64,000 bases of DNA from the NCBI RefSeq assembly GCF_947496725.1, contig NZ_CANMDS010000004.1, positions 186,001 to 250,000 on the forward strand, written 5' to 3'. This document shows positions 1 to 64,000 of this stretch, one piece after another (position 1 is the stretch's first letter; each line of letters starts with the position of its first letter). The stretch is from an uncultured Dokdonia sp. (GTDB taxonomy: Bacteria > Bacteroidota > Bacteroidia > Flavobacteriales > Flavobacteriaceae). The notes beneath the pieces were generated by a model that did not search any database, had not been told where the DNA came from, and saw nothing but the letters and a program-made list of their open reading frames with translations. The translations under genes and the position numbers were made by a program.

Positions 1-492
1 ATCATACGCGCTTCCTCAAAAACGTATTACTCAAACGAAGTTTTTGTGATGACACCAGCAACAGAGCAAAGCTTAGAAAGAGATATAGAGTTAGAGCTTA
101 GACTTACAGAAGTAGGTGTAGGAGACGACCTTGCAAAGCTTCTCAATTTGAACCCTATATATTTTGACTACAACAAGTCAGATATAAGACCAGATGCAGC
201 CCTTGAGCTCACTAAAGTCATCTCTGCTATGAAGCAAGTGCCGGCAATGGTTATTAACGTGCGCTCACATACAGATAGTAGAGGTAAAGATTCTTATAAC
301 TTGTCATTATCAGATAGACGAGCAAAGTCTACAGTGGCATACATAATCTCAAGAGGTATAAATGCAGAGCGTATAAGTGGTAATGGTTACGGAGAGACAC
401 AACTTGTAAATGGCTGTGGTAATAATAGTGATTGTACCGAGGAGCAGCACCAGTTAAACAGACGCTCAGAGTTTATTGTTGTTAATCAGTAA
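1..492 (+). CDS. OmpA-family outer-membrane protein, C-terminal part (5' truncated by window)
   Basis: The frame is open from the first base, so the true start lies left of the window and only the last 163 codons are seen. From about visible residue 50 the sequence is an OmpA-like peptidoglycan-binding domain (FDYNKSDIRPDAALEL, SHTDSRG, LSDRRAKS, NRRSEFIVV), with the Cys-containing loop NGCGNNSDC. In Bacteroidetes this domain usually ends a long TPR/PD40-repeat protein encoded next to a PorP/SprF-like membrane protein, but neither part is visible. The GTG at 46 and ATG at 49 are internal codons rather than starts. Role inferred: anchoring an outer-membrane complex to peptidoglycan. Confidence 0.88.
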   Translation: MIRASSKTYYSNEVFVMTPATEQSLERDIELELRLTEVGVGDDLAKLLNLNPIYFDYNKSDIRPDAALELTKVISAMKQVPAMVINVRSHTDSRGKDSYNLSLSDRRAKSTVAYIISRGINAERISGNGYGETQLVNGCGNNSDCTEEQHQLNRRSEFIVVNQ

Positions 493-505
493 TGGAGTAA
501 ATTTG

Positions 506-521
506 CGCTTTCGCGAAAGCG
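506..521. repeat. 16-bp palindrome CGCTTTCGCGAAAGCG, intergenic
   Basis: Exact copy, lying between the OmpA gene stop and the tRNA, 7 bp before the tRNA 5' end. It has no T-tract of its own. Confidence 0.95.
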
Positions 522-527
522 TAAAAA

Positions 528-601
528 GGCTGCGTAGTTCAACTGGATAGAATATCAGATTTCGGCTCTGAGGGTTGGAGGTTCGAATCCTCTCGCGGTC
601 A
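528..601 (+). tRNA. tRNA-Arg (anticodon TCG)
   Basis: The cloverleaf folds by eye: acceptor arm 528-534 with 594-600 (two G-U pairs), D-stem GTTC/GAAT, perfect anticodon stem TCAGA/TCTGA enclosing loop TTTCGGC with TCG at 562-564, and T-arm GGAGG-TTCGAAT-CCTCT. The discriminator base is A601. CCA is not encoded (CGA follows). It reads CGA-type arginine codons. Its 3' end is repeated downstream at 710-726, as expected of a former integration site. Confidence 0.93.
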
Positions 602-602
602 C
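586..602 (+). repeat. att-like direct repeat, copy 1 (tRNA 3' end)
   Basis: AATCCTCTCGCGGTCAC, the T-arm/acceptor end of the tRNA-Arg plus the next base. It is matched 16 of 17 by a second copy 124 bp downstream. Confidence 0.7.
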
Positions 603-607
603 GAATA

Positions 608-666
608 AATAGAAAAGGAGGAAATAATTTGAGCTTGCTCAGAAATTATTTTTCTCCTTTTCTATT
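608..666 (+). terminator. Long inverted repeat after tRNA-Arg
   Basis: AATAGAAAAGGAG at 608-620 pairs with CTCCTTTTCTATT ending at 666, and the stem continues inward to GAGC/GCTC around 631-640. The stem has about 27 pairs with small bulges. It lies directly behind the tRNA and can serve as its terminator, although it is longer than a typical intrinsic one. Confidence 0.6.
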
Positions 667-709
667 TTCAAAGCGGAGCTTTATGGAATCACCGAAGCGC
701 AGCGGAGAT

Positions 710-726
710 AATCTTCTCGCGGTCAC
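710..726 (+). repeat. att-like direct repeat, copy 2
   Basis: AATCTTCTCGCGGTCAC, differing by one base from the tRNA 3' end at 586-602. No tRNA body precedes it, so it is an orphan duplicate. Confidence 0.7.
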
Positions 727-735
727 TTACAGTAT

Positions 736-788
736 ACACCAAAAGCAAGGTTGAGGTTCTTCTCATTTGTTTTTGGTGTTTTTTTGTT
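736..788 (+). terminator. Intrinsic terminator-like hairpin
   Basis: ACACCAAAA at 736-744 pairs with TTTTGGTGT at 771-779, followed by a T-rich run (TTTTTTGTTTT). The 26-nt loop is long. Confidence 0.55.
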
Positions 789-859
789 TTACGGTTTACT
801 AGTGATATCGTTTTCTTTACTAAGAGATAGAATTTAATAAATGCTTATGGTGATGAGTA

Positions 860-875
860 TGCTTTCGCGAAAGGG
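860..875. repeat. Degenerate copy of the 16-bp palindrome
   Basis: TGCTTTCGCGAAAGGG keeps the 12-bp centre but has lost the outer arm symmetry. It lies upstream of the exported protein gene at 944. Confidence 0.7.
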
Positions 876-943
876 TAATTTATCTATGTAAGGGGGCTAT
901 TTTGGGTTTAATTGATTAGTTTTATACATTATTCAAAGTTTTA

Positions 944-1255
944 ATGCAACGAGCAGTTTTTAAACATATCACCACACTACTTTTTCTAGTAGCATTTCTT
1001 GTGCCTAGGGTTGTAGAGTTGCACGCTTTTGAACATATATCTGATAATGAGGATCAAGTAACCTGTGAGCTTTGTGATATTACCACACAAGTGCAAGAGC
1101 AAGAACTAACATTTGGACAGGTGTCTCATACCTACCAGATATTATCACCTAGTCCCAGCGACTATGTGATTACTTCATCTTACAGTAGTCCAGTGGCATA
1201 CATAGTCACGCCTACAGTAGTCTACAATAAGCCTCCTCCTTTTCTTTTAGGATAA
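944..1255 (+). CDS. Small exported Cys/His-containing protein, unknown function
   Basis: This 103-residue protein has a hydrophobic N-terminal segment (TLLFLVAFLVPRVVELHAF) that looks like a signal peptide or single anchor, followed by CELCDI near residue 42-47 and a proline-rich end (KPPPFLLG). The CxxC pair and nearby His residues suggest metal or thiol chemistry. Small Bacteroidetes proteins of this shape are common beside metal-uptake genes, and here the next gene is a COG0523 GTPase. Function is not recognised; involvement in metal handling is inferred from context only. Confidence 0.65.
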   Translation: MQRAVFKHITTLLFLVAFLVPRVVELHAFEHISDNEDQVTCELCDITTQVQEQELTFGQVSHTYQILSPSPSDYVITSSYSSPVAYIVTPTVVYNKPPPFLLG

Positions 1256-1456
1256 TTTTGGATTTTATATACGCTTAAATCTCACGATAATACATCGTGT
1301 ATATGTTGTTGCACTCATACTAGTTATGATGTGTACTCAATATAAAAACTTTTAGTCTCTATTTTTAGGAGTATTATATCCAGTCTTATTTGTCTCGCAC
1401 TATTTGAGGAATCATTATTTCTCTAAAAATCTAGTATCTCATATTTAAATTTAAAA

Positions 1457-2671
1457 ATGAAAAAATTACCAGTTACCGTGCTTAGCGGTTTTTTGGGTGC
1501 AGGTAAAACTACCTTGCTCAATCACATATTACATAATAAACAAGGTCTTAAAGTCGCTGTAATCGTAAATGATATGAGCGAGGTAAACATAGATGCTCAG
1601 CTTGTAGAAAATGAAAACATACTCTCTCGCACAGAAGAGAGGCTTGTTGAAATGTCTAACGGTTGTATATGTTGTACACTGCGAGAAGACTTAATGGTTG
1701 AAGTTGAAAAGCTAGCCAAAGAAAATAGATTTGATTACCTCCTCATAGAAAGTACCGGTATTTCTGAGCCCATACCAGTAGCACAAACTTTTAGTTTTGA
1801 AAGTGAAGATGGCAGTATTGACCTTAGCCGTTTTAGTTATGTAGATACGATGGTTACGGTAGTAGATGGTTTTAATTTTTTAAAGGATTTTTCTAGTCCT
1901 GATTACTTAACATCTCGTGATCTAACCGATATAGAAGGAGATACACGTACTATTGTAAACCTTCTAACAGATCAAGTAGAGTTTGCAAATATTATTCTTC
2001 TTAATAAGACAGACCTCATTACAGAAGAGCAACTTAAACAATTGTATGGCATCTTAACTAAGCTCAATCCAGGTGCAAAGATTATCCCTACTCATAACTC
2101 TAAGGTAGCACTAGATGAGATCGTAGGTACAGGATTATTTGATTTTGAAGAGGCAGAAAATGCTGCTGGATGGTTGCAAGAATTAGAAAATGAGCACATC
2201 CCAGAAACCGAAGAGTACGGTATAGGCTCTATGGTTTTTAGAAGTAAAAAGCCATTTCACACAGAGCGCTTCTGGAAGTTTGCAACCTCTGGTTTTCCTG
2301 CAAATGTTATTAGGAGTAAAGGATTATTCTGGATGTCGTCACGACCTAAACAAGCTTTGATATGGAGTTCGGCCGGAGGATCTCTTAAAACAGACCCTGC
2401 TGGTGTGTGGTGGGCATCTATGCCTTATACAGAGCGTATTAATTATGGTGCTTTTGTAGATAATCGTGAGTTGATAGAAAGCGACTGGCATCCATCGTAT
2501 GGAGACCGTAAAAATGAGCTCGTTTTTATAGCCATTAATATAGATAGAGATGTACTTACTAAGCAACTAGAAGCGTGTCTTCTCACTCCAGAAGAAGAGA
2601 AACTGTGGGGAGAAGGGAATCTGCCACTCACAGACCAGTGGCCTATACAAGCAATGGAATACACAAATTAG
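1457..2671 (+). CDS. COG0523/CobW-family GTP-binding metallochaperone
   Basis: 404 residues. The N-terminal G3E GTPase domain has a Walker A ([11 protein letters not shown], residues 9-19), the family metal-binding motif CICCTL near residue 71, ESTGISEP (Walker B region) and NKTD for guanine specificity. The C-terminal CobW_C domain starts near residue 245. COG0523 GTPases deliver zinc or other metals to client enzymes, often under zinc starvation. No cobalamin genes are nearby, so a zinc-type metallochaperone (ZagA/ZNG1-like) is more likely than a cobalamin role. The metal is not decided by the sequence. Confidence 0.9.
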
Positions 2672-2748
2672 TATTTGTAAGTCACAACGTTTTTTACCGC
2701 AAAATAGGTGAGATATAATATAAGACCAGTTTGATAAAACCGTTAAAA

Positions 2749-3696
2749 ATGAAAATACCTTTATTTACCATCATATGTATAACTATACTTTTATCATCTT
2801 GTCAAAAACAATTAAGGGAATCATATAATCCTGATTTGATAAAACGTAAGGAGATAAATCAAGCATTTGGGACAGATGTTTCTAACGTGTTGTTTGATCA
2901 CTTATATGTGGTTGTAGATAGCACTACGTACGCACAAGTAACTGGAGACAACCAGTGGCAGGATACCTATGCAAGCCTAGATGGAGGGTTACCAGATTTT
3001 GCGCCGCTTTCTAATACTTCATCTACTTGCTACTTGCGGGGGCATCAACACTCCATTGAGATATTGGGGCCAAACAATAGCTATAATGAACCTATAGGGA
3101 AGAGCGGTATAGGATTTTCTCTTAAAAATAAAGGTGAGCATTTTCATCTAGGGGTTACGCCAAAATTGAGAGCCTTAAAGGACTCGCTACTTACAGCTAC
3201 CGAAACAGTAAAAATGGAAATTAATGGACAAGATCATACGTGGTTTAAAGCATTCTATACACCTAGTCCAGGTACAGCATTACATACTTGGTATGCGTTC
3301 TATAATCCTAAATTTTTAGATCAATTAAATGATGAAGAACATTCATCATATTTAAGAGAAGATTTTCTAGCATCTTCCTATGCACATCATAAATTATTTC
3401 ACGGCATTAATGTGATTAACTTGAAGTGCACTCAAGCAGATTTTAACAGAATTGCACAAGAGTTAGGATACCTTAAGAGTGAGTTGCTGGATAGAGAAGG
3501 TAATATGTACACCATTAAAAGTGGTGATGTAAAAATTGTACTCGAGCCGTCCAGAGACATAGCATATAGTCGCATCACAAAAATTACTTGCAAACTAAAT
3601 AATACAGATAACAGTGTGAGTCAACTAGGAAATATCACAATAACTAACAGCGGTAAAGTCTCTACCTGGGACTTTAATGAGCTGCATTTACATTAA
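2749..3696 (+). CDS. Uncharacterised lipoprotein, possible DUF5829/glyoxalase-like fold
   Basis: The ATG at 2749 is preferred over the in-frame TTG at 2731 because it gives a clean lipoprotein signal (MKIPLFTIICITILLSSC). The 315-residue mature part shows alternating motifs (LYVVVDSTTYAQV, SIEILGPN, GEHFHLGVTP, KLFHGINVINL) that resemble vicinal-oxygen-chelate folds, but no full catalytic set is obvious. It follows the COG0523 GTPase and precedes another lipoprotein, so it may belong to the same metal-linked transcription unit. Family assignment is from memory and uncertain. Confidence 0.65.
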   Translation: MKIPLFTIICITILLSSCQKQLRESYNPDLIKRKEINQAFGTDVSNVLFDHLYVVVDSTTYAQVTGDNQWQDTYASLDGGLPDFAPLSNTSSTCYLRGHQHSIEILGPNNSYNEPIGKSGIGFSLKNKGEHFHLGVTPKLRALKDSLLTATETVKMEINGQDHTWFKAFYTPSPGTALHTWYAFYNPKFLDQLNDEEHSSYLREDFLASSYAHHKLFHGINVINLKCTQADFNRIAQELGYLKSELLDREGNMYTIKSGDVKIVLEPSRDIAYSRITKITCKLNNTDNSVSQLGNITITNSGKVSTWDFNELHLH

Positions 3697-3720
3697 ATCT
3701 AATAATCAAAATTAAATACT

Positions 3721-4536
3721 ATGAAAAAATATACCACAACCCTATTATCATCGCTAGCACTTATTGCTTTTACAGTGACTTCTTGTAAAGAAAATACAAG
3801 TAGTGTAAATGAGGCTTCGCCTGAGAGTGAAAAGTCTACAGAAGTAGTCGCAAAAAAAATAACAATTAGTAAACTAGAAAACTCTCCCGCTTATAGCGAC
3901 GCTGTTCTGAAGATGGAATCACCAAGCGCCGAAAACATAAAAACAGGCGAAACCAATTTTAATTTCAAAGTAGAAAATTACACATTAGGTGCACAGACAG
4001 ATAGCCCTAACGCACAACTTCTAGCAAACTCTGGTAAGGGGCAGCACATTCATTTTATATTAAATAATGAGCCATATTCTGCGCATTATGAGAGCGCTTT
4101 CGCGAAAGCGTTACCAGAAGGAACACACCACCTAGTTGCTTTTTTGAGTAGGTCATATCACGAGTCTGTAAAAAATAAAAACTCTGTAGTAGTAAAAAAA
4201 CTTGTAGTAGGTGATGTTCCAGAAGATAAGATAGGAGTTAATGTAGAGGAGCCTACACTTATATATAGCCGCCCTAAGGGAACCTACTCGGGTAAGGACA
4301 CAGAGAACTTATTGTTGGACTTTTTTGTGCTTAACACAGAGCTATCAGAAAACGGAAATAAAGTACGTGCCACTATAAATGGTGAGCAATTTGAAATTAC
4401 AGAATGGGTACCTCAAGTGATTAAAGGGTTGCCTATGGGGGAGGTGACTATTGTGCTAGAATTAATTGATAGTGAGGGAAATGTCATAGAGGGTCCGTTT
4501 AATAAAGTGACACGTACGGTAGTGCTTAAGGAGTAA
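3721..4536 (+). CDS. Uncharacterised His-rich lipoprotein
   Basis: 271 residues with a lipoprotein signal ending FTVTSC at about residue 22. The centre carries several His residues (GQHIHFILNN, EGTHHLVAF, SYHESVKN) in two immunoglobulin-like halves, the second beginning near residue 165 (PTLIYSRPKGTYSG). A copy of the 16-bp palindrome lies inside the gene at 4095-4110 and is translated as part of SAFAKAL. The His clusters suit periplasmic metal binding, but no family function is established here. Confidence 0.65.
   Translation: MKKYTTTLLSSLALIAFTVTSCKENTSSVNEASPESEKSTEVVAKKITISKLENSPAYSDAVLKMESPSAENIKTGETNFNFKVENYTLGAQTDSPNAQLLANSGKGQHIHFILNNEPYSAHYESAFAKALPEGTHHLVAFLSRSYHESVKNKNSVVVKKLVVGDVPEDKIGVNVEEPTLIYSRPKGTYSGKDTENLLLDFFVLNTELSENGNKVRATINGEQFEITEWVPQVIKGLPMGEVTIVLELIDSEGNVIEGPFNKVTRTVVLKE
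4095..4110. repeat. 16-bp palindrome, inside a CDS (reads AFAKA)
   Basis: Exact copy within the lipoprotein gene; codons gct ttc gcg aaa gcg. Confidence 0.95.
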
Positions 4537-4572
4537 CTTTTATTTTAAGCTCAATATTTTAAAAAGATTTAT

Positions 4573-4947
4573 ATGAAATCAAAAACTATAGATAAAATTG
4601 CCATCATAAGTGCAGTATGCTGTGCGTTACACTGCGCGCTGTTACCTATATTAATAGGTTTTACAGCCCTAGCGGGTTTAGCAATTTTCAAAAACCCGTG
4701 GATAGAATATGCTTTTATTGTTTCGGGTATTCTCCTAGCTTTTTTCTCATTAGGTAGAAGTTTGAAACTGCATCGCGATCATACACCAGCTAGAATGGCA
4801 ACCATAGGTGTAGTTGTGTTACTCATAAGTAGATTAGAAGTTGTGCACGAGGTGGAGACTGTTTTTACAGTTTTTGGGGCGCTATTTTTAGTGCTAGCCC
4901 ACGTTAAAAATATACACGTAGTACATCGTTTTAGAGAAGAACATTAA
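4573..4947 (+). CDS. MerC-domain membrane protein
   Basis: 124 residues with four predicted membrane helices and the N-terminal motif AVCCALHCALLP (residues 15-26), whose cysteines match the MerC/MerC-like family. MerC proteins move mercury, but in Bacteroidetes homologues are widespread without a mercury operon and may carry other soft metals. It is the last gene of the run starting at 944 and is followed by a strong terminator. Substrate unknown. Confidence 0.8.
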   Translation: MKSKTIDKIAIISAVCCALHCALLPILIGFTALAGLAIFKNPWIEYAFIVSGILLAFFSLGRSLKLHRDHTPARMATIGVVVLLISRLEVVHEVETVFTVFGALFLVLAHVKNIHVVHRFREEH

Positions 4948-4985
4948 CGCTAATACTAGTCATAAATAAATGACGCTTTACTATA

Positions 4986-5026
4986 AAAAAAGCTCAAGCA
5001 ATTATAATCATTGTTTGAGCTTTTTT
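4986..5026. terminator. Bidirectional intrinsic terminator
   Basis: AAAGCTCAAGCA pairs with TGTTTGAGCTTT, with A-tract before and T-tract after. It separates the plus-strand metal cluster from the convergent YeeE/DUF6691 genes. Confidence 0.85.
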
Positions 5027-5073
5027 ATGATTTGTAATATGGTTTTACCGCTATTAAAATAGCGATTTATGCC

Positions 5074-5487
5074 CTAGTGCGGCAACTTATCTTTAAGTAT
5101 ACCATATAAAAAAGTACCTAGTATTGCCGCAGCAATTACTACCAGTATAGGTACAAAACCTGCTCCTATAAGAGTAAACATAGGCCCCGGACACGCACCT
5201 GCAAGTGCCCACCCTAAGCCAAAGATTATACCACCTATAAGGTAGCGGCTTACACTCCTAGTTTTTGGATAAAAGTGTATGGTCTCCCCATAAAAAGATT
5301 TTATATTAAATTTTTTAATGAGCTGTATAGTGATAACACCTATCACCAGTGCAGAGCCTATAATCCCATACATATGAAATGCGTCAAATTTGAACATCTC
5401 ATAAATACGAAACCAAGAGGCAGCCTCACTCTTAAACATTGTAATCCCAAAGAGGATTCCTATAAATAAATAAACTACTGTTCTCAT
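5074..5487 (-). CDS. YeeE/YedE-type sulfur transporter half, DUF6691
   Basis: 137 residues with four membrane helices and the signature GACPGP near residue 98, which belongs to the C-terminal half of YeeE/YedE proteins. These carry thiosulfate or related sulfane sulfur through the inner membrane using conserved cysteines. The start overlaps the stop of the upstream half (TAATG), so the two are translated together and probably form one transporter. It lies under the operator at 6092-6105. Confidence 0.88.
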   Translation of the reverse strand: MRTVVYLFIGILFGITMFKSEAASWFRIYEMFKFDAFHMYGIIGSALVIGVITIQLIKKFNIKSFYGETIHFYPKTRSVSRYLIGGIIFGLGWALAGACPGPMFTLIGAGFVPILVVIAAAILGTFLYGILKDKLPH

Positions 5488-6047
5488 TAGGCAAAAATTA
5501 AGGGGTATAATAAATGTATCATCACAAGACCTCCTATAAAGAACCCTACTACGGCTATAAGTGACGGGAGTTGTAAATCACTTAATCCAGAGATTGCGTG
5601 GCCAGATGTACAACCACCAGCATAACGCGCGCCAAAGCCCACGAGGAGCCCGCCTATAATGAGTATAGCTAAGCTTTTAAAATCTAACAGCGCCGAGGTT
5701 TCAAAAAGCTCTGTGGGAAGGTATGCTTTACCAGCACTATTAAAGCCTAGATCTTGTAAATCACTTATAGTTTCTGGTGTGATCGCGACGGCGGCATCTG
5801 GAGTCATAAAATTTGCAGCTATAAAGCCACCTATAATGGCACCTATAACCACGGTGAGATTCCATTTTTGTGCACGCCAGTCTAGTTTAAAAAAGTCTGC
5901 TTTTGTACCTGCTCCACAAATGGTGCACATCGTTCTAAGGTTAGAAGACATACCAAAGTTTTTACCCACCATAAGTAGTAAAAACATCACAAAAGCAATC
6001 ATTGGGCCCGATACATACCAAGGCCAGGGGGAATATATCCAATTCAT
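5487..6047 (-). CDS. YeeE/YedE-type sulfur transporter half
   Basis: 186 residues from the ATG at 6047. A longer reading from 6098 would run back into the operator, so it is rejected. Membrane helices, the motif CTICGAGTK near residue 40 and GGCTSGHAISG near residue 145 are typical of YeeE/YedE, whose cysteines relay thiosulfate. It overlaps the DUF6691 half by one base. The promoter has a GTAAC-N4-GTTAC activator site 36.5 bp from its -7 box, shared with the other sulfur genes of the island. Confidence 0.88.
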   Translation of the reverse strand: MNWIYSPWPWYVSGPMIAFVMFLLLMVGKNFGMSSNLRTMCTICGAGTKADFFKLDWRAQKWNLTVVIGAIIGGFIAANFMTPDAAVAITPETISDLQDLGFNSAGKAYLPTELFETSALLDFKSLAILIIGGLLVGFGARYAGGCTSGHAISGLSDLQLPSLIAVVGFFIGGLVMIHLLYPLIFA

Positions 6048-6061
6048 TACTTGATTTTTGA

Positions 6062-6105
6062 CAAAGAAAGCGCAAAAATAACCCCTCTTCAGTAACATTT
6101 GTTAC
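6062..6105 (-). promoter_or_regulatory. Crp/Fnr-type operator plus -7 box for the YeeE pair
   Basis: GTAACATTTGTTAC at 6092-6105. On the minus strand TTTCTTTG (6069 to 6062) is a one-mismatch TAnnTTTG box whose last base is 36.5 bp from the operator centre. Predicted 5' UTR is only about 8 nt. Confidence 0.8.
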
Positions 6106-6116
6106 CTAGGAGGGGT
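6081..6116 (-). terminator. cydAB terminator hairpin containing the YeeE operator
   Basis: ACCCCTC (6081-6087) pairs with GAGGGGT (6110-6116), and read on the minus strand the hairpin is followed by TATTTTTG. The 22-nt loop contains the 14-bp operator of the downstream YeeE genes. Confidence 0.6.
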
Positions 6117-6160
6117 CTTTATTAATCAAGTATTTTAATGTATTGTAAATGTGTTTGTTG

Positions 6161-6176
6161 CGCTTTCGCGAAAGCG
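6161..6176. repeat. 16-bp palindrome, intergenic
   Basis: Exact copy just past the cydB stop (6183), with one extra symmetric G/C pair outside the core. Confidence 0.95.
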
Positions 6177-6182
6177 CAAAAC

Positions 6183-7220
6183 TTAATAACTATGATCATC
6201 TAGTTGTACTTTTCCAGCAAAAGTCTTGTATACAAAAAATGTATAACCAAGCACCAGAGGCGTACCTATAGCCACCATTGTTAAACTTATTCCTAGTGAT
6301 TTGTCTGATGAAGCTGCATTGTAAATCGTAATACTATTTTCCGGATCTATAGTAGAATACAGTAAGGTAGGATACAGCTCTATAGCCACAAGCGCCATCA
6401 TTAATGCAATAGTGAGAGCAGAGAAAAAGAATGCAATTTTAAAGCGCTTTTTATGCGCTAGTCTAGGGATGTTTGCGATACTCAAAAATGTGAGAATTGG
6501 GAATATAAATAGTATAGGGTTAGACTTAAAATCATCAGATAGATGAGGGATATAAATAAGCGTGTATAATGTGGTAATCACAAAAAATACTATAAACAGT
6601 ATGATGCCCTTTTTAAGTAAGCCCTCCAGTTTATCAAAGAGCCTTCCTTCTGTTTTAAGAAGTAGATAGATAGCCCCGTGAGACATAAAAAGAAATAAGG
6701 TAGTAAAGCCTGTTATGATAGCATAGGGATTTAAGAAACCTAAAAATGGACTTCCATCATACTCAAGATCTGGGCCTATAGGGATACCTTGTAAAACATT
6801 ACCTAGCACTACACCTAGTAAAAATGCAAGCATTATACTACTCACGCTATAGCATATGTCCCACATCTTGCGCCACCATAACCACTCTTCCTTACTTCTA
6901 AACTCTATGGCAATTGCCCTAAAAATGATAAACATTAAGAACAACATAAAGGGAATGTATAAACCAGAAAAGAAGGTAGCATACATAACTGGGAAGCCAG
7001 CAAAAAGTGCACCACCACCTATTACAAGCCACACCTCATTACCATCCCATACAGGTCCCACGGCATTAAGTGCTATCCTGCGGCTCAACTCTTTTCTAAA
7101 AAACAGATGCCAGGCACCGGCCCCAAAATCAAATCCATCTAGTATTGCATAACCAGAAAAAACACCACCCACAACGAGAAACCAAAGTGTAGGGTAATCT
7201 ATACCAAATAAAGTTTCCAT
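6183..7220 (-). CDS. cydB: Cytochrome bd ubiquinol oxidase subunit II
   Basis: 345 residues, eight or nine membrane helices, with the subunit II signature GYAILDGFDFGAG at residues 23-35 and GNEVWLV near 60. With CydA it forms cytochrome bd, a high-affinity quinol oxidase in the inner membrane that resists sulfide and nitric oxide. It starts 2 bp after cydA, so the genes are one operon. Its place beside sulfide-oxidation genes and its shared operator suggest use when sulfide or low oxygen limits the main oxidases. Confidence 0.96.
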   Translation of the reverse strand: METLFGIDYPTLWFLVVGGVFSGYAILDGFDFGAGAWHLFFRKELSRRIALNAVGPVWDGNEVWLVIGGGALFAGFPVMYATFFSGLYIPFMLFLMFIIFRAIAIEFRSKEEWLWWRKMWDICYSVSSIMLAFLLGVVLGNVLQGIPIGPDLEYDGSPFLGFLNPYAIITGFTTLFLFMSHGAIYLLLKTEGRLFDKLEGLLKKGIILFIVFFVITTLYTLIYIPHLSDDFKSNPILFIFPILTFLSIANIPRLAHKKRFKIAFFFSALTIALMMALVAIELYPTLLYSTIDPENSITIYNAASSDKSLGISLTMVAIGTPLVLGYTFFVYKTFAGKVQLDDHSY

Positions 7221-7222
7221 AT

Positions 7223-8617
7223 CTAAGCGTTTAAAGTGTTTGCAACTTGATTTGTAATCTCTTTTGTAAATCTTCTTTCTTCCATATCGTTGTCGTCTTC
7301 ATCATATGGCCCGTGTTTTATTTTTTTAGTCAAGAGATATAAGAATAAAAATAGAAGTAATGCATACACCACAAAAAATAGTATTAATGAGAATACAATT
7401 TGGTTTGCCGTGACGGCTTGAGAAAATGCTTCTGAGGTTCTAAGATGTCCATATACAACCCACGGTTGTCTTCCCATCTCTGCCGCAAACCATCCTACTT
7501 GATTACCTATTTGAGCTAGAATTACAGAAAATACAAATGTTTTTAATACCCACTTGTTTGTAAATAAAGTACCACGCCACCATAAGAAACAAGCATAAAG
7601 CGTGAGAGCTATAAAAAACATACCTATGGCAATCATTATATGATAAAACTGGAATACGGCATTTACCTGTCCTGGTCTATCTTCTTCTGGAAAAGCATTA
7701 AGACCTGTGACTGGTGCCTCAAAATCTTGATCAATTAAAAATGAGAGTCCTCCAGGTATTTTAATACCAGTAACCTCTTGCGATTCATTATCTACCCAGC
7801 CAAAAAGATATAAATCTGCAGGACCACTTTTATCATAGTGACCTTCCATCGCAGCTAGTTTTGCAGGTTGATTTTCTGCCACACCATCTGCAGAGCTATG
7901 CCCCGTTACGAGTTGCATTAATGAGAATACTGTAGCGACTCCTAGTGCAATTTTAAAAGCCATTTTTGAGATTTCTACATATCTACCTTTAAGCAAGTAA
8001 TAGGCGTGCACACTTAAGACTAAAAACGCACCTGCAAGAAATGCCGCAAACCACGTATGCGTTAATCTATCTACACTAGAAGGGTTAAAAACCATCGCCC
8101 AGAAGTCTGTAATCTCTGCACGAGCATTCATTCCTTCTCCTACAATGTGATACCCCGCCGGTGTTTGTTGCCAGCTATTTGCTACTACAATCCACACTGC
8201 AGAAAACATAGAGCCCAAAAACACCCCTATGGTTGCTACAAGGTGTACCCACGGCTTAACACGGTTCCACCCAAAAAGTAAGATCCCTAAAAAACCACTC
8301 TCAAGTGCAAAGGCAAATATTCCCTCTGCCGCTAGTGCACTCCCAAAAATGTCACCCACGTACCTAGAGTAAGTCGCCCAGTTGGTCCCAAACTCAAACT
8401 CCATCACGATACCGGTCACAACACCTATACCAAAGGTGAGTGCAAAAATCTTGGTCCAGAATTTTGCAAGAATATGATATTTTTCATTTTTAGTGCGTAT
8501 CCATAGGCTTTCCATTATGACCATAATAAGTCCCAGGCCTATGCTTAGGGGTGGGTATATGTAGTGAAAGGAAATAGTGAAGGCAAACTGGATTCTAGCG
8601 AGAATTTCTGTATCCAT
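7223..8617 (-). CDS. cydA: Cytochrome bd ubiquinol oxidase subunit I
   Basis: 464 residues. The N-terminal helix has the haem ligand His (FAFTISFHYIYPP, residue about 18), the conserved GRQPW motif lies near residue 393, and a moderately long Q-loop (residues about 245-310) precedes it. It oxidises menaquinol and reduces oxygen to water. The promoter has a perfect TAACTTTG box (8647 to 8640) and an activator site GTAACTTTGGTTAC centred 36.5 bp from its end, matching the other regulon promoters. Confidence 0.97.
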   Translation of the reverse strand: MDTEILARIQFAFTISFHYIYPPLSIGLGLIMVIMESLWIRTKNEKYHILAKFWTKIFALTFGIGVVTGIVMEFEFGTNWATYSRYVGDIFGSALAAEGIFAFALESGFLGILLFGWNRVKPWVHLVATIGVFLGSMFSAVWIVVANSWQQTPAGYHIVGEGMNARAEITDFWAMVFNPSSVDRLTHTWFAAFLAGAFLVLSVHAYYLLKGRYVEISKMAFKIALGVATVFSLMQLVTGHSSADGVAENQPAKLAAMEGHYDKSGPADLYLFGWVDNESQEVTGIKIPGGLSFLIDQDFEAPVTGLNAFPEEDRPGQVNAVFQFYHIMIAIGMFFIALTLYACFLWWRGTLFTNKWVLKTFVFSVILAQIGNQVGWFAAEMGRQPWVVYGHLRTSEAFSQAVTANQIVFSLILFFVVYALLLFLFLYLLTKKIKHGPYDEDDNDMEERRFTKEITNQVANTLNA

Positions 8618-8639
8618 AGTGATAGTGTTTTAGCTATAA

Positions 8640-8683
8640 CAAAGTTACTTCTAGAGAGAATTTCTCAAAGTAACTTTGGTTAC
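8640..8683 (-). promoter_or_regulatory. Crp/Fnr-type operator plus -7 box for cydAB
   Basis: Operator GTAACTTTGGTTAC at 8670-8683; -7 box TAACTTTG (consensus) on the minus strand, 8647 to 8640. The transcription start should be near 8633, placing the operator at about -42 to -43, the class II activator position. Confidence 0.85.
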
Positions 8684-8790
8684 ATAATGTACGTTTTTTT
8701 TTGAGTTCTGTAACATAAGTAACGTATCAATCTGGTTGCGTACAGTAATTTTGAAAGTTGAATAGTTATGCTGGATTTGTGTTTTAATTA

Positions 8791-8806
8791 CGCTTTCGCG
8801 AAAGCG
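8791..8806. repeat. 16-bp palindrome, intergenic
   Basis: Exact copy, extended to TTA...TAA, in the divergent region between cydA and the small gene at 8855. Confidence 0.95.
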
Positions 8807-8854
8807 TAAAAAGTCACTTATAAAACGTATAAAATCTATTCTTATTTACACCTA

Positions 8855-9238
8855 GTGAAAGCAATTACCGTTATCATATTATCAATTGTACTATTAACTA
8901 ATAGTTTGAAAACTTCATTCATATATGGGTGGTATACCCTTGAGATAGAAAGTTTTATTGAAACGTTATGTGAGAATACTGATAAACCAGAAATGCAATG
9001 TAACGGAAAATGCTTTCTCACTAAGGTGACCGCTAGTGATAGTTCTGAAAATCAACCAGAGGCTATCACAATAAATTGGGATCAACTTATATTTTGCGAG
9101 CTTGACGTAGTTTTAACCTCATATATACTTATAAAGTTAGATCGCGGTAATGATATTGTATACAAGCAATTTTTACAATCCTCTTTTACAAACCTGATTT
9201 TTCATCCTCCTCGTTGTACGGAGTATTATCTCATATAA
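8855..9238 (+). CDS. Small exported CNGKC-motif protein, unknown function
   Basis: 127 residues from a GTG start. It has an N-terminal hydrophobic segment (ITVIILSIVLLTNSLKTSF), then ETLCENTDKPEMQCNGKCFL around residues 37-56 and another His/Cys near the end (IFHPPRCTEYY). Proteins with CENxDKPxxxCNGKC are common in Bacteroidetes directly before copper or metal TonB receptors, which is also the case here (51 bp before). The three-cysteine motif suggests soft-metal binding. The function is not known. Confidence 0.7.
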   Translation: MKAITVIILSIVLLTNSLKTSFIYGWYTLEIESFIETLCENTDKPEMQCNGKCFLTKVTASDSSENQPEAITINWDQLIFCELDVVLTSYILIKLDRGNDIVYKQFLQSSFTNLIFHPPRCTEYYLI

Positions 9239-9288
9239 TAACTTATAACAATATTATCATCACTTAATGATGATTAACAATTTAAGAA

Positions 9289-11394
9289 ATGAAAAAGATG
9301 TTTCTCGCGCTCTTATGCGCAATACCTACTATGGTCTGTTATGGACAAATAGTAGAAAAAAAGATAGATAGTTCTAAAGGAAAGGTAATAGAACTTAATA
9401 CCGTAATGGTCACCGGAAAGGCCAGTACAGACCCCGTACTTTCTAAAGTTAAAACAGATCTTGTAAAGAAGGTAGTTCAACCTAAAAATGTTGCAGATCT
9501 CTTTAGTAATATTAATGCTTTTACTCTTATAAAGAGAGGAAATTATGCTATAGATCCTTCGTTTAGAGCGTCACAGTATGAGCAATTAAATATTCAATTT
9601 GATGGAGGTACTAAGGCAATGCACGCCTGTCCTAATAGAATGGATCCTATTACAACACACGTGGTGCCAGAGGATATTGAAAAAATTGAAATTATAAAGG
9701 GGCCCTACACGATGAGATATGGTTCCACCTTTGCAGGGATTGTAAACCTTGTAACTCAAACACCTCAATCTATGCAAATGGGCTTGCACGGGAGTGTAAG
9801 CTCTGGTTATGAGTCTAATGGTGGTGCATCTGTGTCGTCTATAAAGTTACAACAGGTTACAGATGCATATGATATCACAGCAAATGCTGGTTATCGAGAT
9901 TTTGGTAATTACAAAGATGGTGCGGGTACGGTTATCCCTTCATCATTTAGAAGCCTAGATTATGGTCTTAAGGTAGGGTATAATATAAGCGATACACAAC
10001 GTGTTCAAGCTCACTGGAGACAGTCTTACGGTAGAGATGTGTTACACGCGGGATTGCCTATGGATACAGAAGAGGATAACAGTTCTATACTATCACTAGA
10101 TTATAAAATAAACGGACTTAAGGGGCTTATAAAAGAGATAAATGCAAAAGCCTATTACTCTTATGTAGACCATATAATGTCTAATAATAACAGACCTTCA
10201 TTTGCAATGACCGAAGCGTTATCTACTATAGATGCTACAACTGCTGGAGGAAAAGTTGAGTTTAAACTTAAGCCAGCTGAAGAATGGACCGTTTACTCTG
10301 GACTTGATGCCTTACTAGTGGCACGTGATGGAGGAAGATCACGACTTGTAAAACGTAATATGATGGGAGAGGAGCTCGCAGAGCCGTTGTATTTTCAAGA
10401 TAAAGTATGGCAAGATTCTTATATAAATGATTTTGGGATTTTTACAGAACATAAATATAAGTTTTCAAATAGTACACTCCTTACTGCTGGGGTACGCTTA
10501 GACCTTGTGACATCAGATATACGAGATCCCGAAGAAGATTTTAGGGAATTATATCCAGACCTAAAAAATAGAACCGAGTCTAACTTTTCTGGAACAGTAT
10601 CTGTGAAGCAAAAGCTCTCTGAGGTACATACGCTTGAGGTCGCCTTTGGTAGAGGAACGCGCAGTGCAAATATGATAGAGAGGTACATTAATCACTTTCA
10701 AGTGGGGCAAGATCCCTTTGAGTATGTAGGTAACCCTTATCTTGATGCAGAGGTTAATAATCAGTTTGAAATAGGTCTTAGCGGGAAAAAGAGATTTACA
10801 AGGGGAGTAGATGCATTACAGTACAATGTGTCTGGGTATTATTCTATTTATGAAAATTATATTGTGCCCGTCGTAGACCCTATGCTAGATAGAAAGTTTA
10901 ACCCCACCGCACAACCTCAAGAGGTAAAGCGCTTTATTAATGTAGACAAGGCGTTCAAGACGGGTGTTGAAGCAGATCTCTCTATTGACTTTATGGAGTA
11001 CTATAACTTTTATACCGCTCTCGCATACGTATATACCAGAAATGAAGATCTAGATGAATCTTTGCCATTAACACCACCTCTTACAACTCGCTTTGGAGTG
11101 CGTTATGAAAGAGGAAACTTATGGTCGAGCCTAGATTATAATCTTACTTCTCAACAAGAAGAAATTTCTACTAGTTTTAGAGAGCAAGAGACAGAGGGAT
11201 ACCAAACATTAGATTTTAAAATAGGCGTAGAGCCTATAACAAATGTACATATAGGTCTTGCTGTTCTCAATCTATTTGATGAGACATATAACAATCACTT
11301 AAATTTTTCCTTTGTAAACCAGGAGGGGTTTGATAGAGTTCCTATCAATGATCCAGGGAGAAACTTTTCAGTATTTGCAAAGTATTTGTTTTAA
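9289..11394 (+). CDS. TonB-dependent copper receptor, OprC/NosA-like
   Basis: 701 residues with an N-terminal signal peptide (ending MVCYGQ), a plug domain to about residue 170 and a C-terminal beta barrel ending FAKYLF. In the plug the sequence HACPNRMDPITTHV (about residues 111-124) matches the OprC/NosA copper-binding loop, where the CxxxM cysteine and methionine bind copper. This points to copper import through the outer membrane rather than siderophore uptake. It is cotranscribed with the CNGKC protein and followed by a terminator. Copper supply would serve respiratory oxidases, which is inferred. Confidence 0.88.
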   Translation: MKKMFLALLCAIPTMVCYGQIVEKKIDSSKGKVIELNTVMVTGKASTDPVLSKVKTDLVKKVVQPKNVADLFSNINAFTLIKRGNYAIDPSFRASQYEQLNIQFDGGTKAMHACPNRMDPITTHVVPEDIEKIEIIKGPYTMRYGSTFAGIVNLVTQTPQSMQMGLHGSVSSGYESNGGASVSSIKLQQVTDAYDITANAGYRDFGNYKDGAGTVIPSSFRSLDYGLKVGYNISDTQRVQAHWRQSYGRDVLHAGLPMDTEEDNSSILSLDYKINGLKGLIKEINAKAYYSYVDHIMSNNNRPSFAMTEALSTIDATTAGGKVEFKLKPAEEWTVYSGLDALLVARDGGRSRLVKRNMMGEELAEPLYFQDKVWQDSYINDFGIFTEHKYKFSNSTLLTAGVRLDLVTSDIRDPEEDFRELYPDLKNRTESNFSGTVSVKQKLSEVHTLEVAFGRGTRSANMIERYINHFQVGQDPFEYVGNPYLDAEVNNQFEIGLSGKKRFTRGVDALQYNVSGYYSIYENYIVPVVDPMLDRKFNPTAQPQEVKRFINVDKAFKTGVEADLSIDFMEYYNFYTALAYVYTRNEDLDESLPLTPPLTTRFGVRYERGNLWSSLDYNLTSQQEEISTSFREQETEGYQTLDFKIGVEPITNVHIGLAVLNLFDETYNNHLNFSFVNQEGFDRVPINDPGRNFSVFAKYLF

Positions 11395-11407
11395 CTATCT
11401 TAATTAC

Positions 11408-11442
11408 AAAAGCCCTTTTGAGTTCATCAAAAGGGCTTTTTT
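11408..11442. terminator. Bidirectional intrinsic terminator
   Basis: AAAAGCCCTTTTGA pairs with TCAAAAGGGCTTTT, with T-tract on both strands. It lies between the convergent TonB receptor and dps, directly beside a palindrome copy. Confidence 0.88.
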
Positions 11443-11443
11443 A

Positions 11444-11459
11444 CGCTTTCGCGAAAGCG
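11444..11459. repeat. 16-bp palindrome, intergenic
   Basis: Exact copy abutting the terminator at 11408-11442 and 8 bp from the dps stop. Confidence 0.95.
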
Positions 11460-11467
11460 TACCTATA

Positions 11468-11941
11468 CTAGTTTTGATAAGCAGAGAGCATCCAGACTAG
11501 TTTTTCCTGCTGTACAATATAATCACTCATAAGTGCTACTGTACCTTCATCATTTGCATCTCCAGCGATAGAGAGGATTGCTCTTTCTTTTTTTAGGAGT
11601 ACTGTTAAGGCTTCTAGAATACTTGATATTGCAGTTTCTCCATCTGTAATATCTTCAGTACCCTTTATTTCTGACACTTCAAGATATTTTGTAAATGTAT
11701 GAAGTGGAGTCGCACTTAGCGTGAGTACACGCTCTGCAATCTCATCTACTTTTATAAGTGCGTCGTTGTATAATTCTTCAAACTTAAGGTGTAATTCAAA
11801 AAATCGTTTTCCTCTTATGTTCCAGTGAAAGCCTCTTAGGTTCATATAAAACACCTGGTAGTTAGATAGTAAATCGTTAAGCTCATCTGCCGTTTGTTGT
11901 GATGAGGTTACGTCTAGGCCTATGTTATTTAGTTTTTTCAT
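11468..11941 (-). CDS. dps: Dps-family ferritin-like DNA-protecting protein
   Basis: 157 residues, the usual Dps length. The intersubunit ferroxidase ligands are conserved: H39, H51, E55, D66 and E70 have the same spacing as E. coli H51, H63, D67, D78 and E82. It oxidises Fe(II) with peroxide and stores iron in a dodecameric shell, protecting DNA. It stands alone, and I see no GTAAC-N4-GTTAC site in front of it, so it is probably not in the neighbouring regulon although it lies within the island. Confidence 0.92.
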   Translation of the reverse strand: MKKLNNIGLDVTSSQQTADELNDLLSNYQVFYMNLRGFHWNIRGKRFFELHLKFEELYNDALIKVDEIAERVLTLSATPLHTFTKYLEVSEIKGTEDITDGETAISSILEALTVLLKKERAILSIAGDANDEGTVALMSDYIVQQEKLVWMLSAYQN

Positions 11942-12030
11942 AATTGTTATTTTTTAAGGTTGTTAATAGCTATACTAAGACTTACGCCTTAGTGTCTTAA
12001 GGTATTTTTTATAGGTTGACCAAAAGGTAA

Positions 12031-12060
12031 GGACTTTTACTTATCTAGAGTAAAAGCCCT
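12031..12060. terminator. Weak terminator-like hairpin after peroxiredoxin
   Basis: CTTTTACT (12034-12041) pairs with AGTAAAAG (12049-12056). The T-run on the minus strand is short, so the call is weak. Confidence 0.4.
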
Positions 12061-12067
12061 TTGATTT

Positions 12068-12733
12068 TTAAATATCTTTTTTTGCTAGATACCAAGTGAC
12101 TTTTTCTACACTGTCATCTTGTAATCGCTTATTAAGAGCATCAAGTGATTTTGGTGGAGGGCAGATAGCTTTATCACCTCTTTTCCAGTCTAGAGGCATT
12201 GCAACCTTATGCTTGTCAGACATTTGAAGTGCATCTAAAGCTCTTAAAATTTCGTCCATATTTCTCCCTACATTGAGCGGGTAGTACATTACGAGTCTTA
12301 TCTTTTTTGAAGGGTCTATAAAGAATACGGCTCTTACGGCTGCAGTCTCACTCTCGTTAGGTTGTAACATTCCATAAAGCTTAGATACTTTCATATCTAT
12401 ATCTGCAATTATAGGGAAGTCAAAGTAAACACCCGTATTTTCTCTCACGTTTTGAACCCACCCTAAGTGTGCGTGTATGCTGTCTATACTTAAACCTAGT
12501 AGTTCTGTGTTAAGTGCATCAAACTCTGGTTTGCGTTGTGCAAAACCACTCATCTCTGTTGTACAGACTGGTGTAAAATCTGCAGGGTGAGAAAACATTA
12601 CAATCCACTTGTCTTTTGCAAAATCAGACATCTGGATAGTTCCTTTTGTAGTTACTGCTGTAAAATCTGGAGCTGTATCTCCAATTCTAGGCATTGCTAT
12701 AGGTTTCTCTGGTAATAGGTTTTCGTTATTCAT
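12068..12733 (-). CDS. Peroxiredoxin, Prx6/1-Cys type
   Basis: 221 residues, the length of Prx6-type enzymes. The peroxidatic motif PADFTPVCTTE is at about residues 50-60, and a second Cys occurs in the typical Prx6 C-terminal extension (KAICPPPKSLD). It reduces peroxides with a thiol partner; some members also handle persulfide-linked oxidants. The promoter has GTAACCTTTGTTAC 36.5 bp from a TATATTTA box, placing it in the island regulon and suggesting a role during sulfide oxidation or low-oxygen stress. Confidence 0.92.
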   Translation of the reverse strand: MNNENLLPEKPIAMPRIGDTAPDFTAVTTKGTIQMSDFAKDKWIVMFSHPADFTPVCTTEMSGFAQRKPEFDALNTELLGLSIDSIHAHLGWVQNVRENTGVYFDFPIIADIDMKVSKLYGMLQPNESETAAVRAVFFIDPSKKIRLVMYYPLNVGRNMDEILRALDALQMSDKHKVAMPLDWKRGDKAICPPPKSLDALNKRLQDDSVEKVTWYLAKKDI

Positions 12734-12768
12734 AATATAGTTTTTTGTTATTGTTTTTAATTATGATA

Positions 12769-12812
12769 TAAATATACACTATAACCAGAGTATCTATAGT
12801 AACCTTTGTTAC
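12769..12812 (-). promoter_or_regulatory. Crp/Fnr-type operator plus -7 box for peroxiredoxin
   Basis: Operator 12799-12812; -7 box TATATTTA on the minus strand (12776 to 12769), 7 of 8 to TAnnTTTG, at the standard 36.5-bp distance. Confidence 0.82.
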
Positions 12813-12884
12813 ACAGCCTTTCTTTTATAAAAGATTTAACAAGCTGAGTTTCTTGTTGAAAGATAGAGCTTGCTATAAATTACA

Positions 12885-12911
12885 AGAGGCAAGATCTTAG
12901 ATCTTGCCTCT
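12885..12911 (-). terminator. Terminator hairpin after sqr
   Basis: Perfect 11-bp stem AGAGGCAAGAT/ATCTTGCCTCT with a 5-nt loop, 26 bp past the SQR stop. The following minus-strand sequence is T-rich (TTGTAATTT). Confidence 0.65.
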
Positions 12912-12936
12912 ATACAATATGGGGTTACTGTATTCA

Positions 12937-14244
12937 TTATACATTTTGCCCTTTTAGCATTTTATTCCAGTATAAGTAGGGTAGCATAAATTTTTTGAGC
13001 ATCCACAATCTCCAGTGTTCTTTTGAGCTATCTTTTATGAGTAGTTGCTTGAGTTTTGGATCTGGGGTAAAATTGTTGTGATAATCAAACTCTGCAAGGA
13101 CCATTTTACCATAATCTGTTACAAGTGGGCACGATGAGTACCCTTTATATGATTGAGTACCTATTTTATTATGTTGTATAAGAAGGCCTAAGTTATCTAC
13201 CACAATAGGTACTTGCTTGCGTATCGCAGCCCCAGTTTTTGCTGTAGGTAAGGCAGCTACATCTCCAAGCCCAAAAATATTTGGGTACGTGTTATGCTGC
13301 ATTGTATGGTGATCTACATCAAGCCAGCCTGCATTATTTACTAGTGTAGATTCTCTTACAAACTTAGGTGCGACAGATGGGGGAGCTGTGTGCATCATAT
13401 CATAGTGTATACCATACCTATCTCCCTTTACAGTTACCTTTACATTTTTGTAGTTGTATTGAAATTTTTCATCTAGATATTTATCCTCGTCCTCGCCAGA
13501 CATAACCACACAGCCACCAGCCGAGATATCTTTTGTGAGTTCATACCAAGCAATTTTATTTGGCCCATCTACAGCCACGAGTTTATGATTAAAACGAAGG
13601 TTGATATCCTTTCGGTTTACAACTTCCATCAGGGTTTTTGCAATTTTTTTGACTCCAAAAATTATGGTACCTGCTGTCGCAAAGACAATATCTGTTTTTG
13701 TAGTAATATTATTTTTACGCCAGTGATTTTCGGCTAGATACATAATCTTTTGAGGAGCTCCACCGCATTTTATTGGAGTGGCTGGTTGTGTAAAGAGTGC
13801 GACACCCCCTTTAAAGTTTTTTATGACATTCCAAGTATGTTTTGGATCTGTATAGTTGCTACACACTACACCATTATCTATTGCCTCGCCTAGACCGGGT
13901 ACAAGACTAAAGTCATAAGCAAGACCTGGAGCAACAACTAGATAATCATAGGTGATACTACCATTAGATTCGGTGAGTACGCTATTTTTTTCTGGATTAA
14001 ACCCCGTAGCTTTATCTTTTATCCATACTGCGCCATCTGGAATGACAGAAGCCATAGGTTTTGCAGTTTTGTCAAAATCATAAGTACCTGCACCTACTAG
14101 TGTCCAGGCTGGTTGATAATAATGTGTATCTGCCGGCTCTATGATTGCAACGCTGCTTGATTTTTTATTTTTAAGAAGTTGTGCAGCAGTCATTATACCT
14201 GCTGTTCCTCCGCCTATGATGAGTACTTGATAATGTGATGTCAT
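12937..14244 (-). CDS. sqr: Sulfide:quinone oxidoreductase (SQOR-like)
   Basis: 435 residues. An N-terminal FAD-binding GGGTAG motif lies at 11-16. Cys160 in KCGGAPQKIMYL and Cys372 in YSSCPLVT correspond to the redox disulfide pair of human SQOR (CAGAPQ and SCPLVT); an extra Cys is at 128. A C-terminal amphipathic region (LWMLKKFMLPYLYW) suits membrane attachment. It oxidises sulfide, passes electrons to menaquinone and transfers sulfane sulfur to an acceptor. The island operator GTAACTTGTGTTAC precedes it at the fixed distance. The MBL-rhodanese enzymes nearby would process the persulfide product. Confidence 0.93.
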   Translation of the reverse strand: MTSHYQVLIIGGGTAGIMTAAQLLKNKKSSSVAIIEPADTHYYQPAWTLVGAGTYDFDKTAKPMASVIPDGAVWIKDKATGFNPEKNSVLTESNGSITYDYLVVAPGLAYDFSLVPGLGEAIDNGVVCSNYTDPKHTWNVIKNFKGGVALFTQPATPIKCGGAPQKIMYLAENHWRKNNITTKTDIVFATAGTIIFGVKKIAKTLMEVVNRKDINLRFNHKLVAVDGPNKIAWYELTKDISAGGCVVMSGEDEDKYLDEKFQYNYKNVKVTVKGDRYGIHYDMMHTAPPSVAPKFVRESTLVNNAGWLDVDHHTMQHNTYPNIFGLGDVAALPTAKTGAAIRKQVPIVVDNLGLLIQHNKIGTQSYKGYSSCPLVTDYGKMVLAEFDYHNNFTPDPKLKQLLIKDSSKEHWRLWMLKKFMLPYLYWNKMLKGQNV

Positions 14245-14269
14245 TTTCTGTGTTTGTTTGTTAACTCGT

Positions 14270-14313
14270 TAAAAATAAAGCAACTATATTGCGATTACTG
14301 TAACTTGTGTTAC
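14270..14313 (-). promoter_or_regulatory. Crp/Fnr-type operator plus -7 box for sqr
   Basis: Operator GTAACTTGTGTTAC at 14300-14313; TATTTTTA box on the minus strand, 14277 to 14270, again 36.5 bp from the operator centre. Confidence 0.82.
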
Positions 14314-14357
14314 ACACAGTAGGTATTTTTAATAAATTAACAAGCAAGGTGTCTATT

Positions 14358-15110
14358 TTATTTAGACAGCTTAATCTCTCTATCATTAAGTGACTGTTCA
14401 TCTCTATAGTTATTGAGTGGCATTAGAGCCTTTAGTTTTTCTACTTGACTTAGCGAGACGGTAATTGGGTTTTTAAAAATGAACCATTGTACGTTTTCTG
14501 TACAAGGAGGAGTGGTGAGAGAGCCACTATATGTGAAGTAAGCTCTATTATCAGGCAGGTTGAGGTTCATATCAAAAGCGCTATCTACAATACGGTTTTC
14601 ACCCACTGGGATGGGTAAAAAGCTTTCAAGAAAATCAAAAGGTTTACTACTTTTCCCTTCCTTTGCCATAACAGCTAGTACGGCATACTTGCCATTTTTA
14701 CTTTTGTGCACGAGATGAATCACCATAGGGTAACGTATACCATCTATTAGATGCTCTGCTGGTTCGTGAAAATGAAACTGCTTTAGCTCATAAGTCATTC
14801 CCTCTATCGTAATATAATCTCCACTGTCAAAATTGTACTGTATCGTGTGTCCATTATTTATAATGTCGTGTATATGTGTGCTATCAGAATAGGTGATGTT
14901 AAGTGGAGTTAATAAGCTATCTACCTCATAGTTTACAATATTAATAGGTGATTGAAACAACCCTCCACAATCAGAATTTTTTTCAATTTCTCCCCAGTGT
15001 ATTGGTCCAGTCTCACCTTCATAGCTCCAGTGTGCATCCTTATGCAAATCTGTTTTTTGTACACAGCTTATTATTAGAATAGCGATTAATAATATTAAAG
15101 AGTGTTTCAT
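14358..15110 (-). CDS. Alpha-class carbonic anhydrase, lipoprotein
   Basis: The ATG at 15110 gives a lipoprotein signal (MKHSLILLIAILIISC) and avoids overlap with the upstream gene. Zinc-binding histidines are visible in ELKQFHFHEPAEH and VIHLVHKS, and the substrate-site sequence SLTTPPCTENVQW is conserved. The enzyme interconverts CO2 and bicarbonate in the periplasm or at the outer membrane. It follows the DUF2490 gene by 2 bp, so they are cotranscribed. No regulon operator is seen before this pair. Confidence 0.92.
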   Translation of the reverse strand: MKHSLILLIAILIISCVQKTDLHKDAHWSYEGETGPIHWGEIEKNSDCGGLFQSPINIVNYEVDSLLTPLNITYSDSTHIHDIINNGHTIQYNFDSGDYITIEGMTYELKQFHFHEPAEHLIDGIRYPMVIHLVHKSKNGKYAVLAVMAKEGKSSKPFDFLESFLPIPVGENRIVDSAFDMNLNLPDNRAYFTYSGSLTTPPCTENVQWFIFKNPITVSLSQVEKLKALMPLNNYRDEQSLNDREIKLSK

Positions 15111-15112
15111 TG

Positions 15113-15838
15113 TTAAAATGTATAAGTAAGTGTAGTTTCCCACACTCGGTTGTTTATAAATAGATCTTCTCTCTTTGCATATATGTCGTGATATCCAGAG
15201 CGTACTTTAACTTGTTTGCTTACGCGAAAGATTAAACCCACAAACATCCAGTTTTGATCGAGCTTTTTTGGCCTCAAACCAGTTTCTAGGTTCAAAAAGG
15301 CCTCATCATATAGTACAGCGCTTAAGACGCGATTATCACTATATATTCTTAAAGGTATTCTTACTTGAAATTTATAACGAAAACGGTTTCTTATTCTCGC
15401 GCCGTCTACATCATAGACTTCATTAAAAAGTTCTGTAATGTTGTCTATATGTCTTACTTCAAAACGCAATCTGTGATCTAAAATAAAATTTGAAAACCTA
15501 TGTGTAAGAGTAAGTTGTTGAAAAACATTATGCTCTATGATATCAAGAGGTAGGCTATTACCATCGTGTTTATAATTGCGTATGTAGCTATAACCAAATG
15601 CTATATCTAGATCATTCTCAAATTTATAATGGACAAAAGGGCGTATTACAAGTTGTTCCCAATCTTTTAAGAACTGTGTGCGTCTCAGGTTAAATTCAGT
15701 ATTTATAGACCAATTTTGATTGATTTTTTTTGAAACATCAAAAGTGTTCCAGCTACTATATCTTGTGCTAGTATTTTGACCAGTAGCATTTGTGATGCCA
15801 AAACAGAGGAAACTAAAAAGTATAAAAAATCTCATCAT
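15113..15838 (-). CDS. DUF2490 outer-membrane protein
   Basis: The start at 15838 yields a signal peptide (MMRFFILFSFLCFGITNATGQ); an upstream in-frame ATG at 15892 would add an unlikely leader. The 241-residue protein has alternating aromatic beta strands (NWSINTEFNLRR, LDIAFGYSYIRN, RVWETTLTYTF), matching DUF2490, thought to be beta-barrel outer-membrane proteins. Its partner is the carbonic anhydrase downstream. Function unknown. Confidence 0.78.
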   Translation of the reverse strand: MMRFFILFSFLCFGITNATGQNTSTRYSSWNTFDVSKKINQNWSINTEFNLRRTQFLKDWEQLVIRPFVHYKFENDLDIAFGYSYIRNYKHDGNSLPLDIIEHNVFQQLTLTHRFSNFILDHRLRFEVRHIDNITELFNEVYDVDGARIRNRFRYKFQVRIPLRIYSDNRVLSAVLYDEAFLNLETGLRPKKLDQNWMFVGLIFRVSKQVKVRSGYHDIYAKREDLFINNRVWETTLTYTF

Positions 15839-16032
15839 AAAATACGAGTATTGTTCCATAAGCTTCGTGAAGCAAACGGATGCGTAATTCATTAAAATCT
15901 AAAAGTGAGTACGGCTATTATGTTTACAAAATCAAATTATTGATTGTGCATCGTAAAGCCTTTTTTGGAAGATGTAAATAGTTATATGTTGCGGGCAATA
16001 AGGAAGAGAAAGCAAGAGGCTTTCATAATACA

Positions 16033-16293
16033 TTACTCTTTATAGTAGTTTTTGATACTCTTCTTTACATATAAAAAGCGAAACAAACCTATAATTAATA
16101 AGGCAGGTCCTATAACAATGAGCATAATACCTATCCAGCGTATTTCGTTTAACAGGTCTAATTTTATAATAGCAAAACCAGAACTTAAAAAAACAATAAA
16201 CGTTCTAAAATAAGCAAGAAAGGTTCTCTCGTTTGCCAGTCTCGTTCTATCTATCGCCAGTTTATCTCTTAGTGATTGCTCTAGTGTGCTCAT
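16033..16293 (-). CDS. DUF202/YidH-family membrane protein
   Basis: 86 residues. The charged N-terminal block RTRLANERTFLAYFRT (residues 17-32) is the DUF202 signature, followed by two or three helices. Members are small inner-membrane proteins of unknown function. It starts 3 bp after the heavy-metal-binding gene, so the two form an operon. Confidence 0.85.
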   Translation of the reverse strand: MSTLEQSLRDKLAIDRTRLANERTFLAYFRTFIVFLSSGFAIIKLDLLNEIRWIGIMLIVIGPALLIIGLFRFLYVKKSIKNYYKE

Positions 16294-16296
16294 AGG

Positions 16297-16563
16297 TTAG
16301 GTTATTTTTCCCGTAGCACAACTTACAAAAGATTTTGCCTTTAACAATACACCATTATCATCTTCTATAGATGGATAGCCTAATTTTTTTAGAGTTTCCT
16401 TTACAGATAGCGCATCTAGAGCATCTTCGGCAGTAAAGGAGATTGTAGATGATTCTAGATCTACACTAACATTATGTACATTTTCTAATGCATTAATTTT
16501 TGTAGTGATTGTATTAACACAGCCACCACATCTTAGATTTTGAACAATTATAGCCGTTTTCAT
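16297..16563 (-). CDS. Heavy-metal-associated (HMA) domain protein
   Basis: 88 residues with the ferredoxin-like HMA fold. Metal ligands C12 and C15 form LRCGGC, a variant of the usual CxxC. A further Cys lies near the C-terminus (SFVSCATGK). It probably chaperones copper or another soft metal in the cytoplasm, which fits the copper receptor 5 kb away. It is first in a two-gene operon with DUF202. A palindrome copy, but no GTAAC-N4-GTTAC site, lies upstream. Confidence 0.85.
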   Translation of the reverse strand: MKTAIIVQNLRCGGCVNTITTKINALENVHNVSVDLESSTISFTAEDALDALSVKETLKKLGYPSIEDDNGVLLKAKSFVSCATGKIT

Positions 16564-16611
16564 AGTGTAATATTTTGATGAAGAGATTAAGTAAATTGAT
16601 ATAATTAATTA

Positions 16612-16627
16612 CGCTTTCGCGAAAGCG
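16612..16627. repeat. 16-bp palindrome, intergenic
   Basis: Exact copy between the periplasmic rhodanese stop and the HMA gene start. Confidence 0.95.
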
Positions 16628-16667
16628 TGATTGCATAAGTTATAATCATTATGATTTATAGAATAAG

Positions 16668-17033
16668 CTATTTCCAGTTGTTATAACCATCTTCTAGATC
16701 AAAGATGATTTTAAAACCTAGGCTATCTAATTTTGCCGCAGCGCGCTGGCTTCTATTACCAGATCTACAATAGAGGTACACCGGTTTATCTTTATCAAGT
16801 TTATTTACCTTAGTTGTAAACTCTGATGTTTTAAAGTAATCTATATTTTGTGCTTTTGCTATATGACCAGAGCTGTACTCATTTGCAGTACGTACATCTA
16901 TGAGCTGCACACCAGGGGTTGCTATTGCGCTTTTAAAAGCGTCTCTGTCGAGTATTGTGATAGCATCGCTCTGTTGCAATTTATCACCGAAAAGTAAGGA
17001 TAGAAATGACATAAGTATGAGTGTAAGTTTCAT
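16668..17033 (-). CDS. Exported rhodanese-like sulfurtransferase
   Basis: 121 residues. A short N-terminal signal (MKLTLILMSFLSLLFG) suggests export. A single rhodanese domain follows, with LIDVRTANEYSSGHI and an active-site loop YCRSGNRS. It moves sulfane sulfur, for example from persulfide or thiosulfate, to a thiol acceptor in the periplasm. It has its own regulon promoter with a perfect TATCTTTG box. Confidence 0.9.
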   Translation of the reverse strand: MKLTLILMSFLSLLFGDKLQQSDAITILDRDAFKSAIATPGVQLIDVRTANEYSSGHIAKAQNIDYFKTSEFTTKVNKLDKDKPVYLYCRSGNRSQRAAAKLDSLGFKIIFDLEDGYNNWK

Positions 17034-17046
17034 TATTATTTTTACT

Positions 17047-17090
17047 CAAAGATAAGCGCTTAGTATACGTTTGTCAGTGACTTAGGTTAC
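17047..17090 (-). promoter_or_regulatory. Crp/Fnr-type operator plus -7 box for exported rhodanese
   Basis: Operator GTGACTTAGGTTAC (one mismatch) at 17077-17090; consensus TATCTTTG on the minus strand, 17054 to 17047, at 36.5 bp. Confidence 0.82.
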
Positions 17091-17110
17091 ATAGCAATGC
17101 TTTTAAAACA

Positions 17111-17143
17111 AAAAAAAGTGACTGTTTGTACAGTCACTTTTTT
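17111..17143 (-). terminator. Intrinsic terminator
   Basis: AAAAAGTGACTG pairs with CAGTCACTTTTT around a 6-nt loop, with T-tract on both strands. It ends the MBL-rhodanese/rhodanese operon. Confidence 0.88.
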
Positions 17144-17194
17144 CTTCACTAATTTAAAATAATAAGCCTTAATTATAATGAGGCAAATTATGTG

Positions 17195-17509
17195 TTATGG
17201 TGCTACCGTTTCTCCTGTCCAGGCCATCATTCCACCCGTAAGATTGTATGTGCTTTGTACACCCATATTATCAAGTATTTGACAAGCTTGCCCACTACGA
17301 TTACCGCTCCTGCAATAGATGTAGTAATTTTTTGAGGTGTCAAGCTCTTTTATAGAAGCCATAAACGAGGGCTGGTCTAAAAAATCAATCATTTGAGCAT
17401 TAGCCTGTATACCCTCTGCACACTCTCCAGGAGTTCTTACATCTAGAATTACAGCCTGACTGTCATTTGCAATGAGTTCTTGCCATTCGGCTTGATTTAT
17501 ATTTTTCAT
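17195..17509 (-). CDS. Cytoplasmic rhodanese-like sulfurtransferase
   Basis: The start at 17509 (MKNINQAEWQEL) is used; a longer reading would overlap the upstream gene. The 104-residue single rhodanese domain has VILDVRTPGECAEG and the active-site loop YCRSGNRSG. No signal peptide is present. It begins 10 bp after the MBL-rhodanese stop, so the two are cotranscribed, and it probably accepts persulfide sulfur from that enzyme or from SQR products. Confidence 0.9.
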   Translation of the reverse strand: MKNINQAEWQELIANDSQAVILDVRTPGECAEGIQANAQMIDFLDQPSFMASIKELDTSKNYYIYCRSGNRSGQACQILDNMGVQSTYNLTGGMMAWTGETVAP

Positions 17510-17519
17510 TTTAAAATTT

Positions 17520-18929
17520 TTATAATGTTGTTGGACACACAAAATCTGTAACAGGTACACCAGCTTCTTTTATGGCTTTAAAACCACCTTTTACATCTAT
17601 AAGATTGTGTACGCCTCTGCTTTTTAAAATAGATGCAGCAATCATACTTCTATATCCTCCAGCACAGTGTACATAAAAAGTGTCGTTTTCTGGAAACTCT
17701 GCAAGGTGATTATTTAAGAAATCTAGTGGTGTGAGGTGAGCGTCTTTTACACGCTCAGATAAATACTCACTCTCTTTACGTACATCGTATACCGGTTTTT
17801 TAGTTTTTTCAAGATCAGACTTAAATTGTGCAGCCGTTATAGAGCTTACAGTATCATACTCAAGAGCTTCCTTTTTCCAGGCATCAAAACCACCCTTGAG
17901 ATATCCCAGTGTGTTGTCAAAACCTACACGTGATAATCGTGTCACGGTCTCTTCTTCCTTACCAGGTTCTGTTACTAGTAATATAGGTTGCTTTACATCT
18001 GCAATAAGGGCTCCTACCCACGGAGCAAAACCTCCCTTGAGACCTATAAAAATAGACCTAGGTATGTGACCCTTTGCAAACTCATCTTGATGACGTACAT
18101 CTAGTACAATAGCACCCGTCTCATTTGCAGCAGCCTCAAAAGCTTGTGGTGATAAGGCTTGTGTACCTCTTTTTAAAACATCTTGTATGTCTTCATAGCC
18201 TTCCTTGTTCATTTTTACATTGAGCGGAAAATATTGAGGTGGCGGTAATAGTCCATCTATAACCTCATTTATAAACTCTTCCTTAGTCATATCTGCTCTC
18301 AAGGCATAGTTCATTTGCTTTTGGTTCCCTAGAGTGTCTACGGTTTCCTTCATCATATTTTTACCACAGGCAGATCCCGCACCGTGCGCTGGATATACTG
18401 TAACATCATCTGCAAGGGGCATTATTTTAGTGCGTAAGCTGTCATATAAAAAACCTGCAAGGTCACGCTCTGTGAGTTCTCCCATTTTTTGAGCAAGATC
18501 TGGCCTTCCTACATCTCCTAGAAATAAAGTGTCACCACTAAAAATCGCGTGGTCTTTACCATCTTTGTCTTTAAGAAGGTAAGTTGTACTTTCCATCGTG
18601 TGTCCTGGTGTGTGTAATGCTATAATAGTTACATCACCTAGCTTGAACTCTTGGCCATCTTTTGCAATTATTGCGTCAAAAGAAGGGTTTGCATTTGGAC
18701 CATATATGATAGGAGCGCCTGTTTCTTTGGCTAGTGTTACGTGCCCACTCACAAAATCTGCGTGAAAGTGAGTTTCAAAAATATACTTGATTTTTGCATC
18801 ATCAAGTTTTGCTCTATCAAGATAAGGTTTTACCTCTCTTAAAGGGTCAATTATAGCAACTTCACCTTTGCTTTCTATATAATAGGCACCTTGTGCTAAG
18901 CATCCTGTGTAGATTTGTTCAACGTTCAT
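17520..18929 (-). CDS. CstB-like persulfide dioxygenase-rhodanese fusion, paralogue 1
   Basis: 469 residues: a metallo-beta-lactamase domain (1 to about 240) with THFHADFVSGH (H54, H56, D58), HTPGHTMEST, SGDTLFLGD and YPAHGAGSACG; a middle rhodanese domain lacking a catalytic Cys (LVTEPGKEEE); and a C-terminal rhodanese with Cys422 in HCAGGYRS, plus Cys465 near the end. This is the layout of CstB, which oxidises persulfides to sulfite and makes thiosulfate. It heads an operon with a single rhodanese and carries the island operator upstream; a palindrome copy lies in its predicted 5' UTR. Confidence 0.92.
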   Translation of the reverse strand: MNVEQIYTGCLAQGAYYIESKGEVAIIDPLREVKPYLDRAKLDDAKIKYIFETHFHADFVSGHVTLAKETGAPIIYGPNANPSFDAIIAKDGQEFKLGDVTIIALHTPGHTMESTTYLLKDKDGKDHAIFSGDTLFLGDVGRPDLAQKMGELTERDLAGFLYDSLRTKIMPLADDVTVYPAHGAGSACGKNMMKETVDTLGNQKQMNYALRADMTKEEFINEVIDGLLPPPQYFPLNVKMNKEGYEDIQDVLKRGTQALSPQAFEAAANETGAIVLDVRHQDEFAKGHIPRSIFIGLKGGFAPWVGALIADVKQPILLVTEPGKEEETVTRLSRVGFDNTLGYLKGGFDAWKKEALEYDTVSSITAAQFKSDLEKTKKPVYDVRKESEYLSERVKDAHLTPLDFLNNHLAEFPENDTFYVHCAGGYRSMIAASILKSRGVHNLIDVKGGFKAIKEAGVPVTDFVCPTTL

Positions 18930-18946
18930 AAGTATATTTTTGGATA

Positions 18947-18962
18947 CGCTTTCGCGAAAGCG
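18947..18962. repeat. 16-bp palindrome, in predicted 5' UTR
   Basis: Exact copy between the predicted transcription start (near 18974) and the ATG at 18929, so it should be transcribed and could fold as a hairpin. Confidence 0.95.
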
Positions 18963-18980
18963 TACTAATAATTAATAGTG

Positions 18981-19024
18981 TAAAATTATAACACAAGTAG
19001 TGTCTTTACAGTAACCTAAGTTAC
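18981..19024 (-). promoter_or_regulatory. Crp/Fnr-type operator plus -7 box for MBL-rhodanese 1
   Basis: Operator GTAACCTAAGTTAC at 19011-19024; TAATTTTA box on the minus strand, 18988 to 18981, at 36.5 bp. Confidence 0.82.
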
Positions 19025-19040
19025 ATAGGGTAAAATTAAT

Positions 19041-19076
19041 AAAAACTCCTATTACCAAGTGTTAATAGGAGTTTAT
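19041..19076 (-). terminator. Intrinsic terminator
   Basis: AAACTCCTATTA pairs with TAATAGGAGTTT around an 8-nt loop, with the T-rich side on the minus strand. It ends the second MBL-rhodanese gene, 17 bp from the operator of the first. Confidence 0.85.
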
Positions 19077-19092
19077 CATAATACGTGCTACT

Positions 19093-20505
19093 TTATAGTA
19101 ACGTAGTAGGGCAAATATAGTCAGTTTTTGGGATGCTTGTCTCAGCAATCTCTTTAAAACCGCCAGTAACATCTACAAAGTTGTCCCAGCCACGCTGTTT
19201 TAAAATTGAAGCGGCTATCATACTTCTATAACCACCAGCACAATGTACTATAAATGGAACCTCTTTTGGAAACTGAGCAAGGTGCTTATTGATCTCATTA
19301 AGTGGTATGTTTATAGCATCAACTATATGCTCAGAGTCATATTCACTCTTTTTACGTACATCTATTATAAGTGGTTGCTCACTTTTGTAACGTGTAGCTA
19401 GCTCTGTTGCGTTTATGCGTGCTGTGGTCTCAATGCCTTTGCCGCTTTCTCTCCAAGCGCCGAAACCTTTTTTGAGATAGCCTATTGCATAATCATACCC
19501 TACGCGAGATAATCTAGTGATTGCTTCTTCTTCCTTACCTGGGTAGGTTATGAGTAAAATTTCTTGTTTTACATCTGGAATCATCTCACCAACCCATTGT
19601 GCAAAATTGCCATCTAATCCTATGTTAATACTGTTAGGTATAAATCCAGAAGCAAAGTCTGAGGCATTACGAGTATCAAGCATAAGAGCACCAGTTTCAT
19701 TTGCGACAAGCTCAAACTCTTCTGGAGTGAGGGCTTTTGTAGCTCTACTCATCACGGTATCTAGACTTTCATATCCTTTAATATTCATAAGAACATTTTG
19801 CGGGAAATATCCTGGAGGAGCAGTGAGTCCATCTAGTAGCACCTTTATAAACTCTTCTTTACTCATATCTTGAAGAGCGTAGTTATACTTCTTTTGGTTT
19901 CCTAGTGTGTCTGTAGTCTCCTTGCTCATCATTTTTCCGCAGGCAGATCCAGCACCGTGATTAGGGTAGACGATGAGCTTATCATCTAGAGGTAGTATCT
20001 TATCTCTAAGAGAATCATAGAGGTGGCCTGCAAGTTTTTCTTCTGTGAGGTCTGACACTACGTGTTGAGCAAGGTCTGGACGACCCACATCTCCTATAAA
20101 GAGGGTGTCACCAGTTATGATGCCGTGTTCAGAATTATTTTCATCTATGAGTAGGTAGGTGGTGCTCTCCATAGTATGACCAGGGGTGTGTATTACTTTT
20201 ACTTTATAATCACCTATAGAAAAGATTTGCCCATCTGTTGCTATTGTAGCTTCATAAGCTGGCTTGGCTCCAGGACCAAATACAATCTCTGCACCGGTTT
20301 TTTTTCTTAAATCAAGATGACCGCTCACAAAATCTGCGTGAAAGTGAGTTTCAAAAACATACTTAATTTTTGCATTGTCACTTTGTGCACGATCTATATA
20401 TGGTTGTACCTCCCTTAATGGATCAAACACTGCTGCCTCGCCATTACTTTCTATATAGTATGCAGCGTGTGCGATACATCCGGTATAAATTTGTTCTACT
20501 TTCAT
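19093..20505 (-). CDS. CstB-like persulfide dioxygenase-rhodanese fusion, paralogue 2
   Basis: 470 residues, colinear with paralogue 1 and clearly homologous over its length. The MBL motifs (THFHADFVSGH, HTPGHTMEST, TGDTLFIGD, YPNHGAGSACG) are intact. The middle rhodanese again lacks the active Cys (LITYPGKEEE), and the last one has Cys422 in HCAGGYRS with Cys465 near the end. It is a separate transcription unit with its own operator and terminator, so the pair is a tandem duplication kept under separate but similar control. A substrate difference is possible but not visible. Confidence 0.92.
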   Translation of the reverse strand: MKVEQIYTGCIAHAAYYIESNGEAAVFDPLREVQPYIDRAQSDNAKIKYVFETHFHADFVSGHLDLRKKTGAEIVFGPGAKPAYEATIATDGQIFSIGDYKVKVIHTPGHTMESTTYLLIDENNSEHGIITGDTLFIGDVGRPDLAQHVVSDLTEEKLAGHLYDSLRDKILPLDDKLIVYPNHGAGSACGKMMSKETTDTLGNQKKYNYALQDMSKEEFIKVLLDGLTAPPGYFPQNVLMNIKGYESLDTVMSRATKALTPEEFELVANETGALMLDTRNASDFASGFIPNSINIGLDGNFAQWVGEMIPDVKQEILLITYPGKEEEAITRLSRVGYDYAIGYLKKGFGAWRESGKGIETTARINATELATRYKSEQPLIIDVRKKSEYDSEHIVDAINIPLNEINKHLAQFPKEVPFIVHCAGGYRSMIAASILKQRGWDNFVDVTGGFKEIAETSIPKTDYICPTTLL

Positions 20506-20533
20506 TGTGAATAGATTTTAATGTTAAACACTA

Positions 20534-20577
20534 TAAAAGTAATAGGCTTTTATGAGTAGTTTGGTCACTTATGTTAC
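20534..20577 (-). promoter_or_regulatory. Crp/Fnr-type operator plus -7 box for MBL-rhodanese 2
   Basis: Operator GTCACTTATGTTAC (one mismatch) at 20564-20577; TACTTTTA box on the minus strand, 20541 to 20534, at 36.5 bp. Confidence 0.8.
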
Positions 20578-20600
20578 AGAAAGGGAGGTAATTATAAAAC

Positions 20601-20616
20601 TATGACATTTGTCATA
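20601..20616. promoter_or_regulatory. Second operator-like palindrome
   Basis: TATGACATTTGTCATA: perfect 7-bp arms around TT, about 38 bp behind the regulon operator of MBL-rhodanese 2. It resembles a Crp-type site, but the half-site differs from GTAAC. No factor is assigned. Confidence 0.4.
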
Positions 20617-20633
20617 TTATATGGCTGTAAATA

Positions 20634-20662
20634 AAAAAAGACCTCGTGAGAAGGTCTTTTAT
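20634..20662 (-). terminator. Intrinsic terminator after tauE
   Basis: AAAAGACCT pairs with AGGTCTTTT. The minus-strand product ends in a run of seven T. Confidence 0.85.
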
Positions 20663-20682
20663 ATAATGTGTTGAGGCTTGAA

Positions 20683-21492
20683 TTATTTAACAAAGAACTC
20701 CATATAGAAAATAAATACCGCCATCACGAGGATAAAGTAACCAAAACCTTTTTTGAGTTTCTGTCCATCTATAAAATTACTTAAATAACTGCCTATAAAA
20801 ATTCCCACAAGAGAGATTAGTGTAAAAATGGAGAGAAATACCCAGTCTACATCCATCGTTAAAGCGTCACCTAAAAAGAAGCCCATAAGAGATTTAAATG
20901 CTATGATTATGAGTGATGTCCCTACGGCTACTTTCATTTTTATGTTTGCAAGTATTACTAGCGCGGGTATGATTAAAAAACCACCACCGGCACCTATCAT
21001 ACCAGTAATCGCACCTACTAGCAATCCTTCTATTAAGATAAGAGGATAGTTATACGATACCTTACCATCATTTTTTTCTGGGCATTCTTTACGCTTTTTG
21101 AGCATTGAGAAAGCCGCTGGTATCATTAGTATTGCAAAGAGGCCAAACATTGCCATCCTGCGTGTAAAATCAAAATCACCTATGGTAAATAAAACGTCTG
21201 GTAAAGCTGGCACTACATAATGCCTTACCACTGTAACTCCCACAATAGCAGGAATACCAAATACTACTGCAGTACGCCAGTCTACATATCCTTTAAGATG
21301 CTGTTTAAGCCCGCCTACGAGCGCACTAGCACCTACAATGAATAAAGAGTATGCAGTTGCTACTTTTTCGTTTACAGAAAACAAATATGCAAGAACAGGT
21401 ACCGCAAGTATGGAGCCACCACCACCTATGAGACCTAAAGAAATGCCTATAATGAGAGCACTTATATATCCTAATACTTCTAAAACTTCCAT
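20683..21492 (-). CDS. TauE/SafE-family sulfite exporter
   Basis: 269 residues with about eight membrane helices. Two glycine-rich repeats (GLIGGGGSILAVPVLAYL near residue 20 and GMIGAGGGFLIIPALVIL near residue 163) mark the two halves of the TauE/SafE fold. Members export sulfite or sulfoacetate. In S. aureus a tauE gene sits in the cst sulfide-detoxification operon with CstB and SQR, as here. It has a consensus TACATTTG promoter box with the island operator. Confidence 0.9.
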   Translation of the reverse strand: MEVLEVLGYISALIIGISLGLIGGGGSILAVPVLAYLFSVNEKVATAYSLFIVGASALVGGLKQHLKGYVDWRTAVVFGIPAIVGVTVVRHYVVPALPDVLFTIGDFDFTRRMAMFGLFAILMIPAAFSMLKKRKECPEKNDGKVSYNYPLILIEGLLVGAITGMIGAGGGFLIIPALVILANIKMKVAVGTSLIIIAFKSLMGFFLGDALTMDVDWVFLSIFTLISLVGIFIGSYLSNFIDGQKLKKGFGYFILVMAVFIFYMEFFVK

Positions 21493-21514
21493 AATGAAAC
21501 TTTGTATTTTACAG

Positions 21515-21558
21515 CAAATGTATTCTGATATAAAACTACTGGCAGTAACAAAGGTTAC
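21515..21558 (-). promoter_or_regulatory. Crp/Fnr-type operator plus -7 box for tauE
   Basis: Operator GTAACAAAGGTTAC at 21545-21558; consensus TACATTTG on the minus strand, 21522 to 21515, at 36.5 bp. The site is 5 bp from the stop of the regulator gene. Confidence 0.85.
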
Positions 21559-21562
21559 ATAG

Positions 21563-22198
21563 CTAGTCTAAATCTATGATTTCTATATAATTTCTATGTA
21601 ATTCTATTTTACCTAGTTTTTCTAATTTCTTGAGGAGCCTGGATATAACTACTCTCGAGCTGTGTAGTTCTCCTGCAATCTCTTGGTGTGTGTTGCGTAT
21701 GCTGTTATCTTCATTAATTCTAGACTTATTTTTTAGGTATTCTAGAAGACGCTGGTCCATATTATTAAAAGCAATACTATCTATGGTGTGGAGCATCTCA
21801 TTGAGACGGGTGTGATAGCTTTCAAAAACAAAATTTCTCCAAGATTTATATTTTGAAGTCCACATCTCCATTTTTTGAATAGGTACCATTATAAGAACGG
21901 TGTCAGTCTCTGCGATGGCTCTAATCTCGCTCTTTGTTTGCCCTAGGCAGCAACTCATAGTCATAGAGCAGGTATCACCTTTTTCTAGGTAGTAGAGTAG
22001 GAGTTCATCCCCTTCTTTATCGTCTCGCAATATTTTTATAGCACCAGAGATAAGTAAAGGCATACCTTTTATGTAAGAGCCTATCTCCATAAGTTTAAAG
22101 CCAGCGGGAACTTCTTTATAAGTCCCTACTTGCGCAATCTCGTTTATTAAGTCGTCTTCAAAAAGGTGACCGTAATTTTGCTTAAGTTCTTGAATCAT
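21563..22198 (-). CDS. Crp/Fnr-family regulator with Cys cluster; candidate master regulator of the island
   Basis: 211 residues: cyclic-nucleotide-binding-type beta roll (about 20-115), dimer helix (about 118-145) and a winged helix (168-205). The recognition helix reads SSRVVISRLLKKLEK, with R182 and S186/R187 at DNA-contact positions. There is no N-terminal Fe-S cysteine set as in FNR and no complete cAMP pocket. Instead C77, C83 and C84 (TCSMTMSCCLG) sit in the sensor domain where a ligand would bind. It is surrounded by GTAAC-N4-GTTAC sites, including one upstream of itself. Persulfide or redox sensing through the Cys cluster is inferred, not shown. Confidence 0.85.
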   Translation of the reverse strand: MIQELKQNYGHLFEDDLINEIAQVGTYKEVPAGFKLMEIGSYIKGMPLLISGAIKILRDDKEGDELLLYYLEKGDTCSMTMSCCLGQTKSEIRAIAETDTVLIMVPIQKMEMWTSKYKSWRNFVFESYHTRLNEMLHTIDSIAFNNMDQRLLEYLKNKSRINEDNSIRNTHQEIAGELHSSRVVISRLLKKLEKLGKIELHRNYIEIIDLD

Positions 22199-22293
22199 TT
22201 ATATATAAATAAGTCAGTTTGTAAATTGCAATTAAGATGATAGATGCTTCAGTTTTTATGAAGCATTACATTACTACTGTATTTTTAGTATTG

Positions 22294-22368
22294 TAAAGTT
22301 AACCTAATTCTAATGTCCTTTAAGTAACAAAAGTTACAGTAAGAAAGATATAGAATTCATTAATTTTA
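22294..22368. promoter_or_regulatory. Shared operator with divergent -7 boxes (regulator and fatty acid hydroxylase)
   Basis: Operator GTAACAAAAGTTAC at 22324-22337. On the minus strand TAACTTTA (22301 to 22294) lies 36.5 bp from its centre, towards the Crp/Fnr gene. On the plus strand TAATTTTA (22361-22368) lies 37.5 bp away, towards the gene at 22472. This suggests autoregulation plus divergent control. Confidence 0.7.
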
Positions 22369-22471
22369 CAAAATGTAGTTGTGCGCTTTAAAAGGTAGCA
22401 AAGTTTGTAAGATTACTAGCAAATTACGTCTACTTATATGTGTAAAAGTCTAGCACTCTAGTTAAGAACAT

Positions 22472-23347
22472 ATGGAAAAATATATGATAGGTTTTAAAGA
22501 TGCAATTCTAGGTACCATAGATTGGACCTGGAAATCTGTCATTTTTGAAGTCCCTTGGTATACTAATTACTTCTGGGGGCTTATCATTTTGTCGCTACTT
22601 GTCTGGTCTATGGAAATACTTTCTCCCTGGAGGAAGGAGCAATCTGTTTTTAGAAAAGACTTCTGGCTAGATGGCTTTTATATGTTTTTTAATTTCTTCT
22701 TGTTTACAATAGCAATAAGTGGTTTTTATAAGTTATTACAACTTGGTTTTGAAGATATAGGGATAAGCGAAGATTCTCTAGCGCTTTTTGATCCATCTTC
22801 TTGGCCTATGTGGAGCCAGTTACTCGTCTTTTTTATTGTGCTGGACTTTGTGCAATGGTTTACACACAGCTTATTGCATAAATATCCTTTTTTCTGGAAG
22901 TACCACAAGGTGCATCATAGTGTAAAAGAAATGGGGTTTGCAGCACACTTGCGCTATCACTGGATGGAGAATATTCTCTATAAACCACTTAAGACATTTG
23001 GCGTAATGATTCTTTTTGGTTTTGAACCTACACAGGCATACATAGTGCACTTTATTGCAATAGCAATAGGTCACATAAATCACGCAAACATTAAGATTAC
23101 CTGGGGTCCTTTAAAGTATATTTTTAATAACCCCGTAATGCACTTGTATCATCACGCATATACCATTCCCGAAGGAACTTATGGAGTAAACTTTGGAATA
23201 TCGCTAAGTGTATGGGACTATATTTTTAAGACAGATTATATACCTGAGGATAGCGGTACTATAGAGTTAGGTTTTCCCGGAGATGAGGTTTTTCCAAAAG
23301 ACTTTGTGAGTCAAAACACCTACGGTTTTAAAAAAGGACAACAATAG
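22472..23347 (+). CDS. Fatty acid hydroxylase/sterol desaturase-family membrane protein
   Basis: 291 residues with four or more membrane helices and the di-iron histidine boxes of the family: HSLLHKYPFFWKYHKVHHS (about residues 132-150), HINHAN and HLYHHAYTIPEG (about 224-235). Members are oxygen-dependent lipid hydroxylases or desaturases in the inner membrane; the substrate is not predictable. The gene shares the divergent operator with the Crp/Fnr regulator, so lipid modification may respond to the same signal. Confidence 0.85.
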   Translation: MEKYMIGFKDAILGTIDWTWKSVIFEVPWYTNYFWGLIILSLLVWSMEILSPWRKEQSVFRKDFWLDGFYMFFNFFLFTIAISGFYKLLQLGFEDIGISEDSLALFDPSSWPMWSQLLVFFIVLDFVQWFTHSLLHKYPFFWKYHKVHHSVKEMGFAAHLRYHWMENILYKPLKTFGVMILFGFEPTQAYIVHFIAIAIGHINHANIKITWGPLKYIFNNPVMHLYHHAYTIPEGTYGVNFGISLSVWDYIFKTDYIPEDSGTIELGFPGDEVFPKDFVSQNTYGFKKGQQ

Positions 23348-23357
23348 GGGAGTAGTA

Positions 23358-23373
23358 CGCTTTCGCGAAAGCG
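23358..23373. repeat. 16-bp palindrome, intergenic
   Basis: Exact copy 10 bp past the hydroxylase stop, between two convergent genes. No separate terminator is seen here. Confidence 0.95.
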
Positions 23374-23408
23374 TAATTATAAAGAATACAATCTATAATT
23401 GCGGCTAT

Positions 23409-24287
23409 CTATTCAAAAAGCTCAGATGATAGGTATCTATCACCACGATCACATATAATACTTACAATAATACCACTCTCAAGCGTGCTTGCCAGTTTAA
23501 GTGCTGCTGCTGTAGCACCACCGCTGCTCATACCCGCAAGAATACCTTCTTCTTTTGCGAGACGTCTAGCCATTGCAATTGCCTCTTCTGTACTTACTTC
23601 AAGAACACGATCTACCTTTGAAGCGTCAAATATAGCTGGGAGATAAGCCTCTGGCCATTTACGTATACCGGGTATTCTAGAACCATCTGTGGGTTGTACG
23701 CCCACTATCTCAACACTTTTATTTTGCTCTTTGAGGTAGGTTGAGGTACCCATAATGGTACCGGTTGTGCCCATAGATGATACAAAGTGAGTTACTTCTC
23801 CATCTGTATCTCTCCAAATTTCTGGACCTGTAGACTTGTAGTGTGCTTTCCAGTTATTATCATTAGAAAACTGGTTAAAGCTGTAATAGCCTTCATTTTT
23901 TACTTTATCGATAGCATAATCTCGAGCACCTTCTATACCATCTGGGTGTAGTGTTACTTTTGCACCATAAGCACGCATAGTTTGCACTCTCTCTTTGGTA
24001 GCCTTTTCTGGCATTACAAGCTCTATATCTAGACCATAAATGGCTGCAATCATAGCTAGCGCGATACCCGTATTACCACTAGTAGCCTCAATGAGTTTTG
24101 ACGTTTTATCAATCTCGCCAGCATCTAGTGCAGTCTTAATCATATTAAGAGCAGCACGATCTTTTACACTCCCTCCAGGGTTATTTCCCTCAAGTTTAAA
24201 ATATAGATCTACGTTTGGGTTTGTATTAAGTGTAGTAGACTTTACAAGTGGTGTATTACCTATTCTATCTATGAGTGTTTTATTCAT
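23409..24287 (-). CDS. cysM: Cysteine synthase B (O-acetylserine sulfhydrylase, CysM type)
   Basis: 292 residues, PLP-dependent. The lysine is K42 in NNPGGSVKDR, and the phosphate loop and substrate motifs are TSGNTGIA (about 69-76) and SSMGTTGTIMG. The NPGG form and short length point to CysM rather than CysK. CysM can use sulfide or thiosulfate, the latter giving S-sulfocysteine, which would let the cell reassimilate thiosulfate made by the island enzymes. It overlaps cysE by 4 bp. Confidence 0.9.
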   Translation of the reverse strand: MNKTLIDRIGNTPLVKSTTLNTNPNVDLYFKLEGNNPGGSVKDRAALNMIKTALDAGEIDKTSKLIEATSGNTGIALAMIAAIYGLDIELVMPEKATKERVQTMRAYGAKVTLHPDGIEGARDYAIDKVKNEGYYSFNQFSNDNNWKAHYKSTGPEIWRDTDGEVTHFVSSMGTTGTIMGTSTYLKEQNKSVEIVGVQPTDGSRIPGIRKWPEAYLPAIFDASKVDRVLEVSTEEAIAMARRLAKEEGILAGMSSGGATAAALKLASTLESGIIVSIICDRGDRYLSSELFE

Positions 24288-25081
24288 TTTTTCTTATTTG
24301 TTTTTGTAGATACTTGTAGCTCTGGTCTATGTACGACAAATGTATGGGGTTCTATAGATGAGGTTATCCAGGTGTTACCACCTATAACGCTGTGCTCACC
24401 TATTACTGTATCACCACCTAGTATAGTAGCATTTGCATAGATGGTTACGTTGTCTAGTATAGTGGGGTGGCGTTTTGTGTTTTGTAATTCTTTAGTAACA
24501 ATAAGAGCTCCTAGTGTTACTCCTTGATACAGTTTTACGTGATCGCGTATTTCTACCGTTTCTCCTATAACTACACCGGTCCCGTGATCTATAAAGAACG
24601 AGCTACCTATGGTAGCGCCGGGGTGTATGTCTATACCTGTAAGCTGGTGAGCATACTCTGTCATTAATCTTGGTATGAGTGGTAGGCCCAGGTTGTAAAA
24701 TTCTTTTGCCATTCTATAGATAGATATGGCAAAAAAGCCAGGGTAGGCAAGGTAGACTTCTTCTAGGGTTTGTGCGGCAGGATCATTTGCAAGTATGGCC
24801 TGTGCGTCTTTTTTGAGATTAGTACAAATAGTGGGTATCACTTGCATAAAATCTACCCACGTCTTACAAGGCTTTCCCTTTATCTCTGGACAAGCTAGGT
24901 CTCTTATGGTGGTAAATAAAACTTCTAGTTCTATAAGTGATGTCTGTACATCTGTCTCTATATCAAAAAGAGTGTCAAAAAGAAGTTGAGTAAATCTTTG
25001 TGATTCCTTCTTTAATCGCACGGTAATGTGCACTTCTCTTTTTTGAGCATTTATTGCATCTACAAGGTGCGATACCTCCAT
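24284..25081 (-). CDS. cysE: Serine O-acetyltransferase
   Basis: 265 residues: an alpha-helical N-terminal part (to about 150) and a left-handed beta-helix of hexapeptide repeats with the conserved IDIHPGATIGSSFFIDHGTGVVIGET (about 174-199). It makes O-acetylserine from serine and acetyl-CoA, the substrate for CysM. Upstream of cysM in the same operon, with an ATGA overlap. No GTAAC-N4-GTTAC site precedes it, so it seems outside the regulon. Confidence 0.93.
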   Translation of the reverse strand: MEVSHLVDAINAQKREVHITVRLKKESQRFTQLLFDTLFDIETDVQTSLIELEVLFTTIRDLACPEIKGKPCKTWVDFMQVIPTICTNLKKDAQAILANDPAAQTLEEVYLAYPGFFAISIYRMAKEFYNLGLPLIPRLMTEYAHQLTGIDIHPGATIGSSFFIDHGTGVVIGETVEIRDHVKLYQGVTLGALIVTKELQNTKRHPTILDNVTIYANATILGGDTVIGEHSVIGGNTWITSSIEPHTFVVHRPELQVSTKTNKKK

Positions 25082-25186
25082 AAATTATAATTTCTAAAGG
25101 GTTTGTCTAATTATTACAGACATAATAAGTACTACAAAAATAAGGTAATTATCGCCTATATTATAGTGAGGTAAAAATGAGTGCCT

Positions 25187-25585
25187 TTAAGCGCTTGTTA
25201 CCGTAGATTTTTTACTAGCAGTACTATCATAATTAAAGAAAAATTGCGCCCAAATAATTTTAGATAGCGCATATAGTAATGGAAACAGTGCTATAAGTGA
25301 TACTACAAATGAGATCATAAGTGATGTAGGTGTAAGTTCTTCTCTTAATAAATAATTAAGCACTACTACAGCCATAAATAAAGCAACTCCTAAACCATAA
25401 GAAACATAATAAGAACCCTGATAAAAACCAGTTTCTAGCTCAAACTTTGTATCGCAGCAAGAGCAACGCTTGTGCACTTTGCCCATTGTACTAAATTTAT
25501 AAGGATGTCCTTTAAAAAAATCACCTTCTTGACACACTGGGCACTTCATCTGTATCACACTATATAATTTAGTTCCTTTGAGCAT
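25187..25585 (-). CDS. DUF983 membrane protein
   Basis: The start at 25585 (MLKGTKLYSVIQMKCPVC) is chosen because the promoter box at 25602-25609 excludes the longer reading from 25639. In the 132-residue product, a zinc-ribbon-like N-terminus (CPVCQEG and CSCCDTKF) precedes two membrane helices. Family function is unknown. It is included in the island regulon by its operator. Confidence 0.83.
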   Translation of the reverse strand: MLKGTKLYSVIQMKCPVCQEGDFFKGHPYKFSTMGKVHKRCSCCDTKFELETGFYQGSYYVSYGLGVALFMAVVVLNYLLREELTPTSLMISFVVSLIALFPLLYALSKIIWAQFFFNYDSTASKKSTVTSA

Positions 25586-25601
25586 AATCTTAAGTTTTAA
25601 G

Positions 25602-25645
25602 TAAAAGTAATTTGCAATACTCAGGTTGTACGTAACCATTGTTAC
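25602..25645 (-). promoter_or_regulatory. Crp/Fnr-type operator plus -7 box for DUF983 gene
   Basis: Operator GTAACCATTGTTAC at 25632-25645; TACTTTTA on the minus strand, 25609 to 25602, at 36.5 bp. Confidence 0.82.
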
Positions 25646-25736
25646 ATAAGAGATAAAATTCTATGATAAAAGAGTTTTAAGAAACTTACTATTTAACATA
25701 TTTGTTACTGCATAATTATTACCTTTCCCTTTCCCT

Positions 25737-26276
25737 ATGATGACACAACCAGATGCTTTAATTGCTAGATTTCTTCAAAAAGATGCTATGTCTTTTGAGA
25801 AGATATATGAGCTATATAGTGAGAGCCTCTTTGGAGTTATTAATAGTATACTGCACGACAAAGAATTATCTGAAGAGGTACTACAAGACACTTTTGTAAA
25901 AATCTGGAATAACTCAGATCGTTATAACCCAAAGAAAGGTAGATTCTTTACCTGGATGCTCAACATAGCACGCAACAGTGCAATAGATAAAACAAGATCT
26001 AAGGCATTTAAGAATCAACGTAAAAACCATACAGCCGAATATTTCGTAGATATTCTTGAAGCGAGAGGGAGTTTTAATACCTCTGTAGACGCCATAGGGA
26101 TTCAAAAATTTGTAGACGTTTTAGAACCGCTTTGTAAAAAGATAATTCACTTCTTGTTTTTTAAAGGGTATACCCAAAAGGAAACAGCCGAAGAGCTAGA
26201 AATTCCTCTCGGAACTGTAAAAACAAGAAATAGAATCTGCATAAAAAAATTAAGAGATATCGTAGGAGTAGAATGA
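25737..26276 (+). CDS. ECF-family RNA polymerase sigma factor
   Basis: 179 residues. Region 2 is seen in IYELYSESLFGVINSIL and LSEEVLQDTFVKIWNN (about 20-60); region 4 in GYTQKETAEELEIPLGTVKTRNRICIKKLRD (about 145-175). It starts ATGATG; either ATG may be used. It overlaps the anti-sigma gene by 4 bp. Its targets are unknown; the divergently placed DUF4331/TPR operon is a likely one by analogy with related clusters. Confidence 0.92.
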   Translation: MMTQPDALIARFLQKDAMSFEKIYELYSESLFGVINSILHDKELSEEVLQDTFVKIWNNSDRYNPKKGRFFTWMLNIARNSAIDKTRSKAFKNQRKNHTAEYFVDILEARGSFNTSVDAIGIQKFVDVLEPLCKKIIHFLFFKGYTQKETAEELEIPLGTVKTRNRICIKKLRDIVGVE

Positions 26277-27064
26277 AAGACCCACAAACATATATAGACT
26301 CAGGAGTGCTTGAACTCTTTGTATATGGGACCCTTCCTGAGGAAGAGATGGTCGAAGTTGCTCACATCGTAGCTCAAAATCCTGTACTCTTACAAGAAGT
26401 AGTTTCTATAGAAAATAGCTTGTTGAAACTTGCCAGCGCAGCCGCTCCGGCTCAGGTGGCAGACTTTAGTAACCTTAGAAAGTATATAGATGTAGATGGT
26501 AAAGTAATACCGCTTTCGCGAAAGCGAACTCCTATACCTACCATAATATTATGGGCAGCAGCCATTCTTTTACTTGCTGGAGTAGGTTATTTATACACTG
26601 AAAACAGTAAGCTAGAAAACCAGCTTGTAGATACAGAGCGAGAGTTACTATTGCAAGAGTCTAAAACCCAAGTAGCCGAATCTGATTTACAGCAAACAAA
26701 AGATATCCTTAACGTTATAAGACAGCAAGATCTTATCGCTGTACCGCTAGGTGCCCAAGCTGTTGCACCAGAAGCATATGCATCTGTGTACTGGGATCAA
26801 GAAAACGGAAAGGCTTATATAGACGTAAAGGGGCTGCCAGAACCGCCAGAAGGAAAGGTGTACCAAGTATGGTCGCTTACTTTAGAACCACTCACGCCTA
26901 CCAGCTTAGGGATACTAGACCAGTACGATGTTACGGGTAATCAAATTTTTGAACTTGATAATCCTAACCAGTCAGAAGCATTTGGTATCACGCTAGAACC
27001 TGCCGGAGGAAGTGAATCTCCTACTCTTGAGCAACTTTATACCTTAGGCGTAGTAACCTCTTAA
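26273..27064 (+). CDS. RskA-type anti-sigma factor
   Basis: 263 residues: a cytoplasmic N-terminal sigma-binding part (about 1-85), one membrane helix (IPTIILWAAAILLLAGVGYLY, about 87-107), a short coiled-coil stretch (NSKLENQLVDTERELLLQES) and an extracytoplasmic RskA domain (YASVYWDQENGKAYIDVKGLP onward). It would hold the ECF sigma factor at the membrane until a signal releases it. A palindrome copy inside the gene encodes PLSRKR just before the helix. Confidence 0.9.
   Translation: MKDPQTYIDSGVLELFVYGTLPEEEMVEVAHIVAQNPVLLQEVVSIENSLLKLASAAAPAQVADFSNLRKYIDVDGKVIPLSRKRTPIPTIILWAAAILLLAGVGYLYTENSKLENQLVDTERELLLQESKTQVAESDLQQTKDILNVIRQQDLIAVPLGAQAVAPEAYASVYWDQENGKAYIDVKGLPEPPEGKVYQVWSLTLEPLTPTSLGILDQYDVTGNQIFELDNPNQSEAFGITLEPAGGSESPTLEQLYTLGVVTS
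26511..26526. repeat. 16-bp palindrome, inside a CDS (reads LSRKR)
   Basis: Exact copy in the anti-sigma gene, in a different frame from the AFAKA copies; it supplies the positive charges preceding the membrane helix. Confidence 0.95.
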
Positions 27065-27087
27065 TTCCCTTCTTAAATTTTATACAT

Positions 27088-27114
27088 AAGACACTTAATG
27101 CAATTGTGTGTCTT
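27088..27114 (+). terminator. Weak hairpin after anti-sigma gene
   Basis: AAGACAC (27088-27094) pairs with GTGTCTT (27108-27114); no strong T-run follows. Confidence 0.35.
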
Positions 27115-27208
27115 GTCATTTACCTTATATATAATTAAGTAACTCTGCTCTACTATATGTTTGATAATGCGGAGTGTAATTTTTACTATGGGGTGGGTTA
27201 GAAACAAA

Positions 27209-27242
27209 AAAAAACGACCTACTTAAAAAAGTAGATCGTTTA
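27209..27242 (-). terminator. Intrinsic terminator after TPR lipoprotein
   Basis: AAACGACCTACTT pairs with AAGTAGATCGTTT (one mismatch), and the minus-strand product continues in nine T. Confidence 0.8.
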
Positions 27243-27328
27243 CAAACAAACTCAAAAAAAAACTACCCAACCTTATAGTTTTCCTCTTATGTAGACACTT
27301 ACGTAAAAGTTTGTGTCTTGGTTTCCTT

Positions 27329-28639
27329 TTATAGATTTTTTATTTCTGAGTAGGTTACTGGTCCTAACTCATAACTTGTTTCTAATAGTTCTTCTTTAAT
27401 TGGGGTGAGATCTTTTTGCATACCTAGTGCTTTATAGATTTGTGCAGTGTGAAACTGTGCCGCTGGCTCATATGTTTTACCTATTACGTGGTCTTGTGCA
27501 ATTTTAAGTGCTTGCTTGTACTCACCTTTTCCATAATGTGCGTGGGCTAGTAAATCATAAGACATAGGGGTGGGGCGGTTGCTCACTTCCTTTTTTGCTA
27601 GAGTAATTGCTTTATCTGCTGTTTCTGGTTGAGATGCATAAAGTTCTACAAGGTAAGCGCCGTACATATCGCCGTAGTTTATTGCAGTGGCACTATTTGT
27701 AAATTGTTTCTTTAAATTTTCGGCAGTTTTGTTATCGCCCGTGTACTCATAGATTTCAGATTTTAGTAATGCATAATCTGGGCTTTTTGCGTCTTTTTCA
27801 ATTCCTTCAATAATACGTAATGCCTCCTGTGGGTTATTTTCATATGAATATGTTATCCAGGCAATTCCTTTTTTCGCGTAAGCGTTAGTAGGGTCTAGGG
27901 ATAAAGTTTTGAGATAGTGATTGTAAGAATCTTTTATGCGTCCAGCGTGCCCATAATAATCTGCTAGGTTTGTGTATACCCATATTTTGAGATCTGCAAC
28001 ATTGCTGCGCTCTGCGATGTGCATTGCGTTTTCCATATGCTGTATAGTGGCATCTAGATTACCACTGTAGTCCTCCCATTTTGCAAGTCTTATTAAGTAA
28101 TTGTAGTTAGAAAAATCTGCTTCTTTATCTAGTAAAGTTTTTGCTTCTTTATAATTACCTAGCTCCATTGCCACATCAAATAATACAAAGTTGCTAGCGC
28201 TTATCTCACCGCCTACTTGTGCAGCAGAGTCTATCATTGTTTTTGCTTCTTTAAAACGGTGCTGTGTGATATAGTTTTGAGCGAGAGCGCGTAGGTAGTT
28301 GTCTTTCCCTATCGCTGCTTTTTGTGCAGCTTTATGTAAATTTTGCTCAGCCTTTTTTAGCATCTCGATATCTGCATTTTGATTAAAAAGGGCGGTGTAA
28401 GTTCCTGCGCTTTTGCTTAGGTCTATTATTTGTGAGCTGTCTTTTTTAATACGACTGTTCCAGAATACTACTTGGTCATTAAGCTCAGTAAGTTTTGTGA
28501 TGTTACTTGAGGTAAGATATGCGTTATAGTCATTTTGGTTTGTGATTGTCTCGTCTTTATGGCTATGGCACGATGCGAGGAATAATAACGTAGATAACGC
28601 TATTAAATATCTTGTATGGTATAGTTGGTAGGTTTTCAT
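27329..28639 (-). CDS. TPR-repeat lipoprotein
   Basis: 436 residues. The signal ends LFLASC near residue 24, so it is lipid-anchored. From about residue 85 tetratricopeptide-like repeats follow (NYLRALAQNYITQHRFKEAK, YNHYLKTLSLDPTNAYAKKG, DLLAHAHYGKGEYKQALKIA). It is third in the DUF4331 operon, a gene order commonly seen with ECF sigma/anti-sigma pairs in Bacteroidetes. Probably a scaffold in the envelope; no enzymatic motif is seen. Confidence 0.85.
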   Translation of the reverse strand: MKTYQLYHTRYLIALSTLLFLASCHSHKDETITNQNDYNAYLTSSNITKLTELNDQVVFWNSRIKKDSSQIIDLSKSAGTYTALFNQNADIEMLKKAEQNLHKAAQKAAIGKDNYLRALAQNYITQHRFKEAKTMIDSAAQVGGEISASNFVLFDVAMELGNYKEAKTLLDKEADFSNYNYLIRLAKWEDYSGNLDATIQHMENAMHIAERSNVADLKIWVYTNLADYYGHAGRIKDSYNHYLKTLSLDPTNAYAKKGIAWITYSYENNPQEALRIIEGIEKDAKSPDYALLKSEIYEYTGDNKTAENLKKQFTNSATAINYGDMYGAYLVELYASQPETADKAITLAKKEVSNRPTPMSYDLLAHAHYGKGEYKQALKIAQDHVIGKTYEPAAQFHTAQIYKALGMQKDLTPIKEELLETSYELGPVTYSEIKNL

Positions 28640-28652
28640 AGTTTGTTTTATT

Positions 28653-28683
28653 AAAAAAGGGACTGAAAAATTTCAGCCCCTTT
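28653..28683 (-). terminator. Hairpin between DUF4331-like gene and TPR gene
   Basis: AAAGGGACTGAAA pairs with TTTCAGCCCCTTT (one mismatch) and the minus strand continues TTTTTTAAT. It may attenuate transcription into the TPR lipoprotein gene. Confidence 0.65.
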
Positions 28684-28701
28684 GTAATTATTAGTTTGGG
28701 A

Positions 28702-29325
28702 CTAGTGAGGTCCTTCTAGGTATGGGAATGTGGTGCTTGGGTTTTCGCCAGTGTTAGGTACATTATCTGTAACAAGTATTGGTAAATCTGCCACGCCATC
28801 ATTATCAAGATCTTGACCATTAAAGCGATCACCGTTAGTACCTCCAAAAAGAAGTATAAGTGATACATCTACAACGTCATCTGTAAGACTACGACCTGTA
28901 AGTACATTACCATCACCATCTATATATGTTGTAGGAGCATCTGGTGCAACTTGTAATACATCTGCCGCAAGTACGGTAGTAAGTGTAGTTGCATCTAGAC
29001 CAAGAACGTTATTTTCATATTCTACACCAAAAGCAGCGTGTAATGCAACAGCTCTATCTAGAAACCCTTGCTGAAAGTTTGCCACCATCTCAGATGGTAT
29101 GGTAAGGTTAAAGCTATTTTTTGTAGCACTATCACCATTAAGAACAGTGTTAATGGCTGCTCTACCCATCTGGTCTTCTTGAGCAAAAGTTCCTTCAAAG
29201 TTAAGCTCCTCTATTTCCATTTGCTCTTCTGGAGCAGGTATAAATAAGTCGTCATCATCGTTGCACGATACAAACCCTGCTAGAACGGCACCTACTACGA
29301 GGTATTTTATGTTTTGTAATTTCAT
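28702..29325 (-). CDS. Lipoprotein resembling the C-terminal part of DUF4331
   Basis: 207 residues with a lipoprotein signal ending GFVSC and an Asp-rich linker (NDDDD). The core MGRAAINTVLNGDSATKNSFNL matches the segment that in one-piece DUF4331 proteins follows the N-terminal DHLDAP region, so this looks like the second half of a split family member. It starts 18 bp after the first-half gene. Near the end NGQDLDNDGVADLPILVTDNVP resembles a calcium-binding-type loop. Function unknown. Confidence 0.72.
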   Translation of the reverse strand: MKLQNIKYLVVGAVLAGFVSCNDDDDLFIPAPEEQMEIEELNFEGTFAQEDQMGRAAINTVLNGDSATKNSFNLTIPSEMVANFQQGFLDRAVALHAAFGVEYENNVLGLDATTLTTVLAADVLQVAPDAPTTYIDGDGNVLTGRSLTDDVVDVSLILLFGGTNGDRFNGQDLDNDGVADLPILVTDNVPNTGENPSTTFPYLEGPH

Positions 29326-29343
29326 CTTTATAAGTCTTTAATG

Positions 29344-30045
29344 TTATTGTTGTCTTTTTGCTTCTACCCAAGTGTTCCATACTTGTACATCAAACCCTGC
29401 TGGGTGAGCTACTGTAGGTCCAATTAAAGCATTAGGGAGTTCTACCACGATAGATAATACATTTGTACCGTCAAAGGTGTCTACTGCATTTTCTGCAGTT
29501 TGAAAACCTCCATTAGGGCCATTGTTTTCTGCATCACCGCCTATAACAGCATTAAAAGTCCCAAAGTCAAAAAAGAAAGGATCTTCTCTAGGTCCTGCAA
29601 ACATTTTAATACCACCCTCTGTAGTTTCTGTAATAGCATTACCATCTGTAGTAATCGCTACAGAACCTATCATTTGTGAGGCGTCTATAGTACTATTTAA
29701 TCCAGTGGTAGCAGGTGCATATGGTCCAAAAAAGTACATTCTCCCGTCTCTAGCTATAGCCTGTATCACGCGATCTTCTACTAGATCTCCCGTGTTATCT
29801 ATATTAAATTCAATAAGTACATTCTCGTCAAATGTTGCGTCATTACCTGCAGGTGCTAGTGAGCTCTGCACGTTTGCTACAAATACGGTGTTGTCTCCAT
29901 TTTCTGCACTTTCAAAGGCAAAATAGTCTGTGATGTCTGCGGTGGTTCCTCCCACAGCTGGTGCGTCTAGGTGATCTGCCGCAATGAGGGCACCCACGCC
30001 AGCAACAAGTGCGCCGGCAATTAAAATTTTTGATACTGTTTTCAT
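29344..30045 (-). CDS. DUF4331-family exported protein (N-terminal-type)
   Basis: 233 residues with a signal peptide (MKTVSKILIAGALVAGVGALIAA), then ADHLDAPAVGGTTADITDYFAFES, the DUF4331 hallmark. It stops near residue 233 (VQVWNTWVEAKRQQ), about half the size of full-length family members. It is first in the three-gene operon with the C-terminal-like lipoprotein and a TPR lipoprotein, opposite an ECF sigma pair. Function of the family is unknown. Confidence 0.82.
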   Translation of the reverse strand: MKTVSKILIAGALVAGVGALIAADHLDAPAVGGTTADITDYFAFESAENGDNTVFVANVQSSLAPAGNDATFDENVLIEFNIDNTGDLVEDRVIQAIARDGRMYFFGPYAPATTGLNSTIDASQMIGSVAITTDGNAITETTEGGIKMFAGPREDPFFFDFGTFNAVIGGDAENNGPNGGFQTAENAVDTFDGTNVLSIVVELPNALIGPTVAHPAGFDVQVWNTWVEAKRQQ

Positions 30046-30239
30046 TGTTGTATGTTATTTATTTCAGATACCTACGCAGCTTATGTGCTATGGGTTTTGT
30101 AGCATACGTTAAACTCTTGTTAACATAATTCTCAAAAAAAATAATCCCTCAACAATTCAATACAAGTGATTTTTGCAATGAGTATGTGTAATTTTCAAAA
30201 GAGAATAATATCTTAGACCTTATACAAACACAATAGTAA

Positions 30240-30773
30240 ATGAACACATTATTAGGAATAGGGAGTAGAATAGATCACCATAAACTAGGTAAGGGAGTGA
30301 TTACAAACGTAACCGCAGAGTTATACTGGGTTACTTTTATAGATGGTGGGCTTGAGACCATCACGCTAGATGATCATTTTGACGTTATAGAAGCTATAGA
30401 AGATGAGGTTGATACGGTAAGTTTTTATGAAGTGGAGAAGTCTTTAAGAGACTTGTTAAAAAAGTACAGCGACATCTCTGAGGTCGTGCCACTAGCAGAT
30501 AAGTGGAGAGGTGGTACAATTACCTTTAACCCAAAAGATAGTAACCTAGCCTCAAAAGAAATCCCTGTAGATAGTTTTTTCCATAAAATCGTAATGGTGC
30601 GCGACCGCATACGTGTGATGGAGCAAAAGATAAACGCAAGTAAAAACCTTGATGATCAAGATAAGATAGACTTGCAGCAGTACATTACCCGTATCTATGG
30701 AAGCCTTACTACTTTTAATGTACTATTTAAAAACACTTCACAAAACTTTAAAGGAGCATCCTCAAAAAAGTAA
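30240..30773 (+). CDS. Conserved protein of unknown function with SH3-like N-terminus
   Basis: 177 residues, no signal. The N-terminal 45 residues (GSRIDHHKLGKGVITNVTAELYWVTFIDGG) look like a small beta-barrel of the CarD/Tudor type; the rest is helical and charged (KSLRDLLKKYSDIS, DDQDKIDLQQYITRIYG). I know no function for it. It is a single gene with its own promoter region. Confidence 0.75.
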   Translation: MNTLLGIGSRIDHHKLGKGVITNVTAELYWVTFIDGGLETITLDDHFDVIEAIEDEVDTVSFYEVEKSLRDLLKKYSDISEVVPLADKWRGGTITFNPKDSNLASKEIPVDSFFHKIVMVRDRIRVMEQKINASKNLDDQDKIDLQQYITRIYGSLTTFNVLFKNTSQNFKGASSKK

Positions 30774-30821
30774 TTTTAAAAACGGAGTAAGAGGCATAAG
30801 CTTTGATAATAATAATGTATA

Positions 30822-30837
30822 CGCTTTCGCGAAAGCG
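30822..30837. repeat. 16-bp palindrome, intergenic
   Basis: Exact copy between two plus-strand genes, 49 bp past the first stop. Confidence 0.95.
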
Positions 30838-30947
30838 TAATTTTGTATAATTAGGCAGAGCTCTATAAAGGTTATAGAAACTGTATTATAGTCTAAGCTG
30901 TCATTTGTTACTTTTAAAATTAGAAATCATCAATCAAATATATTTTT

Positions 30948-31649
30948 ATGGAATCACCACAGCCGCAATTTTTACCCGTAAGTGCACTCTCAGACGAGCA
31001 GCGCGTAGACTTCTACCGAAAGACATATACCTATGTTGCGCTAGCAGTATTACTATTTATAGTTACTGAATACTTGTTTTTTCAATCTCCTGCTATTTTA
31101 AATTTTGCAATGTCACTCACTGGAGGGTGGAGCTGGTTATTGTTACTAGGAGCATTTATGTTTATTACAAACTATGCCGAAGGTCTAGCACTTAACTCCC
31201 GTGATAAGACCAAGCATTATCTTGCCCTAGGCATCTATGTAGTAGCCGAAGCTTTTATCTTTATACCCTTATTGCTCATTGCTTTCTCAATGATAGATGG
31301 AGTTGAGATGCTTCAAAAAGCAGCTGTAATGACCATTGCACTTTTTGCAGGACTATCTGGAGTAGTTATTGTTACAAAAAAGGATTTTTCCTTTTTAAGA
31401 TCAATACTTACCATTGGTTTCTTTCTCGCAATAGGCCTAATGGTTGCAGGTTTGTTATTTGGATTTGACTTAGGACTTTGGTTTAGCGTTGGGATGGTAG
31501 CACTAGCTGCGGGATCTATACTTTATACAACCTCAAATATGGTTCATAAATATGATGAGGAGCAGTATGTAGCTGCTGCCTTGGGATTATTTGCATCACT
31601 TATGCTATTATTTTGGTACATACTTAGAATATTTATGTCAAGAGACTAA
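30948..31649 (+). CDS. Bax inhibitor-1/YccA-family membrane protein
   Basis: 233 residues, six or seven membrane helices after a soluble N-terminus (to about 25). The order of helices and the late charged motif NMVHKYDEEQYVAAALGLFASLMLLFWYILRIF match the BI-1 (UPF0005) family, pH-sensitive calcium-leak channels in characterised members. It is monocistronic and ends in a perfect palindromic terminator. Confidence 0.88.
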   Translation: MESPQPQFLPVSALSDEQRVDFYRKTYTYVALAVLLFIVTEYLFFQSPAILNFAMSLTGGWSWLLLLGAFMFITNYAEGLALNSRDKTKHYLALGIYVVAEAFIFIPLLLIAFSMIDGVEMLQKAAVMTIALFAGLSGVVIVTKKDFSFLRSILTIGFFLAIGLMVAGLLFGFDLGLWFSVGMVALAAGSILYTTSNMVHKYDEEQYVAAALGLFASLMLLFWYILRIFMSRD

Positions 31650-31664
31650 CCAAAAAGAATTTAT

Positions 31665-31702
31665 AAAAAAAGCCATCGCAGTATACTGCGATGGCTTTTT
31701 TT
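31665..31702. terminator. Bidirectional intrinsic terminator
   Basis: Perfect inverted repeat centred on GCAGTATACTGC, with A-tract and T-tract on the two sides. It serves both the BI-1 gene and the convergent rpe. Confidence 0.92.
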
Positions 31703-31720
31703 GTTTTGTTAAGAGACTAA

Positions 31721-32380
31721 TTAAGAGATTTGAGTCTTTAAATTTTTTATTGTGCTTACGGGGTCCTCGGCCTTAAAGACATAGCTACCAGCTACGAGCA
31801 CATCTGCTCCTTTCTCTATAAGTTGTGATGCATTTTTTGAAGTAACACCTCCATCAATTTCTATAAGAGTTGCAGCATCTTTTTTTGTAATAAGCCTTTT
31901 AAGAGCTGCTACTTTATCATAGGTGTTTTCTATAAACTTTTGCCCACCAAACCCAGGGTTTACACTCATTACACATACAAGATCGATATCTCTTATTACA
32001 TCTTCTAGTAATGCGATAGGTGTATGTGGGTTGAGGGCTACACCGGCTTTCATACCAGCATTTTTTATAGCTTGTAGTGTTCTATGTAAATGTGTGCAAG
32101 CCTCATAATGAACCGTAAGAATGTTTGCTCCCAGATCTGCAAAGGTTTGTATATATCTGTCTGGATCTACAATCATTAAGTGTACATCTATAGGTTTGCT
32201 TGCGTGCTTAGTGATATCTCTAAGTACTGGCATACCAAAAGATATGTTAGGTACAAAAACACCATCCATTATATCAATATGAAACCAGTCTGCATCACTC
32301 GTATTTATCATTTCTATATCACGTTGCAAGTTTGCAAAGTCTGCTGCTAGTACAGAAGGCGCTATAAGTTTTGAAGACAT
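31721..32380 (-). CDS. rpe: Ribulose-phosphate 3-epimerase
   Basis: 219 residues, a TIM barrel. Metal and catalytic residues lie in APSVLAADFANL, FHIDIMDGVFVPNIS, DVHLMI, VMSVNPGFGGQKF and EIDGGV. It interconverts ribulose-5-phosphate and xylulose-5-phosphate in the pentose phosphate pathway. Promoter-like TATCTTTA on the minus strand (32403 to 32396) lies 16 nt before the start, giving a very short leader. Confidence 0.96.
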   Translation of the reverse strand: MSSKLIAPSVLAADFANLQRDIEMINTSDADWFHIDIMDGVFVPNISFGMPVLRDITKHASKPIDVHLMIVDPDRYIQTFADLGANILTVHYEACTHLHRTLQAIKNAGMKAGVALNPHTPIALLEDVIRDIDLVCVMSVNPGFGGQKFIENTYDKVAALKRLITKKDAATLIEIDGGVTSKNASQLIEKGADVLVAGSYVFKAEDPVSTIKNLKTQIS

Positions 32381-32430
32381 AAAGTATTGTTTAGGGTAAA
32401 GATAAGATTATCTAAATATTGGAAATGAAA

Positions 32431-32455
32431 AATCCCCGGTAATCAGCCGGGGATT
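32431..32455 (-). terminator. Intrinsic terminator after rpoD
   Basis: AATCCCCGG pairs with CCGGGGATT around a 7-nt loop; minus strand continues TTTTCATTT. Confidence 0.85.
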
Positions 32456-32628
32456 CATTCATCAATCAAAAAACGAACAGTTATGATAAACTGTTGTTAC
32501 TTTTATTAGGTCGCCAGTGGCGTTAATTACTTACATTAAGTATGGTAAAGATACCAAAACTTTCTTTCTACAAAAAGTTAAACTAAAACTTTAAGAGATT
32601 ATGCACTTTATCGGTGCATATATCGCGT
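32456..32628 (-). other. rpoD 3' untranslated region with two small hairpins
   Basis: Besides the terminator, the 170-nt tail of the rpoD transcript has AACAGTT/AACTGTT (32476-32495) and CGCC/GGCG (32512-32522). It could stabilise the mRNA or release a 3'-UTR small RNA. No ORF is seen. Confidence 0.4.
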
Positions 32629-33492
32629 TTATCCAAGATAAGTCTTAAGAATTTTACTTCTTGAGGTATGCTTGAGTCTACGTATTGCCTTTTCCTTTAT
32701 TTGTCTAACTCGTTCACGAGTGAGGTCAAAGGTTTCACCTATTTCTTCTAGAGACATAGGTCTTTGATCTGCCAGGCCAAAATAAAGTCGCACTACATCT
32801 GCCTCACGAGGCGTAAGAGTTTCAAGTGCTCTTTCTATTTCTGTTTTAAGAGATTCGTGCAATAAAGCACGGTCAGGGTTAGGCGACTCTCCAGAGTTAA
32901 GTACGTCATAAAGGTTAGAATTCTCTCCTTCTATAAGAGGGGCATCCATACTTACGTGTCGGCCAGAATTTTTAAGAGACTCCTTAACATCCTTAATAGT
33001 CATATCAAGTTCTTTTGCAATCTCTTCTGGGCTAGGAGGTCGCTCATTTGCTTGTTCCAGAAAAGCAAAAGTCTTGTTGATCTTATTTATAGATCCTATT
33101 TTGTTAAGAGGCAATCTTACTATACGAGATTGCTCTGCTAGCGCCTGTAATATAGATTGTCTTATCCACCACACGGCATATGATATAAACTTAAACCCAC
33201 GCGTCTCATCAAAGCGTTGTGCTGCTTTTATGAGTCCTAGATTACCCTCATTAATAAGGTCTGGAAGCGTTAACCCTTGATTTTGGTATTGCTTAGATAC
33301 AGATACTACAAAACGCAGGTTTGCCTTTGTGAGCTGCTCAAGTGCACGGTGGTCACCCGCTTTTATACGTTGTGCGAGTTCTACCTCCTCTTCTGCAGTG
33401 ATAAGATCTACTTTACCTATCTCTTGAAGGTACTTATCTAGTGAAGCGGTCTCGCGGTTAGTAACCTGCTTGGTGATTTTAAGCTGTCTCAT
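32629..33492 (-). CDS. rpoD: Primary sigma factor RpoD/SigA
   Basis: 287 residues, without region 1.1 or the non-conserved insert, as usual in Bacteroidetes. Region 1.2 ([16 protein letters not shown]), region 2 ([51 protein letters not shown]), region 3 and region 4 ([28 protein letters not shown]) are all present. It directs RNA polymerase to the TAnnTTTG-type promoters seen throughout the window. A near-consensus CAACTTTG lies 45 nt upstream on the minus strand. Confidence 0.97.
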
Positions 33493-33715
33493 AGGGCTGA
33501 AATAAACTTGGGTTGACGTTTGTCTATTATACGAGGCAAAGTTGCAAAATGTTACAAAAATCTTAAAGTTTTTTTTAATTGATTTTTTAGTTATAGCTTA
33601 AGCAACTTTTTTAAAATCATTAACGTGTTGATTTTTAAGCTTTTGAGTTTTTGTAGTTTGTGATTTAAGCAGGTAGACTCTATGCTTTGGTTAATAAAGT
33701 ATGAAAATCTGATTA

Positions 33716-33731
33716 CGCTTTCGCGAAAGCG
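33716..33731. repeat. 16-bp palindrome, intergenic
   Basis: Exact copy extended to TTA...TAA, 80 bp before the tatA promoter box. Confidence 0.95.
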
Positions 33732-33795
33732 TAAAACACATCGTTAATGTGCTCAATAATATTATATAAAGTTTTTAAACCATATTGCTATTAAA

Positions 33796-33803
33796 TATCT
33801 TTG
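33796..33803 (+). promoter_or_regulatory. -7 box TATCTTTG for tatA
   Basis: Consensus box with only 6 nt between its last G and the ATG at 33810, so the transcript is predicted to be leaderless. Confidence 0.7.
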
Positions 33804-33809
33804 TAGTCT

Positions 33810-34091
33810 ATGATAAGTTTACCTCTATTTATTTCTGGTACCGAGATTGCCTTCATTATTTTTATAGTGATTATGGTTTTTGGTGCAGATAAAGTTCCAG
33901 AAATCGCACGTGGTTTAGGGAAAGGTATGCGTCAAATTAAAGACGCTACAAATGATATCAAATCTGAAATAACTAAAACTGCAGAGCGTAACGATATAGA
34001 TCTTGATGTGACTAAGGATATCAAGAAAGAAATAGATAAGGCAAAGGAAGATATAAACGACATCACTGGCCCTATTAAAAGATCGCTCTAG
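33810..34091 (+). CDS. tatA: Twin-arginine translocase subunit TatA/E
   Basis: 93 residues: one N-terminal membrane helix (IAFIIFIVIMVFGADKVPEIARGLGKGMR, with the FGADKVPE hinge), an amphipathic helix and a charged tail. TatA oligomerises to form the pore for folded proteins. The PAP2 phosphatase gene starts at the next base after its stop. tatC is not in the window. Confidence 0.92.
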   Translation: MISLPLFISGTEIAFIIFIVIMVFGADKVPEIARGLGKGMRQIKDATNDIKSEITKTAERNDIDLDVTKDIKKEIDKAKEDINDITGPIKRSL

Positions 34092-34649
34092 ATGTGGGAA
34101 CAACTCCAGCAATGGGATAGGTCACTATTTATATATCTTAATAGTCTGGGTATAGAAAAATATGACGCCTTCTGGATTTTTGTCACTAAGATTGAGCACT
34201 GGACACCGCTATACATTCTCTTTTTTATTCTCTTTTTTATAGTATACACACGCCGTAAGGCATTTATAGGTGTAGGTAGTACACTCGTAGTTTTTGCTGT
34301 AACTCTTGGTCTGACGGAAATTGTAAAAAATACAGTAGGTAGACTAAGGCCTAATAATAATACAGAGCTCGCAGAGCTTATACGAGTATTACAAACTCCG
34401 GGTAACTTTAGTTTTTTCTCTGGTCACGCAGCGGTCTCATTTGCAATGACCACATTTGTTGTACTAGCATTGCAGTCAAGATTTAAATGGGTGTACGTAT
34501 TTTATATCTGGCCACTACTTTTTATTATGAGTCGCATTCTTGTGGGGGTACATTATCCTGGTGACATATTAGTAGGGGCACTTGTGGGGACTACTATAGG
34601 TTTCTTTTTTTGGAAATATTTAGGTAAGCAGGTACTTCAAAAGGCTTAG
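34092..34649 (+). CDS. PAP2-family membrane phosphatase
   Basis: 185 residues with six membrane helices and the three PAP2 motifs: KNTVGRLRP (about residues 78-86), FSGH (about 115) and SRILVGVHYPGD (about 147-158). Such enzymes dephosphorylate undecaprenyl diphosphate or phosphatidate. The ATG follows the tatA stop directly, so the genes are cotranscribed. Substrate unknown. Confidence 0.92.
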   Translation: MWEQLQQWDRSLFIYLNSLGIEKYDAFWIFVTKIEHWTPLYILFFILFFIVYTRRKAFIGVGSTLVVFAVTLGLTEIVKNTVGRLRPNNNTELAELIRVLQTPGNFSFFSGHAAVSFAMTTFVVLALQSRFKWVYVFYIWPLLFIMSRILVGVHYPGDILVGALVGTTIGFFFWKYLGKQVLQKA

Positions 34650-34683
34650 ATTAAACATAAGCACAGCTTGTTGGTAAAAGCGT

Positions 34684-34716
34684 ATTCTTCAAAATTTTAT
34701 GTAAAATTTTACGAAT
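34684..34716 (+). terminator. AT-rich hairpin after the PAP2 gene
   Basis: AAAATTTTA/TAAAATTTT with flanking ATTC/GAAT. It has no GC-rich stem, so termination is uncertain. Confidence 0.3.
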
Positions 34717-34786
34717 TTAATATTATGCACGCATAATTATTAAAATTTTAATACATTGAGGCAGTTTTAACACAAACCCAATCAAT

Positions 34787-36331
34787 ATGAAGAAAACAAG
34801 CTCCCTAGTATTAGGAATGTGCCTTCTTGCGGCATTCTCTTGTACAAAAGATCAAGATGAAGCGTCAGACCTTATTACAGAAAATGTAGAAGTAAACCTT
34901 CAAGATTCAGACGCGTTTTTAACTATCGAAGAGATTAACGCCTTAATCAACCAGTCATTTTATGAAAAACAATCATTCTCTTGGAGTGAAGTCCCGGCCA
35001 ATGTACTTTGGAGTGCCACAGTGCACGGAGGTAAAGTTCTTACCATAGGTTATGGTGAAAAAAATGAAAGCTTTAGAACAGAAAAAAACGATCGTCTTGA
35101 TGCCACAAGGCTCGGTCTTATGGATTTGGTTCAAAGTAGTGAGCAAGTTGCCAAAAAAGACTTCAGAGTAAAAGAAGATGAGGTTCTTAATGTCGTAGAT
35201 CTTGAGGTCACAAAACTAGAAACTATAAGAGAGCTGCTAGCCTCAGATGGAGTGAGGTATTTAGAACCTAACGGTTATTCTTATTACGACATCACTACTC
35301 CACAGGGAGCAAAGCCGGCGCCTACCCAAACACGCAGTGCAGGTTGTGATACTAGTGGTAGTAGCCTTAATAGTGCAGATTATAGAAGTATATGGCCAGG
35401 AGCACTAGTACCTTGGACGTTTGATCGTCACAATATAGCTAGCGCTTGGGGGCGCTCTCGTGGTGCAGGTATCACAATAGGTATTATAGATACAGGTCTT
35501 TCACCTAACCAGCCATTGCTAGGTAACAGTTTTGGAGATGGAGCTTCTATAAACGGAAGAACGGTAGAAAAATATGGAACTTATATAGACTCTGCCTGGT
35601 GGTGGTCTAATAATCTAGATGGACCTAATGACCGTTGTGGTCACGGTACAAGTATGGCAGGAGTCGCTGCCGGACCTCGCAATAATGATGGCCTTCCTTC
35701 TGGAGTAGCTTATGATGCAAATCTTGTAATGTATAGAGGAACATCTGATGTTGTCCTTAATGATTATCACGAGCGCAAGGGGGTGTCTAACGCATTACGA
35801 GCACTTGCAGATAGGAATGATGTAGATATTATCTCAATGTCTATAGGGTACCCTTGGAGTATAGGTAATGTAAGAGATGCTGTGCGTTATGCATATAGTC
35901 GTGGTAAACTCATATTTGCGGCTGGTGGTACAAGCACCAGTGCTACAAACTGGTACCCAGTTATTTTTCCAGCAAGTATGTCTGAGGCTGTCGCAGTGAC
36001 AGGGGTGACAGACTGGTCCGGAGGTTATAGAGAGTGCGACGTTTGTCACGATGGTAGTGAGATACAGTTTACAATTGTGATGGAGCGCGATAGTAATGAT
36101 AATAGAACAACACCAGTGATAGGTTTCAATCAGGGGCAACGTGATTATGTAGGTGGCTCATCTGTAGCTACAGCAACTATGGCGGGAGTAGCCGCAATGG
36201 TTTGGTCAAAATACCCTAACTGGTCAAGACAGCAGGTTCTTAATAGACTACGCCAGTCATCAGACTTATATGGTAATACGAGTAGTAAGTACGGTTATGG
36301 TAATATAGATGCCTATCAAGCTGTGCAGTAA
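34787..36331 (+). CDS. Subtilisin-like S8 serine peptidase, lipoprotein
   Basis: 514 residues with a lipoprotein signal ending AAFSC. A propeptide-like region to about residue 185 precedes the S8 domain. The catalytic triad motifs are GIIDTGLS (Asp), DRCGHGTSMAG (His) and GGSSVATATMAG (Ser). Paired Cys residues (CDVCHDG) may form a disulfide or bind metal. There is no T9SS C-terminal domain. It is a surface or periplasmic protease, monocistronic, ending at a strong terminator. Confidence 0.93.
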   Translation: MKKTSSLVLGMCLLAAFSCTKDQDEASDLITENVEVNLQDSDAFLTIEEINALINQSFYEKQSFSWSEVPANVLWSATVHGGKVLTIGYGEKNESFRTEKNDRLDATRLGLMDLVQSSEQVAKKDFRVKEDEVLNVVDLEVTKLETIRELLASDGVRYLEPNGYSYYDITTPQGAKPAPTQTRSAGCDTSGSSLNSADYRSIWPGALVPWTFDRHNIASAWGRSRGAGITIGIIDTGLSPNQPLLGNSFGDGASINGRTVEKYGTYIDSAWWWSNNLDGPNDRCGHGTSMAGVAAGPRNNDGLPSGVAYDANLVMYRGTSDVVLNDYHERKGVSNALRALADRNDVDIISMSIGYPWSIGNVRDAVRYAYSRGKLIFAAGGTSTSATNWYPVIFPASMSEAVAVTGVTDWSGGYRECDVCHDGSEIQFTIVMERDSNDNRTTPVIGFNQGQRDYVGGSSVATATMAGVAAMVWSKYPNWSRQQVLNRLRQSSDLYGNTSSKYGYGNIDAYQAVQ

Positions 36332-36353
36332 ATAGTATGTTTTTTAAATTAGT

Positions 36354-36390
36354 AAGGTCTCATTGTAACCATCAATGAGACCTTTTTTTT
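36354..36390 (+). terminator. Intrinsic terminator after the peptidase
   Basis: AAGGTCTCATTG pairs with CAATGAGACCTT around 7 nt, followed by eight T. Confidence 0.9.
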
Positions 36391-36406
36391 ATGATGTCTA
36401 GAATTA

Positions 36407-36422
36407 CGCTTTCGCGAAAGCG
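36407..36422. repeat. 16-bp palindrome, intergenic
   Basis: Exact copy, extended to AATTA...TAATT, between convergent genes. Confidence 0.95.
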
Positions 36423-36442
36423 TAATTAAAACGAGTAATATA

Positions 36443-37084
36443 CTACTTCACACGACTCACCGTAAGCCCATCTCTTATAGGTAATAGAACGGTCTCTAGA
36501 CGTTTGTCTTCATTGAGTAGCTTGTTATACTCGAGTAACACTTTAGTGTCTATGTCTTTCTCATTAAGTGGCTCAACCACTTTGCCGCTCCAGAGCACAT
36601 TATCAGAAAGGATAATGCCACCCTTGCTCATCTTATCAATAATCACATTATAGTAATTAATGTAGTTACGTTTATCTGCATCTATAAAAACGAGGTCAAA
36701 AGTAGTGTCAATGGTTGGAATGATATCTAACGCTTGACCGAGGTGCTGTGTAATTTGTGATCCGTAAGGCGAAGCGTCAAAATGCTTGCGCTGGAAGTCT
36801 ACAAGTTCTTCCTTAATATCTATGGTATGTAGAGACCCTTCTTGTTGTAAACCTTCGGCGAGGCATAAGCCAGAGTAGCCGGTAAAAGTCCCTATCTCAA
36901 GAATGTTTTTTGGGTTTACTAGCTTGCTTATCATACTAAGCACTCTACCTTGATACGCACCAGAAAGCATACGTGGTTGTAGTATCTTTTGGTAGGTTTC
37001 CTTTGTAAGCGCTTTGAGATGAGCTGGTTCTTGCGCCGAGTGGGCAACCACATAATCATCAAGTTCCTCTGGTAAAAAATGCAT
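36443..37084 (-). CDS. Class I SAM-dependent O-methyltransferase
   Basis: 213 residues of the catechol-type/caffeoyl-CoA O-methyltransferase family. SAM-binding motif ILEIGTFTGYSGLCLAEGL lies near residues 57-75, a catalytic metal site in FIDADKRNYINYY, and ILSDNVLWSGKVV follows. It is the last gene of the kynurenine-pathway run, 66 bp after ACMSD. Its substrate is unknown; a hydroxyaromatic intermediate is conceivable but not shown. Confidence 0.88.
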   Translation of the reverse strand: MHFLPEELDDYVVAHSAQEPAHLKALTKETYQKILQPRMLSGAYQGRVLSMISKLVNPKNILEIGTFTGYSGLCLAEGLQQEGSLHTIDIKEELVDFQRKHFDASPYGSQITQHLGQALDIIPTIDTTFDLVFIDADKRNYINYYNVIIDKMSKGGIILSDNVLWSGKVVEPLNEKDIDTKVLLEYNKLLNEDKRLETVLLPIRDGLTVSRVK

Positions 37085-37150
37085 TATAAATAAGTTTGAA
37101 AGGGCAAAATTACCTATCGCTTTTGAGATAGGTCTAGGTAATACAAAAAT

Positions 37151-38242
37151 TTATTTTTCGCCTAATATTCTTTTCCTGAAAGCTTCTTTGCGCTTCTCAT
37201 CATCTCCATATAGCCAGCGCACAACATTATCATCCCATATCTGGTCATACTCGGTAGCATTAATAATCTCGCGTTCTAAAGCAAGATCTAATATCTTACC
37301 AGGATAACTACTCTGGTTGTCGCTTTCCATTTCACCCAGTGGGTATGGATCATCAAGTCCCATAACGACCTGTTTACTTCCTTGGTTTTCTATTACCATT
37401 TTAAGCGAATTTGTATCGTGTACTAGGGTGTCAAAAAAGATATTAGGATGCCCCACAGATTTACGTGGGTGTGTTTTTCCTTCAAAAAGATCTGGCCTTC
37501 CGTCAAAACCTTGTATACGTCTCCCTAGATTTATTTGTGCTAGTTGGCCACCGTGTGCAAAGCATACACGCATACCTGGATACTTATCTGCATAGCCATT
37601 AAGCGTAAGAAAGTGGTAGGCATCTGCACATTGTGCAAGCATCCAGATGAGGTGAAAACGCCAGTTTGTATTCTGCAGTTTTATAAACTTCTCACCATCA
37701 TAAGGGTGAATCTCTACTGCGAGATTATATTTGCTTGCAAGTTCAAAAATAGGTTCATTTTCTTCATCAAAAATACATCGCCACGTCCCGATGGTATCCA
37801 TATAGTGTGTAGGCAAGCATAGTAAATCCATACCTAGCACTTCTACACATCGCTCTATCTCCCATAATGCTCCACGCACAAACCCTGGGTGTACCACAAA
37901 ACCAGTTGTAAATTTATCTGGGTGATCTTGTTGTACTCGTGCATTAAAGTCGTTTTGAAACTTAAGTGCTTGCTTCATTTCCTCTAGACGTAGTCCGTTT
38001 CCATAAAGTTGCGAGAGGTTAAGTACCACCGCGTGGTCTACCTTGTTGCGTTCCATCCACTCCAGTTTTTCGTGCAAGAAAAAACTAGAATCTGTCACAG
38101 GTCTGCTCCAGTCTTTTTGGAGCATAAACTTTCGGTCTTTGTCTACCCAAAAAATCCCTTTGTCTTTCATAAACTGAGGAATTTCCTCAGGGTAGGGAAG
38201 TAGGTGAGAGTGACCGTTTATGCGAAGTTTTTTATGTGACAT
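37151..38242 (-). CDS. Amidohydrolase, probable 2-amino-3-carboxymuconate-6-semialdehyde decarboxylase
   Basis: 363 residues, amidohydrolase-2 fold. The metal-binding HxH pair is H11/H13 (NGHSHLLP); later ligands appear in VEIHPYDG, CFAHGGQ and MGLDDPYPLGE. The sequence and its place with kmo, kynU, a semialdehyde dehydrogenase and a RidA-type deaminase identify it as ACMSD, removing CO2 from ACMS to give 2-aminomuconate semialdehyde. It starts 80 bp after the DUF1648 gene. Confidence 0.88.
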   Translation of the reverse strand: MSHKKLRINGHSHLLPYPEEIPQFMKDKGIFWVDKDRKFMLQKDWSRPVTDSSFFLHEKLEWMERNKVDHAVVLNLSQLYGNGLRLEEMKQALKFQNDFNARVQQDHPDKFTTGFVVHPGFVRGALWEIERCVEVLGMDLLCLPTHYMDTIGTWRCIFDEENEPIFELASKYNLAVEIHPYDGEKFIKLQNTNWRFHLIWMLAQCADAYHFLTLNGYADKYPGMRVCFAHGGQLAQINLGRRIQGFDGRPDLFEGKTHPRKSVGHPNIFFDTLVHDTNSLKMVIENQGSKQVVMGLDDPYPLGEMESDNQSSYPGKILDLALEREIINATEYDQIWDDNVVRWLYGDDEKRKEAFRKRILGEK

Positions 38243-38250
38243 ATTGAGTA

Positions 38251-38266
38251 TGCTTTCGCGAAAGCG
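38251..38266. repeat. Near-exact palindrome copy, intergenic
   Basis: TGCTTTCGCGAAAGCG, one base from the consensus, just upstream of the ACMSD gene within the operon. Confidence 0.85.
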
Positions 38267-38321
38267 TACTACGCAATCGCTGTTGTGTTTTTAAAAATAC
38301 AATTATTATACGAGTACCGCC

Positions 38322-38783
38322 TTACTCTTTTACCTTCTTGAGTTGTATATAATATAAGACGAGTAGTATAATAAAACCGCCAAAGGTTGCAACCAAAAAA
38401 TAACTGCTTAATCCCGTCTGTTTACCCACGGCAACTGCCATAGATTGATATACCAGCCACCCAAAAAGTAGGGTGCAATACAGCGCCATTTGTGACATAA
38501 AGGTTTTTGTAACCGTAACCTGTGCCTCATTTTTAACCCCTTGTTTATGCTTGTTAATCTTTATAGACTTGCCTGTCATAAACTGGAATAGTAAGATAAG
38601 TAAGACGCTAAGTGCGGGTAAGATAAAAAGTTCATTTTTTGAACCATATCTATCTACCACCCCAGTCGCATCAAAGTGCATCGGCACCTCGTCTGGAATG
38701 TCACCATAATGTATCAGAATCATCGCAAAGGTAACTCCCGCTACGAGCCAACTTAGTATCCAAAAAATCTTTTTAATATCCAT
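38322..38783 (-). CDS. DUF1648 membrane protein
   Basis: 153 residues with four membrane helices and the DUF1648 motif IPDEVPMHFDATGVVDRYGSK (about 29-49). It starts at the base after the SDR stop, so it is translated with that operon. Function unknown; no enzymatic residues are evident. Confidence 0.82.
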   Translation of the reverse strand: MDIKKIFWILSWLVAGVTFAMILIHYGDIPDEVPMHFDATGVVDRYGSKNELFILPALSVLLILLFQFMTGKSIKINKHKQGVKNEAQVTVTKTFMSQMALYCTLLFGWLVYQSMAVAVGKQTGLSSYFLVATFGGFIILLVLYYIQLKKVKE

Positions 38784-39563
38784 CTACAAGCTTTTTGTGC
38801 GTCCCCCATCTACAGGAACATTGATTCCATTAATAAATGAAGCGGCTTCACTAGCTAGAAAAACGATTGCATTTGCAACCTCTTCTGGCTTTGCAAAACG
38901 TTTTGCTGGTGAAGCGTTTGCCATAGTTTGTGATACCTCTTCTATAGATTTCCCTGTCTTTTTTGCCTTGTTTTCTATAATCTCAGAGAGTCTTCCAGTA
39001 GCGGTTGCGCCAGGAAGCACGTTGTTTACGGTAATGCCGTATTGTCCTAATTCATTTGCCATTGTTTTACTCCAGTTTGCCACGGCACCACGTATCGTAT
39101 TACTCACGCCTAGACCATCTAGCGGTTGCTTTACAGAGGTAGAAATCACGTTAATGATACGCCCATATCCTTCGGCTTTCATTCCTGGAAGTACGGTTTG
39201 TGTTAAGAGATGATTGGTTTGTAGGTGTTGTGTAAACGCTTTCGCGAAAGCGGTAACATCTGCATCCACTATTGGTCCGCCTGGAGGGCCACCCGTGTTA
39301 TTGATTAATATGTGATACACATTGCCCGTTGCCGAAACAGCAGCTGCCACCTCCTGCGGATTTGTAAAATCTGCCACCACATAGCTGTGTTTTTGTGAAC
39401 CGTTATTAGGTAACTGCGTGATTACGGTTTTGAGCTTTTCTTCTGTACGAGCGGCAAGGGTTACGTTTGCACCTTCTTCTGCTAGACCCATTGCGGTTGC
39501 TAGTCCGATCCCTGCTGTAGAGCCACAGACGAGTGCATTTTTATTAGTTAGGTTTAGTTTCAT
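38784..39563 (-). CDS. Short-chain dehydrogenase/reductase in the kynurenine operon
   Basis: 259 residues. NAD(P)-binding motif CGSTAGIGLATAMG (about 13-26), NNTGG near 88. The usual YxxxK active site is replaced: the expected region reads GVSNTIRGAVANWSKTMANEL, with no tyrosine in place, so normal SDR catalysis is doubtful or uses another arrangement. A palindrome copy in the gene encodes AFAKAF. It lies between the semialdehyde dehydrogenase and DUF1648; its role in the pathway is not established. Confidence 0.82.
   Translation of the reverse strand: MKLNLTNKNALVCGSTAGIGLATAMGLAEEGANVTLAARTEEKLKTVITQLPNNGSQKHSYVVADFTNPQEVAAAVSATGNVYHILINNTGGPPGGPIVDADVTAFAKAFTQHLQTNHLLTQTVLPGMKAEGYGRIINVISTSVKQPLDGLGVSNTIRGAVANWSKTMANELGQYGITVNNVLPGATATGRLSEIIENKAKKTGKSIEEVSQTMANASPAKRFAKPEEVANAIVFLASEAASFINGINVPVDGGRTKSL
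39237..39252. repeat. 16-bp palindrome, inside a CDS (reads AFAKA)
   Basis: Exact copy inside the SDR gene; minus-strand codons gct ttc gcg aaa gcg. Confidence 0.95.
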
Positions 39564-39570
39564 AGTATGT

Positions 39571-39594
39571 GATTGCGAGCGTAGCGAACTAATC
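39571..39594. repeat. Short imperfect inverted repeat
   Basis: GATTGCGAGCG...GAACTAATC between the SDR and aldehyde dehydrogenase genes. It resembles small dispersed intergenic repeats of flavobacteria and differs from the repeats beside the GIY-YIG gene. Confidence 0.35.
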
Positions 39595-39621
39595 TGTCCG
39601 AGTGAGCTCTGATTTTATTTT

Positions 39622-41064
39622 CTAATTATATTTTATACAAACATTCTTTGCTTCAGTAAAAAATCGAAGCGCTTCAAAACCGCCTTCACGACCCACGCCG
39701 CTAGCTTTCACTCCGCCAAAGGGTGTGCGCAAATCTCGATTCATCCACGTATTCACCCAGACAATACCAGCTTCAAGTGCATTGCTTAAACGCATTGTTC
39801 TGTCAAGTTGCTGAGTCCAAACCGTTGCAGAGAGTCCGTATTTTGTTCCGTTTGCTAGTGCAAGGGCTTCTTCTTCGGTGTCAAAGGGCATTATAGTCAC
39901 TACAGGTCCAAAAATCTCTTCTTGATTCAGTTTGCAGTCATTACTGTCCACCTCAATAACCGTAGGTTCTAAGTAATAGCCATTCTCATATCCTGCAACG
40001 GTTACTCGTTTACCACCACAAAGGACAGTGCCTCCGTATGCCTGCGCATTATTAATATAGTCTTCTACTTTCTCAAGGTGTGATTTTGAAACGAGCGCTC
40101 CAAGGTTTGTTTTCTCTTGTGATGGATGGCCCACGACTAACTCCTTAACTTTTGAAATGAAATCACTTTTAAATCGGTCATAAATAGATCGCTCTACAAA
40201 AATGCGACTCCCACAGAGACAGATTTGCCCTTGATTTGCAAAGGAGCTTCTTACGGTTGTGGTAACCATATCCTCATAATTACAATCGGCAAAAATGAGG
40301 TTTGGGTTTTTACCACCTAGTTCCAGAGAGAGTTTTTTAAACATAGGTGCACACGTCTTTGCGAGATGCGCTCCCGTTTTTGTACCTCCCGTAAAGCTTA
40401 TCGCCTTGATATCTTTATGTTCTAAAATAGCTTGTCCCGTTGTGTGTCCCAGTCCGTGTACAATATTGAGAACACCAGGAGGAAGTCCGGCCTCCGTACA
40501 AATCTCACCTAGCAGGTAAGCCGTCATAGGAGTGACTTCACTAGGTTTTGCAATCACACAATTGCCAGCGGCTATTGCCGGAGCGATTTTCCAGGTAAAG
40601 AGATACAGTGGTAAATTCCACGGACTTATGCACCCTACAACGCCTATGGGTTTACGCAGGGTAAAATTCATTGCGTTCATTCCCACACTCTCGTGACTCT
40701 CTGCCGAAAACTGGGTGATTGCATTTGCAAAAAACCGAAAGTTACTCGCCGCCCTCGGGATATCTACAACCATTGCTAGTGAAACCGGTTTTCCATTATC
40801 GCGACTTTCGGCTTGAGCAAGTTCTTCAAGTCTAGCTTCAATGCCACTTGCAATGTTCATCAAGATACGACTGCGCTCGTCAAGTGTGGTGCTAGACCAC
40901 TGTGGAAATGCCGCTTTCGCGAAAGCGGTAGCCTCCTCAATATCTTGCGCACTACTATTAGGAATCTGCCCATATACCTCACCAGAAGCTGGCTCATAAT
41001 TATCTAACCAATCATTTGATGCTGGATTTCTATAGTCGCCGTTTATGTAGTTTTTGATGTTCAT
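39622..41064 (-). CDS. Aldehyde dehydrogenase, probable 2-aminomuconate-6-semialdehyde dehydrogenase
   Basis: 480 residues, ALDH superfamily. Cofactor site SFTGGTKTG, catalytic Glu in LELGGKNPN and catalytic Cys in GQICLCGSR are present, plus the late motif EIFGPVVTI. Context with ACMSD and the RidA-type deaminase indicates oxidation of 2-aminomuconate semialdehyde to 2-aminomuconate with NAD. A palindrome copy near the N-terminus reads AFAKAAF. The upstream gap contains the GIY-YIG gene and its repeats. Confidence 0.87.
   Translation of the reverse strand: MNIKNYINGDYRNPASNDWLDNYEPASGEVYGQIPNSSAQDIEEATAFAKAAFPQWSSTTLDERSRILMNIASGIEARLEELAQAESRDNGKPVSLAMVVDIPRAASNFRFFANAITQFSAESHESVGMNAMNFTLRKPIGVVGCISPWNLPLYLFTWKIAPAIAAGNCVIAKPSEVTPMTAYLLGEICTEAGLPPGVLNIVHGLGHTTGQAILEHKDIKAISFTGGTKTGAHLAKTCAPMFKKLSLELGGKNPNLIFADCNYEDMVTTTVRSSFANQGQICLCGSRIFVERSIYDRFKSDFISKVKELVVGHPSQEKTNLGALVSKSHLEKVEDYINNAQAYGGTVLCGGKRVTVAGYENGYYLEPTVIEVDSNDCKLNQEEIFGPVVTIMPFDTEEEALALANGTKYGLSATVWTQQLDRTMRLSNALEAGIVWVNTWMNRDLRTPFGGVKASGVGREGGFEALRFFTEAKNVCIKYN
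40912..40927. repeat. 16-bp palindrome, inside a CDS (reads AFAKA)
   Basis: Exact copy in the first 50 codons of the aldehyde dehydrogenase gene. Confidence 0.95.
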
Positions 41065-41100
41065 TGTCTTCTATTTCAGTTTATCTCCACATTTTTCTAC

Positions 41101-41211
41101 TGTCAGTTCAAACGTAGTCGAGTTTTCTTTGTCAGTTCGAGCGCAGTCGAGAACTAATTCTGGTTCTGGCTCTGAATTTCTCTTGTCAGTTCGAGCGCAG
41201 TCGAGAACTAA
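41101..41211 (+). repeat. Repeat cluster left of the GIY-YIG gene
   Basis: Three direct copies: 41101-41122 (diverged), 41130-41157 and 41184-41211 (identical to each other over 28 bp). The shared core is TTCGAGCGCAGTCGAG, preceded by TGTCAG and followed by AACTAA. The last copy runs into the stop codon of the GIY-YIG gene. Confidence 0.85.
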
Positions 41212-41525
41212 CTGTCAGGGTTATATTTAAAATGACTCGCATTCCTAGATTCTGCTAACGCCTGAATCATATCATAATCTTCAGATGCGAGAGCCAATTT
41301 CTTTTTTGAACTCCATTTCTTGAGTTTCTTTTCAAAGGTAATTGCTTGCTCTATATCATTAAACACTTCGTGCCAAATCAATATAACTGGGCGACGCTTG
41401 TATGTGAAGCTACTCTTATTTCGTCCTTGTTGATGTTCTTCATAACGTCTCGCTATATCATTTGTAACACCTGTGTAAATCAGGTTGTCATTGCATTTGA
41501 GCATATAGACGTAATAGGTTTTCAT
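41208..41525 (-). CDS. Small GIY-YIG nuclease-domain protein flanked by inverted repeats
   Basis: 105 residues, a stand-alone GIY-YIG domain: YYVYMLKCNDNLIYTGVTNDIARRYEEH (residues 3-30), then the conserved FTYKRRPVILIWHE and EKKLKKWSSKKKLAL. This is the UPF0213-type endonuclease family of unknown role. It sits alone within the kynurenine operon, in the same direction, and both sides carry clusters of a 16-bp-core repeat in opposite orientation; one repeat overlaps the stop. It may be an inserted or repeat-mobilising unit. Confidence 0.88.
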   Translation of the reverse strand: MKTYYVYMLKCNDNLIYTGVTNDIARRYEEHQQGRNKSSFTYKRRPVILIWHEVFNDIEQAITFEKKLKKWSSKKKLALASEDYDMIQALAESRNASHFKYNPDS

Positions 41526-41542
41526 TAGGTTAGGTTCATTGA

Positions 41543-41671
41543 GTTCTCGACTGCGCTCGAACGGACATCTTCTCGACCGCTTTTAAAATGACATCATTTC
41601 GACTTTATTTAAAAAGATATCTTCTCGGCCGTGCTAGAAGGGACAACTTCTCGACTGCGCTCGAAGGGACA
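41543..41671 (-). repeat. Repeat cluster right of the GIY-YIG gene, inverted
   Basis: About five copies of the same element in reverse orientation: 41543-41567 and 41647-41671 are well kept (core CTCGACTGCGCTCGAA), while 41569-41593, 41595-41619 and 41621-41645 are diverged. They repeat at close to 26-bp spacing and form inverted pairs with the left cluster. Confidence 0.82.
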
Positions 41672-41677
41672 TTGCTT

Positions 41678-42130
41678 CTATTTTTCAATCGGCTTATAAG
41701 CCATTACCTTAATCTCAACCACTAGATGCGGGTGTGGTAGCTGGTGTACGGCTACGGTGGTTCTTGCAGGGCCAGTTTCTTTATTAAAAAACTCTCCGTA
41801 GGCTTCGTTGTAACCGCCAAAATCATTCATATTTACAAGAAATGACGTAACATCTACGACATCTTCCATCGTGGCATTTGCGGTTGCGAGTGTTTTCTTT
41901 ATATTTTCTAGTACGGCTCTGGTTTGCTCCTTGATATCAAGGTGCATTGTACCCATCTCGTCTATAACGTGCACGCCAGCAAAAGTATTATCTGCTTTTC
42001 GGCTGCTGGTGCCCGAGACAAATAGAAAGTCTCCAGCTCTTTTAATATGAGGATAAGCTCCTCTAGGTGTCACTTTCTTTTCATTAAAAGGATCGCCTTG
42101 TAAACGTAGGTCTAAATCTTTATCACTCAT
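41678..42130 (-). CDS. RidA-family protein, probable 2-aminomuconate deaminase
   Basis: 150 residues. The motif [26 protein letters not shown] (about 24-49) matches aminomuconate deaminases (NbaF/AmnD type) more closely than general RidA proteins. C-terminal [16 protein letters not shown] supplies the trimer-interface active site. It would release ammonia from 2-aminomuconate to give 4-oxalocrotonate. It follows kmo by 15 bp. Confidence 0.87.
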
Positions 42131-42145
42131 AAGTATATGATTTTG

Positions 42146-43546
42146 TTATATGTTTCCGGCTATGGCATCGTCGTGCAAGATGTCTTCTGTAGCCTGTTGT
42201 ACTTTTTTTAATTTCGCTTTAAGCGAAAGAGAATCAGGTAGCAATCCGTCATCCAGCAGGTTTAATATAGCCTTGTTTTGTGCTCTACCGCGCGTCATTG
42301 CCTCTTTGTATCCTATAGCTTCGTTGAAAGTTACTAGACTATATTTTGAGTAATACTCCGTTGGGAATTCTTTCTCAAATTGTGTCTCTAGCTTTCTCTT
42401 CTCTTGAAACATAGGGTGCGCCGTGTGTTCTTTCATCTCGTGAAAGTTATCTACTGCAAGGTCTGCAATGGCATCTGTATCTGGTTTTCTGGTTTTTTCA
42501 AATTCTTTGAAAACCTTCTCCCATCCTTGATCGCCAAATGCATCTAGCGTCTCGTCAAAAACTACCACATCTTCAAAACTGGCATTCATCCCTTGTCCAT
42601 AAAATGGCACAATGGCATGTGCCGCATCTCCTAGAATACAGGTTTTTCCAAAAGCACTCCACGGATGGCATTTTATAGTGCCTAGCGGCCCTACAGGATT
42701 TTCTTCATACTCTTTTACCAGTTCTGGCATCATAGGGATAGCGTCTGGAAACTGTCTTGTAAAGTATTCTGTAATTGCAGCTGGGCTGTCTAGTGATGCA
42801 AAACTATCTGGTGCATCTTGATAATCTATAAATAGCGTTACAGTAAAACTTCCATCTAGGTTAGGTAAAGCAATGATCATATCACGACCACGTGGCCAGA
42901 TGTGTAAGGCATTTTTTTCGGTACGATAACCGCCATTTTCGGCAGGAGGGAAGGTGAGTTCCTTATAACCGTGACCTAAGTAATCTTGCGAGAAGCTGAA
43001 TAAAAAGTCGCGACTCATATACATACTCTTACGCACTGCAGATCCTGCACCATCTGCTCCTAGAATAATATCTGCAGTGATGGTTTGCTCTTCTTTTGTG
43101 TGATAATCTGTAAAGGTCGCCGTAGCATTTTTAAGATCTACGTTTGTGCACGCCTGGTTAAAGTGTACTTGTAGGGTGTCATACTCATCTGCCGCATTGA
43201 GTAGCATAATGTTGAGGTCTGTACGTGAGATAGAATTTATGTATTCATCTGTACGCCCAGAATATGGGCTAAAAAGCGTGTTACTTTCTTTGTCGTGCAA
43301 CATCCTTCCATTCATAGGGATACACAAATCCTTTACTCGATTTTCAAGGCCTACAAGGCGTATACCCTTTAAACCTCTGTCTGATAGGGCTAGGTTGATA
43401 CTTCTGCCAGCATCTTGATGTACGGCTCTTAGGTCTGGACGCTTTTCCATCAAGGTGATTTTATAACCACGTTGCGCCATACGTAAGGCTAGAAGCGAAC
43501 CGCAAAGGCCTGCGCCTATAATGAGTATGTGTTCTTGTTTTGCCAT
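42146..43546 (-). CDS. kmo: Kynurenine 3-monooxygenase
   Basis: 466 residues, FAD-dependent aromatic hydroxylase. IIGAGLCGSLLALRMAQRG (about 7-25) binds FAD, GADGAGSAVRKSM (DG motif, about 164) and ILGDAAHAIVPFYGQGMNASFEDV (GD motif, about 310) are conserved, as in KMO. It uses NADPH and oxygen to convert kynurenine to 3-hydroxykynurenine. Third in the operon after kynU and the PaiB-like gene. Confidence 0.94.
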   Translation of the reverse strand: MAKQEHILIIGAGLCGSLLALRMAQRGYKITLMEKRPDLRAVHQDAGRSINLALSDRGLKGIRLVGLENRVKDLCIPMNGRMLHDKESNTLFSPYSGRTDEYINSISRTDLNIMLLNAADEYDTLQVHFNQACTNVDLKNATATFTDYHTKEEQTITADIILGADGAGSAVRKSMYMSRDFLFSFSQDYLGHGYKELTFPPAENGGYRTEKNALHIWPRGRDMIIALPNLDGSFTVTLFIDYQDAPDSFASLDSPAAITEYFTRQFPDAIPMMPELVKEYEENPVGPLGTIKCHPWSAFGKTCILGDAAHAIVPFYGQGMNASFEDVVVFDETLDAFGDQGWEKVFKEFEKTRKPDTDAIADLAVDNFHEMKEHTAHPMFQEKRKLETQFEKEFPTEYYSKYSLVTFNEAIGYKEAMTRGRAQNKAILNLLDDGLLPDSLSLKAKLKKVQQATEDILHDDAIAGNI

Positions 43547-43595
43547 ATAATATTTTGAGTACTAGCGTGATTTCTCCGTTAGTACTGTTTGAATG

Positions 43596-44213
43596 TTATT
43601 TATTTCTCAAGTACTCCATTTCGTCTGCGACGGCTTTGTCGTTTGGAGTTCCATTTTCGCGTAAGCTAGATACTACAGCAGCGTGATTTTTATCGTTTCT
43701 GTTTTGTGACATCTTATTTACAGCTTCAATGCTCGTAATTTCAATCTCAAATGCCACGACGCCGTTTATTTGCCGCAATGTCTTTTCAGAAAGCGCATCC
43801 ATATCTATTGGATTTTTTTGTGGTGCTTCATACTTATCCATCAATGCTTTGATGGATTTATAAGTGCCTTCCTTATCTAGTAAACTTACATTACCTCTCA
43901 CTTGTACAGCCGTATAGTTCCAGGTGGATACTTCTTCAAAATCGTACCAACTAGCCGAAATATAGCTGTGAGCTCCATTAAAAATACAAAGCGCCTCTGC
44001 GCCATTGTTGAGATGAGCAACTTGCTCATTCATTTTTGAGATGTGTGCGTGTATGATTTCGGTACCGTCTAGGCGTTTTGATAATTCTAAAGGGATGTGT
44101 GTCGCACACGATTTTCCGTCAAGATTTGTGACAAGAATCCCAAAAGCATTTTCTTTTAAGAAACTGCGTATCTCCTCTGGGTTTTCATTTTTATAAATCT
44201 CAGGGATATACAT
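43596..44213 (-). CDS. PaiB-like FMN-binding protein
   Basis: 205 residues of the FMN-binding split-barrel PaiB family (MYIPEIYKNENPEEIRSFL, HIPLELSKR, WYDFEEVSTWNYTAVQVRG). Often annotated as a negative transcriptional regulator, but there is no DNA-binding motif, and an FMN enzyme or chaperone role is equally possible. Its start overlaps the kynU stop by one base (TAATG), so it is translationally coupled to kynureninase. Confidence 0.85.
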   Translation of the reverse strand: MYIPEIYKNENPEEIRSFLKENAFGILVTNLDGKSCATHIPLELSKRLDGTEIIHAHISKMNEQVAHLNNGAEALCIFNGAHSYISASWYDFEEVSTWNYTAVQVRGNVSLLDKEGTYKSIKALMDKYEAPQKNPIDMDALSEKTLRQINGVVAFEIEITSIEAVNKMSQNRNDKNHAAVVSSLRENGTPNDKAVADEMEYLRNK

Positions 44214-45475
44214 TACAGTATCTTTTTGAGTCGTTCTACCATTTCAAATACGTCTTGATAACTATTGTAAAGCGGTGCTGGAGCAACGCGTATTACATCT
44301 GGCTCACGCCAGTCTGAGATGACTCCTGCTTCGGTTAGTTTTTTATGTAAACTCTTATCGGCATTTTTTACTTGAATACTTAGTTGACACCCACGTTGCG
44401 CTGGATCGCTAGGTGTAATGATAGCGATGTGCTCATTGTTGAGTTCGTTTACTAAGAACTCTAGGTAACCAGTGAGTTTTTCAGATTTTGCGCGTATGTT
44501 GCTCATACCAGCTTCCTCAAAAATATCTAAGCTCGCTTTTACAGCTGCCATACTGAGGATAGGAGGATTTGATAATTGCCAGCCTTCGGCAGTTGGTATT
44601 GGGTCAAAGCCTTTGCGCATATTAAAGCGTGTGTCTTTGTTTTGTCCCCACCAGCCCGTAAAGCGCTGTATATTTTTATCTGTATGATGGCGCTCGTGTA
44701 CAAAGCAACCACCTAGACTTCCTGGGCCGCTGTTGAGGTATTTATAAGTACACCACACGGCAAAATCTGCCCCGCTCTCGTGTAAGTCTGGCATAATATT
44801 ACCAACGCCGTGTGCAAGGTCAAAGCCTACTTTGCTGTCGTTGTTATGACCTAAGTCAGTGATTTTTTTAATAGGGTAGCACTGTCCAGAATAATAGTTT
44901 GTGTTACCAATTAAAAGAAGCGCAACGCTGTCGCCGTGTTCTTTTACAAGTGTTTCTAGGTCTTCATAACGACATAATTCTTCTCCTTCTCGAGGTTGCC
45001 ATAGTATAAGGCTTGTCTCTGGATCGTATCCACGCTGGCGTATCTGACTTTCTACCGCATACTTATCTGATGGGAAAGCATCGCTTTCTATAATTATTTT
45101 ATAACGTGACGGTGTAGGATTGTAAAACGAGACCATCATCAAGTGAAGGTTTGTAGTGAGGGTGTTCATTATCACTACCTCACTAGGTTTTGCACCTACG
45201 ATGTGTGCCATAGGTTTTGCGAGTTCCTCGTGATAAGACATCCACGGAGTTTCTTCTTTAAAATGCCCTTCAACACCCAGATCTGCCCAGTCATTGAGTT
45301 CTTGCTCGATGTATTGTGCGACAGATTTTGGCTGACAGCCTAGACTGTTTCCGCAGAGGTAAATAAGTTCGTTGTCCTCTTTGTCTACGGGTATGTAGAA
45401 GTGATTACGATACTCTTTAAGGGGGTCTTTTTCGTCTTGCGCTTTCGCGAAAGCGAGATTATTTTCATACACCAT
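44213..45475 (-). CDS. kynU: Kynureninase
   Basis: The ATG at 45475 (MVYENNLAFAKAQDEKDPL) is preferred over the upstream ATG at 45550, because family members begin with a similar segment. 420 residues, PLP-dependent. The lysine lies in WCTYKYLNSGPGS (about residue 238) and GFDLAHGVGN precedes it. It cleaves 3-hydroxykynurenine to 3-hydroxyanthranilate and alanine. It is the first gene of the operon. A palindrome copy encodes its AFAKA near the N-terminus. Confidence 0.94.
   Translation of the reverse strand: MVYENNLAFAKAQDEKDPLKEYRNHFYIPVDKEDNELIYLCGNSLGCQPKSVAQYIEQELNDWADLGVEGHFKEETPWMSYHEELAKPMAHIVGAKPSEVVIMNTLTTNLHLMMVSFYNPTPSRYKIIIESDAFPSDKYAVESQIRQRGYDPETSLILWQPREGEELCRYEDLETLVKEHGDSVALLLIGNTNYYSGQCYPIKKITDLGHNNDSKVGFDLAHGVGNIMPDLHESGADFAVWCTYKYLNSGPGSLGGCFVHERHHTDKNIQRFTGWWGQNKDTRFNMRKGFDPIPTAEGWQLSNPPILSMAAVKASLDIFEEAGMSNIRAKSEKLTGYLEFLVNELNNEHIAIITPSDPAQRGCQLSIQVKNADKSLHKKLTEAGVISDWREPDVIRVAPAPLYNSYQDVFEMVERLKKIL
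45440..45455. repeat. 16-bp palindrome, inside a CDS (reads AFAKA)
   Basis: Exact copy at codons 8-12 of kynU. AFA(K/Q) at this place also occurs in kynureninases generally, so the element fits the protein. Confidence 0.95.
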
Positions 45476-45629
45476 ATATGCTGTTTTCTTGAAGAACTGT
45501 TGCTTGTCTAAAAATAATGATTTTAAGGGAGAAAATGTCTTTACAAGCATATGAAGCAGCGCAAAAGTTCAGCACATTTAAATTGTAATATGTAACGGAG
45601 TTTTTCTTATGTTGAGAGCCGAGGTTATT

Positions 45630-45637
45630 TATATTTG
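45630..45637 (+). promoter_or_regulatory. -7 box TATATTTG for the outer-membrane protein gene
   Basis: Consensus box 23 nt before the ATG at 45661; predicted leader about 17 nt. Confidence 0.6.
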
Positions 45638-45660
45638 TGGACCATTTAATAATAAACTTT

Positions 45661-46284
45661 ATGAAAAAACTAGTTGTACTACTTTTACTAATTGCAGGTT
45701 GCTACACACAGGTTACTGCACAAGAAAAAGAAAAATTTAGATTTGATATACGCCTTGGTTATGCTGCCGGTAATGAATATGGAGATGGTGTCTTATTTAA
45801 TCTGGAACCTAAATGGTCAATAGATGAAAAGATAAATGTAGGTTTTAGAATAGGTGGTGCGGCACTTGCCGAGTTAACAAGTCCTTCTAATGGAATTGAC
45901 GCTTTTGAAACAGATATTGTCACTGTTTATGGATCATACCTAGGTACAATAGATTATTACTTTTACCATAAAGATGGGTCACCTTTTGCAGTATTTGGAG
46001 GTGCTGGAATAGGATATGTTTCTAGTGCAAACGTAATCGCAGATTTTGATGAATATGACGATGCAAATAATATTGAAACTGATAATGGTCTAGGTGGGAT
46101 GTTGCGAGTAGGTTTTGACTACTTTAAGTTTAGATTTGCTGCAGAATATAATTTTGCCCCAGAGGGTCAATTACGTGACCTTAATAATAATGAGTTTGGT
46201 GCTGTAAAGAATGGATACTTTGGTATCTCTTTAGGATTTTACTTTGGTGGTGGAAAATGGAAAAATGTAACAGTTCGAGAATAA
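45661..46284 (+). CDS. Outer-membrane beta-barrel protein
   Basis: The ATG at 45661 gives the signal peptide MKKLVVLLLLIAGCYTQVTAQ; the GTG at 45637 lies inside the promoter box and is rejected. The 207-residue protein has amphipathic strands rich in Gly and aromatics (FDIRLGYAAGN, VGFRIGGAALAEL, LRVGFDYFKFRFAAEYNF, NGYFGISLGFYFG), typical of an 8- to 10-strand barrel. Function unknown. Confidence 0.8.
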   Translation: MKKLVVLLLLIAGCYTQVTAQEKEKFRFDIRLGYAAGNEYGDGVLFNLEPKWSIDEKINVGFRIGGAALAELTSPSNGIDAFETDIVTVYGSYLGTIDYYFYHKDGSPFAVFGGAGIGYVSSANVIADFDEYDDANNIETDNGLGGMLRVGFDYFKFRFAAEYNFAPEGQLRDLNNNEFGAVKNGYFGISLGFYFGGGKWKNVTVRE

Positions 46285-46301
46285 ATATTACTGACATACT
46301 A

Positions 46302-46340
46302 TAATAAAAAGGTCTCTCAATATGGGAGACCTTTTTATTA
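46302..46340 (+). terminator. Intrinsic terminator
   Basis: TAATAAAAAGGTCTC pairs with GAGACCTTTTTATTA. Strong and symmetric. Confidence 0.88.
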
Positions 46341-46395
46341 TAAAACGTTTGCGTACAAATCCTTGCGCTATTGTGGTTTGATTTATAAGATGATT

Positions 46396-46403
46396 TACTT
46401 TTG
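46396..46403 (+). promoter_or_regulatory. -7 box TACTTTTG for the MFS gene
   Basis: Consensus box ending 4 nt before the ATG at 46408; predicted leaderless. Confidence 0.6.
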
Positions 46404-46407
46404 AGAG

Positions 46408-47565
46408 ATGAACTCTCTGTTTCTCATACTGTCAAGAAAAAGATATTTTGCACCCGCTTGGGTTTTTGCTTCACTCAATATTATGATAGGTACTTGGGTG
46501 CTTTACATCCCGAGAGTAAAAGAAAAGCTAGGAATAGATGATGGTGAGCTAGGCGTAGCTTTATTCTGTATGGGGTTAGGAAGTCTCGTGTCGCTCACGG
46601 TGGCCTCTCGAGTTATAAAGCGAGTGGGAGTAGGGGCATCTACAGTAGCAGGTATTATTATCTTCTCACTATTGTTTTTAATGCCATTACTTGCACCATC
46701 TTATGCACTTCTGTGTGTTTCCTTGTTTTCTGTAGGGCTATTTTCTTGTTTTACAGATATAGCAATGAATGCGCTCGTCTCAGATATTGAAACCGAAGAT
46801 GATGTGCATATTATGAGTTCTTCTCACGGTTTCTTTTCTATAGGAGGAGCAATTGCCGCAGTGATAGGTTATTTTATAATAGACCTTGTTAAGATGCCTG
46901 TTTATCACGGTATGGGAGCTGCAATTCTGGTCATTGTCACAAATTTGTGGCTTTGTAAAAGTTATCTAACACATAGAACCCCTATAGATGACAGTCACGG
47001 GACACTTAATTTCAATTTACTCAAACTACTGCTAGGTCTTACCATAATAGCTCTCGTTATTATGGGAAGTGAAGGTGCCATTGAGCAGTGGAGTAAACTA
47101 TATCTAGAAGATATTGTGCAAGTAGCTACAGAAAAAACTGCAGGAATGGGATTTTTACTTTTCTCACTGTTTATGGCGATAGGGCGTTTCTTTGGTGATG
47201 GGGTGAGTAAGCGTTTTGGGTCGTTCAAAATTATCATAGGCGGTGCTCTTCTTGCGGTTGTAGGCTACCTAGCGGTACTCTCAGCTAGTAAATATTTCAC
47301 TCTTGTAGGTTTTGCAATTATAGGGCTCGGCTTTTCTGTGATTATTCCTGAGTTGCTTAGACTTGCAGGGAAGGCAAAGGGAGTAAACAGCGCAGACGGT
47401 ATTTCTTTTGTTGCGGGAGCTGGTTTTATAGGGTTTCTTGCGAGTCCACCATTGGTGGGGTTTTTGGCAGATTTTTCAAGTCTCAAGCTGAGCTTTACGG
47501 TGCTAGGTGGTGGAGCATTACTAGCGATGATTATTGGGATTACGCTTTCGCGAAAGCGTAATTAA
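46408..47565 (+). CDS. MFS transporter
   Basis: 385 residues, twelve predicted membrane helices. The first loop carries GLGSLVSLTVASRVIKRVG (a relaxed MFS motif A), and the second half repeats GRFFGDGVSKRFG. Closest in shape to FucP/YbjJ-like sugar or drug transporters; substrate not predictable. The palindrome copy at 47543-47558 forms the last residues (TLSRKR) before the stop, giving the protein a charged tail. Confidence 0.87.
   Translation: MNSLFLILSRKRYFAPAWVFASLNIMIGTWVLYIPRVKEKLGIDDGELGVALFCMGLGSLVSLTVASRVIKRVGVGASTVAGIIIFSLLFLMPLLAPSYALLCVSLFSVGLFSCFTDIAMNALVSDIETEDDVHIMSSSHGFFSIGGAIAAVIGYFIIDLVKMPVYHGMGAAILVIVTNLWLCKSYLTHRTPIDDSHGTLNFNLLKLLLGLTIIALVIMGSEGAIEQWSKLYLEDIVQVATEKTAGMGFLLFSLFMAIGRFFGDGVSKRFGSFKIIIGGALLAVVGYLAVLSASKYFTLVGFAIIGLGFSVIIPELLRLAGKAKGVNSADGISFVAGAGFIGFLASPPLVGFLADFSSLKLSFTVLGGGALLAMIIGITLSRKRN
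47543..47558. repeat. 16-bp palindrome at the 3' end of a CDS (reads LSRKR)
   Basis: Exact copy ending 7 bp before the end of the MFS stop codon; its flanking TTA...TAA arms contribute the stop. Confidence 0.95.
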
Positions 47566-47641
47566 CTCCAACTATAGCTATACGTATGTTAAGGTAAAGT
47601 AGACAGTTATTGTAAATAGTTTTAAATCTAGTAGTATTATC

Positions 47642-47649
47642 TATCTTTG
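47642..47649 (+). promoter_or_regulatory. -7 box TATCTTTG for queE
   Basis: Ends 6 nt before the ATG at 47656, the same geometry as the tatA promoter; predicted leaderless. Confidence 0.7.
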
Positions 47650-47655
47650 CACGCT

Positions 47656-48297
47656 ATGACAAAACAGGCCCTAGATTCATTACAAGCACAAATAGACCTT
47701 GGTGAGATGCTTCCGCTTATGGAGGAATTTTATACCATACAAGGAGAAGGATTCCATAAAGGAACAGCAGCTTACTTTATACGAGTAGGTGGTTGTGACG
47801 TGGGATGTCACTGGTGTGATGTGAAGGAAAGTTGGGATGCTGCAATACACCCTCCTACAAATGCAAATACCATTGCCGAAAATGCTGCAAAGTACTCAGA
47901 TACTATTGTGGTGACGGGTGGTGAGCCGCTTATGTGGGATATGAACCCGCTTACTAAAAAATTAAAGTCACTAGGACTTACAACTCACATAGAAACTTCT
48001 GGTGCATACCAGCTTTCTGGTGATTGGGACTGGATATGTCTTTCTCCCAAAAAACGTATGCTACCTACGCAGTCTGTACTAGAAAAAGCAAACGAACTGA
48101 AGGTGATTATCTTTAATAAGTCAGATTTTGACTTTGCAGAGAAGCACGCGGCACAAGTGGGTGAGGACTGCATTTTGTACTTACAACCAGAATGGTCTGT
48201 GCGTGATAAAATGGTACCACTCATTGTAGATTATGTGATGAAAAACCCAAAGTGGAAGGTGAGCTTACAGACACATAAGTATTTAAATATACCATAG
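47656..48297 (+). CDS. queE: 7-carboxy-7-deazaguanine synthase
   Basis: The ATG at 47656 is used; the TTG at 47647 is inside the promoter box. 213 residues, radical SAM: the 4Fe-4S motif is CDVGCHWC (C-x3-C-x2-C, about residues 49-56), with VVTGGEPLMW and HIETSGAY following. It makes 7-carboxy-7-deazaguanine from carboxytetrahydropterin on the way to queuosine. Other que genes are not in the window. Confidence 0.93.
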   Translation: MTKQALDSLQAQIDLGEMLPLMEEFYTIQGEGFHKGTAAYFIRVGGCDVGCHWCDVKESWDAAIHPPTNANTIAENAAKYSDTIVVTGGEPLMWDMNPLTKKLKSLGLTTHIETSGAYQLSGDWDWICLSPKKRMLPTQSVLEKANELKVIIFNKSDFDFAEKHAAQVGEDCILYLQPEWSVRDKMVPLIVDYVMKNPKWKVSLQTHKYLNIP

Positions 48298-48441
48298 TAG
48301 GCTTAAAGCTTTAGGCGATATGCTATAAGCAAGGGGTACTTTTATGGAGATGATGAAGTTGGTAGCCCAACAGTTTCTGTACAGCTTTGTTAAAAATTTT
48401 ATCGTCAAATATTCAGCAACTTTATATTTGCTAACAGCTAA

Positions 48442-48456
48442 TTTTCGCGAAAGCGC
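48442..48456. repeat. Half-degenerate palindrome copy
   Basis: TTTTCGCGAAAGCGC: the centre and right arm are kept, the left arm is lost. It adjoins the secDF terminator. Confidence 0.65.
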
Positions 48457-48459
48457 ATA

Positions 48460-48491
48460 AAAAAATCCGCTACTTCTCAGTAGCGGATTTT
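48460..48491 (-). terminator. Intrinsic terminator after secDF
   Basis: AAAATCCGCTACT pairs with AGTAGCGGATTTT around 4 nt; the minus strand continues in seven T. Confidence 0.9.
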
Positions 48492-48515
48492 CTATTTATT
48501 GAGTTTCTTAGAAGC

Positions 48516-51506
48516 TTATGCTTCTACTTCTTCCTCTTCTTTTTCTTCTTTTTCTTCTTTTAATCCTTTCTTCTGTACTGTGTCAAACATTACAGGAGTT
48601 GCGATAAATAGTGAAGAATATGTACCTACGATTACACCTACAATAAGTGCAAACATTAATCCTCTAATAGATGGAGCTCCTAAGAAGAAGATCGCTAGAA
48701 GTACGATTAATGTAGTTACAGACGTATTAAGTGTACGGCTTAATGTACTGTTAAGTGCTTGGTTAATTAATTTACCAAATCCTCTAGTAGAACCGTGCTC
48801 TTTAATGTACTCACGTATACGGTCAAAAACTACCACGGTATCATTCAGAGAGTACCCAATTACGGTAAGAATAGCCGCAATAAAGTTCTGATCTACCTCC
48901 ATATCAAATGGCATTATGTTTTTGAATATTGCAAATACACCTAGTACTAACAATACATCGTGGAAAACTGCAGCTACAGCTCCAAGAGAGAATTGCCATC
49001 TACGGAAACGTAATAAGATGTATAAGAATACCACAATTAATGAACCGATTACGGCAAAAAGTGCTCCTTTCTTAATATCATCTGCAATAGTAGGACCTAC
49101 CATATAGTATTCCATTTTACCTACCTGCTTATCATCTGTAGACTTTGCAAAAGCTGCATAGCTCATACCGCTAGGTAAGAATGGAGTAAGTGATGTAAAT
49201 AGTTGTTGCTCAACCTGAGCATCTATATCTGTACCTGTCTCATCGATACGGTACTTTGTAGTAATCTTTAATTGATTATCTGCTCCAAATGTTTTTACAT
49301 CTGCACTTCCAAAATCTGCAACAAGTGCATCTTCTACTTCTTGTGCATTCATAGGTTGATCAAAACGTACTGTATACGTACGACCTCCTACAAAGTCAAT
49401 ACCTGCGTCAAGACCTCCTGTTAATAAAGCAGCAAGACCTCCTACAATAAGTACTCCAGAGATAGCGTAAGCGATTTTACGTTTTCCTAAGAAGTCTACA
49501 TTGTTGTTTACAAATAGATTCTTAGTCATACCTGTAGCAAACTCTAGAGACTTTCCATTTTTACCGTATCCATCTATAAATAGACGTGTGATAAAGATTG
49601 CACAGAAAAGTGATGTTGCAATACCTATCATAAGCGTAGTTGCAAATCCTTGTACCGGTCCTGTTCCAAATAAGAAAAGGATAAGTGCCGTTAAGAAGGT
49701 CGTAATGTTTGCATCAAGAATAGATGAAAGTGCGTTGTTAAAACCGTCTTTGATAGCATCTTTTTGAGACTTCCCTTTGCGTATCTCTTCTTTAATACGC
49801 TCAAAGATAAGTACGTTTGCATCTACAGACATACCTATAGTAAGTACGATACCCGCAATACCAGGAAGTGTAAGTACAGCTCCAAGACCTGCAAGTACTC
49901 CAAAGATGAAAAGGATGTTTACTACAAGTGCGATATCTGCAAATCCTCCGGCTTTACCGTAGTAAAATACCATCCAGATAAGTACTAGTGAAAGTGCGAT
50001 TAAGAATGATAAGATACCAGAGTTAATAGCCTCTTGACCTAATGATGGTCCTATTTCTTCTGCTTGAATAATCTTAGCAGATGCAGGAAGTTTACCTGCG
50101 TTTAATACTGTTGCAAGATCTTGTGCGCTTGCTACTGTAAAGTTTCCAGAGATCTCTGTGCTACCTCCTTTAATCTCTTGACGAGCTGTTGCTGCAGAGT
50201 AAACATTACCATCTAGTGCAATAGCAATAGCGTTTCCTTTTTGAGCAACCTCACGAGTAAGTTTTGCCCACTGGTTAACCCCTTGTCCTTCAAAATCAAG
50301 ACCTACAGATGGTTGTTGTGTTTGTGTAAATTGCTGGCGTGAGTCATTTACAACATCTCCGTCCATATAAGGCGCTCCCTGTCTGTTAGACTCAAGTGCA
50401 TAAAGCCCTACGATGTCTGCTCCTTCTTCTTCTGGCACACCCCAAGCAAACTTCGCATAACGTAAAGATGCTGGACGTTGCTTGATAACTGCTGGATTTC
50501 TTAAGTAAGAGTTGATTGTTGCTGTGTCTTTTACAGCAGCAAATCCTACAGTAGGTACTTGGCTAAACTGTACAGCTTGCTGGTTTGGGCTAAATATTTT
50601 AAATAGTGGTCCAAAATCTTGCTCCTCTTCTTCTTCATCTACATCTTTAAGTAGATCAGATACATTATCATCTAGTGTGCTGTCTTGAGCAACTGCAGCT
50701 TCTTTTTTCTCAGATGCAGCAACAAGAGTTCTTAGTGTCTCATTTGCTCCTATAAGATAGTTAAGAGCTTCACCAGCATAGTGAGTTGTGTAAAACTCAA
50801 GTTGTGCTGTCTTTTCAAGAAGACCTCTTACACGATCAATATCTTTTGCTCCTGGAAGCTCAACAAGTATACGCCCATTATCTCCTAGAGACTGGATGTT
50901 AGGTTGTGTAACCCCAAACTTATCAATACGATTACGTAATGTTTCAAAAGCAGACCCTACAGTCTCTGTAATTTCACCTTCAAGAACTGTAGCAACTTCA
51001 GAGTTGCTCATTCCTGTGTTTACTTTGTCTTCTAGAACAACATTGGCAAAGATATCTGGAGAGGCTAGTTGCCCACCCTGCTTTTCAAATTCTGTTACAA
51101 AATCTTCAAAGTAAGTATTTTGACTATCTTTTTGTGCCTCATCTGTAGCATCTAGTGCTGCGATAAATGCCGGGTCTGTACTGTTGTTAGAAAGACCACC
51201 TAAGATATCACGTATAGATATCTGAAGTATCACGTTGATACCCCCTTTAAGATCCAGACCTTTGTTAAGCTCTTTCTCTTTTGCATCATTATAAGTGATG
51301 CCAGCAAAGATAGGATTTGCTCCTATGCTGTCTAAGTACGTGCGCTCTATGCGATCTTGTGCATCTGCATCTGTAGGCGCTTGTGCAACGGCATATGCCT
51401 TTGCTTCGTCTTCTGTTTTGTTTGTTAAATACGTAAATGATAGTTGGTATAAACATACCAGACCAAAAATTAACGCAAAAACTCTAATGAGTCCTTTGTT
51501 TTGCAT
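48516..51506 (-). CDS. secDF: Protein translocase SecDF fusion
   Basis: 996 residues. SecD part: TM1 (about 9-26), large periplasmic P1 region with LDLKGGINVILQI (about 73) and the ISGNFTVASAQDLATVLNAGKLP head/base segment (about 455-480), then helices with GMSVDANVLIFERIKEE. SecF part begins near 655 (FLGKRKIAYAISG) with FVGGRTYTVRF and VIGYSLNDTVVVFDRIRE. It uses proton flow to pull secreted proteins out of the SecYEG channel. The C-terminus is a Glu/Lys-rich tail (GLKEEKEEKEEEEVEA). Confidence 0.96.
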   Translation of the reverse strand: MQNKGLIRVFALIFGLVCLYQLSFTYLTNKTEDEAKAYAVAQAPTDADAQDRIERTYLDSIGANPIFAGITYNDAKEKELNKGLDLKGGINVILQISIRDILGGLSNNSTDPAFIAALDATDEAQKDSQNTYFEDFVTEFEKQGGQLASPDIFANVVLEDKVNTGMSNSEVATVLEGEITETVGSAFETLRNRIDKFGVTQPNIQSLGDNGRILVELPGAKDIDRVRGLLEKTAQLEFYTTHYAGEALNYLIGANETLRTLVAASEKKEAAVAQDSTLDDNVSDLLKDVDEEEEEQDFGPLFKIFSPNQQAVQFSQVPTVGFAAVKDTATINSYLRNPAVIKQRPASLRYAKFAWGVPEEEGADIVGLYALESNRQGAPYMDGDVVNDSRQQFTQTQQPSVGLDFEGQGVNQWAKLTREVAQKGNAIAIALDGNVYSAATARQEIKGGSTEISGNFTVASAQDLATVLNAGKLPASAKIIQAEEIGPSLGQEAINSGILSFLIALSLVLIWMVFYYGKAGGFADIALVVNILFIFGVLAGLGAVLTLPGIAGIVLTIGMSVDANVLIFERIKEEIRKGKSQKDAIKDGFNNALSSILDANITTFLTALILFLFGTGPVQGFATTLMIGIATSLFCAIFITRLFIDGYGKNGKSLEFATGMTKNLFVNNNVDFLGKRKIAYAISGVLIVGGLAALLTGGLDAGIDFVGGRTYTVRFDQPMNAQEVEDALVADFGSADVKTFGADNQLKITTKYRIDETGTDIDAQVEQQLFTSLTPFLPSGMSYAAFAKSTDDKQVGKMEYYMVGPTIADDIKKGALFAVIGSLIVVFLYILLRFRRWQFSLGAVAAVFHDVLLVLGVFAIFKNIMPFDMEVDQNFIAAILTVIGYSLNDTVVVFDRIREYIKEHGSTRGFGKLINQALNSTLSRTLNTSVTTLIVLLAIFFLGAPSIRGLMFALIVGVIVGTYSSLFIATPVMFDTVQKKGLKEEKEEKEEEEVEA

Positions 51507-51666
51507 TTTGCTTTGTTTGAGTTCAGAAAAAGAGTTTTTGTAAACTGCAATTTCTGAAAGTTGATAAATAATTAATTGATAATAATTGCCACTTCTGGGT
51601 GTTGAAGCAGCGTTGTGGATATTACAACTAGCCGCTGGCTAGACTGTATATATCTAGGTGAAGTTG

Positions 51667-52278
51667 TTAAGAAATAGGTCCAGCACGCACTTGTGGTATG
51701 CGGTACTGAATATTTTCTAATGCGATAGCATTGTACCTATAAAGAGTATAGGTTGTGTGTGTGTTACTATTTTCTTCTCTTACTTGCTGGTTATTAAACG
51801 CAGCATAGGTATCAAAGCTTGTAGCACGTGTTGTCTCAGACTTAGGCTCAATAATATGACCCGCTGGACCGTCAAAATCGCTGGTGTCTCGTATTTTGTA
51901 AATATCTAGCTTATAGTAGTCTGCGCCATCATCAGTAGGGTAGTGGTCAGGAGTAGTCGTATATGCTTGACTGTTATTTGTTTCGCTAAAAATTTCTTGA
52001 ATCTCAGATACCTCTAGATCACTGTAGTAGCTCAGTTTTAGTGTTCCATCTATAAGCTTTTCAACTTTGATGTTGCTTACATCTACATTTTCTAGTTTGC
52101 TCTTTACAAGTGCAATGGCATCTTGAGTGTTATGTACATTGTTTTGAGAAGTAGCAAATTTTATGAGAATCTCTTGGTTAGGTACAGTATTTTGCTCCAA
52201 GCTTATTCCTAAAATAGCTAGGGCAATAATAAATGTATATAAGTACCACTTGTTTCTCACAAATTGATGTTTATTCAT
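51667..52278 (-). CDS. Membrane-anchored protein of unknown function next to secDF
   Basis: The ATG at 52278 is preferred over TTG 52281. 203 residues: one N-terminal membrane helix (WYLYTFIIALAILGISL, about residues 11-27), then an extracytoplasmic region with a possible ferredoxin-like unit (ILIKFATSQ, AIALVKSKLENVDVSNIKVEKLIDGTLKLSYYS). I do not recognise the family. It lies between secDF and the SecD-like lipoprotein on the same strand, so a link to late secretion is possible but inferred. Confidence 0.65.
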   Translation of the reverse strand: MNKHQFVRNKWYLYTFIIALAILGISLEQNTVPNQEILIKFATSQNNVHNTQDAIALVKSKLENVDVSNIKVEKLIDGTLKLSYYSDLEVSEIQEIFSETNNSQAYTTTPDHYPTDDGADYYKLDIYKIRDTSDFDGPAGHIIEPKSETTRATSFDTYAAFNNQQVREENSNTHTTYTLYRYNAIALENIQYRIPQVRAGPIS

Positions 52279-52388
52279 CAAGCGACAAATATAATATTCT
52301 CAGGCTAAGTACCCAATGTTTTAAAGACTACTTATTAGTTAATTAAAACGGCTTGTAGACTCCTATCTGCTAGTAGTTTTAGGTGTTA

Positions 52389-52404
52389 CGCTTTCGCGAA
52401 AGCG
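52389..52404. repeat. 16-bp palindrome, intergenic
   Basis: Exact copy extended to TTA on the left, between the SecD-like lipoprotein and the membrane-anchored gene. Confidence 0.95.
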
Positions 52405-52425
52405 TATGTAGTAGTTTAATAATCT

Positions 52426-53334
52426 TTAGTCATCATTTGTAATAAATGATGTGATTTCCAGCTGTGGTATCACACCTGTAGAAATTACTTGTGTAAGGTT
52501 GTGTGCGCTTTCTACGGTGAAGTTACCGCTTATCTCGGTTTGTCCACCAGTTATAGGTTGGTTTGCCATAGGTGCTGCATACACTTGATTATCTATCACA
52601 ATTGCTATTGCAAATCTATCTCTAGCCGCTCGTGTGGTGAGGGTTTCCCAATCTGTAGCAGCTGTATCTGTCATTGTAATGTTTATTGTGGGCTCTCCTA
52701 CTTGAGAAAAAGATTGTGTGGAGCGTGAAATAAATTTACCGTGCATCGCCGGTTTTCCCGATGAGTCAAGTATGAGTGCATAAAGTGTTATCACACCATT
52801 AGTTTCTGGTATACCCCAGGCAAATGTGACATTGAGATTTTCTTTTTGTAGTGCTGACTGTACCTTTTCTGAGTGTAATGTGCGGTTTACAAGTGCTGTA
52901 TCCTTAACGTTACTTAATCCTATATATGTTGTATTGTTAGGTAATCCTGCCATAAACACTTCTCTAAAATGTTTGATACTGTAGTCTCTTTCAGGGTCTA
53001 GTTCTTCATTATATAAATCGATTATGGAGGGCATTATCTGTTTTATAGATGCGGTCTCGTAGAAGGCAACAGCGCCCGGAGTTTTTAGAAGGGTTCTTAT
53101 ATGTTCTTCTGTTGTTTTGGTTTTTAAACTAATATACGCTTGATTATTACCTACGGCTTCAATCTTAATAGCCTTACTAGATGGGGCTAGTCTATTTTTT
53201 ATAGCTTCTAGATGGTGCACTGTGAGTGCTTGTGCTGGTGAGGAGACTTCAATTTTAAAGCTATTTTTAGGTTTGAAACTTATACAGGATGCTAAGCTTA
53301 GAAGTAAGTATAAAAGTGATAATTGTATTTTCAT
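52426..53334 (-). CDS. Lipoprotein made only of a SecD-type periplasmic (P1) domain
   Basis: 302 residues with a lipoprotein signal ending SLASC. From about residue 140 it aligns along its length with the P1 region of SecDF in this window: FAWGIPETNGVITLYAL matches FAWGVPEEEGADIVGLYAL, and RFAIAIVIDNQVYAAPMA...GGQTEISGNFTVESAHNL matches NAIAIALDGNVYSAATA...GGSTEISGNFTVASAQDL. All SecD membrane helices are missing. It is thus a lipid-anchored SecD-P1 paralogue; perhaps a decoy, chaperone or outer-leaflet partner in secretion. Confidence 0.8.
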   Translation of the reverse strand: MKIQLSLLYLLLSLASCISFKPKNSFKIEVSSPAQALTVHHLEAIKNRLAPSSKAIKIEAVGNNQAYISLKTKTTEEHIRTLLKTPGAVAFYETASIKQIMPSIIDLYNEELDPERDYSIKHFREVFMAGLPNNTTYIGLSNVKDTALVNRTLHSEKVQSALQKENLNVTFAWGIPETNGVITLYALILDSSGKPAMHGKFISRSTQSFSQVGEPTINITMTDTAATDWETLTTRAARDRFAIAIVIDNQVYAAPMANQPITGGQTEISGNFTVESAHNLTQVISTGVIPQLEITSFITNDD

Positions 53335-53377
53335 ATACTGTTTTGTAAGCCGAAGATATATAATAATGAGCGGATTA

Positions 53378-53393
53378 CGCTTTTGCGAAAGCG
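53378..53393. repeat. Near-exact palindrome copy, intergenic
   Basis: CGCTTTTGCGAAAGCG, one C-to-T change in the centre, beside the mdh terminator. Confidence 0.85.
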
Positions 53394-53396
53394 TAA

Positions 53397-53432
53397 AAAA
53401 AAGCCTGCTACATTTAAGTAACAGGCTTTTTG
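53397..53432 (-). terminator. Intrinsic terminator after mdh
   Basis: AAAAAGCCTG pairs with CAGGCTTTTT, with an inner TAC/GTA pairing; the minus strand continues in T. Confidence 0.88.
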
Positions 53433-53453
53433 TATCGAGTTATGTAGGCTGTA

Positions 53454-54380
53454 TTATAGCTCTAATAATCCGTTAGTTTTCTTAACGCCCTCTGCGCTTT
53501 CTGCAAGGTGTGCTTTTTCTGCGTCGTCAAGGTTGATCTCTACTATTTTTTCGATTCCGTTTTTACCTAGTACTACTGGCACACCGATACAAAGATCAGA
53601 AAGACCGTACTCACCATCTAGTAGTGTAGAACAAGGGAATATTTTCTTTTGGTCACAAGCTATTGCTTGTACAAGACCTGATACTGCTGCACCTGGTGCG
53701 TACCAAGCAGAAGTTCCAAGAAGTTTAGTAAGTGTTGCTCCACCTACTTTAGTATCTTCTTTTACTTGAGTAAGACGATCGTCAGAAATAAATTCTGATA
53801 CTGGTACACTGTTGCGAGTTGCAAGACGTGTAAGCGGTACCATTCCTTTATCTGAGTGTCCACCTATTACCATACCGTCTACATCAGAGATAGGAGCTTC
53901 AAGAGCTTCGGCAAGACGATACTTAAAACGTGCACTGTCAAGAGCACCACCCATACCGATGATACGGTTTTTAGGAAGTCCAGTTACTTTGTGAGCTAGG
54001 TAAGTCATTGTATCCATAGGATTAGATACTACAATAAGGATCACGTTAGGAGACTCTTTTACAAGACTAGCAGCAACACTTTTTACAATACCTGCGTTAA
54101 TACCTATAAGTTCTTCACGAGTCATACCTGGCTTACGAGGTATACCAGAAGTAATTACCGCGATATCACTACCAGCAGTTTTTGAGTAATCACCAGTAGT
54201 ACCTGTGATTTTTGTATCAAAACCGTTTAAAGAAGCTGTTTGCATTAAATCCATTGCTTTACCCTCGGCAAAACCTTCTTTAATGTCTACTAATACTACT
54301 TCACTAGCAAAATCTTTTATTGCGATGTATTCTGCACAGCTGGCACCTACGGCTCCAGCACCTACTACGGTAACTTTCAT
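53454..54380 (-). CDS. mdh: Malate dehydrogenase
   Basis: 308 residues, LDH-like MDH. NAD-binding GAGAVGASCAEYIA (about 7-20), substrate Arg residues in GIPRKPGMTREEL (about 76-88), NPMD (about 115-118), and catalytic His in GGHSDKGMVPL (about 173-183). It oxidises malate to oxaloacetate in the citric acid cycle. Monocistronic. Confidence 0.96.
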   Translation of the reverse strand: MKVTVVGAGAVGASCAEYIAIKDFASEVVLVDIKEGFAEGKAMDLMQTASLNGFDTKITGTTGDYSKTAGSDIAVITSGIPRKPGMTREELIGINAGIVKSVAASLVKESPNVILIVVSNPMDTMTYLAHKVTGLPKNRIIGMGGALDSARFKYRLAEALEAPISDVDGMVIGGHSDKGMVPLTRLATRNSVPVSEFISDDRLTQVKEDTKVGGATLTKLLGTSAWYAPGAAVSGLVQAIACDQKKIFPCSTLLDGEYGLSDLCIGVPVVLGKNGIEKIVEINLDDAEKAHLAESAEGVKKTNGLLEL

Positions 54381-54505
54381 TGGATATAATTTTTAATATT
54401 TATGTTGATTTATAAAGCTTTTCACGGCTGCTACGAAAATACGATATATCCCTCTTTTTATGTAATCTATCTTGATAAAACTGTCTTAAGAGAATTCAAA
54501 AAAAA

Positions 54506-54535
54506 ATCCCTGTCACTACAAGTAGTGACAGGGAT
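54506..54535 (-). terminator. Strong isolated intrinsic terminator
   Basis: Perfect 14-bp inverted repeat (ATCCCTGTCACTAC...GTAGTGACAGGGAT) with a 2-nt centre and nine T on the minus strand. No protein gene ends here: the nearest upstream minus-strand gene already has a terminator at 54812-54840. Confidence 0.85.
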
Positions 54536-54722
54536 ATAACAAGCTTGAATTCACAATCCAAATGAATCAAATATTATGTTGCTTGTTTTTTTAAACCATT
54601 TCAAATACCCAACTTAGAATAGTTTAATAATCAACGTATGATTACGCTGGTGTAAATGTAAGACGACTTTAGAAAAGCGATTGCTTGTTAATACAAACCA
54701 GCTTCAGACTTACTTAGATATG

Positions 54723-54740
54723 TATTTAATCGATTAAATA
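54723..54740. promoter_or_regulatory. 18-bp perfect palindrome TATTTAATCGATTAAATA
   Basis: Shape resembles LacI-family operators (central CG in AT-rich arms). A partial copy follows at 54751-54760 (CGATTAAATA) and a further copy at 54995-55010. No LacI regulator is in the window. Confidence 0.5.
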
Positions 54741-54811
54741 AGCGTTTTGTCGATTAAATATTTGATTTTAGTCGATAATGTGCATCTCTTGTAAGTAGGT
54801 GGTTTCAAAAA

Positions 54812-54840
54812 AAATCCCCACTATTAGATAGCGAGGATTT
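54812..54840 (-). terminator. Terminator after the DUF6588-like gene
   Basis: AAATCCCCACTAT pairs imperfectly with ATAGCGAGGATTT; the minus strand continues in eight T. Confidence 0.7.
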
Positions 54841-54994
54841 AAGTATGACTAAATTCTTTAAAATTAAACCCCTACATCTAATCATAAGAAAATAGCGATT
54901 AGTGCAGAACACTAATCATATACGGGTGCAATTTAAATATTTCTTAAACCTCAAAACATTACGGGATTAAAATCATATCCTCATTATTCTTTTG

Positions 54995-55010
54995 TGTATT
55001 TAATCGATTA
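54995..55010. repeat. Second TGTATTTAATCGATTA copy
   Basis: Sixteen bases identical to 54721-54736, 274 bp apart in the same orientation. Confidence 0.6.
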
Positions 55011-55061
55011 TAAAGTGTTTTTAGACGATGTTTTTTAAAGTAAGGTTGAATCATAACGTAT

Positions 55062-56072
55062 TTATAATCTGTAGAGAATTCCTATGTTAGAATTTGTAAA
55101 TCTCCCTAGTGTTAAGATGTGAGATAAGCTCCACTTTGAGAAATGATAGCTCACCCCAATCTCACCTCTTATACCGGTTTTTTGAGTATCAATTTTTTCT
55201 ACTAGCTGATTTAAAATAGATAAGAACTGACTTTCTTGACCATTGAGCGAAAAATCATAATTGCTAAATGTTATTCCTAAGTTACCCATAAACTCAAATT
55301 TCTTATGTCTCTTCGAGGTTATAAATTGAAAAAGCATCGAATTTGAAGCTATATCCATACCATCTACTTCTAGAAGGGGAGTTGCCTCTGTGTCATCTGG
55401 ATTGTCTATAGTAAAAGCATCTAATTTTATTCTTAAGTCAAACCGAGCGTATGAAGCAGCAATAGCATACTGCAGTGATTCTGAATTTTCTTGTTGAGAG
55501 CTGTATTGATTGAGGTTGTGTTTAACGCCTATACCATAAATATTATATGCAGCGTCTTCAATGGGTATTCTAGGGGAATAACGTAGAGTGATCTCTGTCT
55601 TTTTCCATAGACCTATAGAGGTCTGTAAAAAGGGGTGGAAAAGCACACTTTGTTGTACACCTTCAAAAGCTTGTAGTTCATTAGGTTCATCGCCTATGGT
55701 AAAATCAAAAAAGGTAGAAGTCTCACCGCCTAATGCACTCGGTATGATAGCGCTGCTCGAACCATCACGAATGACGAAATTATTGAAATCCGAATTTGAG
55801 ACTTCAAAACTACGCTTATTATTGGGCGTAAATAGCGTATTAAAGTGCAAAGAAATTTTGGTTTCGAATAATCCCAATGAACGGGCATTATCTACCCAAG
55901 CTGCAGAAGATTGAAATGAGCTTGCCTCTGCACCGGGTGTAATAAAACCTTCAGAAATAAAAACGAGGTCTTGTACTGTGTTTTCTACATCTTCAAAAAC
56001 AGATTGGGCTTGAAGCGAAGTGCAAATAATTAAATTGAAAATGCAAAGGAGTAGTTTTAGTTTCATAATCAT
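55062..56072 (-). CDS. DUF6588-like outer-membrane protein
   Basis: 336 residues with a signal peptide (LKLLLCIFNLIICTSLQAQ); the start may be the ATG at 56072 or the one at 56066. After an N-terminal soluble part (to about 95), amphipathic strands dominate (WKKTEITLRYSPRIPIED, IAASYARFDLRIKLDAF, GIRGEIGVSYHFSKWSLSHIL) and it ends GILYRL. This fits the DUF6588 family of barrel proteins; the assignment is from memory. Function unknown. Confidence 0.68.
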   Translation of the reverse strand: MIMKLKLLLCIFNLIICTSLQAQSVFEDVENTVQDLVFISEGFITPGAEASSFQSSAAWVDNARSLGLFETKISLHFNTLFTPNNKRSFEVSNSDFNNFVIRDGSSSAIIPSALGGETSTFFDFTIGDEPNELQAFEGVQQSVLFHPFLQTSIGLWKKTEITLRYSPRIPIEDAAYNIYGIGVKHNLNQYSSQQENSESLQYAIAASYARFDLRIKLDAFTIDNPDDTEATPLLEVDGMDIASNSMLFQFITSKRHKKFEFMGNLGITFSNYDFSLNGQESQFLSILNQLVEKIDTQKTGIRGEIGVSYHFSKWSLSHILTLGRFTNSNIGILYRL

Positions 56073-56145
56073 ATAGGTTTCAGTAGGAATATGGGAAAAT
56101 ACTATTTATCAAACTATTAGAGAATTGGTAATGCTATTTAAAATA

Positions 56146-56180
56146 AAAAAAGGCTCTAAACCTAAGTTTAGAGCCTTTTA
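56146..56180 (-). terminator. Intrinsic terminator after gyrB
   Basis: AAAAGGCTCTAAAC pairs with GTTTAGAGCCTTTT around 4 nt; T-run follows on the minus strand. Confidence 0.9.
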
Positions 56181-56199
56181 CGTATATAATTAAGAGTGT

Positions 56200-58203
<2,004 letters not shown>

Positions 58204-58292
58204 TTAAAAACCCTCGAAAACCCTTGAAGTTATTAACATTTTGTGGAAAAATACAAGCCTCTTTTTAGCGCAATTTGTGAGGTGCATTTTTA

Positions 58293-58308
58293 CGCTTTCG
58301 CGAAAGCG
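58293..58308. repeat. 16-bp palindrome, intergenic
   Basis: Exact copy between the DinB-domain gene stop and gyrB, in the gyrB upstream region. Confidence 0.95.
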
Positions 58309-58338
58309 GAATTATGATCTTTAAATATCTATAAAGCT

Positions 58339-59475
58339 TTAATTTTTCATCTCAGTTGGCGCATTGATCTCTGCCTCTGGCGGAATGCGTTTTGCAAGAA
58401 ATAAAACCTGACCTAAGTGACTTGACTGGTGTTCCATTACGTGAAACCAGGCATAGTAATTATTCATCCCATAACTAGGTACTTCTTCAAGAAGCCACTC
58501 GTCACTTGCAGACTTAAAAAGAGCTTTAGTGCGCTCTCGAACTTTTGTAAACTCCTCTAGATAATAGCTTACGGGCTTGCCTTTAAACTCCTCTTGAGCC
58601 TTTTTACCTAAGTCTAAGGCTAGTCCCCACTTTTTTGCTTCTTCTTCATTAAAGCCTCTGTTTTCAAATGTTCTTACTTGGTAAAATGCCTCTGCTGCTG
58701 CTAGGTGCATTACGAGTGCACCTATGCGATTTGCATTTTCATCGTGTAGATGGTCTATCTCGTGCTGAGACATTCCTTTTACTCTATACTCAACTCGCTC
58801 TTTCAAATCATCTAGCATTGATATTAAAACACCTAGCTGGGGAGCATAACCATCTTCAGACTTAATTTCGGCTGGGCCAAAGTCCATAGTTTCGGTACCT
58901 TCTCCTGTTATCATCAGGGAGTGTGCTCCGGAAAAAGCATCGCTAGATGATTCTAGTGTGTACTCTAGTACAGAACTGCTGTTTGTGCCGCCTATACCTT
59001 CTAACCAAGAGTCTATTTTCTCTCCTTTTGCTGTTTTTTCAAAGTCGGCATTTCCTAGTGGAAAATCTGTCATTATGCCGTTACTGTCTTCTATTTGTAA
59101 AGAGAAGTTATCAAAATAGAATGTTCCATCAGATAGCATCAAACCACCTATAAGTAATCGTTCTGCATTTTTACCTATGGTTCCTTCAATGATATATTCT
59201 TTCCACTCTGGATCTCTGATTGGTCTATCACCCATATTATCAAAAAAGCCGTTCTCATTATTCTTCATATCTACTCGGGCCCATAGTCCTGCCCAAGCTG
59301 TGGAGTCTGCAATTTCTGCCTTTACAGCTGCTTTAAGAATAAATTTGCGCTCCTTGTCCATACTCATATCTATAGATTGAGAAAAGGCTGTCCAGCTGTT
59401 TGATACTTGAGATTGCTGAGCTTTTGCAATAAATGAGCAGCAGAGTAATATGATAAGAGTTGGAATAAATTTCAT
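58339..59475 (-). CDS. Exported protein: jelly-roll-like N-terminus fused to a DinB domain
   Basis: 378 residues with a signal peptide ending FIAKAQ. Residues about 25-195 look like a carbohydrate-binding-type beta sandwich (FILKAAVKAEIADSTAWAGLW, GTFYFDNFSLQIED, SSDAFSGAHSLMITG). From about 215 a DinB four-helix domain follows, with metal-type His residues in LVMHLAAAEAFYQ and WFHVMEHQSSHLGQ. DinB enzymes usually act in cytoplasmic thiol chemistry, so an exported one with a binding module is unusual. Function unknown. Confidence 0.8.
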   Translation of the reverse strand: MKFIPTLIILLCCSFIAKAQQSQVSNSWTAFSQSIDMSMDKERKFILKAAVKAEIADSTAWAGLWARVDMKNNENGFFDNMGDRPIRDPEWKEYIIEGTIGKNAERLLIGGLMLSDGTFYFDNFSLQIEDSNGIMTDFPLGNADFEKTAKGEKIDSWLEGIGGTNSSSVLEYTLESSSDAFSGAHSLMITGEGTETMDFGPAEIKSEDGYAPQLGVLISMLDDLKERVEYRVKGMSQHEIDHLHDENANRIGALVMHLAAAEAFYQVRTFENRGFNEEEAKKWGLALDLGKKAQEEFKGKPVSYYLEEFTKVRERTKALFKSASDEWLLEEVPSYGMNNYYAWFHVMEHQSSHLGQVLFLAKRIPPEAEINAPTEMKN

Positions 59476-59531
59476 TGGATTGACTTGTTTGGGTTCTTAC
59501 TGGCTTTATTAGTAGCAAGATAGGGGTTTTG

Positions 59532-60884
59532 TTACACCATCCCCTTAACCTCCTCAAAATCTAACCCGCCATAATTCCCACTACTCATAAGCAGTATGGC
59601 TTTATTTTTAAGCTCTTGTTCAAATAGAAAGGCTTTAAAATCTGCTGGGTCTGTAAATATGGTAAGGTCATCACGTTTAAACGCTGCTGCGATTTGCTGC
59701 GCTGTGATAGGTTCTAGTTTTTTGATTTCGACAGCTTTTGGTGAGTAAAAAACCACCGCCACATCTGCAGCATCTAGAGCTCCTTGATATTCGCTTAAAA
59801 ACTCAGGATTAAGACTGCTGTACGTATGAAGCTCTAGGCAGGCTACAACAGTACGGTCACCATACTGTTCTTTTACGGCGCTTGTAGTTGCAGCTACTTT
59901 AGAAGGACTATGCGCAAAGTCTTTGTAAATAACCGTGTCTTTACTTTTGGCGATAAGTTCTAGTCGCTTGCTAGCTCCTGTAAAGGTTGAGATCGCTTCA
60001 TAAAAATCTTCTTCTACAACACCCATATGCTGGCAGATCCACTTGGCACCGGCTAGGTTATTGAGATTATGTTTCCCAAAAACTTCGATAGGCATCGCGC
60101 CATCTGGAGTTTCTAGTAGGGTCTCACCATCTTCTACCGTGTACTCAGGTGTCTGGTAAGGATATTTTTTAATGTGAGCAGTGGCATTCTCTACTACTTT
60201 CACCACATTTTCATCTTCGGTATTGTACACCATTGCACCACCGTTTGTCATTGAGTCTACAAAAATCTGAAACTGCTCCACATAATTTTCAAACGTGGGA
60301 AAGACATTGATATGATCCCAAGCAATACCGCTTAGTAGGGCAATATTAGGCTTGTATAAGTGAAATTTTGGTCTGCGATCTATAGGGCTACTCAGATACT
60401 CATCACCCTCTAGCACCATAAAATCTGCGTCATCTGTCATTCTCACCATCGTGTCAAAGCCTTCTAGCTGTGCACCCACCATATAGTCTACCTCTTTATC
60501 CCAGTAATGCATCACGTGCAGTATCATAGAGGTGATGGTGGTCTTACCGTGAGATCCTCCTATAACGACCCTAGTTTTGTCTTTTGCACGCTCATATAGA
60601 TATTCTGGATATGAGTAAATGTTGAGACCTAGTTCTTGTGCTTTGAGTAGCTCTGGGTTGTCTTCTTTTGCGTGCATTCCTAAAATAACTGCATCGAGGT
60701 CGCTTGTTATTTTTTCTGGAAACCAGCCAAATGCTTCAGGTAATAGTCCATATTTTTCAAGTCGAGATTTTGACGGATCAAAAATCGTGTCGTCACTACC
60801 TGTAACTGTCTCTCCTTTGTGATGTAAAGCAAGTGCTAGATTGTGCATTGCGGCTCCACCTATGGCTATAAAATGAATGTTCAT
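59532..60884 (-). CDS. mpl: UDP-N-acetylmuramate:peptide ligase (Mpl)
   Basis: 450 residues, Mur ligase family. N-terminal HFIAIGGAAMHNLALALHHKG, ATP loop VIGGSHGKTTITSMILH (about 107-123), and the Mpl-type VLEGDEYLSSPIDRRPKF (about 157-174). It joins recycled tripeptide (L-Ala-D-Glu-DAP) to UDP-MurNAc for peptidoglycan reuse. MurC is the nearest alternative, but the Mpl-specific start and length favour Mpl. Confidence 0.9.
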   Translation of the reverse strand: MNIHFIAIGGAAMHNLALALHHKGETVTGSDDTIFDPSKSRLEKYGLLPEAFGWFPEKITSDLDAVILGMHAKEDNPELLKAQELGLNIYSYPEYLYERAKDKTRVVIGGSHGKTTITSMILHVMHYWDKEVDYMVGAQLEGFDTMVRMTDDADFMVLEGDEYLSSPIDRRPKFHLYKPNIALLSGIAWDHINVFPTFENYVEQFQIFVDSMTNGGAMVYNTEDENVVKVVENATAHIKKYPYQTPEYTVEDGETLLETPDGAMPIEVFGKHNLNNLAGAKWICQHMGVVEEDFYEAISTFTGASKRLELIAKSKDTVIYKDFAHSPSKVAATTSAVKEQYGDRTVVACLELHTYSSLNPEFLSEYQGALDAADVAVVFYSPKAVEIKKLEPITAQQIAAAFKRDDLTIFTDPADFKAFLFEQELKNKAILLMSSGNYGGLDFEEVKGMV

Positions 60885-60966
60885 ATGTTGTAAAAGTCTT
60901 TATCGTAAAAATAAGATTTCGATTCCAAATGTGCGAGTATTATAAGTTCTATTTTGGGTGTGAGTA

Positions 60967-60982
60967 CGCTTTCGCGAAAGCG
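60967..60982. repeat. 16-bp palindrome, intergenic
   Basis: Exact copy between divergent mpl and ftsY. Confidence 0.95.
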
Positions 60983-61121
60983 TAACAAAAAAACAATATC
61001 TTCTCTCAAGACAAGCTGCCAAAACACTGTTACGACTGCAAAAAGGCGTTTGTTTATGCAGAAATATTGACTCTCTGCGAGTTGTCTGTACTGACATAAC
61101 GACATTCTCAGTAAAAGGCAC

Positions 61122-61129
61122 TATTTTTG
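61122..61129 (+). promoter_or_regulatory. -7 box TATTTTTG for ftsY
   Basis: Consensus box. It overlaps the TTG at 61127, which excludes that codon as a start; predicted leader about 45 nt. Confidence 0.6.
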
Positions 61130-61180
61130 TCTAACCGATACCAACGTTCTGCTTACGGAACACAGAAAACGCACAACCAA

Positions 61181-62134
61181 ATGAGTTTCTTCAAGAAAAT
61201 ATTTTCAAAAGAAAAAAAAGAAACCCTTGATAAAGGGCTAGAGAAGACCAAAACGAGCTTCTTTGATAAGATGAGTAAGGCAGTTGCCGGAAAGTCTAAG
61301 GTAGATGATGATGTACTTGATAATCTTGAAGAGGTGCTTGTTACCAGTGATGTGGGTGTAAAAACCACGCTTAAGGTAATCACGCGTATAGAAGAGCGTG
61401 TGGCCAAAGATAAGTATGTAGGTACAGATGAACTTAACAGGATCTTACGTGAAGAAATTGCCGGTCTACTAAGTGAGACAAACACAGGTAACGCAACCGA
61501 ATTTGAAATCCCAACCGCAAATAAACCACACGTGATTATGGTGGTAGGTGTAAACGGTGTGGGAAAAACAACCACTATAGGAAAGCTTGCTTACCAGTTT
61601 AAAAAGCAAGGTAAAAAAGTGGTGCTTGGTGCGGCAGATACGTTTAGAGCAGCAGCAATAGATCAACTGCAGGTATGGGCAGATCGAGTAGATGTACCTA
61701 TTGTAAAACAACAAATGGGAAGTGACCCAGCCTCAGTAGCCTTTGACGCACTAGAGAGTGGTGTAAAACAAGATGCAGATGTAATTATTATAGATACTGC
61801 CGGGAGATTACACAATAAGGTAAACCTTATGAACGAGCTTACTAAGGTGAAGCGTGTGATGCAAAAGGTAGTGGGAGATGCTCCTCACGATGTACTTCTT
61901 GTACTAGATGGTTCTACGGGTCAAAACGCCTTTGAACAAGCAAAACAATTTACAGCAGCTACAGAGGTGACTTCGCTAGCCGTAACAAAACTAGACGGTA
62001 CCGCAAAAGGTGGTGTGGTGATAGGAATTTCTGATCAGTTTCAAATCCCTGTAAAATACATTGGAGTAGGAGAAGGTATCGAAGATTTACAAGTCTTTAA
62101 TAAAGTAGAGTTTGTAGATAGTTTCTTTAAGTAA
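61181..62134 (+). CDS. ftsY: Signal recognition particle receptor FtsY
   Basis: The ATG at 61181 (MSFFKKIFSKEKKE) is the usual flavobacterial FtsY start. 317 residues: a short basic N-terminus, N domain, then the G domain with GVNGVGKTTTIGKL, DTFRAAAIDQL, DTAGRLHNK and TKLDGTAKGG. It docks ribosome-SRP complexes at the membrane. The acidic A domain is nearly absent, as in many Bacteroidetes. A small membrane-protein gene follows 14 bp later. Confidence 0.95.
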   Translation: MSFFKKIFSKEKKETLDKGLEKTKTSFFDKMSKAVAGKSKVDDDVLDNLEEVLVTSDVGVKTTLKVITRIEERVAKDKYVGTDELNRILREEIAGLLSETNTGNATEFEIPTANKPHVIMVVGVNGVGKTTTIGKLAYQFKKQGKKVVLGAADTFRAAAIDQLQVWADRVDVPIVKQQMGSDPASVAFDALESGVKQDADVIIIDTAGRLHNKVNLMNELTKVKRVMQKVVGDAPHDVLLVLDGSTGQNAFEQAKQFTAATEVTSLAVTKLDGTAKGGVVIGISDQFQIPVKYIGVGEGIEDLQVFNKVEFVDSFFK

Positions 62135-62148
62135 GCCATCACTTTTTT

Positions 62149-62481
62149 ATGAAACTCGATTTTAGGTGGCTTCCAGAACTTACGTTGCGCACCTTACGAG
62201 TGGTTGCTATTGGTTTTTTATTACTTAACCTGTATAGCGTGTATGGAGCATACACTGCGGTAAGGAGTGATATTGTGCCTAAATATCTAGCGCAGTACAC
62301 CGCTTTTCCTCACTATATATTTATTGCCTTTTACAGTCTCATTATATTTTATATATGGAGAATCCTTAAAGGAGCGATTGCTTCACAATACTGGTGGGTA
62401 CCCGTAATTGCAGTAATTATATTTGAGTCTACTAAGTTTTTTATCTACGGTTTCTTGATGTGGGTTAGTCCTTTTCAATAA
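62149..62481 (+). CDS. Small membrane protein of unknown function
   Basis: 110 residues, probably three helices (VVAIGFLLLNLYSVYGAY, YIFIAFYSLIIFYIWRIL, WWVPVIAVIIFESTKFFIYGFLMWV). No recognised motif. It is probably cotranscribed with ftsY (14 bp apart) and ends convergently with the serine hydrolase gene. Confidence 0.65.
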   Translation: MKLDFRWLPELTLRTLRVVAIGFLLLNLYSVYGAYTAVRSDIVPKYLAQYTAFPHYIFIAFYSLIIFYIWRILKGAIASQYWWVPVIAVIIFESTKFFIYGFLMWVSPFQ

Positions 62482-62489
62482 TTAAGCTA

Positions 62490-63614
62490 TTAGTTGATAA
62501 CAGCCATTATTTTTTCCCATAAATCTGTATCAAAACCAGAAGGACCTAATAATGACTCTTCAGTTGCATCGCCTAGGCGTATTACTACTAGTCCTTCACT
62601 AGGTAAAACATATACTTTTTGATCATCTTTACCTAAACCAGCAATGAGATCATCTGGAGCAGTAGGGATTAATTTTCCTGTAAATGTTGTCGTGGTGCCG
62701 GGTAATCTATAGCTGTCTTGCCCATTAAGCCACCATAAATATCCGTAAGCCTCATTAATATCTTGAGAAGGCGTTGTCATTTCTGTAAAATATGAGGCAT
62801 CTATTAGTTGATTTCCGTCCCAATTTCCTTCATTGAGCGTGAGTAGTCCAAAACGCGCCATACTTCGAGCTGTACTAAAGTATAATCTAAAATAGCCAAA
62901 AGGCACCCAGGCACCCGTCATACCAGTTTGTGACTTAAGCTTATTGTCATAGTAGGTATTAAAATCTTCGGGTACAGCTGCTGTTACTACGTCTTGTAAT
63001 AAGGTGTAAAAAGCGTTATGATAGTACCACTCGGCACCAGCATCATTCAGGTAAAGAAGACACTCAGGGTCAGAGCAGTTGGTATCGTCTACTGTATAAT
63101 CTCCTCCGCTGGTCATCGTGAGTTGGTTACGTATTGTTACCGCTGCTTCTTGTTCTGGAGTCATAGTAGTCCATCCCGTGCCTAGATAATTGCTGGAAGC
63201 ATCATTTATAGATAAGTAGTCTTCTTGTTGAGCAATACCTACGGTGTAAGCCGTGAGCGTTTTTGCAGCGCTATTCCAGCGATGGCTTGTAGTTGCGTCT
63301 GTATCTTGATAATAATTCTCTACTACTATTTTTCCATCTTTAAGGATGATAAAAGCTTTGCTGTTATTTTCTGCTACATAATCAGTAAGATCTTGTAGGG
63401 CTGTAAGATTCCAGTTAAGAGTAGACGGGCTTGTCACTTCCCAAGTGTCACCTGCGATAGGAGGGAAGTATAGATTACTCGTCTCGCTAGTATCATCTGG
63501 CTCTTCTGCGATGGTATCGTCAGTTATAATAATCGTATCATCTGTGATGATTTCATTATCTGTAGTTGAACACGATAGACTTATAAGTAATAAGAAATAT
63601 AGATAACGCATCAT
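62490..63614 (-). CDS. Beta-lactamase-class C-like serine hydrolase, lipoprotein
   Basis: The ATG at 63614 gives the lipoprotein signal MMRYLYFLLLISLSC; a longer reading to 63701 lacks one. 374 residues: Asp/Thr-rich linker, then SxxK (NSAAKT, the nucleophile Ser), YxN (YHN in WYYHNAFYTLL) and a late region GKDDQKVYVLPSEGLVVIRLG. The protein is a periplasmic or outer-membrane penicillin-binding-like hydrolase. Substrate unknown. It ends 8 bp from a convergent gene. Confidence 0.85.
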   Translation of the reverse strand: MMRYLYFLLLISLSCSTTDNEIITDDTIIITDDTIAEEPDDTSETSNLYFPPIAGDTWEVTSPSTLNWNLTALQDLTDYVAENNSKAFIILKDGKIVVENYYQDTDATTSHRWNSAAKTLTAYTVGIAQQEDYLSINDASSNYLGTGWTTMTPEQEAAVTIRNQLTMTSGGDYTVDDTNCSDPECLLYLNDAGAEWYYHNAFYTLLQDVVTAAVPEDFNTYYDNKLKSQTGMTGAWVPFGYFRLYFSTARSMARFGLLTLNEGNWDGNQLIDASYFTEMTTPSQDINEAYGYLWWLNGQDSYRLPGTTTTFTGKLIPTAPDDLIAGLGKDDQKVYVLPSEGLVVIRLGDATEESLLGPSGFDTDLWEKIMAVIN

Positions 63615-63744
63615 TGAAGCTTTATGATAGGACTCTAAAATATAAAAAAGGATTAATGTAGCTCTCATAATTAGGGAATTGGCAGTTTTTAGAGCTATCA
63701 AAAGGTGTAAAATATCAAGGTGCTATTTACTATGTAATTTGGCT

Positions 63745-63752
63745 TATCTTTG
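63745..63752 (+). promoter_or_regulatory. -7 box TATCTTTG for rimO
   Basis: Consensus box 21 nt before the ATG at 63774, leaving room for a short leader with AAAGGAAG as possible ribosome binding site. Confidence 0.65.
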
Positions 63753-63773
63753 CACTCCCTTAAAAGGAAGGCT

Positions 63774-64000
63774 ATGCGTACAAAATCATTGAAGAAGAAT
63801 AAGATAAACGTAGTAACTCTAGGTTGCTCAAAAAACGTTTATGATAGTGAGGTCTTAATGGGCCAGCTTAAAGCAAATGAGATGGATGTTGCTCACGAAG
63901 AAGATGGTAACATCGTTGTGATTAACACCTGTGGTTTTATAGATAATGCAAAAGAGGAGTCTGTAAACACCATTCTTGAGTATGTAAAGCAAAAGGAAGA
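63774..64000 (+). CDS. rimO: Ribosomal protein S12 methylthiotransferase RimO (3' truncated by window)
   Basis: The frame is open from the ATG at 63774 to the window end (75 complete codons). The N-terminal UPF0004 domain of methylthiotransferases is evident: VVTLGCSKNVYDSEVLMGQL with the first cluster Cys, then INTCGFIDNAKEESVNTIL with the second. GCSKN...DSE is typical of RimO rather than MiaB. It adds a methylthio group to Asp of ribosomal protein S12 using a radical SAM mechanism. The rest lies outside. Confidence 0.93.
   Translation, partial: MRTKSLKKNKINVVTLGCSKNVYDSEVLMGQLKANEMDVAHEEDGNIVVINTCGFIDNAKEESVNTILEYVKQKE

Follow-up and report, generated by a model that had tools for sequence, protein, structure and literature searches.

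A Crp/Fnr-family protein encoded at 21563-22198 of the 64-kb window (the whole stretch of DNA analysed here) is probably, at roughly four chances in five, a class II activator whose DNA specificity resembles that of NtcA. This reading draws on the adjacency of sites and regulator gene, on their co-occurrence across genomes and on the covariation between residue 183 of the protein and base 3 of the operator. A dimer of the protein would sit on T-GTAAC-N4-GTTAC, centred at -41.5, and would recruit, in class II fashion, the housekeeping RNA polymerase of Bacteroidota to a TAnnTTTG box at -12 to -5. It would turn on a gene set for sulfide and sulfane-sulfur oxidation and detoxification: an SQR-like flavoprotein, metallo-beta-lactamase (MBL)-rhodaneses of the persulfide-dioxygenase type, a rhodanese and the YeeE pair, with a TauE exporter, a peroxiredoxin, cytochrome bd and, by autoactivation, the regulator itself.

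Operators and promoters of the cluster

The motif GTAAC-N4-GTTAC, with at most one mismatch, occurs 13 times in the window against 2.2 expected, a number reached by none of 100 shuffles of the window. Eleven of the 13 lie within 6092-25645 and the remaining two are at 38731 and 56675. A sequence-only reading of this DNA had counted ten sites with nine singly oriented promoters. All ten are present, but the total was wrong, as an eleventh (8710, GTAACATAAGTAAC, one mismatch) had been overlooked, and the eleven sites carry about twelve promoters. The fixed distance from operator to box that it proposed for every minus-strand promoter holds: TAnnTTTG, allowing one mismatch, lies exactly 22 bp downstream of the operator in 10/10, and TAnnTTT(G/A) is exact at 22 bp in 9/10, the exception being TTTCTTTG at the 6092 site. 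Around the eleven sites, over spacings 0-69 and both orientations, spacing 22 has ten copies of TAnnTTT(G/A) and no other spacing has more than two. On the plus strand, the 8710 promoter has an exact TAATTTTG at spacing 22, while that of 22324 has TTAATTTT at 22 and an exact TAATTTTA at 23. The fixed geometry of operator and -7 box is confirmed as real and lies far beyond chance. The features are as follows (source in brackets where given).

5074..6047, minus: YeeE/YedE-type sulfur transport pair (Sulf_transp, DUF6691)
6062..6069, minus: -7 box TTTCTTTG, one mismatch, 22 bp from the YeeE-pair operator
6092..6105, minus: operator of the YeeE pair, GTAACAAATGTTAC (motif scan)
6183..8617, minus: cydA-cydB, cytochrome bd oxidase
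8640..8647, minus: -7 box TAACTTTG, cydAB promoter
8670..8683, minus: operator of cydAB (motif scan)
8710..8723, plus: eleventh operator GTAACATAAGTAAC, one mismatch, oriented towards the 8855 gene and the TonB receptor
8746..8753, plus: -7 box TAATTTTG, promoter of the 8710 operator
8855..11394, plus: 127-aa protein and TonB-dependent receptor
12068..12733, minus: peroxiredoxin (AhpC-TSA with 1-cysPrx_C)
12769..12776, minus: -7 box TATATTTA, peroxiredoxin promoter
12799..12812, minus: operator of peroxiredoxin (motif scan)
12937..14244, minus: sulfide:quinone oxidoreductase (SQR)-like flavoprotein
14270..14277, minus: -7 box TATTTTTA, SQR promoter
14300..14313, minus: operator of SQR (motif scan)
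16668..17033, minus: rhodanese with hydrophobic N-terminus, probably exported (Pfam, translation)
17047..17054, minus: -7 box TATCTTTG, exported-rhodanese promoter
17077..17090, minus: operator of the exported rhodanese, one half-site GTCAC
17195..18929, minus: MBL/rhodanese fusion 1 and small rhodanese (Pfam)
18981..18988, minus: -7 box TAATTTTA, MBL-rhodanese 1 promoter
19011..19024, minus: operator of MBL-rhodanese 1 (motif scan)
19093..20505, minus: second MBL/rhodanese fusion (Pfam)
20534..20541, minus: -7 box TACTTTTA, MBL-rhodanese 2 promoter
20564..20577, minus: operator of MBL-rhodanese 2, one mismatch (motif scan)
20683..21492, minus: TauE/SafE sulfite exporter family (Pfam)
21515..21522, minus: -7 box TACATTTG, tauE promoter
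21545..21558, minus: operator of tauE (motif scan)
21563..22198, minus: Crp/Fnr-family regulator, 211 aa (Pfam, PDB alignments, conservation)
22294..22301, minus: -7 box TAACTTTA, regulator gene promoter
22324..22337, no single strand: operator able to serve divergent promoters, regulator (minus) and fatty-acid hydroxylase (plus, exact box at 23 bp)
22472..23347, plus: fatty-acid-hydroxylase superfamily protein (Pfam)
25187..25585, minus: DUF983-like protein, 20.7 bits, just under the Pfam cut-off of 22.6
25602..25609, minus: -7 box TACTTTTA, DUF983 promoter
25632..25645, minus: operator of the DUF983 gene (motif scan)

The more likely start of the YeeE pair is the internal Met at 6047 rather than the reading-frame start at 6098, which falls within operator 6092..6105; an internal Met at 25585 is likewise the more likely start of the DUF983-like gene. 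The SQR-like flavoprotein has type III SQR as its nearest NCBIfam model (214.5 bits, under the cut-off of 525), the fusion at 17195..18929 is of the persulfide-dioxygenase type, and the 127-aa protein has no family match in Pfam or NCBIfam. The DUF983, fatty-acid-hydroxylase and TonB genes have no obvious sulfur role, a point against the reading given above.

The organism's own 3.29-Mb genome has 21 copies of the plain palindrome, eight of them inside the cluster. Twelve of the other 13 fall within long open reading frames (nine belong to one repeat within a single such frame), and the thirteenth is a stem after a tRNA-Ser gene. Such coding repeats and the tRNA terminator lend something to the idea of a compositional or coding artefact without regulatory meaning, but neither shuffling nor the reversed-pattern and spacing controls yield the pattern, and its conservation in 80/80 loci (below) contradicts the idea, which is extremely improbable. 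The genome-wide scan suggested by the sequence-only reading was run with a composite, the palindrome plus N22-TANNTTT, and with the reversed pattern as control: the seven exact matches are all inside the cluster. Allowing one mismatch gives six matches, five in the cluster and one at C1:795554, inside a small reading frame (read by eye). At two mismatches there are 15, including two cluster sites on the other strand and the site of a paralogous regulator (C7:151912), and these are not clearly above background, as 20 matches with two or fewer mismatches are obtained with the reversed pattern.

Conservation of the layout and position of the operator

Eighty loci, selected solely by match to the regulator protein and then scanned for the motif, all contain the exact palindrome (258 in total; reversed control, 4). 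In them 306 TAnnTTT(G/A) boxes lie at spacings 0-69 from the palindrome, 200 at 22 bp and 0-7 at each other spacing; 60 of the 258 palindromes have no exact TAnnTTT at 22 bp on either side. The geometry is also present in 27 of the first 29 loci (L029-L057), which share species with the 80 and are excluded from the counts. The exact composite is found in 233/299 genomes of the family, against 12/299 for the reversed control (counted by hand), and it accompanies the regulator: 232/274 genomes with a homolog (E<=1e-30) have it versus 1/25 without (Fisher p 8e-17, the genomes being related rather than independent and some of the 274 matches being paralogs only). The main targets are MBL-rhodaneses, TauE, SQR, peroxiredoxin and DUF983. 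Among the 203 oriented sites of the 80 loci, 46 + 2 face MBL-rhodaneses, 31 TauE, 25 DUF983, 20 SQR, 16 the regulator itself, 12 SulP and 12 peroxiredoxin; CydA is a target in only 3/80 loci.

The fixed layout is thus common to most related genomes searched. Among 28 more distant genomes of the family, chosen by hand and many of them for having GTGAC sites, 27 have an ortholog with V at residue 183 (V-type) and only three of these carry the exact composite within 1.5 kb; a GTAAC-N4-ATTAC variant with box is present in 8/28. Outside the family, among 40 hand-picked loci (one, L280, left untyped), a GTAAC palindrome lies within about 5 kb in 9/20 V-type loci, and 28/40 have neither operator type.

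In published promoter maps of F. johnsoniae (PMC6847099) and of F. psychrophilum, the -7 box spans -12 to -5. Because the box maps there in these relatives, the operators would be centred at -41.5, a class II position, if the start lies as in the mapped promoters. The class II geometry proposed earlier is backed by this mapping together with the 200 boxes at 22 bp in the 80 loci; the accompanying statement that the -33 element is replaced was too strong. TG is kept at -34/-33, beside the operator, in 107/200 promoters of these loci and its mirror image CA in 1/200, and part of the -33 element therefore seems to persist there. According to the same F. johnsoniae source, the -33 motif is weak in that organism's promoters generally (PMC6847099).

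Since the operator abuts this TG, a protein at -41.5 might instead mask the -33 region and be released by sulfur species. The sulfur sensors SqrR and CstR are indeed repressors. However, a repressor would be expected to tolerate several positions, yet one spacing holds 200/306 boxes (0-69), and NtcA, with a similar site and spacing, activates such promoters. Repression is unlikely, and we infer activation.

The regulator and its probable recognition of the operator

The regulator scores above the Pfam cut-offs for cNMP_binding (29.8 bits against 27.5) and HTH_Crp_2 (36.4 bits against 27), thus combining the cNMP-binding-like beta-roll and HTH_Crp domain of the Crp/Fnr superfamily, and the 50 Foldseek matches listed are all Crp/Fnr-type structures. 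It shares this fold with NtcA, the cyanobacterial global nitrogen regulator, and has V at residue 183 as NtcA does; the recognition helices are SRVVISR and TRVTVTR (NtcA). The NtcA site GTAN8TAC is contained in GTAAC-N4-GTTAC and is centred near -41.5, as the window operators would be; it is reported to lie 22 nt from the -10 box at ilvG and similarly at glnA (PMC3898017). With its GTAN8TAC-type site, predicted at -41.5, and NtcA-like helix, the window system would work like NtcA, but the protein is not a member of that family, scoring 40.1 bits against the NCBIfam equivalog TIGR03697 (cut-off 244.95). NtcA is further distinguished by its nitrogen genes, 2-oxoglutarate and a -10 box of TAN3T, whereas the window has sulfur genes, TAnnTTTG and a sensor region rich in Cys. 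The CRP of E. coli, whose site at class II promoters is centred at -41.5 with TGTGA half-sites, has the fold, a palindromic site and the expected centre in common with the window regulator, but carries E181 in place of V183 with GTAAC, and the window regulator scores 46 bits against the CRP model (cut-off 266). The best PDB sequence match is 3dv8 (E 1.1e-17), a solved Crp/Fnr structure from Eubacterium rectale with Cys aligned to Cys77 and Cys83 of the window regulator; it comes from another phylum, its helix reads REVITR, and we know of no regulon for it.

Residue 183, at the position of CRP E181, is V in 79/80 orthologs. Operator base 3 is A in 115 and G in 5 cases near V-type genes, and G in 19 and A in 4 near E-type genes (p 1.5e-15 for the V/E contrast); loci L138-L167, picked by the GTGAC motif, are excluded from this test, and the paralog loci L196-L225 were picked by protein only, with L223, which has no readable frame, dropped. 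The ortholog in L103 combines E183 with two A-type sites, and operators of the GTGAC type stand at some promoters of MBL-rhodanese 2 next to V-type regulators; specificity may therefore be leaky, or two regulators may share targets. A V183-to-E swap in the distant orthologs of genomes with GTGAC sites was considered and rejected: V is retained in 27/28, and the GTGAC sites there are therefore probably another regulator's. The exception has T183 (L194) and a nearby GTGAC-N4-ATCAC site.

It is very unlikely that the sites of the window are bound by another protein, either the paralog C7:151957-152595 or the FNR-like protein C1:458710. The paralog has a GTGAC-N4-GTCAC site of the same N22-TACATTTG geometry beside its own gene, and GTGAC sites occur at some targets in relatives. 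However, it carries E183, its relatives adjoin GTGAC sites (19/21 geometric sites), and it is present in at most 35/299 genomes (E<=1e-42, a few of these being the ortholog) versus 233/299 for GTAAC composites; the FNR-like protein has the recognition helix SRQTVSN. Assignment of the sites to the gene at 21563-22198, as first proposed, is supported by comparison across genomes; binding itself we infer.

Possible inducing signal and biological meaning

The regulator carries Cys77, Cys83 and Cys84, all three kept in 80/80 orthologs, and Cys77 is present in every clade homolog read (80/80, 29/29, 28/28, 29/29 paralogs with a 30th left out, and 40/40 distant); the third, more distant Crp protein at C1:458710 is without it. 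An N-terminal Cys cluster like that of FNR, an Fe-S oxygen sensor, is absent, the translation having no Cys before residue 77. E72 and R82 of CRP contact cAMP; they align with M79 and K89 of the regulator and so are not kept, and the Cys77/83/84 region would lie where CRP has these contacts. As the AlphaFold model (32 sequences; pLDDT 79, pTM 0.57) falls below 50 at 80-86, the Cys region, no claim is made on Cys geometry. CxxxxxCC was also tried as a predictor of sulfur neighbours in loci outside the family and was not decisive (13/17 loci, against 9/17 of the SFLGG type and 5/6 others, read by eye).

We lean slightly towards reactive sulfur (persulfide or polysulfide), sensed by Cys77 with Cys83/84, as the signal. 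Crp/Fnr proteins often sense O2, NO, 2-oxoglutarate or cyclic nucleotides, and cydAB and peroxiredoxin are among the targets in the window; the same regulator and sites may thus respond to oxygen, redox state, NO or a small ligand, with the sulfide genes as one output. This alternative, which keeps the class II core and differs in the signal alone, is a serious if less probable one, as the conserved targets are mostly sulfane-sulfur enzymes, with CydA in 3/80 loci only, and Cys77 is so widely kept.

The known regulators of SQR and persulfide dioxygenase genes, SqrR, CstR, BigR and FisR, belong to the ArsR, CsoR or sigma-54 activator families and not to Crp/Fnr. In the literature searched (titles and abstract openings among the matches listed, with most subscription journals outside coverage), neither the regulon nor an activator position on a flavobacterial promoter was found described. 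The flavobacterial housekeeping promoter is unusual, and the regulon fixes the position of a probable activator on it with single-base precision, across about 200 promoters (80 loci) and 233/299 genomes of the family. Residue 183 and operator base 3 form a testable recognition code, and genes of unknown role (DUF983, the fatty-acid hydroxylase and, in relatives, a TolC-type efflux protein) are tied to the regulon. Tentatively, and at somewhat less than even odds, the Bacteroidota-wide Crp/Fnr clade may be a new sensor class that has lost cyclic-nucleotide binding and perceives reactive sulfur via Cys77, assisted in the V-type branch of flavobacteria by Cys83/84. It would have split into two operator dialects, GTAAC (V183) and GTGAC (E183), which drive class II sulfur regulons in parallel from the atypical promoter of Bacteroidota. 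The Crp/Fnr regulator is a candidate master switch of flavobacterial sulfide and sulfane-sulfur oxidation.

Operators at a fixed distance from the -7 box

The stretches of the window discussed here are:
5074-25639: sulfur and respiratory gene cluster
21563-22198, minus strand: Crp/Fnr regulator, 211 aa
25737-27064: ECF sigma factor and RskA-type anti-sigma pair, immediately past the last operator

The window (38% G+C) belongs to a 3.29 Mb genome. The cluster encodes a YeeE pair, CydAB and a TonB receptor. It also contains genes for a ferritin-like protein (presumably Dps-type), a peroxiredoxin (Prx), an SQR-like flavoprotein, carbonic anhydrase, DUF2490, DUF202 and heavy-metal domain proteins, two rhodaneses, two metallo-beta-lactamase (MBL)/rhodanese fusions (which we take to be of the persulfide dioxygenase type), TauE, the regulator, a fatty-acid (FA)-hydroxylase family protein, PALP and hexapeptide proteins (assumed to be cysteine-synthase-like and serine-acetyltransferase-like, respectively) and a DUF983-like protein.

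Near-palindromes of GTAAC-N4-GTTAC occur 13 times in the window versus 2.2 expected, 11 of them inside the cluster. The sequence-only reading had counted ten operators; all ten are found, but the site at 8710 is an eleventh. When the 11 sites were tabulated on both strands for an octamer 22 bp downstream, TAnnTTTG with at most one mismatch appeared at 10/10 minus-strand promoters, bearing out the claimed constant 36.5 bp from operator centre to last box base. Two plus-strand promoters come in addition, 8710+ and 22324+, the latter with an exact box only at 23 bp. By a local binomial estimate, the chance of eight of ten boxes sharing one spacing, multiplied by 70 spacings, is 1e-16. The proposed genome-wide scan agrees: the exact composite (palindrome, N22, TANNTTT) occurs seven times in this genome, always in the cluster, and 12 of the 13 plain palindromes elsewhere fall within long reading frames. 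The thirteenth is a terminator-like stem 3' of a tRNA-Ser gene (C3:64657; L022). Nine GTAACATCGGTTAC copies at C4:85580-89115 (L023) were rejected as operators, being coding repeats in one long repetitive reading frame.

Conservation and placement on the promoter

Regulator homologs (E<=1e-30) are present in 274 of 299 family genomes. The 80 named loci closest to the window regulator (best 80 of at least 575), nearly all from Flavobacteriaceae, were gathered via its protein sequence only; every one holds at least one exact palindrome (258 in total; reversed control, 4). TAnnTTT(G/A) stands at 22 bp 200 times, against 106 for the remaining spacings within 0-69 summed; 60 palindromes lack an exact TAnnTTT at 22, many of them showing, by eye, a box with one mismatch at 22 or 23 bp. 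The exact composite is found in 233/299 family genomes (control 12/299, tallied from the table) and in just one of the 25 without a regulator homolog (Fisher p = 8e-17, a test that ignores kinship; many of the 25 genomes are small).

Studies of F. psychrophilum (PMC9723704) and F. johnsoniae (PMC6847099) place the -7 box at -12 to -5, so the operator centre is predicted at -41.5. The extended consensus in the 80 loci is T-GTAAC-YWWN-GTTAC-T-G. This T-G flanks the operator in 107 of 200 promoters and its mirror image, CA, in one, so it lies outside the palindrome. As placed here it occupies -34/-33, the position expected for the last bases of a TTTG -33 element. The activator site had been thought to replace that element; overlap with the -33 region holds, but with T-G retained in 107/200 the element is better called partly overlapped.

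Recognition helices and paralogous regulators

CRP recognizes TGTGA-N6-TCACA. In solved-structure alignments, the regulator's helix SRVVISR matches TRVTVTR of NtcA and SRETVGR of CRP; the NtcA target is GTAN8TAC, at -41.5 (PMC3898017). By these helices and sites, operator base 3 would be A where the CRP E181 position (residue 183) is V, and G where it is E. Among loci picked by protein only (80 ortholog, 29 paralog), sites of the same geometry within 1.5 kb carry A 115 and G 5 times beside V-type regulators, and A 4 and G 19 times beside E-type ones (p = 1.5e-15). One locus, L103, is a clear exception, having E183 yet two A-type sites. Outside the family, GTAAC palindromes occur in 9/20 V-type loci (one with GTGAC too), and E-type loci have GTGAC in 3/19 and GTAAC in 0/19; 28 of these 40 loci have neither type, and one could not be typed. 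The split is not clean, since GTGAC-type promoters precede MBL-rhodanese 2 genes beside V-type regulators (L077, L090, L097, L107, L110, L111, L120); possibly the two fusions are controlled by separate regulators.

The same genome encodes further Crp-type proteins:
C7:149655-152595 (L025): paralogous Crp gene (C7:151957-152595) with genes for a YgaP-like (DUF2892) protein and, by Pfam, a member of the sulfate permease family
C1:458710-459369 (L026): third Crp/Fnr protein

The paralog has helix AREVVSR, and GTGAC-N4-GTCAC-N22-TACATTTG lies just beyond its gene, 29 bp ahead of the YgaP-like gene, providing an internal test of the residue-183 code. This locus would form a second, parallel regulon with that promoter. 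The exact GTGAC composite occurs in 65/299 family genomes (control 1/299). It precedes relatives of a 127-aa protein and the TonB receptor in 5 of 30 loci picked by that composite (L140, L141, L145, L149, L155). As these are relatives of the genes downstream of the imperfect 8710 site (window 8710-11394), that site is possibly the other regulator's, and may be a drifted or converted GTGAC-type site. The third protein (helix SRQTVSN) adjoins a radical-SAM gene, presumably hemN-like, and is a possible anaerobic regulator.

Signal and predicted targets

Class II Crp-type activation is textbook knowledge. Among the matches listed in the open-access literature, no description was found of this regulator, of its operator, of its constant position on the Bacteroidota promoter, or of a Crp/Fnr switch of sulfide oxidation. 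Cys77 is kept in every readable homolog of the regulator clade, and Cys83/84 in the orthologs of V type and in some distant homologs. These cysteines lie in the stretch that aligns with the phosphate-binding cassette of CRP, in which the regulator has other residues in place of E72 and R82. Conserved cysteines in such a place favour reactive sulfur as the probable signal, with oxygen/NO or a ligand as second choice.

The 80 loci contain 203 oriented sites, and the first gene behind each, named by best BLASTP match to window or own-genome proteins, encodes MBL-rhodanese 1 (46), TauE (31), DUF983 (25), SQR (20), the regulator (16), SulP (12), Prx (12), FA hydroxylase (9), exported rhodanese (7), DUF2892 (4), CydA (3), MBL-rhodanese 2 (2) or YeeE (1); 11 are unassigned and four sites have none. 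Forty places away from the regulator gene were hand-picked from the family-wide composite listing, their target groups confirmed by BLASTP and seven of the proteins run through Pfam. Behind these remote GTAAC composites, a TolC-type outer-membrane efflux protein is commonest (13/40; L298-L328), followed by a small 120-aa protein (4), thioredoxin-like proteins (4), molybdopterin oxidoreductase (3), SQR-type, MBL-rhodanese, SulP and Prx (2 each), and DUF2892, TauE, DUF983, FA hydroxylase, c-type cytochrome/Tll0287 and DUF4386-like proteins (1 each); two are unclear. The theme common to these predicted targets is the handling of sulfide, sulfane sulfur and sulfite, plus an unexplained efflux component.
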